Shown here: positions 1 to 55,643 of the stretch, in pieces
How the letters are laid out: every line of letters starts with the position of its first letter
Numbering within the stretch: the stretch's first letter is position 1
From: Candidatus Endomicrobiellum incisitermitis
Lineage (GTDB): Bacteria > Elusimicrobiota > Endomicrobiia > Endomicrobiales > Endomicrobiaceae
Assembly: GCA_031275795.1 (NCBI GenBank)
Contig: JAISOG010000014.1
Span: 1 to 55,643, forward strand
Reading direction: 5' to 3'
Length of the DNA stretch: 55,643 bases
The notes under the pieces: generated by a model
Database searches by the model: none
Told to the model about the DNA's origin: nothing
The model's input: the letters and a program-made list of their open reading frames with translations, nothing else
Program-made: the position numbers and the translations under genes

Positions 1-3000
1 AAAAGCCAACACTGCTCTTGCATAATTTTCAGACGTATCTAACTCCTTATTTATATTTTCTTTTAGCTTTAATCCTATAACATGTATACCATTCACCTCT
101 CTTACATATACATCATACATCATTTCATGTCCATCAACACTAAATTCTGTGTTTACCGGCACACGGTAATTCTCAACATTAACTCCCTGAGTCATATGTT
201 CTACTAAAGCTGCAGAATATCCTCCATCTTTTAGTACTTGCGCTTGAATTAATTCACTAGAACCAGCACCTATCTGTCCTCCAACTGCTATTAATCTTGG
301 AGATTTTTTAACATCTGCATTATTAAACATTCTAGGTTCTTGGATATAAGCTGGGGCAACTAAATCTATTACCTGATCTTCTATTTCTCTATAATAGAGT
401 CTGCTTTGCATTTGAGCTATATTAAACGCTTCCTGCCTTCCCACTTTTGCTGCTATGGCAACTAATGCTGTGTTCCCCACTACAGTAGCTACTGCGTCTT
501 CATAATTTACTTGCAAACTTGTAAGTTCTGGATGAAGCTTTGCCCAATCGTAAATATCACCTATAGATACTATAAATTCCTCTAGCGCACTTATACTATG
601 TACCATTTTACTAAACTGATTTTGATTCATAGCATAATCTCTATGTCTTAACTCATGTTTTACAAATACTTCTAACAAATCTTTATTTTTAATATTCCCT
701 TGTTGATCAAAAAATATTGCTCTAAGCATTTTATAGTTTACATGTATTTTACCGTCATTAGGGTTAAATGACATCACCACACCAGGAGTATTGTCTTCAC
801 TAATAGACACATTCTTACCAAATGCATCTTTTACATCAAAAGGCAAGCTGTTAGTTATCATGTCAAGAACTGTAAAATCATCAATATCCATATAATAGTT
901 TAAACTTGTTACAGCCCCTTGAGCTATTTTTATTTGTTCAGTTTGATAATTTTCAAATTCGCTCATATTCAACATAAACTTAGACATTACCGCAAGTGGA
1001 AGTTGGGCCAATTTATCTGGCGCTGTAATTCTAGCAGTATCTATCGCTAAAGTACTTGCTATTTGTGCAGCCTGCAAGGCTACTTCAGAAGCAGTCTCTT
1101 GGGATTTTTGTTTTGTTTCTATTCTTTGCCATTTAGGTCTTATTGTTATAGGTTTTTCACCTACATTTTTATATTGCAAATCGTCCTTTTTTATATCAAA
1201 CCCATTTATGGCTTCTTCTTTATTAATAGTTATTAACTTACCTCCAATGACTATTTCAAAACCATTAAATTCAAAACCGTCAACATGTGGCATCCATTTT
1301 TTACTACCCCAAAAACCCATCGAATTAAAGAATCCTCTTTGCACAAGTCCAGGGAAATGAAAATCTTCGCCAAACTTAATAGGAAAATCTTTTGATGTTA
1401 AATCGTCTGTTACCTTCCTTGCAATACCTGTTTGTACTTGTAACGGAATCGTTTTTCCTATACTTTTTTCAGCTTTTTCTTCTTCTACTCTCCTTTCTTG
1501 AGCTGCTTTTTGTTCTGCTAACGCTTTTTCCTGAGCAGTTTTTTCTTGCTCTTCTCTAATTTTTCTTTCTTGCTCTTCTCTTCTTGCTTTTGCTTCTTCT
1601 ACTGACTTTTGAAATTCTTGTTCCTTCCTTACATCTTCTTGTCTTATTTTTTCTTTAACTTCTTCTTTAACTTCTTCCTGCTGTTTTGCAAAGTCTTGTT
1701 CAGAAATCCATTGCATTGTAATTTCTAAAGGGCCCATTGCATAAGAACTATCTATATTAAAAGCGTCCATCGTGCCATCTGGATTAGCATCAAAATTCCA
1801 AGTCTTGAGAATTTCATTTTTTCTATTTTTAGCTTCTACCTTAACTCCGACAAACTTATACCCAGGACGTTGCGGAGTCCAATATTTACTCATTCCCAAC
1901 CAAGAGTTTGTAAAGCCAGGGAACGTATATCCCTTAGGATCTGACTTAGCATAACCGCTGGGCAAACTGGACGGTAAATTATCTATATTATCTATTTCTC
2001 CTTCTTTAACTCCAGTTAAAAACCTTATTGGATGGCTGGTTAAAGAATCTCTAAGATCTAAATCATTTTCTTGTGTCCATAAGTTTGCATCTCTTAATTG
2101 CCCATCTTCTTCCCAATGAGGTGTCAAAACTGAAATATTTTTTGCATCTTCTGCATTTATATTATTAGTAAATCTTTTTGTTGGGTCTATATCTGAAGTC
2201 CAATATAAAGACCCTTCTTTATATCCTAAAGGTGTTTTTAGGTCCCTGCCAATATTAACCAGGTCAATAGTTCCATCTTTTTCTCGATTAACAATCCTAA
2301 AATCATTAGGACTCTCTCCAGTCTGAATTTTTGCTTTCCCAACCTCACATAATTTTTTCCAACGAGGAATATACATTGTATCTTGAGTTGCTGTAACTTC
2401 ACTGTTTGCAATGGGAGTTGATAGGTCTGTATCTGAAACCCAATATAAACTGTCTGGATCACAATCTTTAGGAGCTTGCAATTGTTCAGAAAGTTTTTTT
2501 AAATTAACAGTAGCACCTCCAAGAGCATTAGCAACAACTTGTGCTTCTCTTTGAGTTGAAGTCTCGCCCTCACTTCTATTCTTCCAATTGCCAGAACCAA
2601 TTGTAATCTTTACCTGCGGCAAAGGTTTCCAATGTGGAGTAAACGAACCAGGCTTATCAACCATAACGCTCTCATTTCTACCAAACGTCCGTTCTGGAAA
2701 TAAATCACTCGTCCAGTACAAAGTACCATAATCATACCCTGCAGGAGGAGTAAGACTTGCATAAACTCCAAGATCTACAACACCATTAGATGCATCTGCT
2801 TCTAAAGGGTTTTTTGAACTACTACCTGTATTAATTGATATATTGGGTTTCCAGCGAACTCTTATGGTCACTCTTCCATTTACCCTATTAGCAGGAACAA
2901 CAAAATCATCATTTGCTTGTGCTGCAGTAATTATAGTTGTAATATCTGAATTTTCACTTGTAATTTCGTACCCATCGAACTTAAAGCCTTCCCTAACAGG

Positions 3001-6000
3001 GATCTCATAAGAAGACACCACTTGTGTCATATTGTCATAAACATTAGTCGTATAAGTTACAACAGCATTTTGCACTCTTCGTGCTGCATTTGTAACGCTA
3101 GTATAAATATAACTCTTACGATTTTGGATTGCTTCAGTTGCCCATTGCTTTCCAAATACATATGCACCTTTAGTAATAAGCTTCATAGTCTGAACAACTA
3201 TAGGATCCGGTTGAAATATAGCATTGTACAACACTTTAGGTGCACTTAGAATTCCTTGGCCTACTTGCTTCAATATCTGAATTGGGGAAACTATAGTCTT
3301 CAGCACACTTGGAATGCTTTGGTATACTTGCTTTAATGTATCAATTGGGTGAACTATAGCTTTCCACACACTTGAAATTCCTTCGACTACTTGCTGCTTT
3401 ATCTGACTCCATTCGACATCTCCTACAGCTAATGCTATAGAAGTCCAAGCTAATGCTGCCCATTTTTTGTCTTCCAAAGCACCAATTATGTTTTTTATCC
3501 TTTTAGCATTAGAATTATCCTCGCTGGCAAAATTTTCAAGCAAAACATTTCTTAAACTTTGGTCTAGTCTATTTAAATTATAATTATTAGTAAAAAAGAA
3601 TACCACTGTCCCGACAAGGAATCCAAGAGAAGCTAATAGAATTATAAAACTTATGCCAAGCCATATAGGCGCTATAAGAAATGCACCAAATGCACCTATA
3701 GAAACAACCAGACCTATAGCTACATTCAATTTAAATTTCCAACTGCCACTTTTAAAAAGATCTGTTATAACATTAACTAACAATTTAAATGCTAAGCTTG
3801 TTTTATATTTTACAATCAAAAAAACCACTCCTACTACAACTAAAATTGTAAAAACAAGACTCGCAGCAATGACAAACCACAAAGACGTCAAAGCAATTCC
3901 AAACCCAAAAGCTAAAAAGCCAAGTGCAACTATGGCAGTAATAGCAAAATACGTGATGACCTTTACTGCAGTAAAAGCTTTTGAAGTACTTACTTTAGAA
4001 TTTAATGTGCCAAGTATAAAATCTAAGACCTCTAAATAATAAGCATATTTTTGTCTCTCTTTTTCTGTAGATGCCTTATCTCTTACTGTTGTAAAATATC
4101 CTTTAGCAACAGGACCTAGCAAAGTAACGGCAAAGATTGCTCCTGCTACAACAAGAGCTACTATAAAAAATAATCCAAGCAAACCAGGTCCAGAAAACAA
4201 GCCAAAGAGCACAATTACGCTAACCATAATAAGTCCACTAAAAACTAACCTTACACGATCTTGCCAACTTAAATTTTTATAAGCGTTTTTAATTATTGTT
4301 AGTTTACTTACAGGTGTTGGTGAGACTATAAAATTATATATCACTTTAAATATCCTAGCTATACCTTTGGCTATTAACGAAAAAATATTTGAGCTGGGCT
4401 TTACGCTTTGAGTTTCATAATCTGTTATATTATGAAACTCTTCAGAATAGGTAAAAGTAACAGGCTCTGTTATAGGAGCACTCAATCTTTTTCCGTCGCT
4501 TCTAGACCAGTGAGGAACTTTCTCTTTTGTACTCGTGGTTTTGATCTTTTCATTAAGATCTTCAGACACATAGTACAAGCCCGACTCTACTGCCTCCTCC
4601 TTTGAGGTGTTTGCAAATTTATCCACAAATGTAACTTTTGGATTACGCAAAAAACGTATATTTAATTTACCAACAACATCTTGAGCCGGTACTGTAACAT
4701 CACCAATACTATTTATGTCCTTTACATCAACTTTCATAATGTCTTCACCTTTAACTGAAACAACATATCCTGTAACTTCCCATTTCTCTGCAGTTAAATC
4801 TGTTATGTTTTTTCTGACCAAGTTCTTATCAAGAACATAAGGTTGTCCAAAAACAGCAGGTTTAACTTTAAGATTATCTGCCACATTGCTTTCTATACTT
4901 GCGTTAGCAAATTCAACCTCATATTGTTCACCTTCTTCTTTCTGGTCCCATTGAGCTACAAAATTAATATCTCCTGTTACATCGTGAGCATTTATATCAA
5001 AGCCCTTCACGACGTCCATTCTGCTAACATTAATAGTGCGACCATCATTAGTTGTATACGTGTAACCTTTAAACAAGTACCCTGGCTTTGTTGGCAACTC
5101 TTCTATTGATGTTGCATTCATTTTATAGAGTTGCCCATCTGATAAAACGTCCTTAGCAACTTGAGGTATATTTGCAGATGCACCATTTGCTATAAAATTA
5201 ATGCTATAAAGTGCGGGTGTAAAAGTATACTCTATATCGAGTGCACCGTTGATGGGAGTTGTCCCAAACTGAAAATTCTCTACCACTTCACCATTCATTT
5301 TAACTATACGTTCTACAGTCCCAAACCTACCATCTGCTAACTCTACTCTCCCCTCTGCAATAAGAGGAGCATTTAAAGCTACACTGTCATCAATTTCTGA
5401 TGGGAGTTCCGAAGGAGCAAATATTCCCATAGGTAAGCTCCATGTTATTTTTTGAGTCTTAATACCAGTAACTTTTCCTACAACTGCATTGCCCAAACGT
5501 ATAATATCATTAAGCTTCCCTAAACCTGCTATACGAATATTTTGTCCAGTAACTGCTGCTTTATTAACATTTATAATTGGGTTTCCGGTGTCGCCAACAA
5601 ATACTACATCACTACTTTCTGCATCCCACAAAGCTTGAAGTTTTAAATCCCCTGTAACATCAGACGAAGGTATGTCAAAACCATTTAAAACCTCTTGCTC
5701 GGTAATAGTCTTAATTTCCAATTCTGAATTTACATATCTGTAACCATTAAATTTATAGCCTGTTCTTTGAGGAACAGATGCAACACCATCAAAATGAACG
5801 GTCTCTCCACTTCTTATACTTTGTTGCATTGGCGTCGCATTAGCATCATTTGTTGCAAAAGATAGAGTGTATGTATCTGGCGTAAAAGTATATGTAACTT
5901 CAACGTCCCCAATATCTTTTGCATCAAACTTTGTTGTTCCAAACTCAAAATTAGGGACTTCAAGCCCATTCCTTGTAACTTTATAAGAAAGAGTCCCTCT

Positions 6001-9000
6001 TCTACCGTCGGCTAGCTGTACATGACCAGTTTGTATATTTGGAGCATCTATAAAGCCTTGCTCGTTTACTTTTTCTACTAAAATATCTCCTAGTGCTAAA
6101 CCTTCCGGCAAGTTCCAAACAACAGACACTCCTCTAAACTCTCTCCAACTATCTTGCAACTTTGCGCTAAACCATCTAAAAACATTTCTAAAGGATACTA
6201 TAAATTCTTCTAACCCAGGAAAAATTCTATGAATAAATCTTCTCAAACCGCTTGTTGATTTTGCGTATTCTAAATGGTGCAGTTTGTGCTCTACAACAAC
6301 TCTAAGCATTGTAGGATTATTATTAAGTAATCCCATTACAATATATGGAGAAAAAAGTATTCTGCCTGTATCTGTAGTTTTCATAACCACACTATTATCA
6401 ATGGTCATAGCACTATTTAGAGCATTTATAATAGCGTCTTTAGTTTCAATATCATCTTGCCAATTTGTGCCAGATACCATATTTAAATAATCGTTTGCTA
6501 AATTTACATTATCAAAAACTGCTTGTACAAACTTAATTGCAGTTTCTTTAGGCAATGACCTTACTAATTTAGCAAACACTAATCTGCTTTTCTGAAGAGA
6601 TAATAGTTTAGAGTTTCCTAATTCTTTTATAGTTCTTTTTTGTTTGCTTTCATATATTGAAGACATTATAGACATAGTGCCTATAATAGCAAGAACAGAT
6701 GCTCCTATAGCTGCTGCAATAACAGCTCCTAAACCTGTAATAATACTCAAAGAAAGTAACACCACAAGAGCTACAAAACCGGCAGTATTAAAAAACGCTA
6801 ATATTCCTGCCCCAATAGAGGTAAATCTCGCGCTGGCAACATCGCTAACTTCGCTAAGAGCTACGCTAGTACTCTTGTCCACATCTGCTTCTGCTTTCTC
6901 TTTTGCTGCTTTTTCTTTGTCATTTATAAATTTTTCTTCGGCCTCATACAACTCTTTATCTTTATCGGAAAGGCTAGATTTGTCCTCGTGTTTATGTTTT
7001 GCTACAAGATACTCGTACAAATCCTGTTGCCCTTTTGCATCTCTACCAAAAACTTTTTCTTCCTCTTCTATGTTTTTAAAACCAACCCCTTCCTCTTTTA
7101 TAAATTGGTGTAGGAATTCTCCTCTCTCAAAATTTGGATCAATTTCTACCATCGTCCTTGACACACCTAATATCACTTCTTTTGCTACTTCAGTTTGTTG
7201 TCCAACTCCAAATAATGCTTGAGTACCTGCAGCTAACACAATAGATGCTTTCAGCAATGCTCTAAAATTAAACTGTTTCCCCATTGCACTTAATGCTGTC
7301 TTGATTGAATTCATCAACCCTCTTGCTGCAGAATGCTCTTCCTGCGATGACACTTCCCTTGTTAGTGCCTGTATTTTCTGTTTAACTGCAAATACTTTAA
7401 ATCCCTTCGATTCGCTCATCGATAATTCTGATATGTTTTTTTGAAATAAAAATGAATTAAATACCCCTGCAACTGAATCTGCAAACTGCTCATGAAACAT
7501 AGCTCTTGCCTTTGTACCAGAGTCAAATCCTAAACTCTGCAAATATCTATGTCCTAATTCATGAGCTATTACTCTATAATAAACCTCATATGGATCTTTG
7601 CCAAAATTCTCAATTCCCTTCAAGCTTCTTACAAAATTCAAATCGCTATCAGCGTTAAAATTATTGCCTGCAAGAAAATTAGCTTGTAACGCAATTTGGT
7701 ACACTCTCTGCTCATATTTTCTTATTTTATCTGCCATATCTTTAAATCCTGCGTGTTCCACTTCTTGTATTACTTCCCCACTTGCTACTAAATTAATGCC
7801 TATTATCAACACTCTTAAATCAAAATACGATTCCGTATGTTTTAAACTTTTTGCTTCCAACATTTCCTTAACACCATCTTTTAAAGTCATTGCTACTGTG
7901 TCTACATTAACACCATCAACATCTTGTACTCCTCTAGATTTTAGCTGTGCAAAAGCATAAAGCCTATAACGCACCTCTTGAGTTTTATCTTGCATTATAT
8001 TTAACAAAGCTTTATTATCTTGCGATATCCTAAGAATTTTAAAATATCCTGCATCATATGGAAATTGTGCTTCTATTAACTCTACCGGGGCTGTAAATGC
8101 TATTAATTCATCTAGATTTGAAATAGAACCTTTATAAACATATTTCGAAGCTAAATCTCTTAGAAAATAATCTCCTATAAAATCAACTTCATTCATTAAT
8201 ACTTCATTTCTTTGTCTAATATATCTAAGCGCCTGTTCTCTATCTGAAATATTTAATTTACTCAATATTTCTTCTAAAGATCTGCGAGATTCTAGCACCT
8301 CTTTAGAATATTCCATATCTGATTGAGATATACCATCTGTTACACTCATTTCTAGCTGTAACATTGTACTTAACATATTTTTTATATTATTATGGTCATC
8401 AGTATTTCCCTGTGATTCATATACAGAAGCTAATTTATTTAATGTATTTGCCAAAGTAACCACATTTTGACTTATAGTTGTCGGCGGCATATTTTTTACA
8501 TCAGTTATATCAAATGCCATTTTACTAAGTAATGCTGAAACTATTAAATTATCTGCATCCACATTTGCTGTATCTGATAATATCTTTGCTACAGTAAATA
8601 TAATAGTCCTTAAACCTGCTTTTCTTTTATTTAGATCTTTTTTTGATATACTCCGAGTATTAAAAATATCATCAAATTCTTTTACAGGACGAGACGTAAT
8701 AGACGCCATAAGTTCTTTAATTTCTTGTAACTTATTTACATCAAATAAATTATTATCTATTAATAGTTCATTTAACTTGTTGTAGATATTAGAATTTCTG
8801 GGGTTAACCTTATGAAAGAGAGAAACATCATCTATTGAAGCATCTACAGAATCTATCATTAATTGTCTAAACATAGTCTGTATTTGTTCATAACTGCTAC
8901 TCTTATCAACAGAAAATCTCAGTTTTGTTAAAGTAATTTCCTCTTCAGTAACTACAATTAACTTTTGTTTTAAATCTTTTTGATCTTTAAATGATAATGG

Positions 9001-12000
9001 AATCATCAACTTGTTCAAAGCTACAGCTATTTTATTACACGCTTGTCTTTTGAGTTCTATTTCTTTAGCGTTTGTAGGATTGGCAAGTTCAAGTTCTACA
9101 ATTGCTGAATCTGCAGCCTCTAACAATTCTACTCTTTTAGTAGTACTATCTTTAGCAAAGGCTTCAAGTTTATTTGCTGCTTCTACCAGTTTGTCAACAA
9201 CCGTAGGACCAACCGGAGCAAGCGTAGGACCAACCGGAGCAACCGTAGGACCAGAAAGATAAGAAAACAACCTGACCAACCAATAAATCCCGATTGTTAC
9301 AATACTTATCCCTATATACCATAAAACAGAATGCCCAGAACCCTCTGTTTGAGTTGCTACCTGATTTACAAATGAAGGTTGCTGCGCTGCTGGCACCTCT
9401 AAATTTAACGCAGGTGTTGTTTGAACTATTGTCTCTTGCTGCGCATAATCACTTTGGGCAAGAACTAAATTTCTATCACTTTCAAGCAGCTCTTGGTTAG
9501 TTCTTGTAGATGATTGCCCTACAGTAGCATCTAATACTTCTTGATATCTGTTAAGATAACCTTTAAATGCATTAACTAAGTCAACTCGTGCAAATTCTTT
9601 AGATAAACTTCCAGCTTCTAACCAGTATCGTAATCTTTCTAATAATACAGCCGTTTTTGACTTCGTTCCAATAGAAGTTTCCAAATCAGTAATTAATGTT
9701 GCGCCAGCAGAGGCCTCTTTATCTAACACACTAACCAGACGCGACAGTGTAAGAGCTATATACAAGTTCGAAATATCGCTTTGCGTTAAAGGCGGATTTA
9801 TATCAGGATTATTTTCTGTTTGTAAAAACTTGTTAATTCCGGTTTGTGAAAGATTTTTTACTTTACTTAATTTTATTAAAACACTATCCAAAAGTAACGA
9901 TACCCCACCCACTAGTGTCTTTATATTACCGTTGTCCAAATCTCCCTGTAAAGCTTCTAAAGCAAATTCAAACATCATTTCAAAACTGCTATTATCCAGA
10001 TTAGAATCGCTTGCTAAAATCATAGGTTTACATTGCGCAATAAAATTTTTAACTTGATCTAATACTTTTTGGTCAACAGTTCCTTTGTCAATTACTTCTT
10101 GAATAATATTCCTTAAATAATTAACAATTTGTTGTGTATCTTTAGACACATTTTGATCTGCAAAAATCATATCGTCTAACTTAGCTTGCGCTTTGTTTAA
10201 ATCTTTAAACGCTTGTTTATTATCTGGATTTGCTTTTACTGCTCTTTCTAAATTTTCAATTTGTTCTGGGAACTCTACAAGCATTCTCTCTTTCTTAGCC
10301 AAAGCTGGACTTCTAAATTGCAAATATAAAAATATTATCGTTGCTATCATTCCAACTATAGCTACAGCAATAAGCGCAGTCATTACAATAGGCGTAGCTG
10401 CAATTACTCCAAAAATTAATAGCCCTCCTAGTACCGACGCCCCTACAAGGAAAACACCTGCTACTATTGCAGAAACTACTTTACCAACATTAGTAGAACT
10501 TCTTACAGTATTAGCTGCTGTCAAAGGCTTAGACATTTCCACTGCATTAGCAGAATTTGTTAAAGATGGTTGCAAAATTGGTTGTAGTGTTTGCGCAGCA
10601 ATATTTGCGTTAGAACCAACACTATTAAAATTCGGCATTTCATTTTGATAATTTTTCAAAAATCGTTTTTCTGCTCTATATAAAGATCCAAATTTTGTTA
10701 AAAATCCTGCTGGTTTAGTATGTTTTGCTATTATATATCTTGCTAACGCTTCTTTTCCTTTAGCATCAGTTCCAAAAACTTTTTCTTCCTCTTCAAAATT
10801 ATTAAAACTAGCCCCTTCTAATTGTATAAACTGATACAGCAATTCTCCTTTATCAAAAGCAGGATTACTTTCGGCTATACTATTTGCAATAGATATAACT
10901 ATCTCTTTAGCTATAACATTTTGTTGTCCTTCACCAAATAATGTCGGACTTACAGTCATAGCAACAGAAATAGCCGCACCCAACAAAGGTCTAAATACAG
11001 TCTCACTATTAATTGCAACGCCCATCTTCTCTAAAGCTACTATAACAGAATTTAACAGTCCTCTAGCAGCGCCATGACCTTCTTGTACAATTGTTGTCCC
11101 TTCTCTCAGTCCTCTTTCTCCCTTTAATATGCCAAAATCCCTAGTAAAGACATTAAAAACTTTCCTTATCCCCTTAATTATCCCGCCATTTAATACGTTT
11201 GTTTGAAGTAGGAAAGAATTAAATACTGAAGACACTAAATCGGCTGTAAGTTCATGCACCATTGCTCTATCTTGCGTTTTTATGTATTTTTCAGGTGTAT
11301 TTAAAATTCCTGAGTTAAATCCTAATGCGTTAAGATAAGTATGCCCTAATTCATGAGCTATAACTTCATAAAAATATTCATGCTCGCTACTATAGCCGTC
11401 ATCGCCTCTCTCAAAACGCATAAAATTCATACCAGAATCAGCATTGATACTTTCTCCTGTTAATCTTTGTAAAAAATTAGCTCGCAATATATTTGAGTAT
11501 TGTTTTTGTTCATTTGCTTTAATATTATCTGCAGATATACCTGCCTGCTCTACTACTTTTATTGTCTCTGAGCTTGCCACTATATTGATAGCTATAGTTA
11601 ATGTTCTTAAATCAAAATAAGAAGCAGATATCCTTAATGTTTTTGCTTGCAACATCTCTTTTATATTAGTAGTTAAAGTCTGGATATAATTATCTACATT
11701 AACACCGTTTACTTCATTTATTCCTCTAGATTTCAATTGTGCAAAAGCATAAAGTCTATAACGTAAATCTTTATTTATATCTTGCATTATATTTAACAAA
11801 GCTTCATTATCTTGCGATACTTTAAGAATTTTAAAATATCCTGCATCATATGGAAATTGTTCTTCTATTAACTCTACTGGAGCTGTAAATGCTATTAATT
11901 CATCCAAATTTAAACTTGTTTCTTTATACCACTCTTTTGACATGTATCTAGAAGAAACAAAATTAGGATTATTTTTTAAAATCATGTTCCTTTGTCTAAT

Positions 12001-15000
12001 GTACCTAATTGCCTGTGCTTTATCAGAAACATTTAGTTCTCTTAGCATCTTTTCTAAAGAAGTAGAAGATTTTAGTAGTTTTTTAGAATTTTCTTCTACT
12101 GCCTGACTAGCAAGCAAAGAATCTAACTTAGATAGTCCATACGTTACACTAAATTCTTGTTGCAGTATTGTAGCTAATATATTTTTTATATTTTTTTGAT
12201 CTATACTGTCTCTTGGCAATGCGTTTACTAATTTATTTAATGTGCTTGCCAAATCGACTATTACTTCACTTGTATATGCGCTAGAGGGGCCTTTTTCATT
12301 TGTAATAGCAACTACCATTTTAGAAAGAGCTGCAGAAAATTTTAACTTTTCTATATTGCCATTTGCTGTACTTGCTAAATTTGTTGCAATACTTGCCACT
12401 ATTATTTGTAACGCTATTTTTTTATCAACCATGTCTGGATTTGAATCAATTTCACCAAAGAAGTAGTTAAAATGATCGACTTGCTCAGCATTAGTCTTAT
12501 CAATAAGCTCAAACAAATTAGCTTTAAGCTCTTGAATTTTAGCCGGATTTGAAAAATTATTTTGATCTATAGTAAAAAAATCATTCAATTTATTTATAAT
12601 ATATAAATCTGCTACATTATTAATATTAAATACAACTTCATCCATTGAAGTTACAACAACACTTCTCATCAAATATTCAAGATTTTTCCGCGATTTATTG
12701 ATTTCTTTAACATCAACATCTTGAGTGTTAACAATCCATTCTGTATTTATTAAATTTATTTGTTCTTGTTGTGCTATTGATAACTTCTGTTTTATATCTT
12801 GCTTTTGAATCACAGAAAGCACTTTAGATTTTAGTAAAGTTTCTAAAGACCGGGCTAAAACATCCATCTCTTTTTCTCTATTCTCTACACCTGTTAAAGT
12901 ATCTCTAGTGTCTTGCTCATTAGCAACATCATTTTTTTCTATTATTAAGTTTGTAATTATAATAGCTTTTTGCAAATCTTGCTTATTATCATAATTACTC
13001 AATCTGCCAACTGCTTCAGCAAGACTTTCTGTTTCTGAAATAAAAAATGATTTTCTAATGTTTTGTTCTAATGTGTTTAATGAATTAAACAGTCTATTTA
13101 ATTCTTCTTTACTAGTAGCTAATGCTATTCTCTCAGTGATTAAAATATTCTCTTGTTGATAAAGTGTTACTAATTGATCGCTAATAGTTTGATACTCATT
13201 CTCAAGCAGTCCATCTGTATTACTAAGTCCATTTAAGGAACTAGCTAAAACATTTCTTGTATTAATTTTAAGATTTAAAGCATCTTTAAAAACATCAACA
13301 TACGTAACTGAAAACCTAGCTAAACTTGCAGCAACACGTAATATCCACTCGCGACCGTTAGCTAATTTTGTTAAATTATTTGCTACAAGCGCAGCGCCAA
13401 CTGTTGGAAAACTGCCTTTTATAATATTATCTATCTCGTCTTTACTTAAAATCTCAGACAATAATCCATAAATTTGGCTAAGCTGCTGGAGCTGCTTTTC
13501 TGCATTATCTACTTCATTATTTCCAATGTCAGTAACAAGTTGTTCTGCAATCACAGCTGCAAACTCAGCATTAGCAACACTACTAAGATCATTTAACGTA
13601 GCTTTTGAATAACGCAAATAGGTCGATATTCTTTTTGCAATTTCTCTTTTAACCGTCTCTGCATTTAAACTTCTAGGCAAACTAGCAACTATTTTTTCGT
13701 ATTCTACCTGTACAATTTTTTGATATACAATCTCTTCAACTAAATCCGCACCTATTTGAATAGAACTTTCTATCTGGTTCACACTTGCATCGTCAATTAC
13801 TTTTAATTCTTTTAATTTTCTTAACACCCCTAGAGCGGAAGGTTGTTGCGCTATAGTTTGTACTGATGTTGTAGGTCCAGTAGTACCAGGCGATTGTTCT
13901 TCTTGTGTTATTCCTTCTATAGGTCGTTCCTCTTTAGGTTGTTGTTCTTCTATTTGCGCGGTTTCTATACTAGGTTGTACTCCCTCTTCTTTTGTTTCTT
14001 TTTCCTCTGTTGCCTTTTGTTGAGTTTCTTCTACTACAGTTTCTCTTTCTTGAATATGCTCACTATTATATTTCTCTATAAATCGCAATTCGTTATCATA
14101 CAAATCATTTGCTATGAGTGCTGGTTCTTTTTCATTCTTATGTTTTGCTACAAGATACTCGTACAAATCTTGTTGCCCTTTTGCATCTTTACCAAAAACT
14201 TTTTCTTCCTCTTCTATGTTTTTAAAACCAACCCCTTCCTCTTTTATAAATTGGTATAGGAATTCTCCTCTCTCAAAATTTGGATCAACTTCTACCATCG
14301 CCTTTGACACACCCAATATCACTTCTTTTGCTACTTCAGTTTGTTGTCCAACTCCAAATAATGCTTGAGTACCTGCAATAGCTAACACAATAGATGTTTT
14401 CAGCAATGCCCTAAAATTAAACTGTTTTCCCATTGCGCCTAATACTGCTTTGATTGAATTCATCAACCCTCTTGCTGCATCATGCTCTTCTTGCGATGAT
14501 GCTTCTCTTTTTGCTGTCTGTACTTCCTGACTACCTGCCTCTTCTGTTTGTTTAATTGCAAATACTTTAAATCCCTTAGATTCGCTCGTAATTATCGATA
14601 ATTCTGATATGTCTTTTTGAAATAATAATGAGTTAAATACCCCTGCAACTGAATCTGCAAACTGCTCATGAAACATAGCTCTTGCCTTTGTACCAGAGTC
14701 AAATCCTAAACTCTGCAAATATCTATGTCCTAACTCATGTGCTATTACCGTATAATAAGCATCATATAGATCTTTACCAAAATACTCAATTCCTTCCAGA
14801 TTTCTTACAAAAGTTAAAGAAGAATCAGCGTTAAAACTCTCACCTTCAATAAAATCAGCCTGTAATATTTGTTGATACATGCTCTGTTCATCTTCTCTTA
14901 TTTTATCTGCCATATCTTTAAATCCTGCTTGTTCCACTTCTTGTATTACTTTCTCACTTGCTATTAAATTAATTCCAGTTATTAACGCTCTTAAATCAAA

Positions 15001-18000
15001 ATACGATTCTGTATGTTTTAAATTTTTTGCTTCCAGCATTTCCTTAACACCATCTTTTAAAGTCATTGCTACTGTGTCTACATTAACACCATCAACATCT
15101 TGTACTCCTCTAGATTTTAACTGCGCAAAAGCGTAAAGCCTGTAACGCAACTCTTGAGTTTCATCTTGCAAATAATCCAACAACTTTTTATTATCGTTTG
15201 CTACACGAACGATCTCATAATATTTGATTTCTTCTTGGAGATTTTCTCTTATAAATTCTGAACTTGCAATAAGTCCAATTGCATCTCCTTTAGAAACAAG
15301 TAAGTTTCTGCTAATCTCATCTTCCTTCTGCTTAATAATATAACTAGCAATTCGATCTAATTCTTCTTGTTTTAATATCTTTTTTGCTATCTTTAAAAAA
15401 TCTGGATCTCTAAAGTACAATGGATCCTTAAGATTAATAAATTCTACGAGCCCTTTTCCAAAGTATAAGTTTGTGTCTAGCAAACTATTTAAAAATTCAA
15501 CATTTTTGTCGAGATGTACACTAATAGCCCCCATTGTAAAAGATGCACTCCACCCTATCGAAGATAATATCCCTTTTAAATAAGGAGAATCGCTCCAAAT
15601 GCCATGAAGTATTTCAAAAAATTTTACGTTTCGATTTAATTCTTTTGCTATACGATCATCTAATATTGTTTTTGCAAAATCAGGGTCAAACTTTTTGGCT
15701 GCTAAATAATATGGTGTCGGCTGCGCATCAAAAAAAGATTCTTTATTCTGTTTTAAAGAAGCAGCAATCTTTTGTTTCTCTTCTGGCTTTAACATAGTGT
15801 CTATATTATCTACAAATAAGCTATTTATAAAAAGACTTGGAAATTTTACATTGCAAAATTCTACAATCTCTTTACCAAAATAAAAATCAGTATTTAACAC
15901 ACTTTTTAAAAATTTAATGCTATCTTCATCAAAAACTTCAGTATTTAATTTGCTTGCAAATTCCCACAAACCCAACAATCTAGATGTAGTAGGGGGAACT
16001 TGTCCCAAAATACCTTCTTTTATAGTCCCAGTACTAAACTGTTTTGCTGCCGTTTTAAATATTTCTTTTTCTAATTTCAACTTAATATCTTCAAATTTTT
16101 CAACATCGTTTTTACCTGTAACAGATCTTATAAAGTCTTGCAATTCTTGTGAATTTAAAACATTATTTTCCAATAAAAAATTTATCATGTGCCCTGTTTG
16201 CATAGCTTCAGGATACATAGTACTTATCAGTTCCTCGCTTAACAATTGAAAGGATTGCGGATTCTGCAAGTTTACCGAACTAAATATATCATCAAACTTA
16301 GGCACTGAAAGTTTAGTTTTTGATATCTGTCTAGCTAAATTCCATGAGAAATCATATTCTTTAAGAAGATAGTCTCTTATTGCTTGCGAGCCTTTTTCAT
16401 AATCATTATCATAAGTCATTCTTTGCTTTGTTATTTCAAAAAGAATTTTATCTTGAGTTGCAGTGTCTATTTTCTCTCTTGTTAACCTCTCTTTTAAATC
16501 ATCAGTATCTTTTAGCTCTTTGTTAGATAATTGTTGAATTTGTTCTACTGGTTTTTCTTCCAACTCTATTTCCTGAGCTGTTTCTTTAGGTTCTTTTTGA
16601 GATGCTTGTTCTTCTTGGGTTATAGTTTGTTCTTCTGTTGTTTGCGGCGTTGATTGCGATAAGTCTTGAGTTTGTTGAGTTTCTCCTTGTGACTCTGTTT
16701 GCATAGTAACATCTGTTAAGTTACTTAAGACAGATGTAGCCTCAGTAACGCGCTCTTGTGGGGTGTATGCTGGAGGTTGCTCTATTTGCGAAATTGTTTG
16801 CTCATAATCACTTTGAGCTAGCTGTAAAGATTTTAAAGTATTAAGATTTGCTAAAGTAATTCTTGGCGAGGAGCCTTTCCCATTTGACAAAACTTCTTGA
16901 AATTTTGAAATAGTATCATTAACAGTATCAACTAAATCAATCCTTGCAAATTCTTTTGCTGCACTGCCAGCAGGCAACCAATAACGTAATCTCTCTAAAA
17001 TTATTGCAGTTTGTTGTCTACTTGTAACAGCTGTTTCCAAATCTGTTGTAAGCGTTTGGTATGCTGAGCCCAAATCATTTAAAACTGTACCAAATCTGGA
17101 AAATGTTAAAGCTAGATATAAGTTAGAAAGATCTCCTTCTTTTAAAGCAAAATTTATAGTTCTATCATCTTTATTCTTTAAAAAACTTTCAAAACTTGCT
17201 GCTTTAAAATTAGCTTGCAATCTTAACAAACCGTCAACAGCAGCAGCTAATATGGATAGACCTTTCTTAATATCTATAGCATTTGCAGACTTCTGCTGAA
17301 TCAAAATATCCAAAGGTATGATTACCATAGCATCATACAAGTCTAGGTTTAAGTTAGCGTCAGAATTATTTGCCAAAACCATAGGCCTACACCCTAAGGC
17401 AATATCTTTTAATTCTTCAAAATCATCTAAACTAAAATCCCCCTTATCAATAACAGTTTGCATAATGTTTCTTATAGTACTTACCATCCGCCTTGCACTT
17501 GCAGACACATTCTCTCCTGCAAAGATGGCGTCATCTAATTTACCTTGCGAATCGATCAAATTCTTTAATAATTGCTTATCATTTTTAGTCTCTCTTGTTT
17601 GTGTTTCTAAATTTTCTATTTCTACAGGTAAGTTCATCAACAACCTTTCTTGTTCTGCTTGAGTTAATTGTGGTTGTTGCTGTTCAAACAATCGGTCTTG
17701 AGGATGCTCAATATTAGAAACATCTACACCCATGTCCTTTAAAATATTAAAAAATGCAGTACGAAAACCTCTAAGCCTTGACCCATTTTCAAAAGCAACA
17801 GACCCATTATTTATAGGATAATCTAAAACCGATAAAGCATACTTACCATAATTTGCAATTAAAGATTGAGCTCTTTGTTTTTCAGGAGTGTCTTGTGTAG
17901 AAAAATTATTTAATTCTGCTAAAATAAGCATATATGTCTTTATGTCAGAAGTAATACCCTCTTGATCATTAGACGCCTGTAGAATTAATGCTTCTCCTTT

Positions 18001-21000
18001 TAATATTTCACCCTCTCTATATTGCATAGTAAGAGGAAACAAATCTACAAGAGCTCTTTGCAAGTTTACATCATTATATATGCGTCTACTTTTAACTAAA
18101 GTCGTAAGCAAACTACTTAAAGCTCCCAAAGCTTCTTGTTTACTCGTTATAGTTTCAAGAAATCTAATATTTGAGTCAATAATTCCTGAATCATAATATT
18201 GTTTAAGAAAATTAGCTATTTTTTCTCTTGTGTCATTATTTTGTAGTTGCTGCCAACTGTTTTCATTTATAAAAATATCTTTTACAGTGTTCACAAATGC
18301 TGCTGTTTGTTGATTGTATTGCGATTGATCTACAACGCTAAATGAATATTCCAATAGAGTATTACTTATGTTTTTATCTAAAGTTGCCAAACTATCTTTA
18401 TCTGCAGAAGTGATATTTTGCCCTTTTTGAGCAACAGATACACTTAATAAATCTATATCCTTTTGTTCTTTACTGATAATTTGCTCAAGCAAAGACTCTT
18501 TAGCATTAGATAAAGCCATTGTTAAATTGCCTAAATTAAAAGACAAATTATCAATTAAACTGTTAAATAACACATCTTTTGTCTGTTGCGTTTTAAATTC
18601 TTGGGGCAATATACTTTCAATTGACGTATATAACTTTTCAGTAAGCTTTTGCCTTACCAAGCTTTCAAACAAACCTACAAATGAACTAACTGCTTGACTC
18701 TTAACAACATCTTTTATGTCGTTTTCATTGATGTCTCCAGAAATTAACATGTTTTGTAATGATATAAGCTGCGGAGTTAAGAATCCTCTTGAAAATGCTT
18801 CAGATGGGGTTTGTTCGTTTCTTATTATTTCTGTTACTACATTATTGTTTACTTTCTGAATTAAAGTTTCTTTTAATTCTTTAAATTTCGCAGCAGAAGT
18901 ATCTCCAACTGCACTTCTTGCTATATTTTTTAATTCTTCAAAAGTATCATACGAATCGTATCCCAACAACTCTATTGCTCTTGCTACAACAACAGCGTCT
19001 GGATTACCTGTGTTTATAAGTTGTTTTACAAGCTCTAGTGGTTGGCTTGAAGATAACATATCTTCAAAATTCAAGCTTTGAGTATTAACATTTAAATTAA
19101 ATTTTACACCTGCAAGAACTTTAGCATCTTCTTTACTAAATCCCAAATTTGTAAAAACTTCTTCTGTAAGATTTACATTTGGGTTTAACATACAAAAAGT
19201 CTGTATTTTCTGAGATATTTCTCTACTGTCACGTCCTAGGAGAATTGTCAACGACTGCTCTATATCAGTATATGAATTTAAATTTATTTCTCTCAGTTGT
19301 TTTAATCGCGTAGTCCCAAATAAATTTCTAAAAAAGTTACCGATACCAGTGAACAAATCCCCTACAGAAACTATAAGTTCTTCCAGCCAAGGTCTTGAAT
19401 GAACAAACTTCCCAAAAAATCCTGTAGATGTTCTAAAAGACTCATGCCTTAACTCATGTTTAACAAAAACTTCTAACATTGACTGATTTACTATGTTTTT
19501 GCCAGACTCGTCAAAAAACTTTGACCTAATCATTGCATAATTTATTTTTATACCTGCGTTGCCAGTTTCCATGACAGCGCCAACATCAGTCAAATTTAAA
19601 TCTTGAAGTCTTTTAGCCAAATCACTAGCATATCCGTACAATAAACTATCAACAGACTCAAAAGGCACTTGCAAAGCTGCTGCAGCAAACTCTTTTGCTA
19701 CATCTTGAGGCAATGATTGAAGCAATTTCTTAAACATATAAACATCTGTCATACCTTCTGGCACATCACTAGGAGTAGATCCTTCTTTTGCTAAAAAAGA
19801 ATCTTGGTATAGCTCATATCCCATAAAAGACATATTCCCTATAAATAAAAGACCAAAAAGTATAAGTGGAGCTAAAAACCAAAGAAATCCTGTTACTGCT
19901 GCAAGACCTATTGCCACACTTGCCCCAGCTACAATTGCTGCAGATACAGCACTTATAGCTATAAAACTTTTAACTGAAGACCATATGCTGCTTCTAGACT
20001 TTTGGTTACCTTGGACTTGAGCTTCTTCTTGCGTTTGAGCAGATGCGCTAACAGGTTTAACTTCAAATCCTGAATCTTTATAATTGTATGCGGTCGTTTG
20101 ACCGTTTCTTGAAATTTTTAACTCTAAAGTATCTAAATTGTTTAAACTACCTGTTAATTGAGCTGTCTCACCTTGTGCTAAAACCGTTTGTAAAGCTTCG
20201 TTTATTGCTTCAATTGTGTACCCTTTTTGAGTTAGCACTTCTGTGAGCATAACAGGTTTTAACCCTTCTTGAACTTGTGTTAAATTTAATGTAGCAAGCG
20301 CTTGAAAAAGTATTTTACTTTGCTCTTTTGCTAACGCATAATACACGTCTTCAGCTAACTTTACTTCTCCGCTTACATTAGGCGTTATTACCACGTATGA
20401 TATACCTTGCTCTTTAAGTAATTCACAAATGCCTTGTGTGTGGAATCCTCCTGTTATTACCATAGATACATTTTTTGCTTCTTTTAAAGATTGTATTACT
20501 TTATCTGCTTCAGACAGATCTTGCGTAAACTCTTTAGATATTTTGCTTGAATCTTTTATAATGTCTATATTTTCAATAAAATAATTATTTCTATCTAAAT
20601 TTATTTTATAGAACGTTTCTGCTGTATTCTCATATTTACTTAAACTTTTTAACTTTTGGTTGTCTATATATTTGGTCCATAATCTTTTAAATTTCTTTAT
20701 ATTATTTTCATAATAATTATAGTCATCAGAGGTTATTTTACTAGATAGATAGTCCTTAAGATATGGCATAAATCCAGACAGAAAAGCTATTTCTTTTTCT
20801 CCAGCGTCATAGGCAAACGCTATATTTAGCTCTTCTTTTAATCTCTGCTCTTCTTTTAACATTTCCATCGGATTTGTTTTTTCGCTTAACTCTATATAAT
20901 TAAAGAACTTGTTAAGTTCAGGAAAATTTACTGACAAATCTATATTATTTTTCCTAGACACCCTAACCAGATATGTATACAATCTATCAATATCACTAAA

Positions 21001-21957
21001 ATCTGAGGTTGAATCCAATATCATCTTATAGGCACCATAAGGCAACAATTCTTTTAACTTTAATATCAACAATTGCAATTCTTTTGTAGATTTCTCATAA
21101 TCTATTTGCCTGCCTAAACTTAAAAGTTCTATATATAAACTTATATTTTCATACTTGTTTAAATCAACACCTAAACTGTCAGCATACTTGTTTAACAAAA
21201 TAAAATATTTTTTAGCTTCTAGATCGCCAGATATGTATCTTTTTGACAATTCTTCTATTTTATTTTGCTTTCTATTAAAATACAAAGATTTAAGATACCT
21301 AACATTACTTTCCATGCTATTAAAAACTTTTGTAATTTCACCCTGAGCATATAAAATATCCCCGAACCTTTTTAAATTGTTTAAATAAGGCTCTTGACTT
21401 TCTAACCCTTTAATTATCGTCGGCTTATTTGACATAGCAGAATAGTATTCTGCACCAGTTAAAGCACCTGTTGCAAAAATTGAATTTATTGTTTTCTCTT
21501 TTTTATCTTTGTCTTTTATATTAGCAAGCCAAGAAGTATCTACTTGTCCATATGCACCTTCTAAATATATATTTTGTAATCCAAACTCTTTATCAAAAGT
21601 CGATATAATATTACTTATATTTTTTTGAGCTTCAGGATGTAAATGCAAATCTTGTATATTTATAATAACAGTATCGCTTCCAGCATAATTTGCTGATGTA
21701 ATCTTCCCATACGAATATGGAAGTGTAAAATCATTAAATATCTGTTTAAACTGCTCTGTAGCTTTTATATTTTGTGTTACTTGAGCAATAGACTGACCAT
21801 ACACGAATGTAAGTAATAGACAGTTTATTAATATGATAGAAATTATTTTTACAGGATTTAGCTCATAGTACCACTGTTTACAACTTAAAATAAAGTTTAA
21901 AAACCTTTTAAACGATACACTTAAACCATTTAATGTACACTCAAGAAAACAGTGCAT
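1..21957 (-). CDS. giant modular surface/secreted protein with repeated HExxH modules (C-terminus outside window)
   Basis: Exactly 7319 codons are open from the ATG at 21957 to base 1; there is no stop, so the protein is longer. The start has a strong Shine-Dalgarno (GGAGGA, 6-7 nt upstream). Architecture read from the translation: hydrophobic segment at residues 36-54, an unusually late signal or anchor; a domain with QDLHLHPE at 102-109, IYLEGAYG near 130-137 and GGFHTQG at 503-509, resembling TraB/EreA-type proteins; membrane segments near 656-710, 3823-3880, 4207-4236, 5050-5103 and several at 5877-6123; HELRH at 834-838 and 7101-7105; HELGH at 2407-2411, 3535-3539 and 4799-4803; a degenerate HKLHH at 5224-5228; InlB-like repeats between about 5350-5740 and 6320-6690; Glu/Gln/Thr-rich linkers near 1726-1820 and 2640-2700; a charged coiled coil near 6752-6833. 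Function unknown; an envelope protein with protease-like modules is inferred. The N-terminal resemblance is from motifs only. Confidence 0.93.
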   Translation of the reverse strand, partial: MHCFLECTLNGLSVSFKRFLNFILSCKQWYYELNPVKIISIILINCLLLTFVYGQSIAQVTQNIKATEQFKQIFNDFTLPYSYGKITSANYAGSDTVIINIQDLHLHPEAQKNISNIISTFDKEFGLQNIYLEGAYGQVDTSWLANIKDKDKKEKTINSIFATGALTGAEYYSAMSNKPTIIKGLESQEPYLNNLKRFGDILYAQGEITKVFNSMESNVRYLKSLYFNRKQNKIEELSKRYISGDLEAKKYFILLNKYADSLGVDLNKYENISLYIELLSLGRQIDYEKSTKELQLLILKLKELLPYGAYKMILDSTSDFSDIDRLYTYLVRVSRKNNIDLSVNFPELNKFFNYIELSEKTNPMEMLKEEQRLKEELNIAFAYDAGEKEIAFLSGFMPYLKDYLSSKITSDDYNYYENNIKKFKRLWTKYIDNQKLKSLSKYENTAETFYKINLDRNNYFIENIDIIKDSSKISKEFTQDLSEADKVIQSLKEAKNVSMVITGGFHTQGICELLKEQGISYVVITPNVSGEVKLAEDVYYALAKEQSKILFQALATLNLTQVQEGLKPVMLTEVLTQKGYTIEAINEALQTVLAQGETAQLTGSLNNLDTLELKISRNGQTTAYNYKDSGFEVKPVSASAQTQEEAQVQGNQKSRSSIWSSVKSFIAISAVSAAIVAGASVAIGLAAVTGFLWFLAPLILFGLLFIGNMSFMGYELYQDSFLAKEGSTPSDVPEGMTDVYMFKKLLQSLPQDVAKEFAAAALQVPFESVDSLLYGYASDLAKRLQDLNLTDVGAVMETGNAGIKINYAMIRSKFFDESGKNIVNQSMLEVFVKHELRHESFRTSTGFFGKFVHSRPWLEELIVSVGDLFTGIGNFFRNLFGTTRLKQLREINLNSYTDIEQSLTILLGRDSREISQKIQTFCMLNPNVNLTEEVFTNLGFSKEDAKVLAGVKFNLNVNTQSLNFEDMLSSSQPLELVKQLINTGNPDAVVVARAIELLGYDSYDTFEELKNIARSAVGDTSAAKFKELKETLIQKVNNNVVTEIIRNEQTPSEAFSRGFLTPQLISLQNMLISGDINENDIKDVVKSQAVSSFVGLFESLVRQKLTEKLYTSIESILPQEFKTQQTKDVLFNSLIDNLSFNLGNLTMALSNAKESLLEQIISKEQKDIDLLSVSVAQKGQNITSADKDSLATLDKNISNTLLEYSFSVVDQSQYNQQTAAFVNTVKDIFINENSWQQLQNNDTREKIANFLKQYYDSGIIDSNIRFLETITSKQEALGALSSLLTTLVKSRRIYNDVNLQRALVDLFPLTMQYREGEILKGEALILQASNDQEGITSDIKTYMLILAELNNFSTQDTPEKQRAQSLIANYGKYALSVLDYPINNGSVAFENGSRLRGFRTAFFNILKDMGVDVSNIEHPQDRLFEQQQPQLTQAEQERLLMNLPVEIENLETQTRETKNDKQLLKNLIDSQGKLDDAIFAGENVSASARRMVSTIRNIMQTVIDKGDFSLDDFEELKDIALGCRPMVLANNSDANLNLDLYDAMVIIPLDILIQQKSANAIDIKKGLSILAAAVDGLLRLQANFKAASFESFLKNKDDRTINFALKEGDLSNLYLALTFSRFGTVLNDLGSAYQTLTTDLETAVTSRQQTAIILERLRYWLPAGSAAKEFARIDLVDTVNDTISKFQEVLSNGKGSSPRITLANLNTLKSLQLAQSDYEQTISQIEQPPAYTPQERVTEATSVLSNLTDVTMQTESQGETQQTQDLSQSTPQTTEEQTITQEEQASQKEPKETAQEIELEEKPVEQIQQLSNKELKDTDDLKERLTREKIDTATQDKILFEITKQRMTYDNDYEKGSQAIRDYLLKEYDFSWNLARQISKTKLSVPKFDDIFSSVNLQNPQSFQLLSEELISTMYPEAMQTGHMINFLLENNVLNSQELQDFIRSVTGKNDVEKFEDIKLKLEKEIFKTAAKQFSTGTIKEGILGQVPPTTSRLLGLWEFASKLNTEVFDEDSIKFLKSVLNTDFYFGKEIVEFCNVKFPSLFINSLFVDNIDTMLKPEEKQKIAASLKQNKESFFDAQPTPYYLAAKKFDPDFAKTILDDRIAKELNRNVKFFEILHGIWSDSPYLKGILSSIGWSASFTMGAISVHLDKNVEFLNSLLDTNLYFGKGLVEFINLKDPLYFRDPDFLKIAKKILKQEELDRIASYIIKQKEDEISRNLLVSKGDAIGLIASSEFIRENLQEEIKYYEIVRVANDNKKLLDYLQDETQELRYRLYAFAQLKSRGVQDVDGVNVDTVAMTLKDGVKEMLEAKNLKHTESYFDLRALITGINLIASEKVIQEVEQAGFKDMADKIREDEQSMYQQILQADFIEGESFNADSSLTFVRNLEGIEYFGKDLYDAYYTVIAHELGHRYLQSLGFDSGTKARAMFHEQFADSVAGVFNSLLFQKDISELSIITSESKGFKVFAIKQTEEAGSQEVQTAKREASSQEEHDAARGLMNSIKAVLGAMGKQFNFRALLKTSIVLAIAGTQALFGVGQQTEVAKEVILGVSKAMVEVDPNFERGEFLYQFIKEEGVGFKNIEEEEKVFGKDAKGQQDLYEYLVAKHKNEKEPALIANDLYDNELRFIEKYNSEHIQERETVVEETQQKATEEKETKEEGVQPSIETAQIEEQQPKEERPIEGITQEEQSPGTTGPTTSVQTIAQQPSALGVLRKLKELKVIDDASVNQIESSIQIGADLVEEIVYQKIVQVEYEKIVASLPRSLNAETVKREIAKRISTYLRYSKATLNDLSSVANAEFAAVIAEQLVTDIGNNEVDNAEKQLQQLSQIYGLLSEILSKDEIDNIIKGSFPTVGAALVANNLTKLANGREWILRVAASLARFSVTYVDVFKDALNLKINTRNVLASSLNGLSNTDGLLENEYQTISDQLVTLYQQENILITERIALATSKEELNRLFNSLNTLEQNIRKSFFISETESLAEAVGRLSNYDNKQDLQKAIIITNLIIEKNDVANEQDTRDTLTGVENREKEMDVLARSLETLLKSKVLSVIQKQDIKQKLSIAQQEQINLINTEWIVNTQDVDVKEINKSRKNLEYLMRSVVVTSMDEVVFNINNVADLYIINKLNDFFTIDQNNFSNPAKIQELKANLFELIDKTNAEQVDHFNYFFGEIDSNPDMVDKKIALQIIVASIATNLASTANGNIEKLKFSAALSKMVVAITNEKGPSSAYTSEVIVDLASTLNKLVNALPRDSIDQKNIKNILATILQQEFSVTYGLSKLDSLLASQAVEENSKKLLKSSTSLEKMLRELNVSDKAQAIRYIRQRNMILKNNPNFVSSRYMSKEWYKETSLNLDELIAFTAPVELIEEQFPYDAGYFKILKVSQDNEALLNIMQDINKDLRYRLYAFAQLKSRGINEVNGVNVDNYIQTLTTNIKEMLQAKTLRISASYFDLRTLTIAINIVASSETIKVVEQAGISADNIKANEQKQYSNILRANFLQRLTGESINADSGMNFMRFERGDDGYSSEHEYFYEVIAHELGHTYLNALGFNSGILNTPEKYIKTQDRAMVHELTADLVSSVFNSFLLQTNVLNGGIIKGIRKVFNVFTRDFGILKGERGLREGTTIVQEGHGAARGLLNSVIVALEKMGVAINSETVFRPLLGAAISVAMTVSPTLFGEGQQNVIAKEIVISIANSIAESNPAFDKGELLYQFIQLEGASFNNFEEEEKVFGTDAKGKEALARYIIAKHTKPAGFLTKFGSLYRAEKRFLKNYQNEMPNFNSVGSNANIAAQTLQPILQPSLTNSANAVEMSKPLTAANTVRSSTNVGKVVSAIVAGVFLVGASVLGGLLIFGVIAATPIVMTALIAVAIVGMIATIIFLYLQFRSPALAKKERMLVEFPEQIENLERAVKANPDNKQAFKDLNKAQAKLDDMIFADQNVSKDTQQIVNYLRNIIQEVIDKGTVDQKVLDQVKNFIAQCKPMILASDSNLDNSSFEMMFEFALEALQGDLDNGNIKTLVGGVSLLLDSVLIKLSKVKNLSQTGINKFLQTENNPDINPPLTQSDISNLYIALTLSRLVSVLDKEASAGATLITDLETSIGTKSKTAVLLERLRYWLEAGSLSKEFARVDLVNAFKGYLNRYQEVLDATVGQSSTRTNQELLESDRNLVLAQSDYAQQETIVQTTPALNLEVPAAQQPSFVNQVATQTEGSGHSVLWYIGISIVTIGIYWLVRLFSYLSGPTVAPVGPTLAPVGPTVVDKLVEAANKLEAFAKDSTTKRVELLEAADSAIVELELANPTNAKEIELKRQACNKIAVALNKLMIPLSFKDQKDLKQKLIVVTEEEITLTKLRFSVDKSSSYEQIQTMFRQLMIDSVDASIDDVSLFHKVNPRNSNIYNKLNELLIDNNLFDVNKLQEIKELMASITSRPVKEFDDIFNTRSISKKDLNKRKAGLRTIIFTVAKILSDTANVDADNLIVSALLSKMAFDITDVKNMPPTTISQNVVTLANTLNKLASVYESQGNTDDHNNIKNMLSTMLQLEMSVTDGISQSDMEYSKEVLESRRSLEEILSKLNISDREQALRYIRQRNEVLMNEVDFIGDYFLRDLASKYVYKGSISNLDELIAFTAPVELIEAQFPYDAGYFKILRISQDNKALLNIMQDKTQEVRYRLYAFAQLKSRGVQDVDGVNVDTVAMTLKDGVKEMLEAKSLKHTESYFDLRVLIIGINLVASGEVIQEVEHAGFKDMADKIRKYEQRVYQIALQANFLAGNNFNADSDLNFVRSLKGIENFGKDPYEVYYRVIAHELGHRYLQSLGFDSGTKARAMFHEQFADSVAGVFNSFLFQKNISELSMSESKGFKVFAVKQKIQALTREVSSQEEHSAARGLMNSIKTALSAMGKQFNFRALLKASIVLAAGTQALFGVGQQTEVAKEVILGVSRTMVEIDPNFERGEFLHQFIKEEGVGFKNIEEEEKVFGRDAKGQQDLYEYLVAKHKHEDKSSLSDKDKELYEAEEKFINDKEKAAKEKAEADVDKSTSVALSEVSDVASARFTSIGAGILAFFNTAGFVALVVLLSLSIITGLGAVIAAAIGASVLAIIGTMSIMSSIYESKQKRTIKELGNSKLLSLQKSRLVFAKLVRSLPKETAIKFVQAVFDNVNLANDYLNMVSGTNWQDDIETKDAIINALNSAMTIDNSVVMKTTDTGRILFSPYIVMGLLNNNPTMLRVVVEHKLHHLEYAKSTSGLRRFIHRIFPGLEEFIVSFRNVFRWFSAKLQDSWREFRGVSVVWNLPEGLALGDILVEKVNEQGFIDAPNIQTGHVQLADGRRGTLSYKVTRNGLEVPNFEFGTTKFDAKDIGDVEVTYTFTPDTYTLSFATNDANATPMQQSIRSGETVHFDGVASVPQRTGYKFNGYRYVNSELEIKTITEQEVLNGFDIPSSDVTGDLKLQALWDAESSDVVFVGDTGNPIINVNKAAVTGQNIRIAGLGKLNDIIRLGNAVVGKVTGIKTQKITWSLPMGIFAPSELPSEIDDSVALNAPLIAEGRVELADGRFGTVERIVKMNGEVVENFQFGTTPINGALDIEYTFTPALYSINFIANGASANIPQVAKDVLSDGQLYKMNATSIEELPTKPGYLFKGYTYTTNDGRTINVSRMDVVKGFDINAHDVTGDINFVAQWDQKEEGEQYEVEFANASIESNVADNLKVKPAVFGQPYVLDKNLVRKNITDLTAEKWEVTGYVVSVKGEDIMKVDVKDINSIGDVTVPAQDVVGKLNIRFLRNPKVTFVDKFANTSKEEAVESGLYYVSEDLNEKIKTTSTKEKVPHWSRSDGKRLSAPITEPVTFTYSEEFHNITDYETQSVKPSSNIFSLIAKGIARIFKVIYNFIVSPTPVSKLTIIKNAYKNLSWQDRVRLVFSGLIMVSVIVLFGLFSGPGLLGLFFIVALVVAGAIFAVTLLGPVAKGYFTTVRDKASTEKERQKYAYYLEVLDFILGTLNSKVSTSKAFTAVKVITYFAITAIVALGFLAFGFGIALTSLWFVIAASLVFTILVVVGVVFLIVKYKTSLAFKLLVNVITDLFKSGSWKFKLNVAIGLVVSIGAFGAFLIAPIWLGISFIILLASLGFLVGTVVFFFTNNYNLNRLDQSLRNVLLENFASEDNSNAKRIKNIIGALEDKKWAALAWTSIALAVGDVEWSQIKQQVVEGISSVWKAIVHPIDTLKQVYQSIPSVLKTIVSPIQILKQVGQGILSAPKVLYNAIFQPDPIVVQTMKLITKGAYVFGKQWATEAIQNRKSYIYTSVTNAARRVQNAVVTYTTNVYDNMTQVVSSYEIPVREGFKFDGYEITSENSDITTIITAAQANDDFVVPANRVNGRVTIRVRWKPNISINTGSSSKNPLEADASNGVVDLGVYASLTPPAGYDYGTLYWTSDLFPERTFGRNESVMVDKPGSFTPHWKPLPQVKITIGSGNWKNRSEGETSTQREAQVVANALGGATVNLKKLSEQLQAPKDCDPDSLYWVSDTDLSTPIANSEVTATQDTMYIPRWKKLCEVGKAKIQTGESPNDFRIVNREKDGTIDLVNIGRDLKTPLGYKEGSLYWTSDIDPTKRFTNNINAEDAKNISVLTPHWEEDGQLRDANLWTQENDLDLRDSLTSHPIRFLTGVKEGEIDNIDNLPSSLPSGYAKSDPKGYTFPGFTNSWLGMSKYWTPQRPGYKFVGVKVEAKNRKNEILKTWNFDANPDGTMDAFNIDSSYAMGPLEITMQWISEQDFAKQQEEVKEEVKEKIRQEDVRKEQEFQKSVEEAKARREEQERKIREEQEKTAQEKALAEQKAAQERRVEEEKAEKSIGKTIPLQVQTGIARKVTDDLTSKDFPIKFGEDFHFPGLVQRGFFNSMGFWGSKKWMPHVDGFEFNGFEIVIGGKLITINKEEAINGFDIKKDDLQYKNVGEKPITIRPKWQRIETKQKSQETASEVALQAAQIASTLAIDTARITAPDKLAQLPLAVMSKFMLNMSEFENYQTEQIKIAQGAVTSLNYYMDIDDFTVLDMITNSLPFDVKDAFGKNVSISEDNTPGVVMSFNPNDGKIHVNYKMLRAIFFDQQGNIKNKDLLEVFVKHELRHRDYAMNQNQFSKMVHSISALEEFIVSIGDIYDWAKLHPELTSLQVNYEDAVATVVGNTALVAIAAKVGRQEAFNIAQMQSRLYYREIEDQVIDLVAPAYIQEPRMFNNADVKKSPRLIAVGGQIGAGSSELIQAQVLKDGGYSAALVEHMTQGVNVENYRVPVNTEFSVDGHEMMYDVYVREVNGIHVIGLKLKENINKELDTSENYARAVLAF
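6990..8130 (-). repeat. HELGH module, copy 3 of the giant gene
   Basis: Covers about residues 4610-4990. HELGH is at 4799-4803 and HEQFAD carries Glu 4823, with the same 19-residue spacing as copy 1. Bases 6993-7960 are nearly identical to copy 1, whereas 7981-8130 match copy 2 much better, so this copy reads as a chimera of the other two. The flanking helical region toward the N-terminus (about 4270-4610) is the counterpart of the one before copy 2. Confidence 0.82.
9203..9255 (-). repeat. 18-bp tandem repeat coding for VGPTxAP
   Basis: Almost three in-frame copies of an 18-bp unit (gtaggaccaaccggagca) encode a Pro/Gly linker of the form GPTVAPVGPTLAPVGPTV at about residues 4235-4251. It directly follows a membrane segment (about 4207-4236), so it looks like a flexible spacer between a membrane anchor and the next helical module. 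Confidence 0.9.
10690..11905 (-). repeat. HELGH module, copy 2 of the giant gene
   Basis: Covers about residues 3351-3756. HELGH is at 3535-3539 and is followed by a VHELTAD motif with Glu 3569, which is 29 residues after the second histidine because of a short insertion relative to copies 1 and 3. The module is more diverged at DNA level from copy 1, but the stretch 11770-11920 closely matches 7981-8130 in copy 3. It is preceded in the protein by a helical region (about 3040-3320) that recurs before copy 3. Confidence 0.8.
14138..15240 (-). repeat. HELGH module, copy 1 of the giant gene
   Basis: Covers about residues 2240-2607. The order is a helical segment (KSRGVQDVDGVNVDTV), the HELGH motif at 2407-2411, the HEQFAD motif with Glu 2431, then a tail containing FGVGQQTEVAKEV and EEEEKVFGKDAKGQ. 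The second histidine and Glu 2431 are separated by 19 residues, a spacing compatible with a third zinc ligand in gluzincin peptidases. The DNA of its C-terminal-coding part is nearly identical to copy 3 (for example 14203-14380 against 7061-7230). Confidence 0.85.
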
Positions 21958-21975
21958 AAAGGTCCTCCGTATTAT

Positions 21976-22611
21976 TTAATATTTATTAATATAATTATTA
22001 TAAGTAATCGTAAATAATGGTAAATAAATAATAAAACCAACTTTATCAAAATAAAGTTGGTAGATAGGTATATTTTTATTGATAATTTTTATAAATATAG
22101 GGACTCCTCTTGGAAGAGACAACATCATAATTAAAAAAATTAGTATAAGCTTAAACCCGTAGTTTACTTTAAAAATGTTAAACACTCTAGTTATATTACA
22201 CTTATACTTATAATTTGGATAAGCTTTAAAAATTTTAAATTTAAAACCAATAAAAGAATTTAAAAACATGTCCAAAAACATATCTTTTTGACTAGCATTG
22301 TTTGTTTTACCTTTTTTGATTATACAACCAACAGAGTTGGCAGTATGCACCAAAGTTTTTAAATTATTTTCTATATTTATATTACGTCTTAATATTTTAC
22401 TTGCCAATTTTATTGGGATATTTATAGCACCATAAATTGTGCATAGATGACTTTTAAATTGGAAAATTTCTTTTTTTTGGCAAAGTAAACAAGTATCAAC
22501 ATTTGAAAGGAAAGAGGTAAACAAAATGTTTAATAGCAAAGAAATTGCTATAAAAATAGAAACTCTAGTGTTGTTTGCAATAATACTTTTCATTGTTTTA
22601 ACCCATATCAC
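21976..22611 (-). CDS. hypothetical small membrane protein upstream of the giant gene
   Basis: The open frame is 211 codons from a GTG at 22611; an internal ATG at 22593 (residue 7) is the more natural start, but neither has a good ribosome binding site. Hydrophobic stretches lie near residues 17-35, 150-167 and 188-205, and there is a CLLC pair near residue 42. The family is not recognised. Its stop lies 18 bases before the giant gene's start and the giant gene's Shine-Dalgarno occupies that gap, so the two would be cotranscribed. A TATAAT-like -10 is visible at 22681-22686 on this strand, without a convincing -35. The composition is very A+T-rich, so a chance frame cannot be excluded. Confidence 0.42.
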   Translation of the reverse strand: MIWVKTMKSIIANNTRVSIFIAISLLLNILFTSFLSNVDTCLLCQKKEIFQFKSHLCTIYGAINIPIKLASKILRRNINIENNLKTLVHTANSVGCIIKKGKTNNASQKDMFLDMFLNSFIGFKFKIFKAYPNYKYKCNITRVFNIFKVNYGFKLILIFLIMMLSLPRGVPIFIKIINKNIPIYQLYFDKVGFIIYLPLFTITYNNYINKY

Positions 22612-22747
22612 ATCTAAAACAATTAAAAATTACAGTCACAACAAAATTGTATTCTTATATAAATTTTTAAATCAACATGTATTATAACATAATAAAATAT
22701 AAATAAACACGTATAAACATTTAAGCATTGATAATATTGTATATAAG

Positions 22748-22876
22748 TTAATCTGAATTTGTAAGGGGAGAAACCGCTATTGCAGGACGCTTTCCTTTTT
22801 GTTCATGTCCAAATTGCGGATCAAAATTAAGCCAAACTATATCGCCACGTTCAGGAGCATATATCTTTTTTACCAT
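22748..22876 (-). pseudogene. mazF: mazF/pemK toxin, N-terminal fragment
   Basis: A 42-codon frame reads MVKKIYAPERGDIVWLNFDP and continues with a GHEQKGKRPAIAVSP segment, the N-terminal signature of MazF/PemK endoribonuclease toxins (normally about 110 residues). It stops at TAA 22748-22750, so the rest of the fold is missing and no continuation is visible downstream. Its ATG overlaps the preceding antitoxin stop (ATGGTAA), the usual mazEF arrangement. The remnant is unlikely to be an active RNase. Confidence 0.8.
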
Positions 22877-22998
22877 ATTTCATTACCTATTGCAACACCA
22901 CTTTTAGTTTCTGCATGAATATTTTTTTTATTAATATTCTTAAGAAGGGCAGACAATTTAATTCTTTGTTTACGTTTAATAATAATTTCATTTTCCAT
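22870..22998 (-). pseudogene. mazE: mazE-type antitoxin, C-terminal part
   Basis: A 42-codon frame beginning MENEIIIKRKQRIKLSALL ends in GVAIGNEIW, matching the toxin-binding tail of MazE antitoxins. The N-terminal AbrB-like DNA-binding half is absent in frame; a possible scrap (QLRLPNSFILA) lies upstream in another frame near 23060-23110. A GGGAG ribosome binding site 5-6 bases before the ATG and a strong promoter upstream mean this short peptide may still be made. I treat it as a remnant because normal MazE is about 80 residues. Confidence 0.68.
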
Positions 22999-23036
22999 AA
23001 CATCTCCCGTATCATCTTTTCTATTTTATGTATAAA

Positions 23037-23066
23037 AGTATATACTATGTTAATACTTTTTGTCAA
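23037..23066 (-). promoter_or_regulatory. sigma70-type promoter before mazE remnant
   Basis: On the minus strand TTGACA (23066-23061) is followed after 18 bases by TATACT (23042-23037), about 40 bases before the mazE ATG at 22998. The -35 matches consensus perfectly. Confidence 0.6.
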
Positions 23067-23202
23067 ATGCCAAAATAAAACTATTTGGCAATCTAAGTTG
23101 GTCAATATTCTCACAAATTGACAATTTCATGAACAAAATCCTTCTACCAATCAATTCAGCTAGTATTTTTGCTAAAATTAATAATGTTTTGGAGGATTTA
23201 TT

Positions 23203-26172
23203 ATGTTTTTTTATGCTGATCTGCACATTCATTCAAAATATTCACGCGCAACCAGTAAAAGCTGTAATCTGGAAGAACTTGCTATCTGGGCTCAAAAGAA
23301 AGGGTTGAGCTTAATATCAACAGGTGATTTCACACACCCAGCATGGTTTAACGAAATAAAAGAAAAACTTGTCCCTGCTGAACATGGTGTTTTTAAATTA
23401 AAAGATGACATTGAAAAACAGTTTCTAACAAACAACTATCACTTAAGGTTTCTGTTATCAGTTGAAATCTCAACCATATACAAAAAAGGCGATAAGACAA
23501 GAAAAGTTCATCACATTGTATTTGTCCCTGATTTTAAAAGTGCTGATAGTCTAAGACAAAAGCTTTCTGCTGTTGGAAACATTGTTTCTGACGGTCGTCC
23601 TATACTTGGATTAGATTCAAGAGATCTTCTTGAAATAACTTTAGAATCCGGCCAAGGTTCATATATAGTTCCAGCGCATATTTGGACACCGTGGTTTTCA
23701 ATATTAGGTTCAAACTCAGGGTTTGATTCAATAAAGGATTGTTATGGAGATCTTTCAGATCATATCTTCGCATTAGAAACTGGACTATCCTCAGATCCAG
23801 AAATGAATTGGCAAGTTTCTAGCCTTGATAAATATAGGTTAATATCTAATTCTGACGCGCATTCCCCTGCTAAACTTGCCCGTGAAGCTACAGTTTTTGA
23901 TACAACTCCAGACTATTTTGCTATCAGAAAAGCGCTAAAAACTGGTCAAGGATATATTGGCACTGTAGAATTTTTCCCTGAAGAAGGCAAATATCACCAG
24001 GATGGTCACAGAAAATGTAATGTTTGTCTAACTCCTGAAGAAACAAAAAAACTTAAAAGTATATGTCCTGTCTGCAATAAACCTATTACAATAGGAGTTA
24101 TGCATAGGGTTAACGAGTTAGCAGATCGTAAAGGTAAAGATTTCATTATTCCAAAAACAGCAGGAAAAGTATTTAGTCTTGTCCCTTTGCAAGAAATTCT
24201 ATCTGAAATTATGCAAGTTGGTAACGCTAGCAAGGCAGTAAATATTACATATGAAAAACTAATACAAAAATTAGGCTCTGAGTTAGATATTTTAAGGAAC
24301 ATACCTATAGACGAAATATCAAAAGCCCATTCTTCTTTACTTGGAGAAGCAATTTCACGATTAAGAAATGGAAAGGTTATAAAACATGCAGGATTTGACG
24401 GTGAGTATGGTGTTATAAAGTTATTTGAACAAAAAGAACTAGAAAGAAATAATTCTACAAACTTGATGTTTGATATGGAAATACCTACAAATCCTTCAAA
24501 AAATGAAGAAAAACCTGTCAGTTTAGCTAAAAAAGAACTAGGAGTATCAGAATTGAATCATCAAAGTTATAGTTTTGATATTCCTGCTTTAGAAAACAAT
24601 GAAGTATTATCAGGTCTTGATAAATATCAGCTAAATGCAATAAAAAACACTAACAAACAACTTTTAATAATCGCAGGACCTGGATCCGGAAAAACTACAG
24701 TACTCACAAAACGTATAGCTTATATGGTTTTAGAAAATAATATAGCTCCTGAAAATTTCCTTGCAATAACATTTACACGCAGAGCAGCTCATGAGATGAG
24801 CGATAGACTGAATATGTTGTTTCCTAAAAACTATAGTAATATCAACATTCATACATTCCACTCTTTGTGTTTTCACATTTTAAAAGAAAATCATGATAAA
24901 GCAGGAATAAGCCCTAATTTTAAAGTAGCAAGTAAACATGAAATGAATTTGTATAAGGGACTTTCTCAATCAGAAACCCTTCTAAATTTTGACGATTTGA
25001 TAATCTTTACAATAAAACTTCTTAACGATAATCCAGATATTGCTAAGTCCTACCAAAATAGGTTCAAATATATTTCAGTTGATGAATATCAAAATATTGA
25101 CGCAAGACAATATGACTTAATTAGACTGCTAGCGCCCTCCGACGGAAATTTATTTGTAATAGGGGATCCTAATCAAGCAATTTATGGATTTAGAGGAGGG
25201 GATTTGAAATTTTTTGAAAGTTTTTCTAAAGATTACCCTCTCTCTAAAACAATTAGTTTAAAAAATAACTATCGCTCTACTGGAGCTATTGTCAATGCTT
25301 CAAATCAAATTATTAGTTCATATAATATAACAGCAAAATATAATAAGCCTCATGAAAAAATTACTATACATACAGCTCCAACTGACAAATCAGAAGCAGA
25401 ATTTGTGGTCAAAACTATTGAGAATCTAATTAGTGGGCATAGTTTCTTTTCTATTGACACTAATAGATCTTTGGGAGAGGAAACCAATCTTTCATTTTCT
25501 GACTTTGCTATTTTATACCGTACATCTTCACAACTGGAACCTATAGTTGAGGCACTTCAAAGATCTGGCATGCCTTTTGTAAAATTATCCAATGATTTAC
25601 TATGCGACAAAAAACCTGTCATAGAAATGTTAAACCAATTAACAAACGGGCAACCAGTTATATCAGAGCTCAATAAGCTTACTGAGAAGTTCAAGGAAAA
25701 AATTGATGATAATATTCTTAACTACCTTGTTAAACTGGCAAGAATTTATAGAACGAAAAATGAATTTATTCATGAAGTCTCTCTTTTATCTGAAATAGAT
25801 ACGCTTGATAAAAGAGCTGATAGAATTGCTTTATTGACGTTACATTCTTCAAAGGGGCTAGAGTTTAAATGCGTTTTTATAGTTGGAATGGAAAACGGAA
25901 TCATTCCTTTTTATCGCGCTCAAAAACTTTGCGATATTGAAGAAGAAAGACGTTTGTTATATGTTGGCATGACACGAGCAGAACAAAGATTATTCCTAAC
26001 TCGCTCTATAAAAAGAAAATGGTTGGGAACTTACAAAAACTTAGAAATTTCACCATTTTTAGAGAAAATTAAAAGTGAACTGTTAAGATTTAGTAAACCT
26101 GAAAAAACATTTCAAGCAAAAAAAAATCATGTCAGCTTGATTTATTGTAAAATTAAAAAAACCACACAGTGA
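23203..26172 (+). CDS. endonuclease Q-like PHP nuclease fused to UvrD-family helicase (frameshifted C-terminus)
   Basis: 989 residues with a strong GGAGG site before the ATG. The N-terminal half is a PHP domain of the endonuclease Q type (TIGR00375-like): ADLHIHS at 5-11, TGDFTHP at 40-46, a PAHIW motif, an SDAHSP motif, then a zinc ribbon with C272/C275/C288/C291. EndoQ cleaves DNA at deaminated bases. The C-terminal half is a superfamily 1 helicase: Walker A GPGSGKT at 492-498, Walker B DEYQ at 627-630, a GDPNQAIYGFRGG motif, TLHSSKGLEF, and RLLYVGMTRAEQRL. The inferred role is repair of deaminated DNA with local unwinding. The last 16 or so codons look frameshifted by a one-base loss in an A run near 26117-26126, compared with the duplicate 3' end at 27309-27398. 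Confidence 0.92.
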   Translation: MFFYADLHIHSKYSRATSKSCNLEELAIWAQKKGLSLISTGDFTHPAWFNEIKEKLVPAEHGVFKLKDDIEKQFLTNNYHLRFLLSVEISTIYKKGDKTRKVHHIVFVPDFKSADSLRQKLSAVGNIVSDGRPILGLDSRDLLEITLESGQGSYIVPAHIWTPWFSILGSNSGFDSIKDCYGDLSDHIFALETGLSSDPEMNWQVSSLDKYRLISNSDAHSPAKLAREATVFDTTPDYFAIRKALKTGQGYIGTVEFFPEEGKYHQDGHRKCNVCLTPEETKKLKSICPVCNKPITIGVMHRVNELADRKGKDFIIPKTAGKVFSLVPLQEILSEIMQVGNASKAVNITYEKLIQKLGSELDILRNIPIDEISKAHSSLLGEAISRLRNGKVIKHAGFDGEYGVIKLFEQKELERNNSTNLMFDMEIPTNPSKNEEKPVSLAKKELGVSELNHQSYSFDIPALENNEVLSGLDKYQLNAIKNTNKQLLIIAGPGSGKTTVLTKRIAYMVLENNIAPENFLAITFTRRAAHEMSDRLNMLFPKNYSNINIHTFHSLCFHILKENHDKAGISPNFKVASKHEMNLYKGLSQSETLLNFDDLIIFTIKLLNDNPDIAKSYQNRFKYISVDEYQNIDARQYDLIRLLAPSDGNLFVIGDPNQAIYGFRGGDLKFFESFSKDYPLSKTISLKNNYRSTGAIVNASNQIISSYNITAKYNKPHEKITIHTAPTDKSEAEFVVKTIENLISGHSFFSIDTNRSLGEETNLSFSDFAILYRTSSQLEPIVEALQRSGMPFVKLSNDLLCDKKPVIEMLNQLTNGQPVISELNKLTEKFKEKIDDNILNYLVKLARIYRTKNEFIHEVSLLSEIDTLDKRADRIALLTLHSSKGLEFKCVFIVGMENGIIPFYRAQKLCDIEEERRLLYVGMTRAEQRLFLTRSIKRKWLGTYKNLEISPFLEKIKSELLRFSKPEKTFQAKKNHVSLIYCKIKKTTQ
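26072..26160 (+). repeat. 89-bp direct repeat, left copy (3' end of helicase gene)
   Basis: Bases 26072-26160 recur almost exactly at 27309-27398. This copy has nine A residues where the right copy has AAAAGAAAAA, so one base is missing and the reading frame changes. The two copies bracket the DUF1016 pseudogene. Confidence 0.92.
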
Positions 26173-26243
26173 AATGCACCTAATATTTTTAGTATAATTT
26201 AACGCCCAAACTTGTAAGACTCCTCTTACCTTTAATACTAAAA

Positions 26244-27275
26244 ATGAGATATATTATGAAATTTACCAAATGTGACAGCAAATTTTTTAAGGATATTGCG
26301 GAATTATTGCAGACAGCCCGCAGTAAGGTCTATCGCGTTGTCAATTCAGTTATGGTCAAAACATATTGGGAAATAGGCAAAAAGATCGTTGAGCAAGAAC
26401 AAAACGGTAAAGAAAGAGCCGATTACGGCGAGTATCTAATAGTCAATCTTTCCCGCTATTTAACAGATACTTTCGGGCAAGGTTTTTCAGAAGCCAATAT
26501 TCGCAATATCAGACAATTTTATAAGGTTTTTCCCACCTATACTAGATTCGCTACGCAGTGAGTAGCGAATCTATCTTGGACAAACATTCGTCAAATTATA
26601 AGACTTGATAACGAAACCGAACGCAACTATTACATTAAAGAAGCCTCTGAACAAAATTGGAGCTCTCGCCAACTTGAACGCAATATCAAAAGCGGTTATT
26701 ACAGACGTTTGCTATCATCTAAAAAAGTAAACAAAAAACTTGCTTTGCCATCTTCCCCTAGCACTAAAAATAAAACAGACTTTATAAAAGACCCTTATGT
26801 TTTAGAATTTCTTGATGTCCCGGAAGATTTAGTAGGTAAAGAAACATTACTTGAAAACGCCCTTGTAAGCAACTTGCAAAAATTCTTACTTAAACTTGGC
26901 AAAGGTTTTTCTTTTGTAGCCCGCCAACAACGCATCAGCACTGAAACCGATCACTTTTATGTTGATTTGATATTTTATAATTACCTGCTTAAATGCTTTG
27001 TAATTATTGACTTAAAGACAACAAAACTTAAGCATGCTGACATAGGTCAAATGGATATGTATGTGCGTATGTACGACAAATTAAAAAGAGGCAAAGACGA
27101 TAATCCAACAATAGGTATTATTCTTTGCGCTGATAAGTCAGACACAATAGTTAAATACTCTGTCCTTGAAGAAAGCAAACAACTTTTTGCGTCAAAATAC
27201 AAAACCGTCTTGCCTACGGAAAAAGAACTTGCAAATATGATAGCTAAAGAAAATATAAAATTATTGGAGCGATAA
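26244..27275 (+). pseudogene. DUF1016/YhcG-family PDDEXK nuclease, interrupted by in-frame TGA
   Basis: One frame encodes both halves of a YhcG/DUF1016 protein but is broken by TGA at 26559-26561. The N-terminal part (KTYWEIGKKIVEQEQNGKERADYGEYL, cut here as family signature) ends at FPTYTRFATQ; after the stop the frame resumes VANLSWTNIRQIIRLDNETE and runs to 27275. The C-terminal nuclease core shows DHFYVDLIFYN and FVIIDLKTTKL, the PD-(D/E)XK-like Asp and DxK residues, plus QMDMYV. A 12-bp perfect inverted repeat surrounds the stop. Such proteins are common accessory genes linked to restriction systems. Downstream ATGs (for example 26709) could allow a separate C-terminal fragment. The start may be ATG 26244 or 26256. 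Confidence 0.85.
26543..26573. repeat. 12-bp perfect inverted repeat inside DUF1016 gene
   Basis: TAGATTCGCTAC (26543-26554) and GTAGCGAATCTA (26562-26573) are separated by GCAGTGA, whose last three bases are the premature stop. Relative to other family members the protein has about four extra residues here, so a small palindromic insertion is possible. Confidence 0.85.
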
Positions 27276-27308
27276 TTATGGAGGCTTAGACAAGTAAGTT
27301 TTTTATTG

Positions 27309-27398
27309 AAAGTGAACTGTTAAGATTTAGTAAACCTGAAAAGACATTTCAAGCAAAAGAAAAATCATGTCAGCTTGATTTATTGTAAAATTAAAAAA
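27309..27398 (+). repeat. 90-bp direct repeat, right copy (likely original helicase 3' end)
   Basis: A second copy of the helicase gene's 3' end. Read in the helicase frame it gives SELLRFSKPEKTFQAKEKSC followed by QLDLL and a stop. A C-terminal QLxL-type motif is typical of sliding-clamp-binding repair proteins, so this copy probably preserves the ancestral C-terminus. Confidence 0.85.
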
Positions 27399-27440
27399 TA
27401 TATCGGATTTTTAAACCAAGAAGAAAATCCTTTTTTAAAA

Positions 27441-27514
27441 TCGGGGCGACTGGACTTGAACCAGCGACCTCTCCCACCCCAAGGGAGTGCGCTAGCCAAC
27501 TGCGCCACGCCCCG
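27441..27514 (-). tRNA. tRNA-Pro (GGG)
   Basis: A complete cloverleaf on the minus strand: acceptor CGGGGCG/CGCCCCG, D arm GCGC...GCGC, anticodon stem CTCCC/GGGAG with loop TTGGGGT (anticodon GGG), T arm GCTGG TTCAAGT CCAGT. No CCA is encoded. Confidence 0.95.
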
Positions 27515-27529
27515 ACAAAAAACTAAAAT

Positions 27530-27895
27530 TTATGAAACGCCTTTTAATAACTTTAAAATATATTTCAATTCACTTTTAACATCTTGCAAAAACTTAGAAT
27601 CCGGAACACAATCTTGAAAAGTAGCGTTAGCACTTTTACGCTTTTTATTTTTTAACAAATATTTTTTAACACCTTCTATTGTATAGCGTTCGTTATACAA
27701 CAAATTTTTAATTTTAAAAACTGTTTCTATATCTTCTTTACGATACATTCTTTTGCCGTCACCATTGCGTATAGGACGTAAAATTTTAACTTCGTCTTCC
27801 CAATATCGTAAAGTATGTTTAGGGACCAATGTTATACGCGAGATTTCGCCTATACTAAACTTTTCTTTTTCTGGAACAAAGTTTGCTTGAAACAC
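27530..27895 (-). CDS. MerR-family transcriptional regulator
   Basis: 121 residues. An N-terminal winged helix-turn-helix carries FSIGEISRI and the family signature TLRYWEDEV, then KRMYRKEDIETVFKIK; the C-terminus is a short helical, probably dimerising, segment without an obvious ligand-binding domain or metal-binding cysteine set. The start is a GTG at 27895 whose G is shared with the stop (TAG) of the HU/IHF gene before it, so translation is coupled. Small MerR proteins next to an HU/IHF gene are a recurrent pairing in bacteria. The target and inducer are unknown. Confidence 0.9.
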   Translation of the reverse strand: MFQANFVPEKEKFSIGEISRITLVPKHTLRYWEDEVKILRPIRNGDGKRMYRKEDIETVFKIKNLLYNERYTIEGVKKYLLKNKKRKSANATFQDCVPDSKFLQDVKSELKYILKLLKGVS

Positions 27896-28173
27896 TAAAG
27901 CACCCCGTTACTTTCTGAGAAAAAGTCTTTTGATGGTTTAAACCTAATTTTTTTCATAGGAGCTATAAGAAGTTTTTGCCCTGTTTTTGGATTTCTGCCA
28001 TTTTTTGTTTTTGTTTCAAATATATTAAAGCTTCCAAAACCTGTTATAACAACTTTCTCGCCATTTTTTATAGCGTTTCCCATTTCCTCAAACATTTTAT
28101 TTACAACAACATTTGCCTCTTTTTTTGAACTTAACATTTTAGACAACGCACAAGCTATGTCATTTTTTGTCAT
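27895..28173 (-). CDS. HU/IHF-family DNA-binding protein
   Basis: 92 residues, the normal length. Shows MTKNDIACAL at the N-terminus, GFGSFNIFE in the core, and the DNA-intercalating arm GRNPKTGQKLLIAPMKK followed by RFKPSK. The arm wording is closer to IHF-alpha or general HU-like proteins than could be resolved by eye. It bends DNA as a dimer and acts in nucleoid organisation. It lies 13 bases after gpsA in the same direction and overlaps the MerR gene by one base. Confidence 0.95.
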   Translation of the reverse strand: MTKNDIACALSKMLSSKKEANVVVNKMFEEMGNAIKNGEKVVITGFGSFNIFETKTKNGRNPKTGQKLLIAPMKKIRFKPSKDFFSESNGVL

Positions 28174-28186
28174 AATAAATTCCTCA

Positions 28187-29179
28187 TTATTCTTGCTTTG
28201 GAACTCTTGTCATTAAATCATTTACAGCAACAAGAGGATTTTTGCACTCAAATAAAACCTTATAAATTTCGTTTATTATTGGAAGTTCTAACTTTAATTT
28301 TTTGCCTATCTCATAAGCACTGGCTGCATTCTTTACACCTTCTGCTACCATAGTAATACTCTTTTGAGCTTCGCACAAAGTTCTGCCAGATCCAATGCCT
28401 TCTCCAAGAGCACGGTTTCTTGAGTGGTTAGAAAAACATGTTGCCATCAAATCGCCAGCGCCTGAAAGACCAAAAAAAGTTTCTTCTTTAGCACCTAAAG
28501 CAACACCAACTTTTGCTGACTCTTTTAGTCCTCTTGAGACTATAGCAGCTTTAGTATTGTCCCCATACTGCAAACCATCTACTATACCAGAAGCTATCGC
28601 AAAAACATTTTTTAACGCTGCACCAACTTCAACACCTATAATGTCATCTTGTGTATAAACCCTAAAAAAGTTGTTCATGAACAAAGACATACATCTTTCA
28701 GCCACTTCATAATTTGCAGATGCAGACGTAACAGCTGTTGGCACTTTTCTACAAACTTCTTCTGCATGACTTGGCCCAGAGAGCACAGCTATGTTATTGT
28801 AAACACCGCTAAAAACAGATTCTATAACCTCAGACATTCTAAGTAAAGTTTTGTTTTCTATGCCTTTTGTGGCGCTTATTATAAGTTTATCTTTTAAAGA
28901 AACCCCATTACTTTTAAGCAAATTGCAGGTTGCTCTCATATAATCTGAAGGGACAACAAACAAAATTGCGTCACTAATATTACAACTTTCAAAAGTATTT
29001 GTAACGTTTATCCCTTCTGGTAACAAATCACCTGCTTCAAAAGGTTTTAGCTTTCTCTCATTTAAATCTTTTGCTCTTTTAGCGTCAATTTCCCAAATAG
29101 TGACATTATGTCCATTTTCAAATAAAAGGGTTGCAAGTGTTGCACCCCAAGAACCAGCGCCTAAAACAGTAATCCTCAT
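28187..29179 (-). CDS. gpsA: glycerol-3-phosphate dehydrogenase [NAD(P)+]
   Basis: 330 residues, full length. The Rossmann motif GAGSWG is at 7-12, SATKGIE has Lys 107, SGPSHAEE is at 134-141, and the catalytic-type Lys 190 lies in GAALKNVFAIASG; LSGAGDLMATCFS and SRNRALG follow. It reduces dihydroxyacetone phosphate to sn-glycerol-3-phosphate for phospholipid synthesis in the cytoplasm. plsY, whose product uses that glycerol phosphate, is directly upstream with one base between, so the pair supplies and acylates the same substrate. Confidence 0.98.
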   Translation of the reverse strand: MRITVLGAGSWGATLATLLFENGHNVTIWEIDAKRAKDLNERKLKPFEAGDLLPEGINVTNTFESCNISDAILFVVPSDYMRATCNLLKSNGVSLKDKLIISATKGIENKTLLRMSEVIESVFSGVYNNIAVLSGPSHAEEVCRKVPTAVTSASANYEVAERCMSLFMNNFFRVYTQDDIIGVEVGAALKNVFAIASGIVDGLQYGDNTKAAIVSRGLKESAKVGVALGAKEETFFGLSGAGDLMATCFSNHSRNRALGEGIGSGRTLCEAQKSITMVAEGVKNAASAYEIGKKLKLELPIINEIYKVLFECKNPLVAVNDLMTRVPKQE

Positions 29180-29180
29180 A

Positions 29181-29780
29181 TTATTTCCTCTTAAATAGTA
29201 CGGACTTGTTTTCCTTGCCCTCTTTAAGTCTTCTTAAATTTATTCTATGCTTATAAACAATTAACATCGCCACCGCAAAAGAAAAAATTATAGGCTCTAA
29301 AGAATACCCACAAAGATATGAAATAATCGGAAGACTTACAGCTGCACATATCGAAGACAAAGACACATAGCCAAAACACACAAACACTAATACAAAAATA
29401 CCAAGACTAATTATAGTCGGTATAAACATAAGAGCTAAAAATACGCCAAGTCCTGTAGCAACTCCTTTCCCACCTTTAAAACCAAAAAAGATTGGAAACA
29501 TGTGCCCTAACAACACTGCAAAACATACCGCTACACTATAGGAAAAAGAATCATTAACAAATATAGCAAAAAATACAACTACAAAACCTTTAAGCACATC
29601 TAAGATCAGTGTAACAATAGCAGGCATTTTACCTGCTATTCTTAAAACGTTGGTAGTCCCAGGGTTTTTAGAGCCCACTTCACGTATATCTATATTAGCC
29701 ACCATCTTAGTAATAAGATATGCAAAATTTATTGAGCCACACAAATAAGCAAAAAATATATAACTTATCGCTAGCAACAT
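29181..29780 (-). CDS. plsY: glycerol-3-phosphate acyltransferase (acyl phosphate type)
   Basis: 199 residues with about five hydrophobic membrane segments. The signature GSKNPGTTNVLR is at 36-47 and the second motif FGFKGGKGVATG lies near 100-111, both belonging to PlsY. The enzyme transfers an acyl group from acyl phosphate to glycerol-3-phosphate at the inner membrane, making lysophosphatidic acid. It is packed between der (one base away) and gpsA. Confidence 0.97.
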   Translation of the reverse strand: MLLAISYIFFAYLCGSINFAYLITKMVANIDIREVGSKNPGTTNVLRIAGKMPAIVTLILDVLKGFVVVFFAIFVNDSFSYSVAVCFAVLLGHMFPIFFGFKGGKGVATGLGVFLALMFIPTIISLGIFVLVFVCFGYVSLSSICAAVSLPIISYLCGYSLEPIIFSFAVAMLIVYKHRINLRRLKEGKENKSVLFKRK

Positions 29781-29781
29781 G

Positions 29782-31104
29782 TTAATTCTCCACTTTTTTT
29801 CTATAATATTTTCTAAACTTTAAAATTATAGGAGTTCCGTTAAAGCCAAATTTCGTCCTTAAACAATTTTCTAAATATCTTTGGTAAGAAAAATGTATAA
29901 GCTTTACGTCATTAACAGAAAATATAAATACAGGAGGTTTTATAGCAACTTGGGCATATTCTTTAAACTTTAAAGTCTTCCCTTTACTTACATAAGGTTT
30001 TCTAGTTATTGCATTTCTTACAACTTCATTAAATTCTTCTTGCGTTAGTTGTCTTGAATATTGTTCAAAAACAAATTCTGCTTCTTGAAAAACTCTATTT
30101 AATCTTTGCCCTGTTTTTGCAGATACAAAAATAATACTTACCCAACTCATAAACTTTATTCTTTCTCTTAGCTGATCTGTAAAATATTTTATAGTTTCTT
30201 CTTTCTTTTCTATAAGGTCCCACTTATTTACAGCAACAATAGCAGGCTTACCCTTTTCGCATAAGAGTCTTGCTATTTTAGTTTCTGTATCGCCTACACC
30301 TTGCAAAGCATCTACAACCAAAACAGCAACATCTGCATCATCAATTGCATAACTTGTACTTAAAGTTGAAAGATATTCCATATCATCTTTCATTTTACTG
30401 CCTCTATGAAGCCCTGCTGTGTCTATAACAATATACTCTTTATTGTCAATGTTTACATGCGCAGACACCGAGTCCCTTGTAGTACCTGGAACATTGTGCA
30501 CAATACTACGCTCTTCTTTAGCTACAGCATTTACAAAAGAGGACTTACCTACGTTAGGTTTACCAACAAGAATTATTTTTAAAAGTTCTTCCTTTTTCTT
30601 TACTTTTCTATCGTATTTAATATTTTCCCAAATTTTATCTAACAAATCGTGTGTACTACGACCATGACTTGCTGACACAAAAACAATATTTTCAAAACCT
30701 AAAGAATAAAACTCATAACCTTTTATTTCTTCTGCCTGTGTATCTATTTTATTGACAACCAAAATTGCAGTTTTACGACTAAGCCTTACTTGATGAGCAA
30801 TTTGTTTGTCCATTGGATGTAGGCCTATTTTACCATCAACAACAAATAAAATAATATCTGCTTTCTCTATAGCTATATCAAGCTGGAAAGACATCTGAGA
30901 AGAAAACACAGAACTATCTGTGCTCCACCCAGCAGTGTCTGTAACAATAAACTTTTTATCTTTCCAAGAAACTTCATAATCATTTCTATCCCTAGTTGTC
31001 CCTGGCATGGAATGTATAATTGCCTTCTTCTTACCTATAAGTCTGTTAAAAAGAGCACTTTTACCTACGTTAGGTCTACCTACTATAACGACTTTTGTTA
31101 ACAT
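29782..31104 (-). CDS. der: ribosome-assembly GTPase Der (EngA)
   Basis: 440 residues with two consecutive G domains: GRPNVGKS at 9-16 with DTAG and NKID, then GKPNVGKSS near residue 180 with DTAGLHRG and NKWD; a C-terminal KH-like domain follows. The duplicated GTPase layout is unique to Der, which acts in 50S subunit maturation. It is the first gene of a tight der-plsY-gpsA-HU-merR run. Confidence 0.98.
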   Translation of the reverse strand: MLTKVVIVGRPNVGKSALFNRLIGKKKAIIHSMPGTTRDRNDYEVSWKDKKFIVTDTAGWSTDSSVFSSQMSFQLDIAIEKADIILFVVDGKIGLHPMDKQIAHQVRLSRKTAILVVNKIDTQAEEIKGYEFYSLGFENIVFVSASHGRSTHDLLDKIWENIKYDRKVKKKEELLKIILVGKPNVGKSSFVNAVAKEERSIVHNVPGTTRDSVSAHVNIDNKEYIVIDTAGLHRGSKMKDDMEYLSTLSTSYAIDDADVAVLVVDALQGVGDTETKIARLLCEKGKPAIVAVNKWDLIEKKEETIKYFTDQLRERIKFMSWVSIIFVSAKTGQRLNRVFQEAEFVFEQYSRQLTQEEFNEVVRNAITRKPYVSKGKTLKFKEYAQVAIKPPVFIFSVNDVKLIHFSYQRYLENCLRTKFGFNGTPIILKFRKYYRKKVEN

Positions 31105-31306
31105 TTTAAGACAAGTCCTTTGTATAATTAATTGAAGATTTTAATTATTAAACAACTTAACGATCATATTATTTAATTGACTACTAGACATTGTTAGCAA
31201 AACTTGGTTTTTTAAAAATTTTTCAAAACAATTTTATAATATTATTAATATATTAACAATTAAACGCATTGATTAACATACTAAAGTTAGTTATTATATT
31301 TTGAAG
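31105..31306. other. A+T-rich upstream region of der, no gene seen
   Basis: About 200 bases between the der start and the first palindromic unit. No coding frame or RNA gene is recognisable; the der promoter should lie here but no clear -35/-10 pair could be picked. Confidence 0.5.
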
Positions 31307-31500
31307 TCTGATCTACTTTAGAACCTTGTCGGAGTTACCTCTAAGAGCGGTCTATGAGCAATAAACATTTAATATTGCAAATTAGCGTGTTTGAGCAAAA
31401 TACATATAAGTCGTTCTTGTCTTTTCATTTTGCGAGTTTGCTAATTTGTTTAAATGTTTGCTGCGATTGCTCTAGTAACGTAGATATGGTTCTAAAGTAG
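31307..31500. repeat. long palindromic unit, copy 1
   Basis: The left arm (TCTACTTTAGAACC, GAGCAA, AAACATTTAA, GCAAATTAGC, GCAAAAT) is mirrored in the right arm (ATTTTGC, GCTAATTTG, TTAAATGTTT, TTGCTC, GGTTCTAAAGTAG), so about 190 bases can fold into one long imperfect hairpin. No coding frame of note. A second copy follows after about 35 bases. Confidence 0.88.
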
Positions 31501-31534
31501 GCCAACCAAACTACTTCTGTGTCAGTGGATACTG

Positions 31535-31730
31535 ATCTAGTTTAAAACCTTATCGGAGTTACCTCTAAGAGCGGTCTATGAGCAACAAACATTTAATATT
31601 GCAAATTAGCGTGTTTGAGCAAAATTCATTTAAGTCTTTCTTGTCTTTTCATTTTGCGAGTTTGCTAATTTGTTTAAATGTTTGTTGCGATTGCTCTAGT
31701 AACGTAGATAAGGTTCTAAAGTAGATCAGA
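31535..31730. repeat. long palindromic unit, copy 2
   Basis: A close direct repeat of 31307-31500 with scattered substitutions and the same internal symmetry. The outer ends of the pair are a perfect 21-bp inverted repeat: 31307-31327 against 31710-31730 (TCTGATCTACTTTAGAACCTT and its complement). Confidence 0.88.
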
Positions 31731-31772
31731 TTAAACTATGTATATTTCTTATAGGTTAATATTTAAAATAAA

Positions 31773-31798
31773 AAAGCCAGTCTATCAAGACTGGCTTT
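31773..31798 (-). terminator. intrinsic terminator after tRNA-Gly
   Basis: Perfect 11-bp stem AAAGCCAGTCT / AGACTGGCTTT with an ATCA loop; on the minus strand it is followed by TTTTTATTTT. It would end the secG-tRNA-Leu-tRNA-Gly transcript. The flanking A/T runs could make it work in both directions. Confidence 0.82.
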
Positions 31799-31811
31799 AA
31801 ATTTAAATAAA

Positions 31812-31883
31812 AGCGGGCGATGGGAGTTGAACCCACGACCTTCTCGTTGGCAACGAGACGTTCTACCACTGAACTACACCCGC
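31812..31883 (-). tRNA. tRNA-Gly (GCC)
   Basis: Cloverleaf on the minus strand with acceptor GCGGGTG/CGCCCGC, anticodon stem CTCGT/ACGAG and loop TGCCA giving anticodon GCC, and T arm GTGGG TTCAACT CCCAT. No encoded CCA. Confidence 0.95.
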
Positions 31884-31904
31884 AAACATAACTTTTAAAT
31901 AGAA

Positions 31905-31986
31905 TGCTGAGGGCGGGATTTGAACCCGCATCCGGTTAAGGACACGCCCCTCAAACGTGCGCGTATGCCAGTTCCGCCACCCCAGC
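31905..31986 (-). tRNA. tRNA-Leu (GAG)
   Basis: An 82-base class II tRNA with a variable arm (GTCCTTAACCGGAT region). Acceptor GCTGGGG/CCTCAGC, anticodon stem CACGT/GCGTG with loop TTGAGGG (anticodon GAG), T arm GCGGG TTCAAAT CCCGC. Confidence 0.93.
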
Positions 31987-31997
31987 AACTGTAACAC

Positions 31998-32321
31998 TTA
32001 TTTATCTACACGCTCTACCGGAACGCTTACAGGAATATTAGAAAGCTGTTTAACTACAGACATCATACCTATGTTTGTGGAAAGTTTTGTAAGCATTAAA
32101 GATGTAAACAAAAATATGCAAGCCATAACAACTGTCAACTTCTTTATAAATGCTACACCTGATGGCGCATTAAAAATCTGATCTGAGCCACCACCACCAA
32201 AAACGCCTGCCATACCACCACTTTTACCAGCTTGTAAAAGAACCACAGAAATTAATCCTATGCACACACAATAATGTACAAACTTAAATGCAAAAAATAT
32301 TATATTTACTGTATTCATCAT
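31998..32321 (-). CDS. secG: preprotein translocase subunit SecG
   Basis: About 107 residues from the ATG at 32321; the frame extends to a TTG at 32357 overlapping pgk, but the ATG pair at 32321/32318 fits the family better. Two membrane helices flank the SecG signature LLQAGKSGGMAGVFGGGGSDQ (cut to its core QAGKSGGMAGVFGG), with the second helix at VVMACIFLFTSL. It is the small inner-membrane subunit of SecYEG. Located directly after pgk, as in many bacteria, and before tRNA-Leu. Confidence 0.95.
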   Translation of the reverse strand: MMNTVNIIFFAFKFVHYCVCIGLISVVLLQAGKSGGMAGVFGGGGSDQIFNAPSGVAFIKKLTVVMACIFLFTSLMLTKLSTNIGMMSVVKQLSNIPVSVPVERVDK

Positions 32322-32353
32322 TTTTTCATTGTACAACAAAAAGTTCCGACGTG

Positions 32354-33604
32354 TCAAGAACGTTCCGGAAGAGCCGCAATTCCCGGCAATTCTTTGCCCT
32401 CTAAAAATTCTAAAGATGCTCCTCCTCCTGTAGAAATATGGCTTATCCTTTTATCTGCCCCTGCCTTTTTTACAGAAGAAACAGAGTCCCCGCCACCAAC
32501 AATAGATATAGCCCCATCATCAGTTGCCTGAGCAACCAAATCAGCAATAGCAACCGTACCTTTAGCAAACTCATCTATTTCAAAAATTCCAAGAGGGCCA
32601 TTCCAAAGAATAGTTTTTGAGGATTTAATAACTTCCGCAAATTTCTTTATCGACTTAAAGCCTATGTCCACTCCCATAAAATTGTCAGAAATTGCTTCAT
32701 CTATTGTCTCTTCAACTTGAGCCCCTTTTGGGATTTGTTTATTTGCAAAATCAACTTTATTTACAACTATATGATCTACAGGAAGCAAAAAGTCTATTTT
32801 CCTTTCTTTTGCTTTTTTAATAAGTTCGGATGCTAAATCTAATTTATCGTTTTCAACAAGAGACGTACCAGTACTTACTCCTTGAGATTTTAGAAAAGTG
32901 TAAGCCATTGCACCACCAATTATAATAGCATCTACTTTGTTTAAAAGATTCTCTATAACATTTATTTTATCTGAAACTTTTGCACCGCCCAAAATTGCTA
33001 AAAATGGTCTTTGGGGATTTTCTAAAGTTTCTCCTAAAAATTTAAGTTCTTTCTCCAAAAGAAAACCTGCAGCAGCATCTTTAACGTACTTAACTACAGC
33101 ACTTGTTGAAGCATGGGCTCTGTGCACTGTACCAAAAGCATCTTGAACAAAAATTTCACCCATTGAAGCAATTTCTTTTGCAAAATTTTCCATTGCAACT
33201 TTGTCTTTTTCTCCAGCAGCATTTTTACCTTCTTCTTCAGGATGAAATCTTAAATTTTCAAGTAAGAAAATTTCACCAGGCTTCAAACTTGCTGCTACTT
33301 GCTTAGATTCTTTACTAACGCAATCCCCATCGACAAATTTAACAGGCTTATCTAAAAGTTCGCTTAAACGTATCGATACCGGATTTAGACTCATTTCTGG
33401 AACAAACTTACCTTTTGGCCTTCCAAGATGAGACATAAGGATTATTGCAGCATTTTCTTTTAACAAGTATTTAATTGTAGGGATAGTCGCAACTATTCTT
33501 TTATCATTTGTTATATTAAGATTTGCATCTAAAGGAACATTATAATCGACTCGAACTAAAACTTTTTTACCTTTCACATTAACATCTTCAAGTATTTTTT
33601 TCAT
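32354..33604 (-). CDS. pgk: phosphoglycerate kinase
   Basis: 416 residues. Shows KVLVRVDYNVPL at the N-terminus, MSHLGRPKG, LLENLRFHPEE, the hinge and nucleotide region LAILGGAKVSDKI, WNGPLGIFE, and GGGDSVSSVKKAG followed by STGGGASLEFLEG. It converts 1,3-bisphosphoglycerate plus ADP to 3-phosphoglycerate plus ATP. It follows gap in the same direction with a 127-base gap that contains a hairpin. Confidence 0.98.
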   Translation of the reverse strand: MKKILEDVNVKGKKVLVRVDYNVPLDANLNITNDKRIVATIPTIKYLLKENAAIILMSHLGRPKGKFVPEMSLNPVSIRLSELLDKPVKFVDGDCVSKESKQVAASLKPGEIFLLENLRFHPEEEGKNAAGEKDKVAMENFAKEIASMGEIFVQDAFGTVHRAHASTSAVVKYVKDAAAGFLLEKELKFLGETLENPQRPFLAILGGAKVSDKINVIENLLNKVDAIIIGGAMAYTFLKSQGVSTGTSLVENDKLDLASELIKKAKERKIDFLLPVDHIVVNKVDFANKQIPKGAQVEETIDEAISDNFMGVDIGFKSIKKFAEVIKSSKTILWNGPLGIFEIDEFAKGTVAIADLVAQATDDGAISIVGGGDSVSSVKKAGADKRISHISTGGGASLEFLEGKELPGIAALPERS

Positions 33605-33623
33605 TGCCCATACCTCAAAGAAC

Positions 33624-33655
33624 AGACCGCACTATAAATTATACAAGTGCGGTCT
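33624..33655. terminator. hairpin between gap and pgk
   Basis: Perfect 10-bp stem AGACCGCACT / AGTGCGGTCT with a 12-base loop. In the gap-to-pgk direction it is followed by GTTCTTTGAGG, a poor U tract, so it may be an attenuator or an RNA-processing and stability element rather than a full terminator. On the opposite strand the trailing TTGTTTGTTATTTTT is better. Confidence 0.6.
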
Positions 33656-33731
33656 TGTTTGTTATTTTTCTATCTATTATTTTTGCAATATTATCGACAA
33701 ACGCCATAAATCTCCAATAAGTTATTAGTTC

Positions 33732-34748
<1,017 letters not shown>

Positions 34749-34803
34749 CTAGTGGTTCTATTCATAAAGAACAAAAATAAGCAAACTAGTTACTTGCGAA
34801 AAT

Positions 34804-34830
34804 ATTATAAAATTACAATATCTTAGTCAA
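34804..34830 (-). promoter_or_regulatory. probable sigma70 promoter of gap
   Basis: On the minus strand TTGACT (34830-34825) and TATAAT (34809-34804) are separated by 15 bases, shorter than the usual 17, about 65 bases before the gap ATG. Confidence 0.5.
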
Positions 34831-34996
34831 ACTTTTGCAAGATTTAGCAAGACACTAAAAATTTAATTTATTTGTGAATTCTAACTAGAGAATTACTTCA
34901 ACAAAATTTCTGTATTAGTAGAATTTTTAACTACTTTTCGTTTTTATTAGTTTTTTGCTAAAATACCAAAATAAATAAAAATACCTGGAGCTAATT

Positions 34997-36262
34997 ATGG
35001 AAAACAATCAAGAAAAACAAATAGTATTTTTAAAAGCTAAAGCTGCAAAAGAAGCTTCAAAACAACTTGCCACAATGAGTGCTGAACAAAAAAACAACAT
35101 ACTCTCAGCTATGGCTTGTGCTATAGAAAACAACATTAAAGAAATCCTGTTTCACAACGAGATAGATGTACAAGCCGCTAAGGAAACAGGCATAAGCAAT
35201 GTTTTAATAGATAGACTTACCTTAAATGAAAAACGTATAAATGAAATGACCAAAAGTATCAAAGATATCGTACTATTACAAGATCCTGTAGGCACTATAG
35301 TTGAAGAACTGACTGCTTCAATAGATATAGATGTAAAGAAAATAAGGGTACCTTTAGGTGTAATAGCTATAATTTATGAAGCTCGTCCAAATGTAACCAT
35401 TGACGCTAGTGCTTTATGTCTAAAAGCTGGGAATTCTGTAATTTTAAAGGGTGGTTCTGAAGCTATAAATTCTAACAGGATTCTTATAAATATAGTATCT
35501 GAAGCAGCCAAAAAAGCAGGTATGCCCGAAGGAGCAGTACAGTTTATTGACACAACAGACAGAACCGCTGTACAAGAACTTATACATTTGGAAAATTTAA
35601 TAGACTTACTGATCCCTAGAGGTAGTAATGATTTAATTCAATTCATAAAAACTCATTCTTTGATTCCAATTTTATCACACGGAAAAGGTTTGTGCCATAC
35701 GTACATAGATGAAAACGCAAATATACACATGGCAATTAAAATAGCTCTAAATGCTAAATGCCAAAGACCTTCTGTATGCAATGCAACAGAAACTATTCTT
35801 GTACATAAAAATATTGCTGAAAAAATATTGCCTCAACTATGTAAGTTGTACACAGAATCTGGCGTTGAAATAAAAGGTTGCTCCATAACAAAAAAAATAG
35901 TTCCTTCTGTGAAAGAGGCTCAAGAAGAAGATTGGCAGACAGAATATCTTGACTTAAAAATATCTATAAAAGTTGTAAACTCTCTAGACGAAGCAATAGA
36001 GCATATAAACAAATACGGATCTATGCATTCTGAAGCTATAATAACTGACAATAAAGATGCTGCAAATAAATTTATCTCCGAAGTTGATGCTGCAGCTGTT
36101 TTTGTGAACGCATCTACTAGACTTCATGACGGAGGAGTTTTAGGTTTGGGATGTGAAATTGGAATTTCTACACAAAAGCTCCATGCAAGAGGGACTATAG
36201 GCATTAAAGAACTAACTACTACAAAATATGTGGTGCACGGTAATGGAGCAATAAGAAGTTAG
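34997..36262 (+). CDS. proA: glutamate-5-semialdehyde dehydrogenase (gamma-glutamyl phosphate reductase)
   Basis: 421 residues, an aldehyde-dehydrogenase-like fold. Family landmarks: IRVPLGVIAIIYEARPNVT, LKGGSEAINSN, LIPRGSNDLI, the catalytic Cys 261 in QRPSVCNATETIL, and STRLHDGGVLGLGCEIGIS with KLHARGTIGIKEL at the end. It reduces gamma-glutamyl phosphate to glutamate semialdehyde in proline synthesis. No proB or proC is in the window. TGGAG precedes the ATG. First gene of the plus-strand run. Confidence 0.98.
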   Translation: MENNQEKQIVFLKAKAAKEASKQLATMSAEQKNNILSAMACAIENNIKEILFHNEIDVQAAKETGISNVLIDRLTLNEKRINEMTKSIKDIVLLQDPVGTIVEELTASIDIDVKKIRVPLGVIAIIYEARPNVTIDASALCLKAGNSVILKGGSEAINSNRILINIVSEAAKKAGMPEGAVQFIDTTDRTAVQELIHLENLIDLLIPRGSNDLIQFIKTHSLIPILSHGKGLCHTYIDENANIHMAIKIALNAKCQRPSVCNATETILVHKNIAEKILPQLCKLYTESGVEIKGCSITKKIVPSVKEAQEEDWQTEYLDLKISIKVVNSLDEAIEHINKYGSMHSEAIITDNKDAANKFISEVDAAAVFVNASTRLHDGGVLGLGCEIGISTQKLHARGTIGIKELTTTKYVVHGNGAIRS

Positions 36263-36269
36263 GAGTTGT

Positions 36270-37361
36270 ATGAAACTTGGCATTGTAGGACTTCCTAATG
36301 TAGGCAAATCAACATTGTTTAATGCTATAACAAAAGCCGGCGCAGAAGTTGCAAATTATCCTTTTTGCACTATAGATCCAAACGTAGGCATCGTACCTGT
36401 ACCAGATAAACGATTAACTTTTTTGCTAAATCTTTACAATGCAAAAAAAGTAGTACCTGCTACAGTAGAATTTGTTGATATTGCAGGGCTTGTAAAAGGG
36501 GCCTCAAATGGAGAAGGGTTAGGAAATCAATTTTTAGCACATATAAGAGAAACTTCTGCCATTATACATGTTGTAAGATGTTTTGAAAGCAAAAATGTAA
36601 CACATGTTATGGGAGATGTTGATCCTTTAAGAGACATAGAAATTATAGAAACAGAACTTATTCTTGCAGACATGGATTCAATTTCTAAAAGAATTGAAAG
36701 ACTTCAAAAAGCAACAAGGCTTAATGACAAAAAAATGCTCTTAGAAAGAGAACTTGCGATAAAAGTGAAGTCTCACTTAGATGCAGGTAACCCAGCAAGA
36801 ACTCTTAATTTAAATGACGAAGAAAAAATAAACATAAAAGACTTTTTCTTAATAACAGCAAAGCCTGTAGTATATGCGTGTAACGTCGATGAAAGTAACT
36901 TGCCTTCTATGGAAAACAAATACACAAACCTTGTAAAAGAAAAAGCAGAAAAAGAAGGAACTCAAACAATTTCTATATGCGCAAAAGTAGAAGCAGAACT
37001 ATCTGAACTATCTGAAAATGATCAAGAAATTTTTTTAAAAGATTTAGGTTTACAAGAACCAGGATTAAACAGACTAATTAAAGCAGGATATAACCTTTTG
37101 GGCTTAGCAACATTTTTGACAGCAGGACAAACAGAAGTAAGAGCATGGACAATAAAAAAAGGGGTTTTGGCACATCAAGCTGCTGGTGTAATACACTCTG
37201 ATTTTGAAAGAGGTTTTATTCGCGCAGAAGTAATGAGTTTTAACGATTTATTTAGACTCGGCAGTCAAAAAGCTGTAAAAGATGCTGGTCTGCTTAGAAG
37301 CGAAGGGAAAGAATATGTTGTTAAAGATGGCGATATTATAGAATTTCGCTTTAATGTCTAA
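36270..37361 (+). CDS. ychF: ribosome-binding ATPase YchF
   Basis: 363 residues. Walker A GLPNVGKSTLFNAIT at 7-21, TIDPNVGIVPVPD, FVDIAGLVKGAS and the C-terminal TGS region ending GKEYVVKDGDIIEFRFN. YchF/Ola1 proteins belong to the Obg family but prefer ATP, and bind the ribosome. It starts 7 bases after proA, so cotranscription is likely. Confidence 0.98.
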   Translation: MKLGIVGLPNVGKSTLFNAITKAGAEVANYPFCTIDPNVGIVPVPDKRLTFLLNLYNAKKVVPATVEFVDIAGLVKGASNGEGLGNQFLAHIRETSAIIHVVRCFESKNVTHVMGDVDPLRDIEIIETELILADMDSISKRIERLQKATRLNDKKMLLERELAIKVKSHLDAGNPARTLNLNDEEKINIKDFFLITAKPVVYACNVDESNLPSMENKYTNLVKEKAEKEGTQTISICAKVEAELSELSENDQEIFLKDLGLQEPGLNRLIKAGYNLLGLATFLTAGQTEVRAWTIKKGVLAHQAAGVIHSDFERGFIRAEVMSFNDLFRLGSQKAVKDAGLLRSEGKEYVVKDGDIIEFRFNV

Positions 37362-37391
37362 AACTTAACAACATATATATTTGGAGAATAA

Positions 37392-38312
37392 ATGGAAACT
37401 TTATCTATAATGTGGTTGCTATTTTGGTTTGTTATTATAGTTTCCTTGTTTATAGATTTAATTGTTTTAAATAAAAACCAAGGAAACATTACAACAAAAA
37501 GTGCAAGCATAATGGTGAGTTTATGGATAGCTACCGCAATTACGTTTGGTATAGTTATTTATGTTTTGCTAGGGCAACCAAAAGCTTTAGAGTTTTTTAC
37601 AGGATATTTAGTTGAATATTCTTTGTCTATTGACAATATGTTTGTTTTCTTAATGATTTTTTCTTTTTTCAATATTCCTAAGCAAAATCAACCAAAAGTT
37701 TTAATTTACGGCATTATTGGAGCAGTTGTTCTTAGATTTTTGTTTGTTTTTATTGGTATAAGCTTAATAAATGCTTTTTCTTGGACAATATATTTATTTG
37801 GCACTATTTTAATTTACACATCAATCAAAATAATAACACAAAAAAACAAAAAATTTGACCCAGAAAACAATGTTGCATATAAAATTCTAAAAAAAATAAT
37901 GCCTCTAGATAACACTAATAAAACAAAAAGCTTCCTTATAAAAAAAGGTAAGATTTTATATGCAACACCTATGCTTGCAGCCGTTATAGTCATAGAAATG
38001 AGTGACATAATATTTGCCATAGATTCTATCCCAGCTGTACTTTCTGTTTCTGTTGACCCTTTTATAGTATATAGTTCTAACATATTTGCAATAATAGGTC
38101 TTAGAGCTCTGTACTTTCTTTTATTTAATCTTGCAGAAAAATTTAAGTTTTTAAAGTTTGCTATAGCTATAATTCTTTTATTTGTTGGATTTAAAATGAT
38201 ACTCTTGCACTTCATAAACATTCCAACAGCATTATCCCTTTTAATAATAATTACAATACTGTTATCCTCAATCATAGCATCAAAATACAGCAGTAGTCCT
38301 AAGTTTGACTAA
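37392..38312 (+). CDS. TerC/Alx-family integral membrane protein
   Basis: 306 residues with about nine hydrophobic helices. Conserved acidic membrane motifs are EYSLSIDNMFVF near 75-86 and VIEMSDIIFAIDSIPAV near 200-216, characteristic of the TerC family. Known members are linked to metal handling, notably manganese export, sometimes loaded alongside secretion; the substrate here is inferred only. A GGAG site precedes the ATG. Confidence 0.93.
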   Translation: METLSIMWLLFWFVIIVSLFIDLIVLNKNQGNITTKSASIMVSLWIATAITFGIVIYVLLGQPKALEFFTGYLVEYSLSIDNMFVFLMIFSFFNIPKQNQPKVLIYGIIGAVVLRFLFVFIGISLINAFSWTIYLFGTILIYTSIKIITQKNKKFDPENNVAYKILKKIMPLDNTNKTKSFLIKKGKILYATPMLAAVIVIEMSDIIFAIDSIPAVLSVSVDPFIVYSSNIFAIIGLRALYFLLFNLAEKFKFLKFAIAIILLFVGFKMILLHFINIPTALSLLIIITILLSSIIASKYSSSPKFD

Positions 38313-38384
38313 TATAGTGTAAATTTGTAAAATTCTGTTTATATTTTAGCTGCCTATTAAAGGCTAAATAAAGGAGATGCTGTA

Positions 38385-39254
38385 ATGAAGAACCTATTGT
38401 TGCTTACTGTATTATGTGTAGGGTTTTCTTTGTGTTCTTGCAAAAAAGATAGTCCTGTAGTGATTCAAGTTGGAAACGAAAAAATTACAGATGCTAAATT
38501 AAATGAAAGGTTAGCTGCAACACCTACAGAATATCAAAAATATGCATCTACAGCTATAGGTAAAAAACAATTTATTGATGCTATTTTAAAAGAAACTGTT
38601 GTTGTAGAAGCTGCAAAAAAAGCAGGCGTTGAAAAACGTGAAGAATACAAAAATGCTTTGTCCGCTTTTGAGTCAGAACAAAAAAAGCAACTATTAGATT
38701 ATAAGAACGGGTTACTTATAGAATCTTATATTAAAGAAATCCATGAAGCTGTAGAACCTAGTGATGAAGAAATACAAAAATATTATGACAACAACAAAGC
38801 TTTATTTGATGAACCAATTGCATACACTGTAAGACATGTACTTGTTTCAGACTTGCAGTCAGCGCAAAACGCACTTGATAGGTTAAACAATGGAGAATCT
38901 TTTGAAAAAGTAGCAAAAGAACTTTCTCAAGATACTGGTTCAGCTTCTAATGGTGGACTTATTGGCCCATTTAAAAAAGGAGATTTGGTTCCAGAATTTG
39001 AAGAAGCTGTTGTAAACTTAAAAACAAATGAGATGTCTGGTATAGTGGAAACTCCTTATGGATATCATATAGTATTTAAGGTATCAGAAAAGAACCTGCC
39101 TGCTATATCTTTTGACCAAGCAAAAGAAAGTATTAGAAAGACATTAGAAAAAGAAAAATTTGATAACTGGTTTAATAAACAAAAAGAAAACCTCAATGTC
39201 AAAGTAAATTACGATTTACCTTTAGCTTCATCAGAAGAAGAAAAATCTAAGTAA
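38385..39254 (+). CDS. lipoprotein peptidyl-prolyl isomerase, parvulin type (PrsA-like)
   Basis: 289 residues. A signal peptide ends in a lipobox-like LCSC with the candidate lipidated Cys 19. An N-terminal SurA-like helical region is followed by a parvulin domain at about 145-240 with YTVRHVLVSD, NGESFEKVAKELSQD, GGLIGPFKKGDLVPEFEEAV and ETPYGYHIV. It should assist folding of exported proteins in the periplasm. An AAAGGAGATG site precedes the ATG. The neighbouring gene encodes a second, non-lipidated foldase. Confidence 0.94.
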   Translation: MKNLLLLTVLCVGFSLCSCKKDSPVVIQVGNEKITDAKLNERLAATPTEYQKYASTAIGKKQFIDAILKETVVVEAAKKAGVEKREEYKNALSAFESEQKKQLLDYKNGLLIESYIKEIHEAVEPSDEEIQKYYDNNKALFDEPIAYTVRHVLVSDLQSAQNALDRLNNGESFEKVAKELSQDTGSASNGGLIGPFKKGDLVPEFEEAVVNLKTNEMSGIVETPYGYHIVFKVSEKNLPAISFDQAKESIRKTLEKEKFDNWFNKQKENLNVKVNYDLPLASSEEEKSK

Positions 39255-39279
39255 CTTAAAATAAAGCCAGGAGCAAACT

Positions 39280-40326
39280 ATGAAGAAAATTGTAGTAAGT
39301 TTTGCAAGTCTTTTTATAGCTTTTACAGTTTTTGCAGCATCGCAAGTTGTAGATAAGACATTAGCTGTTGTAAACGGGGAACCTATTTTGTCTTCTGAAT
39401 TCAATAGCTTATTTACACCTATTTACGAACAATACGAAAAAGCAACACCAAAATCATCTCAAACTATTCAAAAAGAAAACGAACTCAAAGATCTTGTTTT
39501 AAATCAAAAAATAGATGACGTTCTTTTAAAACAACAAGCAAAAAAGCAAAATATTAAAGTTTCAAAAAAAGAAATCCAAGATGGGCTTACAGAAATAAAA
39601 AAAAGATTTTCTAACGACGGAGAATTTAAGAATGAGCTTAAAAAAGAAAATATGACAATTGCTGATTTTGAAAAAAAACTTAATGACCAAATAGCAATTA
39701 TGAAACTTGTTAAGCAAAATGTTGAGCCTAAAGTAAAAACTCCTACAGATGCTGAAGCTAAAGCCTTATATGACAAGATAAGTGTAAAAATGAAAGGTGG
39801 TAAAACTAACCTTTCTCCTGAAGACGATTTTTTAGTTGAAAATTTTGCAACAGCATTAAAAAGAATGTCTGGCGAACAGTTGAGACTTAGACAAATTTTT
39901 ATTGCTTGTCCTAAAGGTGCAAATGAAACTGAAACTAAAGCAGCACAAGCAAAAATTGCAACTGTAAAAAAAGAACTTCAAAATAAATCTTTTGCAGATG
40001 TTGCAAACCAATATTCTGAAGATCCTATTTCTAAAGGAAGGAATGGCGATTTAGGGATAGTTGCAAAAGATGACCTTCTTCCAAACATAAGCAAAGTTGT
40101 TTTCTCAATGAAAGTTGGCGACTACACAAAAGAGCCCATAAAAACAGATATTGGATACCATTTTATAAAAGTTGAAGAAAAACGCGCAAAAAGAGATATA
40201 AATTTTAATGATGTAAAAGGTGACATATTAGAACTATTGTATCAAGCAAATGCAAGAGTTGCATACAATGACTATATTAATACTCTAAAGTCTAAATCTA
40301 ATATAAAAATTAATAAAACTTGGTAA
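39280..40326 (+). CDS. periplasmic chaperone / peptidyl-prolyl isomerase, SurA-like
   Basis: 348 residues with a cleavable signal peptide (cut likely after AFTVFAA near residue 20). VVDKTLAVVNGEPIL begins the SurA N-terminal chaperone domain; one parvulin domain follows at about 195-310 with RLRQIFIACPKG, SFADVANQYSEDP, RNGDLGIVAKDDL and TDIGYHFIKVEEK. Only one parvulin domain is present, against two in E. coli SurA. Its likely clients are outer-membrane barrels such as those at 53.7 and 55.4 kb. It overlaps no gene but is 25 bases after the PrsA-like gene and 4 bases before pdxA. Confidence 0.93.
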   Translation: MKKIVVSFASLFIAFTVFAASQVVDKTLAVVNGEPILSSEFNSLFTPIYEQYEKATPKSSQTIQKENELKDLVLNQKIDDVLLKQQAKKQNIKVSKKEIQDGLTEIKKRFSNDGEFKNELKKENMTIADFEKKLNDQIAIMKLVKQNVEPKVKTPTDAEAKALYDKISVKMKGGKTNLSPEDDFLVENFATALKRMSGEQLRLRQIFIACPKGANETETKAAQAKIATVKKELQNKSFADVANQYSEDPISKGRNGDLGIVAKDDLLPNISKVVFSMKVGDYTKEPIKTDIGYHFIKVEEKRAKRDINFNDVKGDILELLYQANARVAYNDYINTLKSKSNIKINKTW

Positions 40327-40330
40327 AAAA

Positions 40331-41269
40331 ATGCTAAAACCTCCCGTAGCAATTACTTTAGGAGATCCAGCGGGAATAAGTTATGAAATAGTTTGCAAGG
40401 CTGCAAATTCTTTAAAAGTTCAAAGAATTTGCAGCCTTATACTTTTTGGTGATAAACAAGTCTTTAATTATTACTCTAAAAAATATTGTAAAAATAAAAA
40501 AAACTTTAAGTTTATTGCAACATCAAATTTAGGACCTGTAAAACGCTCTGTCCCTTCAAAAAAAGCTGGGTTAATTGCCGTTTCTGCTATTAAAGAAGCT
40601 GTAAAGTATTGTTTAAACAATAAAGCAAAAGCTCTTGTTACAGCCCCTATATCAAAAGAATCTTTAAAACTTTTAGGCATAACTTTCCCTGGACATACAG
40701 AACTGCTTGCAAATCTCACAAATTCTAAAAAAGTAGCTATGTTAATGGCTTGCAATGATATATTAGGGGTTATGGTTACAAGACATATCCCTATATCGCA
40801 CATCACTAAAAATTTAAAAACAAAAAATATTATACACACTATACTTCTAAGTGTTGACTTTATTAAAAGAAATAATAAAAAAAAGATAAAAATAGCATTA
40901 TGTGGACTCAATCCACACGCTGGGGATAATTCTATTTTAGGAAATGAAGAAAAAAAGATTATAATGCCTGCATACAAAAAATTAATACAGCTAGGCGTCA
41001 ACATAACACCACCTATGCCAGCAGATTCTGCTTGGTTAAAAACAAAACAAGGACAGTTCGATTTAATATGTACAATGTATCATGATCAACTAATGATACC
41101 TTTAAAATGTATAGACGCTTCAAAAATAGTAAACATTACTGCCGGACTCCCATTTTTACGAACTTCTCCAGGCCACGGAACAGCCTTTGACATTGCAGGT
41201 AAAAATATAGCCTGCCCAGACTCTATGATAGAAGCAATAATTTACGCTACAAAACACCAATATACATAA
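40331..41269 (+). CDS. pdxA: 4-hydroxythreonine-4-phosphate dehydrogenase
   Basis: 312 residues. PdxA landmarks: ITLGDPAGISYEI, a TAPISKESL motif, the metal-binding GHTELLA, ALCGLNPHAGD, TMYHDQLMIPLK and SPGHGTAFDIAGK, which carry the metal-binding histidines. It acts in deoxyxylulose-5-phosphate-dependent pyridoxal phosphate synthesis. surA-pdxA adjacency is also seen in gammaproteobacteria. No other pdx gene is in the window. Confidence 0.97.
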   Translation: MLKPPVAITLGDPAGISYEIVCKAANSLKVQRICSLILFGDKQVFNYYSKKYCKNKKNFKFIATSNLGPVKRSVPSKKAGLIAVSAIKEAVKYCLNNKAKALVTAPISKESLKLLGITFPGHTELLANLTNSKKVAMLMACNDILGVMVTRHIPISHITKNLKTKNIIHTILLSVDFIKRNNKKKIKIALCGLNPHAGDNSILGNEEKKIIMPAYKKLIQLGVNITPPMPADSAWLKTKQGQFDLICTMYHDQLMIPLKCIDASKIVNITAGLPFLRTSPGHGTAFDIAGKNIACPDSMIEAIIYATKHQYT

Positions 41270-41319
41270 ATATGAAATCTTACACTTTTCTGATACATTT
41301 CTAGACAAAGTAATTTACA

Positions 41320-41693
41320 TTGAAAAAATCTTTTCCTAATCCATGGGCAAAAGAAATGTTTTTAAGTTCATCAAAAAACAGCTCTACTACATTTAAAGTT
41401 TTAAATTTAAACAAAACAGTGATCCGATATTATATAATAAGTCACGCTGCAGATGAAATGGAAATATTAAATATTGCACTTTGTAACAAATTTAGAAATA
41501 AGTCTTTTTAGAAAGCCATACTTATTGACATACTAAAAACAGCTACGATTAAAAAAATAAAATTTGTTTCTGGTGAGGTTAGAAAGTCAAACACAATCGC
41601 ATTAAAACTATATAAAACTTTTGGATTTAACGAAATAGGAGTTCGTAAAAATATTACAAGAGAGAAGATGCTTTAATATTAAAGCTCTACTTA
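41320..41693 (+). pseudogene. rimI: GNAT acetyltransferase remnant (RimI-like)
   Basis: The first frame reads SFPNPWAKEMFLSSSKNSSTTFKVL and later ISHAADEMEILNIALCNKFRNKSF, then stops at TAG 41509-41511; the same frame continues KAILIDILKTATIKKIKFV and reaches SNTIALKLYKTFGFNEIGVRKN, the RimI-type C-terminal signature. After that the frame shifts by one (the alternative gives YYKREDALILKLYL). The usual acetyl-CoA loop QrxGiG is degraded to NKFRNKSF. RimI acetylates the N-terminus of ribosomal protein S18. Stop plus frameshift indicate a dead gene. Confidence 0.78.
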
Positions 41694-41709
41694 TAAGGAA
41701 TTATTTATA

Positions 41710-43812
41710 ATGAAATGGGAAATATTACCTCTTATTTTAGTGCTACTAACTGAACTTTCTTTTGCAACAAAGTATGATGCCTATAAGACATTCTTACAAG
41801 GAATTTATAGTTTAAAAACAAACAATATAACTGATGCAACAAGAAATTTAGAGCATACTACACAGCTAGATAAAGATGCAACAGCAGCACATGGCAATCT
41901 TGCATATCTTTATTTACAAGAAAAAAAGCAAGATAAAGCTTTACAAATGGCCGAAAAATTAAAAAAACTTGACGGCAATAATCCAAAAACCACTTCGTCT
42001 TTAGCTATTTTTTATATGATAGCAAACAAACCAGAACTTGCTAAAGAATTCTGGAAACGAACTCTTAATCTTGACCCTGACAATGAAGTTGCAACAGCCT
42101 ATATAGCATCTTTATACCAATTTGACAACAAGCTGGAAAAATCTTTACATTATTGGGAAAAATTCTCTAAACAACAACCAGATAATCCTTTAGGATACTT
42201 ACAACTTGCCAATATACAGGAAAGATTAGGATTATATCAAGAAGCACTAAAATCGTACGATAAAACTATAAAAACTAATCCAAACATTAGAAATGCTTTT
42301 ATAGCTAAAGCTTATATTTATGAAAACTTAGGACAAATAAAACTAGCTATAAAGGAATACAAAAAATGCATAGCAAACTTTCCAAACGACGTTGCCGTAC
42401 TCTCTCATTTAGGGAAATGTTATTATGATATGAAAAATTACTCTGATGCAAAAGATATTTTACTTAAAGCAAAAAAAATATCCTTTGATGACATGAAAAC
42501 AAATTATTGGCTTGCAATGGTGTACGAAAAAACCAATCAAGTTGATAAAGCTATTCCTGTATTTAAAGTTATTGTAAAAAAAGATCAAAAAAATATTGCA
42601 TTTTTAACCAAACTTGGTCATTATTATGCCTTAAAACAAAATTATAAAAAAGCAGAAAAATACTTTTTAAAAGCTTTATCAATAGATCCAAACAATAAGG
42701 ACATACTTTATTTAGCGTCTTTAAATTATATAGATTGGGGCAAATATAATGAAGCCATAGATTACCTTAATAAAATAATCAAAACATACCCGAATTTTGC
42801 AGATGCTTATTTTTATTTAGGGTTTTCTTATGACAAAGATAAAAATTTCTCACAAGCAGAAAAAGCTCTTTTACAAGCAATAAAGTTAAACCCTAAACAT
42901 CCTCAAGCCCTTAATTATTTAGGGTATAGTTATGCACAACAAGGTATTAAATTAAATAAGTCAAAAGAATTCATTACTGAATCTTTAAATTTAGAACCAA
43001 AAAATAGTAACTTTATGGATTCTTTAGGTTTACTTTATTTTAAAATGGGCAAATTTTATCTTGCAGAAAAAACATTTATTTATGCACTTAGTATTACGCA
43101 AACTACTCTTACATATAGTCATTTAGGTGATACTTACCTTGCTTTAAAAAATTACACAAAAGCCTGGATTTCTTACTCTTTATCTTATGATTCTAAACAA
43201 GATAAATCAGTTGAAAAAAAATTACATTTTGCCAAGTCACAAATGCCAAAAGAAGAGCTATATAATTTAATGTTATTGAGAAGCAAAAACAATTATGACA
43301 GACTTTTATCATTTAGAACTGGTTTTAAAACAAAAATAAGCTCTAAAATTTTAAGCAAAAAATTCTATATACTCACAACATACAATAAGAAAAAAAATAT
43401 AAAATTTGATTTTCCTTCAACAAGCGTTATAGGCGGTATGTCTATAATAATTAAAAACAAAATTACAGAAATTGACCCAAAAGCTGCAAAAAACGAAATA
43501 CCTCAATTTGTACTTGATATAATAAATCAATTTTCAAATATATTTAGTGATGACTTTTATACACAATTCTTAGATGTAGAACCTACAGAAAAGGGGAATT
43601 ATTTAGTATATTCAAAAAACGATTCTATTTTAACAATAGATTCCAATACTGCATTAATAGAGAGTGTTTTACAAAGCAACATAAAAATAGAAGTTTTAAA
43701 ATATGAAAACTTTTTAGCATCAAAAATACCAACAAAAATAAAAATATTTATACCCTCAACAAAAATAAAAATACTATTAGAAGCAACAAAAATTTTTCAA
43801 ATAATGGAATAA
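41710..43812 (+). CDS. exported TPR protein with C-terminal lipoprotein-carrier-like domain
   Basis: 700 residues. An N-terminal signal sequence (EILPLILVLLTELSFA) is followed by about fourteen TPR units from residue 30 to 500, recognisable by repeated A-YxxLG and ALxxxP patterns. The last 170 residues (from about 530) are beta-rich and Lys-rich, with FKTKISSKIL, FPSTSVIGGMS and VYSKNDSILTID, and could be a LolA/LolB-like or DUF4292-like fold; this is inference. It ends 2 bases before ispE. In gammaproteobacteria lolB occupies that position, which supports an outer-membrane lipoprotein role. Confidence 0.85.
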   Translation: MKWEILPLILVLLTELSFATKYDAYKTFLQGIYSLKTNNITDATRNLEHTTQLDKDATAAHGNLAYLYLQEKKQDKALQMAEKLKKLDGNNPKTTSSLAIFYMIANKPELAKEFWKRTLNLDPDNEVATAYIASLYQFDNKLEKSLHYWEKFSKQQPDNPLGYLQLANIQERLGLYQEALKSYDKTIKTNPNIRNAFIAKAYIYENLGQIKLAIKEYKKCIANFPNDVAVLSHLGKCYYDMKNYSDAKDILLKAKKISFDDMKTNYWLAMVYEKTNQVDKAIPVFKVIVKKDQKNIAFLTKLGHYYALKQNYKKAEKYFLKALSIDPNNKDILYLASLNYIDWGKYNEAIDYLNKIIKTYPNFADAYFYLGFSYDKDKNFSQAEKALLQAIKLNPKHPQALNYLGYSYAQQGIKLNKSKEFITESLNLEPKNSNFMDSLGLLYFKMGKFYLAEKTFIYALSITQTTLTYSHLGDTYLALKNYTKAWISYSLSYDSKQDKSVEKKLHFAKSQMPKEELYNLMLLRSKNNYDRLLSFRTGFKTKISSKILSKKFYILTTYNKKKNIKFDFPSTSVIGGMSIIIKNKITEIDPKAAKNEIPQFVLDIINQFSNIFSDDFYTQFLDVEPTEKGNYLVYSKNDSILTIDSNTALIESVLQSNIKIEVLKYENFLASKIPTKIKIFIPSTKIKILLEATKIFQIME

Positions 43813-43814
43813 CC

Positions 43815-44696
43815 ATGAAAATTGTTCTAAAATCTCCAGCAAAAGTTAATTTATTTCTTGAAATTAAAAGCAAACGTAAAGATGGGTACCATAATTTAGA
43901 AAGTATCATGCAAACAATAAGTTTATATGACGAACTTTCTTTTGAGGATATAGATAAAAACATAATTTTGTCATGCGATAATAAAGCTTTACCTTGCGAT
44001 AAGACAAATCTAGTCTACAAAGCAGCTCTTGCAATAAAAACGAATTTTAATATTAACAAAGGTGTAAAAATATACTTAAAAAAAAATATACCTCAAGGAG
44101 CTGGGCTTGGTGGCGGCTCGTCTAACGCTGCAACAACAATATTAGCACTAGTAAAATTATGGAATATTAAAACAACACAAAAAGAACTAGAAACCGTTGC
44201 CACAAAACTTGGGGCAGACGTACCCTTTTTTTTAACAGGAGGTACTTGTTTGTGTGAAGGAATTGGAGAAATAGTTACCCCTCTTAAAAGTATTACTAAT
44301 TTAGATATGATACTTGTAAATCCTGGCTTTGGCATTTCTACGGTTGGAATTTATAAAAAAATTAATTTCCCGTTGACAAATTCAGTAAAAATTCATAAAA
44401 TTAAACATCTTATTTCTAGTAGTTCTTTTAACAATAAAGAAGCTTTTAAAAGTTGTTTTAATAGACTTGAAGAGTTTGTTTTTGGAGATTTTAAAACTAT
44501 CTTAGAAATTAAAACTTTATTAAGTAAATTATGTTGTACAAGTTTGATGTCTGGTTCTGGAGCAACAGTTTTTGGTATTTTAGATATTAATATTTCAAAA
44601 GAGCATATTGTTTCTGAACTAAAAAAGTATTCTTGGGATTTTTGCTTTACCTCTACAACAAACTTATCAGTTAAAGATCAATTAAAAAATATCTAA
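43815..44696 (+). CDS. ispE: 4-diphosphocytidyl-2-C-methyl-D-erythritol kinase
   Basis: 293 residues of the GHMP kinase family: SPAKVNLFLEI at 6-16, the ATP loop PQGAGLGGGSSNAA at about 94-107, GADVPFFLTGG and SGSGATVFGI near 250. It phosphorylates CDP-methylerythritol in the MEP isoprenoid pathway. It is translated directly after the TPR gene and is followed at once by tRNA-Gln. Confidence 0.97.
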   Translation: MKIVLKSPAKVNLFLEIKSKRKDGYHNLESIMQTISLYDELSFEDIDKNIILSCDNKALPCDKTNLVYKAALAIKTNFNINKGVKIYLKKNIPQGAGLGGGSSNAATTILALVKLWNIKTTQKELETVATKLGADVPFFLTGGTCLCEGIGEIVTPLKSITNLDMILVNPGFGISTVGIYKKINFPLTNSVKIHKIKHLISSSSFNNKEAFKSCFNRLEEFVFGDFKTILEIKTLLSKLCCTSLMSGSGATVFGILDINISKEHIVSELKKYSWDFCFTSTTNLSVKDQLKNI

Positions 44697-44697
44697 T

Positions 44698-44768
44698 TCC
44701 GGGATTGTGTAATGGTAGCACAAGGGATTTTGGATCCCTTTGTCTAGGTTCGAATCCTAGTCCCGGAG
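44698..44768 (+). tRNA. tRNA-Gln (TTG)
   Basis: Cloverleaf with acceptor TCCGGGA/TCCCGGA, D loop AATGGTA, anticodon stem GGGAT/ATCCC with loop TTTTGGA (anticodon TTG), T arm CTAGG TTCGAAT CCTAG. Its last 11 bases form part of the 44-bp direct repeat bounding the next island. Confidence 0.95.
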
Positions 44769-44801
44769 TTTTCTACGAAAAATCAATGTGATTTTTTATC
44801 A
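44758..44801. repeat. 44-bp direct repeat, left copy (att-like)
   Basis: Contains the last 11 bases of tRNA-Gln and, read on the minus strand, the final codons (IKNHIDFS, stop) of the AbiEii-like frame. Confidence 0.9.
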
Positions 44802-45078
44802 CCTTTCCAATCGTTAAATTGATTTTGTGCAAAATTTTGTCCAAATTAAATTTTTCTTGTTCTTCAATACTTAAAACAGGATATAGTTCCTGTGAGATTT
44901 TATCTTTAACTTCGTTGATACTTTTTTGTGGTAAACCTAAATTTTCAGACAGTTTTGATACGTTTGAGAGAAAAGTTGTCAAATAATAATCTTTCTCTAA
45001 CATTATAGGCAAAAAGCCTGTTCGCATTGATGTGCTATTGATAAGTTTAACAAATTCTTCTTTGTCCTTATGTAACAT
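44773..45078 (-). pseudogene. AbiEii-like toxin, internally deleted
   Basis: 101 residues. LPIMLEKDYYLTTFLS near 22-37 is the start of AbiEii/AbiGii nucleotidyltransferase toxins, which normally continue into the FKGGTSLSK catalytic motif. That motif and most of the domain are absent; the frame jumps to a C-terminal helix (EEQEKFNLDKILHKINLTIG). Full-length relatives are two to three times longer. Its start overlaps the AbiEi stop by 11 bases, keeping the normal antitoxin-toxin order. Most likely catalytically dead. Confidence 0.7.
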
Positions 45079-45847
45079 TGCCTATTACTCCCCATTTCGT
45101 ATTTATAGATCCTTTTCTTGATGATTTTGAGACAGATATTAAGGATGAACTTTTTATACTGTCATATAAAGGTTTTGATAATTTTGTTGAAATCCCGGCG
45201 TAGTCTAAAATAACTCCTATGATTTTTCTTGTTCTTGTTTTTGGGAACGCAACAGCATGATCTATAAAGTTTTTAACATTGCATTGTTTGTTTAGTAATA
45301 TCTCTGTTATTTTTGTTTTTGCTTCTTGGAAATTCCATTTATCTATAAAATCAACCATAGTTCTTTCCTTATCGCTTACTATTACTTTCCCGTCACGCGT
45401 ATTGAGCTCTTCAAGTCCATAAATATACTCTTTTTTAACTTTAATAAATTGAAACTGAAATTTGCTTATATTTTTCTTGCCAGAAACAGAGGAGTTTATA
45501 ACATATGTTGTTTTAGGAATTTGTTCTGTAAGTCCATAATGATTGAACATATTAAAATAGCCAATGTAATATTGTATTTTGGGATAATAGATTTTTGGAA
45601 GCAAATATGGATTTACAATAGTTCCTGACGACAGAGTTTCTATAGGGACAAACATATATACACCTTTCTTGATAGGACTTAAAACTTTTTTCTTAATAAG
45701 ATTGCTTATAAATATATTTTTGTATTTATAATTTTTAGGCAAGTATCTATCTACTTCCTGATTGTTTATGATTTTTACTTTATCATATGTCAACCAAGAT
45801 ATAAATTTTGTTTCGTTAGAGTTAAGACTATAAAATTTGCTTTTCAT
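45068..45847 (-). CDS. AbiEi-type antitoxin / transcriptional regulator
   Basis: 259 residues. The layout fits AbiEi-family proteins: an N-terminal winged-helix segment (NLIKKKVLSPIKKGVYMFVP), a central region with YYIGYFNMFNHYGLTEQIP and SDKERTMVDFID, and a C-terminal helical part. AbiEi antitoxins repress their operon and neutralise AbiEii in type IV toxin-antitoxin systems. Here it is intact while its partner is truncated, so it may be an orphan antitoxin able to protect against related elements. Confidence 0.82.
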   Translation of the reverse strand: MKSKFYSLNSNETKFISWLTYDKVKIINNQEVDRYLPKNYKYKNIFISNLIKKKVLSPIKKGVYMFVPIETLSSGTIVNPYLLPKIYYPKIQYYIGYFNMFNHYGLTEQIPKTTYVINSSVSGKKNISKFQFQFIKVKKEYIYGLEELNTRDGKVIVSDKERTMVDFIDKWNFQEAKTKITEILLNKQCNVKNFIDHAVAFPKTRTRKIIGVILDYAGISTKLSKPLYDSIKSSSLISVSKSSRKGSINTKWGVIGNVT

Positions 45848-46100
45848 GATATTATTGTATAAATTTTGTTAGAAAATAGTAAACTCAGTATATTATCTAT
45901 AAAAATAAATACAATAAAAACTTTATCTTTAATACTTGTTATTGTACAAATTTAGACATACACCGGAATATATTTTGACATACCGTTCAAATTTTTGTTT
46001 AATCCGATTTCAGCAACAAGTTGTTCAATAGCAAGAATTAGCGCGCGCAATTCCAATAATTCTTTGTAATTGTCATATACAAATTGTTGGAACCCCGTAG
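45848..46100 (-). other. upstream region of abiEi with an ORF fragment
   Basis: Minus-strand bases from about 46098 to the TAA at 45952-45954 encode an open C-terminal fragment without a start (it includes YKELLELRALILAIEQLVAE and ends MSKYIPVYV). The family is not recognised. It is cut off at the right-hand copy of the 44-bp repeat, as expected for a gene severed at an island edge. 45848-45951 holds the abiEi promoter region. Confidence 0.5.
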
Positions 46101-46144
46101 TAGTCCCGGAGTTTTCTACGAAAAATCAATGTGATTTTTTATCA
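46101..46144. repeat. 44-bp direct repeat, right copy (att-like)
   Basis: Identical to 44758-44801. It sits about 50 bases before the glycosyltransferase start. Confidence 0.9.
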
Positions 46145-46193
46145 AAAAGTGAGAAAGTCACATTAAACAAATGTAATGTAAATAAGGAGCAGC

Positions 46194-47390
46194 TTGTTTA
46201 TATTGCTGATGGAAAATAATATGTCTCTATACAAGTACCCTATAACTTACAATAATAACGATGTGATTGAGAATGAAAAGAAATTACATTCTTTAACCCC
46301 AAAAAATAGCAATGCACAAAACGTTATATATAAAAAACATTTAAAAGATTTTATAAAATCTTTCTTCTATATAATTCTAATCTTTTTATTAAAAAAACGG
46401 AACAAAACATATCTGGCATTCATTCCTGACGGTGGTTTGGGAGATATACTTAGACAAAAAGCTGTTATTGACACGTTAACTAAAATGTCGCCAGATGTAA
46501 TAATTGATATTTATCATAAAGCAACTAAACCTCTTGTTAAAGATTTAAGAAACATTCGTTTTTTCTTAAATAAAAATTCTATTTATAGCACGACAAAAAA
46601 ATATGACATCATCATAGACAATACTGTCTCTTTAGAATATCCACAAATTAATATCATTAATAGAAACAATCTGCTATCTAAAACAATATTGAACAATATT
46701 GAAACTTATAAAAAAATATACCCTTTCTGTTTTAACGATATATCATCTTTTGATATGCAAAAATTAGCGATAAAAAATAATTTACATCTTATAAATGTGT
46801 CAAAAATAAAGTCCGGAGTGGACAAAAATTATATTTCAGATATATCTTTAAATATAGAATACAAAAAAGTATCGTTACTAAAATTCGGTATCTACAATGA
46901 CATAAAATATATAACATTCCAGACTGGTACAAGCAACAAAGGAAATATTGCCCATACAAAATCCTGGAGCACAGATAACTGGAAGATTTTAATTGCATTA
47001 TTAAAAGACACATTATCAAGTAAGAATATTAAAATAGTTCAAGTAGGTGTAGGACAGAGCAAAACAGATAGCGACATTGACTTGGTCGGCAAAACAAATC
47101 TTGATGAACTTTGTTGTGTGTTAAAGAAATCATTGCTACACATTGACACTGATTCAGGTTGTATGCATATTGCAAAGGCGCTTAAAGTTAAATCTTTAAT
47201 ACTTTTTGGACCTACAAATGCCGAATACATTTTGTATTCTGAAAATATAAATATTGCTTCTAATTTGTGTGGTGGATGCCATGTTGTAAATAATTGGTAC
47301 GAAAAATGTGTTCTTGAATATAATCCTCAGCTATGCATGAATTCTCTAACTCCAAGATTTGTATACCAAAAAGTCATAGAAAATATATAA
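46194..47390 (+). CDS. glycosyltransferase family 9-like (heptosyltransferase-type) protein
   Basis: 398 residues if it starts at TTG 46194, which has an AAGGAG site 4 bases upstream; ATG 46209 or 46221 are alternatives without a site. After about 65 N-terminal residues come AFIPDGGLGDILRQKAVID, the GT9 N-terminal motif, and later KSWSTDNWKILI, DLVGKTNLDELC, HIDTDSGCMHIAKAL and SLILFGPTNAEY, the donor-binding region of GT9 enzymes such as ADP-heptose transferases. The C-terminus has a Cys-rich CGGCHVVNNWYEKC stretch. Likely role: LPS core or other surface glycan synthesis; donor unknown. Located next to the island end. Confidence 0.85.
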   Translation: MFILLMENNMSLYKYPITYNNNDVIENEKKLHSLTPKNSNAQNVIYKKHLKDFIKSFFYIILIFLLKKRNKTYLAFIPDGGLGDILRQKAVIDTLTKMSPDVIIDIYHKATKPLVKDLRNIRFFLNKNSIYSTTKKYDIIIDNTVSLEYPQINIINRNNLLSKTILNNIETYKKIYPFCFNDISSFDMQKLAIKNNLHLINVSKIKSGVDKNYISDISLNIEYKKVSLLKFGIYNDIKYITFQTGTSNKGNIAHTKSWSTDNWKILIALLKDTLSSKNIKIVQVGVGQSKTDSDIDLVGKTNLDELCCVLKKSLLHIDTDSGCMHIAKALKVKSLILFGPTNAEYILYSENINIASNLCGGCHVVNNWYEKCVLEYNPQLCMNSLTPRFVYQKVIENI

Positions 47391-47518
47391 TTTTAACAAT
47401 AAACTTATCTAGCTTTTTAAAAATATAATTTTTATAATTAGTTTTTTATTTTTAACAAAAAAATCTGTTAATACAAAAGCTGATCCTTTAGAATTACTGC
47501 TTTATAAATTTTTATTTT
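47391..47518. other. convergent A+T-rich spacer
   Basis: Gap between the convergent glycosyltransferase and translocase genes. Rich in T and A runs, no stem strong enough to call a terminator. Confidence 0.4.
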
Positions 47519-48988
47519 TTAATTTTGATTTGATATGAGTTTTAAAAATTGTTTGTTCAACCCAAAAACAGCAATAATCCAAACTGAAACTATTACAATA
47601 AACACACTTGCTACTACTCCTGCAAGTGACAGAAGAGATGATCCTACAAATATTATATTGAGCAACACATATAAAATTAAAGATCCGCCAGATTTACCAG
47701 CACGACTGCCAATAACATCAACAACAGCTTTACCCTTAGATTTTAATTCATCATCCAGAGGTATATAGCTCATTTCTTTAGTCGGATCAAAAAGTGAATA
47801 TTTTATGCCTTTAGCTAGGAAGTTTTGAATGAGTCCAACCCAAACTATAACACCTAAAACTGTAAGACCAATACTTGCAACCGAAGTTGAGAGAGAATCT
47901 TTAAAAATAATAAAACCAAAGAAAATAAGCCCGGTTAAAGCTATCATAGCTGGAGTCATTAACGCACCTGTACGCCAAGAACATTTACGTAATATATTCG
48001 TACCTATTAGCATACATATGATTGTGCAAATTCCTGTAAGAAGTTGAAGGTTGCCCATAAATGCTCCATATGCAGCTTTTGTTGGATACAATAAGCTTAC
48101 TTGCCCTTTCCATACAACTTCTACCAAGTTTATGCTTATTCCATAGCAAATTACTAAAAGCGCTATATAACCTAAATATTTTGATTTGAAAATATATTTA
48201 AAACTATCAAATAAAGATAATTTTTCTTTGGTTTTAGATTTTTTTATTTCATCAGGATTGTAATAAAGAGGATCTTTTAAAATATAGTTATTTAACCGAT
48301 AATATAAGGCAACCACAATAAGTCCAGCTATTATTATAGCCATCATTAAATACGGCAACGCGTTCCACTGATTGCTATTAGAATGTGCTTCACTACTGTT
48401 TAGTCCCTTTAAAACAAGACCAGTCACTATTAATGCCATGTTTGCAATAAAACCAAACATTGCATAAAAACGTTTTGATTCTTTAATGGAAGTTACATCA
48501 TTAACAAAACGCCAAAACATTAATCCGATCATTGCACTACCCCACAACTCTGCCATTACATAAAATGAAGAAAATACCCAAGAACCAACAGGTTTTAATA
48601 ATCCACTTATCAAAGGGATAGAAACACTTGAAACATCAAATTGTAGATACTGATGAAAAGGATATAGAACTGTCATAAATAAAGCAAAATACGATACAAA
48701 GAAAAGCGTTATAATATAAAAAACTGTATCTTTTTTAAAAACATTTACTAACTTAGAATAAACCAACATAAACAACATCGCAGAAGGTAGTACAAACCAT
48801 AACTTTATTGTAGGAATTACTTCTGCTCCAAGAGATGTAACTACTAAAGAATCCTTTATAGACCTTAACATACTGTAATTAAATAAAATACATAAAAACA
48901 TAAACGCCATAGGTAAAAATTTCTTTAGCTCAAAATTATGTATTGGCCACAACACAGCTTTCCAATCTGTAGTCTGCTGATTATTCAT
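47519..48988 (-). CDS. tlc: ATP/ADP translocase (NTT/Tlc family)
   Basis: 489 residues from the ATG at 48988; the frame extends six codons further, but those codons contain the GAGGAGAAG Shine-Dalgarno, so the inner ATG is chosen. About eleven to twelve membrane helices. The N-terminal block FNYSMLRSIKDSLVVTSLGAE and then IPTIKLWFVLPSA match nucleotide transporters of Rickettsia, Chlamydia and plastids; later ELWGSAMIGLMFWRFVND and FDPTKEMSYIPLDDELKSKG are also family signatures. Such carriers exchange host ATP for bacterial ADP. Some paralogues carry other nucleotides, so the substrate needs testing. Strong indicator of an intracellular lifestyle. Confidence 0.95.
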   Translation of the reverse strand: MNNQQTTDWKAVLWPIHNFELKKFLPMAFMFLCILFNYSMLRSIKDSLVVTSLGAEVIPTIKLWFVLPSAMLFMLVYSKLVNVFKKDTVFYIITLFFVSYFALFMTVLYPFHQYLQFDVSSVSIPLISGLLKPVGSWVFSSFYVMAELWGSAMIGLMFWRFVNDVTSIKESKRFYAMFGFIANMALIVTGLVLKGLNSSEAHSNSNQWNALPYLMMAIIIAGLIVVALYYRLNNYILKDPLYYNPDEIKKSKTKEKLSLFDSFKYIFKSKYLGYIALLVICYGISINLVEVVWKGQVSLLYPTKAAYGAFMGNLQLLTGICTIICMLIGTNILRKCSWRTGALMTPAMIALTGLIFFGFIIFKDSLSTSVASIGLTVLGVIVWVGLIQNFLAKGIKYSLFDPTKEMSYIPLDDELKSKGKAVVDVIGSRAGKSGGSLILYVLLNIIFVGSSLLSLAGVVASVFIVIVSVWIIAVFGLNKQFLKLISNQN

Positions 48989-49216
48989 AATATTTCTTCT
49001 CCTCATATTATTATAAACAATATTTTTCTCATTTAAATAAATCTAACTTTGTTTACATACATTACATATTATACGTTTACTATTACAAAAATAAAGCATC
49101 AATTGTAAAAAATATGTGAATTTTTTACAAAATTATGCTTAAAACCTGACAAAACCTCAAAATTTAAAGGAATTTTTTAAACTTTACGAAACATTATTAA
49201 ATATTTAATTAATATT

Positions 49217-50698
<1,482 letters not shown>

Positions 50699-50719
50699 TT
50701 ATAAATAGATTAAATAAAA

Positions 50720-50749
50720 ACTAAAGTCCCGCTCTTTTAAAAGCAGGAC
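50720..50749 (-). terminator. hairpin plus U tract upstream of guaB
   Basis: On the minus strand GTCCTGCTTTTAAAAGAGCGGGAC forms a stem with one mismatch and is followed by TTTAGTTTTTATTT. It ends about 40 bases before the guaB start. It terminates the short transcript from the 50.9 kb promoter, or acts as an attenuator for guaB. Confidence 0.62.
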
Positions 50750-50769
50750 AAAAGTTTTAACATATAAAT

Positions 50770-50820
50770 TCATAAAAGCATAAATCCAATACTTATACGA
50801 AGTTCGGAAACTTTAGACAT
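50770..50820 (-). CDS. 16-codon leader-type small ORF
   Basis: ATG at 50820 with TTGGAG 8 bases upstream reads MSKVSELRISIGFMLL and stop. Its start context aligns with the leader of the outer-membrane barrel gene at 54331, but the body does not. Could be a real micropeptide or the scar of a deleted gene. Confidence 0.3.
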   Translation of the reverse strand: MSKVSELRISIGFMLL

Positions 50821-50839
50821 GAAAATTACTCCAAATTAC

Positions 50840-50920
50840 TAGAGCTTCTCACGCTTATATCTGCCAGAGAACGCTTAATAGCTGATGGTGAATTAAACAA
50901 TAATCATAACAATCTGTCAA
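50840..50920 (-). promoter_or_regulatory. promoter/leader module A
   Basis: On the minus strand TTGACA (50920-50915), 17-base spacer, TTTAAT (50897-50892), then a leader with GCTATTAAGCGTTCTC and a downstream GAGAAGC able to pair as TTCTC/GAGAA. The element closely matches module B at 54360-54431. Confidence 0.62.
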
Positions 50921-51135
50921 TGTGTTGTAGAATATCACAACATATTGAAAAATATCAAACACATATTGTAAAAGTTCAAAGACATATTAGACTTTGAAAA
51001 TATATAATGCTTTGTGAAAGGAAGGGTATCCTTGCTTTGACAAAGGCAAAATTTTTGAGGGATCTAATATGTATATTCAAATTTATCACAAAATTGGAGC
51101 AAAAGGGGCAATAAAAGCGCTGCAAAAAGCAGGGG

Positions 51136-51586
51136 TTAAAGCCTCGTTTAGACAAGAAATATGTTGATAAAGACGCTTTACGTGAAGCAATAATAAATGC
51201 TTTTGTTCATAATGACTATTCGCGTGAAGACAGTCCGATTTTTGAAGTTTTTGAAGATAGATTTGAAATAACAACTTATGGCAACCCACTGGAGTTTATG
51301 ACAGAAGAAGAATTTTTTACAGGATGTTCAACGCCTCGCAATCCTGAGATTATGCGAATATTTCAAGATTTGGAATTAGTAGAGCATTTAGGCACAGGAA
51401 TTCCTTATATTGTGGGTTTGTATGGTCGCAAAACATTTCAATTCGGCAAAGCAGGATTACGGTTATCTCTAAAGTTTGAGTAAGAGTATAGAAAAAGAAG
51501 CCGATAAGGAAAGTATCCTGAAAAGTATCCTGAAAATTCTTGAACTTTTATCTAAAAATTCTCATATAACAATAGACCTCTTTCCA
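51136..51586 (+). pseudogene. ATP-binding protein remnant (AlbA/HATPase_c_4 type)
   Basis: From 51136 a start-less frame reads LKPRLDKKYVDKDALREAII then NAFVHNDYSREDSP, FEDRFEITTYGNPLEFM, CSTPRNPEIMRIFQDLELVE and GTGIPYIVGLYG, the C-terminal ATPase-like half of the putative DNA-binding AlbA_2/HATPase_c_4 family. It stops at 51481-51483, but a shifted frame continues with a winged-helix-like ESILKSILKILELLSKNSHITID before running into a transposase scrap. The N-terminal domain is missing. Upstream, 51069-51167 is a short ORF in another frame that may be leftover sequence. Confidence 0.78.
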
Positions 51587-51589
51587 AAC

Positions 51590-51795
51590 TCAAAGTTCAA
51601 AATTATAAATAGCAGCTATTAAATTAAACCTTAACCCAAAGCATTTTTTCTGTTTCTATATCTGTGGCTTATTATTTGAATTCTTTTTATCTTGCCTATC
51701 ACATTCTCTACTCTTACTCTAAATCCTGCTATTATCTTCTTTTCTCTCGTGACTTCGTCGCTTTTTGAAAAAAGAGGGAAAACCACTCATAAAAG
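51590..51795 (-). pseudogene. IS5-like (DDE_Tnp_4) transposase C-terminal remnant
   Basis: Minus-strand translation gives GFRVRVENVIGKIKRIQIIS and HRYRNRKNALG, then after a one-base shift LRFNLIAAIYNFEL and stop. This is the conserved C-terminus of IS5-group transposases (RVxVENVIGRxKRFxI...YRNRRKxFGLRFNLIxxIYNxEL). The N-terminal part and inverted repeats are not visible. Its insertion probably cut the ATP-binding gene to its left. Confidence 0.8.
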
Positions 51796-51884
51796 AGGAG
51801 GATAGAGGGAGCCTAATTTGTAAACCCATCAACAAATATAGTAAAATCTTGTTAAATTAATATTATTTTCTCAAAGGACTTATT

Positions 51885-53459
51885 ATGAAAAATTTACCTA
51901 TAGGTACTCAATCATTTGAAGTATTACGTAATGATAATGCAATATATGTAGACAAAACTCAACATATGCTTAATCTTATAAGCAGTGGAAGAATTTATTT
52001 CCTTTCTAGACCTAGACGTTTTGGTAAATCTTTACTTATAAATACTTTTAAAGAATTATTTAAAGGAAACAAACAATTATTTGAAGGGTTATACATTTAC
52101 GACAAATGGGATTGGTCTAAGAAATATCCTGTTATCCATTTGGATTTTACTGAATTAGATTATGCAACTGCTGAACAATTGGAAACTTCTCTTGACAAGT
52201 TTTTAGATGATACCGCTAAAAGAGAAAATATTACTCTTGACCAAACTAAAACACGGCTTATAAGTTCCAAGTTTTCAGAGCTTATAAAGAAATTACATGA
52301 AAGTACTGGAAAGCAAGTAGCTTTACTCATAGATGAATACGATAAGCCTATGATAGACAGTCTTATTGATAAACCTGTACATGACAAATTAAAAAGAATT
52401 CTTCATAATTTCTATCAAGTAATAAAAGGAAGTGACGGACATTTAAAGTTTGTATTTATGACAGGTGTTTCTAGATTTGCTGGCCTTTCTATCTTTTCTG
52501 CTTTAAACAACCTAATTGATATAACAATGGACGCTGAATTTTCTACTATTTGTGGATACACCCAAGAAGAGCTTGAAAGTAGTTTTAAGGAATATATAGA
52601 ACTTGCTGCTAAAAATCTAAATTTAACTTATGAAGAAACTATATCAACAATAAAGAGATGGTATAACGGATATTCATGGAACGGTAAAACTTCTGTATAC
52701 AATCCATTTTCAACCTTAGATTTCTTTAGAAACAAAGAATTTAAAGGATACTGGTTTAGCACAGGTACACCTACTTTCCTTCTTGAACAAATAAAAAACA
52801 AAGATTTAAGCTCTTTTGAACAACCTCAAAAAGTTACAGACTATATGTTGTCAAACTTTAATGAAAGAAGTATAGATATTACTGGATTGTTGTTTCAAAC
52901 AGGATATTTAACTATAAAGAATAAAGAAACTATAGCAGGAAGCCTATTATACACTTTAGACTTTCCAAACAAAGAAGTAAAAGATGCTTTTTTGATGGTA
53001 TTGGTTTCGGAATATGCAGGCAAAAGCCAGATAGAAATATTTGATTTAAATATTAGGATACATAATGCGCTGATAAATAAGAATGGGAAAGAATTACAAG
53101 AAGCATTAACAGAATTATATGCAAATGCAGTATATGACACAGATACAAAACAAGAAGGACAAAGACAAACATTGTTTGTGTTTACAGCACGTCTATCAGG
53201 ATTTGAAATAGAAACTGAAGTGCATACGAATAAGGGAAGAATAGATGTAGTATTGAAGCACAAGGACTTTGTTGTAGTAGTAGAGATAAAGTACGCAAAA
53301 GGGAAAGGTAGTAAGCTAGAAAGTAAGTTAAAAGAAGCAATGGTTCAAATAAGAAGAAATAAGTATTATGAGAAGTACATAAATAGTAATCCAATACTAT
53401 TAGGTATAGTGTTTAGTGAGAAGAAAGAGATAAGATGTAAGTTTGAAAGAGTTAAATGA
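51885..53459 (+). CDS. AAA-ATPase-like / DUF1703 PD-(D/E)XK nuclease-superfamily protein
   Basis: 524 residues. The N-terminal AAA-ATPase_9-like block has NLPIGTQSFEVLR, YVDKT, and SRPRRFGKSLLINTFKELF as Walker A region, with LLIDEYDKPM as Walker B. KRWYNGYSW is a family marker. The C-terminal DUF1703 domain has TEVHTNKGRIDVVLKHKD and VVVEIKYAKG, the D...ExK pattern of PD-(D/E)XK nucleases. Such proteins are abundant, often multicopy, in gut anaerobes and Bacteroidetes; function unknown, a mobile-element or defence link is inferred. Confidence 0.9.
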   Translation: MKNLPIGTQSFEVLRNDNAIYVDKTQHMLNLISSGRIYFLSRPRRFGKSLLINTFKELFKGNKQLFEGLYIYDKWDWSKKYPVIHLDFTELDYATAEQLETSLDKFLDDTAKRENITLDQTKTRLISSKFSELIKKLHESTGKQVALLIDEYDKPMIDSLIDKPVHDKLKRILHNFYQVIKGSDGHLKFVFMTGVSRFAGLSIFSALNNLIDITMDAEFSTICGYTQEELESSFKEYIELAAKNLNLTYEETISTIKRWYNGYSWNGKTSVYNPFSTLDFFRNKEFKGYWFSTGTPTFLLEQIKNKDLSSFEQPQKVTDYMLSNFNERSIDITGLLFQTGYLTIKNKETIAGSLLYTLDFPNKEVKDAFLMVLVSEYAGKSQIEIFDLNIRIHNALINKNGKELQEALTELYANAVYDTDTKQEGQRQTLFVFTARLSGFEIETEVHTNKGRIDVVLKHKDFVVVVEIKYAKGKGSKLESKLKEAMVQIRRNKYYEKYINSNPILLGIVFSEKKEIRCKFERVK

Positions 53460-53529
53460 TAATGAGAGAGAGAAAGAAATATATTTAAAATAGGAAGTTT
53501 TTAGAAAAGTTTTAATTTTAGCCATAAAG

Positions 53530-53562
53530 AAAGGCAGCAGAGTAAATACCCTGCTACCCTTT
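53530..53562. terminator. possible bidirectional terminator
   Basis: GGCAGCAG...CTGCTACC can pair with one mismatch around AGTAAATAC; T-rich stretches lie on both sides. It falls between the convergent DUF1703 gene and the outer-membrane barrel gene. Confidence 0.4.
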
Positions 53563-53662
53563 TATACAGAATTCGAAAAGCTTATATCTGACAACTACTC
53601 GGAACTTTTAGAATTTCACATATTAATTCCAGCATTGACTGCCTAGAGACTAACAAATAAAA

Positions 53663-54331
53663 CTAGAAAGCGTAAAGCCTTACCGCAAGCGCTCCCTGAA
53701 AACCTAACTCTCTTTTAGCTGTGCTAGCAGAGTCGTCAAATTTAATTTCTGAACCTATCGTGTATTTTAAGTCAAACGACAGGCCTAAAAGTTTGCTAAA
53801 TCTGTATTCCAAACCTACCGCTATGTGAGGTGACGCTTTAGAAACATTTTTATTCTCCTCACTGCTCTCCTTACTACCACCACTCTCAAAACTATATGTG
53901 TAAATCCATTTCATATCAATAATAGTTAACCCCACACCGCCAAGCACCGAAAATTTAGACTCTTTAAATTCGTATTTATAATAAGCCGTTACGGGGATTG
54001 ACTGCATCTTGTTTTTAAATATCGTCCTCCCACCGTTGTTTGCCTTGACATCAAAACTTATAGTATCGTGCCAATTATAGCCACCTCTTACACCTAATAA
54101 TTGATTTTCGCTTATTAGTGGAGACTCATAACCTATTTCAAGTCCGTAAAAAAACTTTGACTGAGAAAGATCTACAGTAGCGTAGGGATTTGTCTCTTTT
54201 ATTTCATTTTTACAATCTTTAAAGTTATCGGTGCCAGCCATACCTCCAGTACCACCGATATAAAAGCCTTTCGCACTTAACACGCCGCTAAAAACAAAAA
54301 ACATTAACAGTGGCAGTAAAACCTTTTTCAT
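53663..54331 (-). CDS. outer-membrane beta-barrel protein (OmpA/OmpW-like size)
   Basis: 222 residues from the ATG at 54331, chosen for its AAGGAGATG site; two codons further upstream is another ATG. A signal peptide (VLLPLLMFFVFSGVLSA) is followed by alternating amphipathic strands such as GFYIGGTGGMAG, FYGLEIGYESP, GVRGGYNWHDTISF, IAVGLEYRFSKLLGLSFDLKY (family-like strands, cut) and a terminal LAVRLYAF ending in Phe, the usual barrel-assembly signal. Eight strands are plausible. Role unknown: porin-like or structural. Confidence 0.86.
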   Translation of the reverse strand: MKKVLLPLLMFFVFSGVLSAKGFYIGGTGGMAGTDNFKDCKNEIKETNPYATVDLSQSKFFYGLEIGYESPLISENQLLGVRGGYNWHDTISFDVKANNGGRTIFKNKMQSIPVTAYYKYEFKESKFSVLGGVGLTIIDMKWIYTYSFESGGSKESSEENKNVSKASPHIAVGLEYRFSKLLGLSFDLKYTIGSEIKFDDSASTAKRELGFQGALAVRLYAF

Positions 54332-54359
54332 AAACATCTCCTTTTTTTAATTAGAGTTC

Positions 54360-54431
54360 CATCCCTTCAGTCCTGCGGAGGAACGCTTAATAGCCAATAT
54401 TGAATAAATAAAACTCATGACAATCTGTCAA
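54360..54431 (-). promoter_or_regulatory. promoter/leader module B for the barrel gene
   Basis: On the minus strand TTGACA (54431-54426), 17-base spacer, TTTATT (54408-54403), then GGCTATTAAGCGTTCC and a stem GTTCC...GGAAC enclosing CCGCAGGACTGAAGG. It ends about 25 bases before the AAGGAG site of the barrel gene. Homologous to module A. Confidence 0.62.
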
Positions 54432-54535
54432 ATTTTTACGCTATCGTCTTGACTTGTTTTTCTAAAATCAAAATCCTGGTAAATACTGCCGGCATAGATA
54501 AAAACTGTTAATAATAAAACAAGAAATTTATTCAT
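54428..54535 (-). CDS. 35-residue small exported peptide ORF
   Basis: ATG at 54535 overlaps the lipoprotein stop (TAATG). Reads MNKFLVLLLTVFIYAGSIYQ and ends in a polar tail DFDFRKTSQDDSVKI. A signal-like hydrophobic stretch occupies residues 4-15. It may be a real small membrane or secreted peptide or the stump of a truncated gene; its stop overlaps the -35 of module B. Confidence 0.4.
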   Translation of the reverse strand: MNKFLVLLLTVFIYAGSIYQDFDFRKTSQDDSVKI

Positions 54536-55308
54536 TAATATTCCATATTAAGATTTAAAGAAGACTGATGTGTAGGTATAAAGTAGAGCACATTAGTTCT
54601 TTGTAGAGATGAACTATTTTTAGTTCTGTATGCAAGCAAAGTATCGCCTGTTTCATTATCTAAAAGTTTTATATCAAGCCCGACAACACCTACTTTGCGG
54701 GAAAGAGAATATAATATACTCATTGTTGTTTTAGCGCTTACGCCATCTTCAACAATTAAAACTTTAAGTTTATATTTTGCGCTTTCCTGGTTTTTTGCTA
54801 TCTTAAAATCTTTGCTGACAAGCTCTTCTTCTAGCAAACCTTTGAGCACTGCTATTCTTTTTTCATCATATTTTACATTAGCGTCTGTCGTAATGGGGTT
54901 TGTTCCTGAAGAGAACATTGATCTTTCAGTTTGTCCCTCGCTTTGGTAAAGTGCTTGAACGTCAACATAAATTTTGTTAGCTTGTATTGTGTTAAACTTG
55001 TCAAAAAAATTGTTTAAAGTATTTCCATACACGTATATACTTTCCCTGTTGTTATCTGCGATTTTGCAATATGAGCCTTTCAATTTACCAGACATTTTTT
55101 TTAAATTATCTATCTTCTCTTTTAAATTATCTATCTTCTCTTTTTCAAAAAATGTTGCTGTTTTTGCACTTGCTACTAAAGGTTTGTTTCTTAAAATCTG
55201 GCTTGTTGCATCTGGCGATGACACGCTATCAACTTTCATTCTGGTGTGATAAGTGGAACACCCCGACAAAACAACAAACGCACTCATGTAAAGTATAATT
55301 TTCTTCAC
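54535..55308 (-). CDS. outer-membrane-type lipoprotein, function unknown
   Basis: 257 residues. Signal peptide with lipobox VVLSGCSTY (lipidated Cys 17). A Lys/Glu-rich region near 55-75 contains a seven-residue tandem duplication (EKIDNLK twice). The remainder shows VDVQALYQSEG, LKGLLEEELVSKDFKIA and a beta-rich C-terminal YKLKVLIVEDGVSAKTTM, reminiscent of lipoproteins that present an abundant alpha/beta fold such as curli-type or DUF-type secretin partners; no family is assigned. The downstream small ORF overlaps its stop. Confidence 0.8.
   Translation of the reverse strand: MKKIILYMSAFVVLSGCSTYHTRMKVDSVSSPDATSQILRNKPLVASAKTATFFEKEKIDNLKEKIDNLKKMSGKLKGSYCKIADNNRESIYVYGNTLNNFFDKFNTIQANKIYVDVQALYQSEGQTERSMFSSGTNPITTDANVKYDEKRIAVLKGLLEEELVSKDFKIAKNQESAKYKLKVLIVEDGVSAKTTMSILYSLSRKVGVVGLDIKLLDNETGDTLLAYRTKNSSSLQRTNVLYFIPTHQSSLNLNMEY
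55099..55143 (-). repeat. 21-bp tandem repeat in lipoprotein gene
   Basis: Two perfect copies of a 21-bp unit (ttttaaattatctatcttctc on the plus strand), coding for EKIDNLK-type heptads, probably slippage-generated and able to vary in copy number without breaking the frame. Confidence 0.88.
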
Positions 55309-55413
55309 TTTTAGTCTCCTTTTTGTGTTTTTCTAATATCTTTACGAACAACAGCCATAGTAGATCCTTGTTATTTGACCTTACACCCAAATAAGTTTAG
55401 ACTAGTACGTTCT

Positions 55414-55643
55414 TTATAAATAAAACTTTACTTTCAACATTGCATCTATTCCTTCTTTACTCCCTCCATAACCCATTACACTTCCATCTATGTTAAACTT
55501 CCCTATTTCTTTTTTTATTCCTAACTGTCCACTAAATCTCCCTCGTCTTACTTCTACTGCTGGTAATTCTATATCTATCGTTTTTGCTTCTACTTTTTTA
55601 CCTATAACCTCGTAATCATAATTTATCCCTATGTATGGCCTCC
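55414..55643 (-). CDS. autotransporter-type beta-barrel C-terminus (5' part outside window)
   Basis: An open frame enters from the right edge and ends at TAA 55414-55416. It reads RPYIGINYDYEVIGKKVEAK, then VRRGRFSGQLGIKKEIGKF, NIDGSVMGYGGSKEGID and ends MLKVKFYL. The alternating strands, the GxxG turns and the terminal aromatic-rich strand fit the last strands of an autotransporter-like outer-membrane barrel. Only about 76 residues are visible, so the passenger domain and full identity are unknown. Confidence 0.72.
   Translation of the reverse strand, partial: RPYIGINYDYEVIGKKVEAKTIDIELPAVEVRRGRFSGQLGIKKEIGKFNIDGSVMGYGGSKEGIDAMLKVKFYL

Follow-up and report, generated by a model that had tools for sequence, protein, structure and literature searches.

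The giant open frame at the start of the window (the whole 55,643-nucleotide stretch of DNA analysed here) belongs to a single real gene, and comparison of its predicted product with relatives identifies it as a member of an order- and phylum-wide family of ‘bookended’ giant proteins, in which a fixed N-terminus and a C-terminal tag enclose a variable centre. The middles of these proteins are interchangeable, and the predicted TIM-barrel of the C-terminal region is found within the genus, with sequence relatives in some other genera. The bacterium, a member of the Elusimicrobiota, resembles Endomicrobiellum and lives as an endosymbiont of termite-gut flagellates. Relatives with public names are Endomicrobium/Endomicrobiellum metagenome-assembled genomes (MAGs), the nearest being Endomicrobium sp. 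Gx481_bin217, which is 97% identical across the N-terminal 600 aa, and the termite-gut flagellate endosymbionts that have been characterized to date make up the genus Endomicrobiellum (PMC11257099). The initial annotation of this DNA was sound on the gene itself, but missed the large order-wide family, the presence of the C-terminus on other contigs and the conserved tag.

Table 1. The giant gene, the modules of its predicted protein and the candidate pieces of its missing end. Coordinates are those of the window unless a contig is named.
Feature	Coordinates	Strand	Basis
Giant ORF, 7319 codons, 3′ end off contig	1..21957	-	Frame read, orthologs
Shine-Dalgarno GGAGG, six bases ahead of ATG 21957	21964..21968	-	Read directly
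Signal-peptide-like hydrophobic segment, aa 32-61, conserved in family	21775..21864	-	Hydropathy, alignment
Module A, aa 63-560, predicted divergent Tiki/ChaN-superfamily domain; invariant QDLH, EG, GGxH	20278..21771	-	
Membrane hairpin, aa 658-714	19816..19986	-	Hydropathy
Module B1, aa 724-895, HELRH...E gluzincin-like peptidase module	19273..19788	-	
Module C1, aa 1434-1760, recurs as C2	16678..17658	-	Self-comparison
Module D1, aa 2187-2652, AHELGH...HEQFAD, peptidase-like	14002..15399	-	
Module D2, aa 3319-3773, AHELGH...HELTAD	10639..12003	-	
Membrane block, aa 3822-3884	10306..10494	-	Hydropathy
Module C2, aa 3887-4210	9328..10299	-	Self-comparison
Module D3, aa 4590-5036, AHELGH...HEQFAD	6850..8190	-	
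Module B2, aa 5110-5290, degenerate motif HKLHH	6088..6630	-	
InlB-type B-repeats, aa 5279-5710 (Pfam Flg_new, best aa 5363-5405)	4828..6123	-	
Three long membrane blocks, aa 5900-6126	3580..4260	-	Hydropathy
Further InlB-type repeats, aa 6282-6622	2092..3114	-	Self-comparison
Module B3, aa 6991-7162, HELRH...E	472..987	-	
Start of conserved C-terminal region, aa 7163-7319; predicted TIM-barrel and tag KSILGAA off contig	1..471	-	
Missing C-terminus, candidate pieces	G000:C7:3-671 and/or G000:C18:5052-5717		Near-identical C-terminal DNA of two paralogs

The anatomy of the window protein was drawn from self-comparison, hydropathy and Pfam (Table 1). Two kinds of repeated module carry the HExxH motif and downstream glutamate of gluzincin metallopeptidases, without significant similarity to a known peptidase. 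In module D, HELGH (aa 2407, 3535 and 4799) and the following HE...AD are invariant in all three copies, and a PDB profile search returned no match. In module B, where HELRH stands at aa 834 and 7101 and B2 is degenerate, HExRH and the downstream E never vary among 15 B modules from several genera; the best match in the PDB profile search was aminopeptidase N, aligned at the motif with a non-significant E of 0.27. The sole significant Pfam match of the window protein was Flg_new (27.1 bits against a cut-off of 27, E 4.7e-6). Matches to NhaB, PFK and similar families were discarded as noise, as were the coiled-coil hits that were the only yield of a viral fold library, and the phage collection searched gave no match. 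The membrane blocks, the repeated protease-like modules and the InlB-like repeats of the initial annotation are therefore all present, and its view that the combination belongs to no named family was borne out by Pfam.

Module A, the first of the two bookends, is a divergent Tiki/ChaN-like domain by what appears to be transitive homology to PF04187. We name it in this way, and not as ChaN, because the link is transitive and direct comparison fails: the N-terminus of the window protein has no Pfam match (PF04187 included), a PDB profile search found nothing relevant to module A, and its direct hhalign comparison with ChaN was not significant. Its AlphaFold model (pLDDT 86) had no significant PDB structure match, and the Foldseek list, with EreC (6xcs) at rank 2 and the EreA-like 3b55, ChaN (2g5g) and HopBA1 (5t09) also present, gives all of these E values above 0.1. 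The bridge is provided by giants of other Elusimicrobiota families, which match the family profile A2 at E values of about 1e-18 to 1e-46 (hhalign 3e-47) and also match PF04187, at best with 5e-7; one of them, a giant from another class (G127:C43), exceeds the curated PF04187 cut-off (31.2 against 27.7 bits) and matches profile A2 at 4e-40. As the 11 bridging sequences were picked by PF04187 search, their 11/11 match is not independent. Among 65 module A homologs QDLH, EG, E, R and GGxH are kept, QDLH and GGxH being invariant. The TraB/EreA-like N-terminus first proposed for this protein is thus supported at the level of the Tiki superfamily; PF05139 (EreA) itself was found across the phylum in one protein of one genome, outside the giant frames. 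Module A shares with the superfamily (ChaN PF04187, EreA/EreC and TraB) two histidine motifs, QDLH and GGxH, at the ends of the domain; the bridging homologs match PF04187, and EreC and ChaN stand in the Foldseek list, though without significance. It differs in carrying a large helical insert of about 280 residues, in its fusion to giants, and in that the window sequence itself has no direct significant match. Separately, a tandem cluster of 381-494-codon proteins with weak N-terminal ChaN (PF04187) matches lies at about 6.2-16.1 kb of G134:C19 (genus g37, another Elusimicrobiota family).

The second bookend is a nine-residue tag with the consensus [AL][VI][RK][AS]IL[SGA]A[AG]-COOH. The order and class provided 61 distinct C-termini of the family, of which 46 end in A[AG] (32 in AA and 14 in AG) and six have nothing resembling the tag. 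Five of 469 other ORFs at the same loci also end in A[AG], and at least three of these five look like family members missed by the filter. As the members of the family are related to one another, the corresponding Fisher value of 3e-47 makes them look more independent than they are, but upstream of the tag most tails cannot be aligned between genera. In a search of the whole genome that carries the window (G000), the pattern I-L-[small]-A-[AG]-stop had exactly two matches, both of them giant C-termini; at the 30 loci examined, long-frame matches to the pattern all end in the tag consensus, and in the non-carriers G067 and G071 it occurs only in frames of fewer than 10 codons. Eight of 12 giants from other classes end in a single Ala, so the full tag is mainly a feature of Endomicrobia.

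Just ahead of the tag, the chain of the G004 ortholog is modelled as a TIM-barrel, then a helical bundle and finally a terminal helix, with a pLDDT of 68 for the whole model and about 80 where it is folded. The nearest fold is tryptophan synthase alpha (E 9e-4, with low TM-scores), which we take as a statement about fold only, and we do not claim TIM-barrel homology across the order because the C-terminal profile reaches only some of the tails from other genera. A 1259-aa neighbour of one family member (L089:2363-6139, plus strand) has a signal-like N-terminus and the tail KRLLACA; it is possibly a further member that profile A2 does not match.

Of the 84 genomes of the order, 49 carry module A. 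They comprise 14 of the 42 genomes of the genus, in several of which the module is fragmentary or interrupted by stops, 28 of 35 from the family's other genera, most of which have 11 to 24 matches, and all seven from other families. Outside the class, the module is also present in six Elusimicrobiota genomes from other families. There are often at least 17 copies per genome, and the longest member has 12,656 codons. In G037, the listed family frames, some of them cut by contig ends, sum to about 122,000 codons, or roughly 11% of 3.4 Mb. The family was not found in G071 (one contig, 1.6 Mb) or G067 (four contigs, 1.1 Mb). Copies of module A in three genomes of the same genus (G014:C18, G019:C12 and G062:C20) carry several in-frame stops and are pseudogenes, members of a family that is decaying in endosymbionts.

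Between the bookends, giants of the order hold a wide range of domains, including the glycan-related Glucan_synthase (9e-32), GT5 (7e-9), a GH2 TIM domain (3e-7), AMPK1_CBM (4e-11) and LysM (1e-5), as well as HEAT, TPR, GGDEF, HATPase, CofD, radical SAM and cNMP-binding domains. The 1,3-beta-glucan synthase-like domain (PF02364, E 9e-32), here inside a bacterial giant, lies at about bases 705-1970 of L140 (G038:C7). Even within the genus, D modules have been gained and lost between orthologs. Across five orthologs, dN/dS is 0.29-0.46 for the whole frame, 0.08-0.13 for module A, 0.13-0.22 for the C-terminal part and 0.3-0.6 for most of the centre, with one stretch at 0.76. The strong selection that the initial annotation read from the open frame is therefore real as purifying selection over the whole frame, and strong at both ends, but the centre is relaxed and gains and loses modules.

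It could be argued that in this endosymbiont lineage the gene survives largely as a relic of what it did in a free-living ancestor, such as surface or glycan remodelling or attachment, and is heading to loss. Many genomes of the genus are without the family, most other genera hold many copies, the copies in G014, G019 and G062 have internal stops, and the centre is weakly constrained. However, five orthologs in separate assemblies remain open over 5.9-8.3 kaa, with dN/dS clearly below 1 and strongly so at the ends, and genome size does not significantly separate the intact carriers within the genus from the rest (p = 0.09). We regard the relic explanation as unlikely. The loss or decay of the family in many flagellate endosymbionts means that it may mark a trait shed on the move into a protist host. 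The predation-like job once suggested for this protein is improbable, as the genus comprises flagellate endosymbionts in which the giant family decays.

The explanation that we favour, and to which we give about even chances, is an envelope-resident modular scaffold whose tail would be recognized by a tail-specific factor, with CtpA as the foremost candidate. The glycan-related modules of the relatives are in keeping with this view. The giant would be exported by Sec and held in the envelope by its membrane hairpins, where it may bind and process envelope or host-compartment polymers by means of the predicted peptidase modules. More speculatively, the tail might be read in the periplasm by the tail-specific PDZ protease CtpA (family S41), or by a similar reader, which could trim, mature or retire the giant. 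Prc/CtpA-type tail-specific proteases act on nonpolar C-termini (PMC5686067), and the genome of the window has a CtpA of its own, with a PDZ domain, on contig G000:C9. In genomes chosen by hand, an S41 protease was present in 15 of 15 carriers and four of seven non-carriers; because S41 proteases are widespread this discriminates little, and the co-presence weakly favours a periplasmic reader. The cytoplasmic-type domains of some relatives (HATPase, radical SAM, cNMP-binding and CofD) are a poor fit with a purely periplasmic protein. A bolder proposal, which we put forward tentatively and consider rather doubtful, is that the nine-residue tag may be a sorting or processing signal of a new kind that has its own reader. 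It would then define a pathway for the export, assembly or maturation of a whole class of giant envelope proteins in Elusimicrobiota, in a family that amounts to about a tenth of at least one genome.

The same tail could instead be an ssrA-like degron that marks inner-membrane or cytoplasmic giants for ClpXP or FtsH and so keeps the levels of such costly proteins low. The bacterium's own tmRNA tag reads ...GAMPIAA, with the AA end of most giant tails, and the tail ends in a predicted helix. Yet the giants also keep Leu at -4, conserve positions -5 to -9 and accept AG, whereas ssrA tags have a hydrophobic residue at -3; in addition, the giant N-terminus is signal-like. A degron of this type is quite improbable on these grounds. 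The tmRNA gene itself lies at G000:C35:9427-9818 on the minus strand (locus L205), was detected by Rfam at 179 bits and missed by ARAGORN, and its tag seems to be NNDKFVPMQSVKPFMGFGAMPIAA.

A type I secretion signal on an RTX-adhesin-like surface protein has still less in its favour. Extreme C-terminal motifs of four to five residues do mark type I substrates, and the lipase LipB of S. marcescens ends in ELLAA (PMC2642768), so that the giants resemble the large type I adhesins and lipases (LapA-like proteins and LipB) in adhesin-like size and in a short hydrophobic C-terminal motif ending in Ala. Unlike those proteins, they contain no RTX repeats (no GGxGxD repeat in 13 giants) and have a signal-like N-terminal segment and internal membrane hairpins, and no type I adaptor HlyD (TIGR01843) scored above the cut-off in any of 22 genomes. 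We therefore rejected type I secretion as very improbable.

The coding nature of the frame is clear throughout its length. Across the same bases, the other two frames of the minus strand contain 783 and 822 stops, the chance of a 7319-codon open frame at this base composition is about 1e-283, and the G+C content of the three codon positions (0.45/0.33/0.21) is steady over all 7319 codons. No stop interrupts the frame between its ATG and base 1 of the window, which is also base 1 of contig C13, and for this reason the frame's own stop is absent from the contig. Two complete orthologs from the same genus, those of G004 (7837 aa) and G020 (8299 aa), do have stops, and both end in ...NAVKSILGAA; by comparison, the full-length protein is expected to reach about 7.8 kaa. 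In G000, G017 and G023 alike, the contig breaks in the same codon region of the giant. In the genome of the window, contigs C7 and C18 start at the same base of near-identical giant C-termini (223 and 222 codons), and there are two giant N-termini, one in C13 (the window gene) and the other in C21. The break is best explained by a repeat common to two giant genes, as the ends are near-identical and the starts are two in number. Each of the two C-termini may belong to either gene, and about 300 codons of the repeat are missing from the assembly. The near-identity of the C-terminal DNA, seen between G000:C7:3-671 and G000:C18:5052-5717 and again in G017 (C49 and C50), suggests that the C-terminal region was recently duplicated or underwent gene conversion.

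Although the gene runs off the contig within a repeat, an assembly or gene-calling artefact is rejected on present evidence as having a negligible probability, given the same architecture in separate MAGs from different termite-associated species, the two orthologs with proper stops and the codon signal throughout the frame. The single giant gene first read from the window is accordingly confirmed by the uninterrupted frame, its coding composition and the complete orthologs, and the mis-join of modules that had been named as a possible refutation is unlikely because the orthologs stand in separate assemblies.

Other features of the window deserve brief mention. A 211-aa, GTG-started ORF on the minus strand (21976-22611) ends just ahead of the start of the giant and has no Pfam match; its identity is 91-92% in G017 and G023 and 44-63% in G020 and G004, and it may be a small gene or decayed DNA. 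A 188-aa frame for a YhcG_C PDDEXK nuclease (26709-27275, plus strand) is apparently short of the full-length gene. Between an EngA-type GTPase gene and tRNA-Gly/tRNA-Leu there is a tandem duplication (31308-31724) of a 224-bp unit, with 1.9 copies and 95% matches.

The usual description of giant bacterial ORFs is one of poor conservation and obscure function. In the present family, a recognizable N-terminal domain and a tag unite giants of 1-12.6 kaa across the order and beyond, and these shared ends therefore make the giants countable, alignable and testable with short reporters in place of 20-kb constructs. The tag also raises the direct question of who reads the tail. Our literature search found no paper linking Endomicrobia with giant proteins. 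Giant genes are said to be common in Elusimicrobia in the part of PMC12057145 that cites West-Roberts 2023, so this kind of gene is already known; what seems to be new is the two shared ends, and the family and its tail tag are apparently undescribed.

Several known systems share single features with the giants. The InlB-type repeats, just above the Pfam cut-off, recall the surface proteins with InlB B-repeats (Flg_new, PF09479), but Pfam finds neither leucine-rich repeats nor a cell-wall anchor in the window protein, and the B-repeats are just one module type among many. Compared with the C-termini recognized by Prc/CtpA or in ssrA-type systems, the tag of the giants is longer, with nine conserved residues, and is confined to one family. 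A SecA-like helicase domain was reportedly described by West-Roberts et al. in 2023 in giant proteins of the Omnitrophota type. Among our sequences, a SecA P-loop domain was seen in one relative from the order (PF21090, 27.4 bits against a cut-off of 27, E 3e-6) and is absent from the window protein. The closest parallel is with the giant ORFs of Omnitrophota (Seymour et al. 2023, PMC10066038), which come from symbiosis-linked lineages and have frames of more than 20 kb that encode multiple membrane helices but few annotated domains; the window frame likewise exceeds 20 kb and encodes many predicted membrane helices. The family reported here is a defined one, recognized by homology, and its Tiki-like N-terminus, C-terminal tag and many paralogs per genome may set it apart from the Omnitrophota giants.
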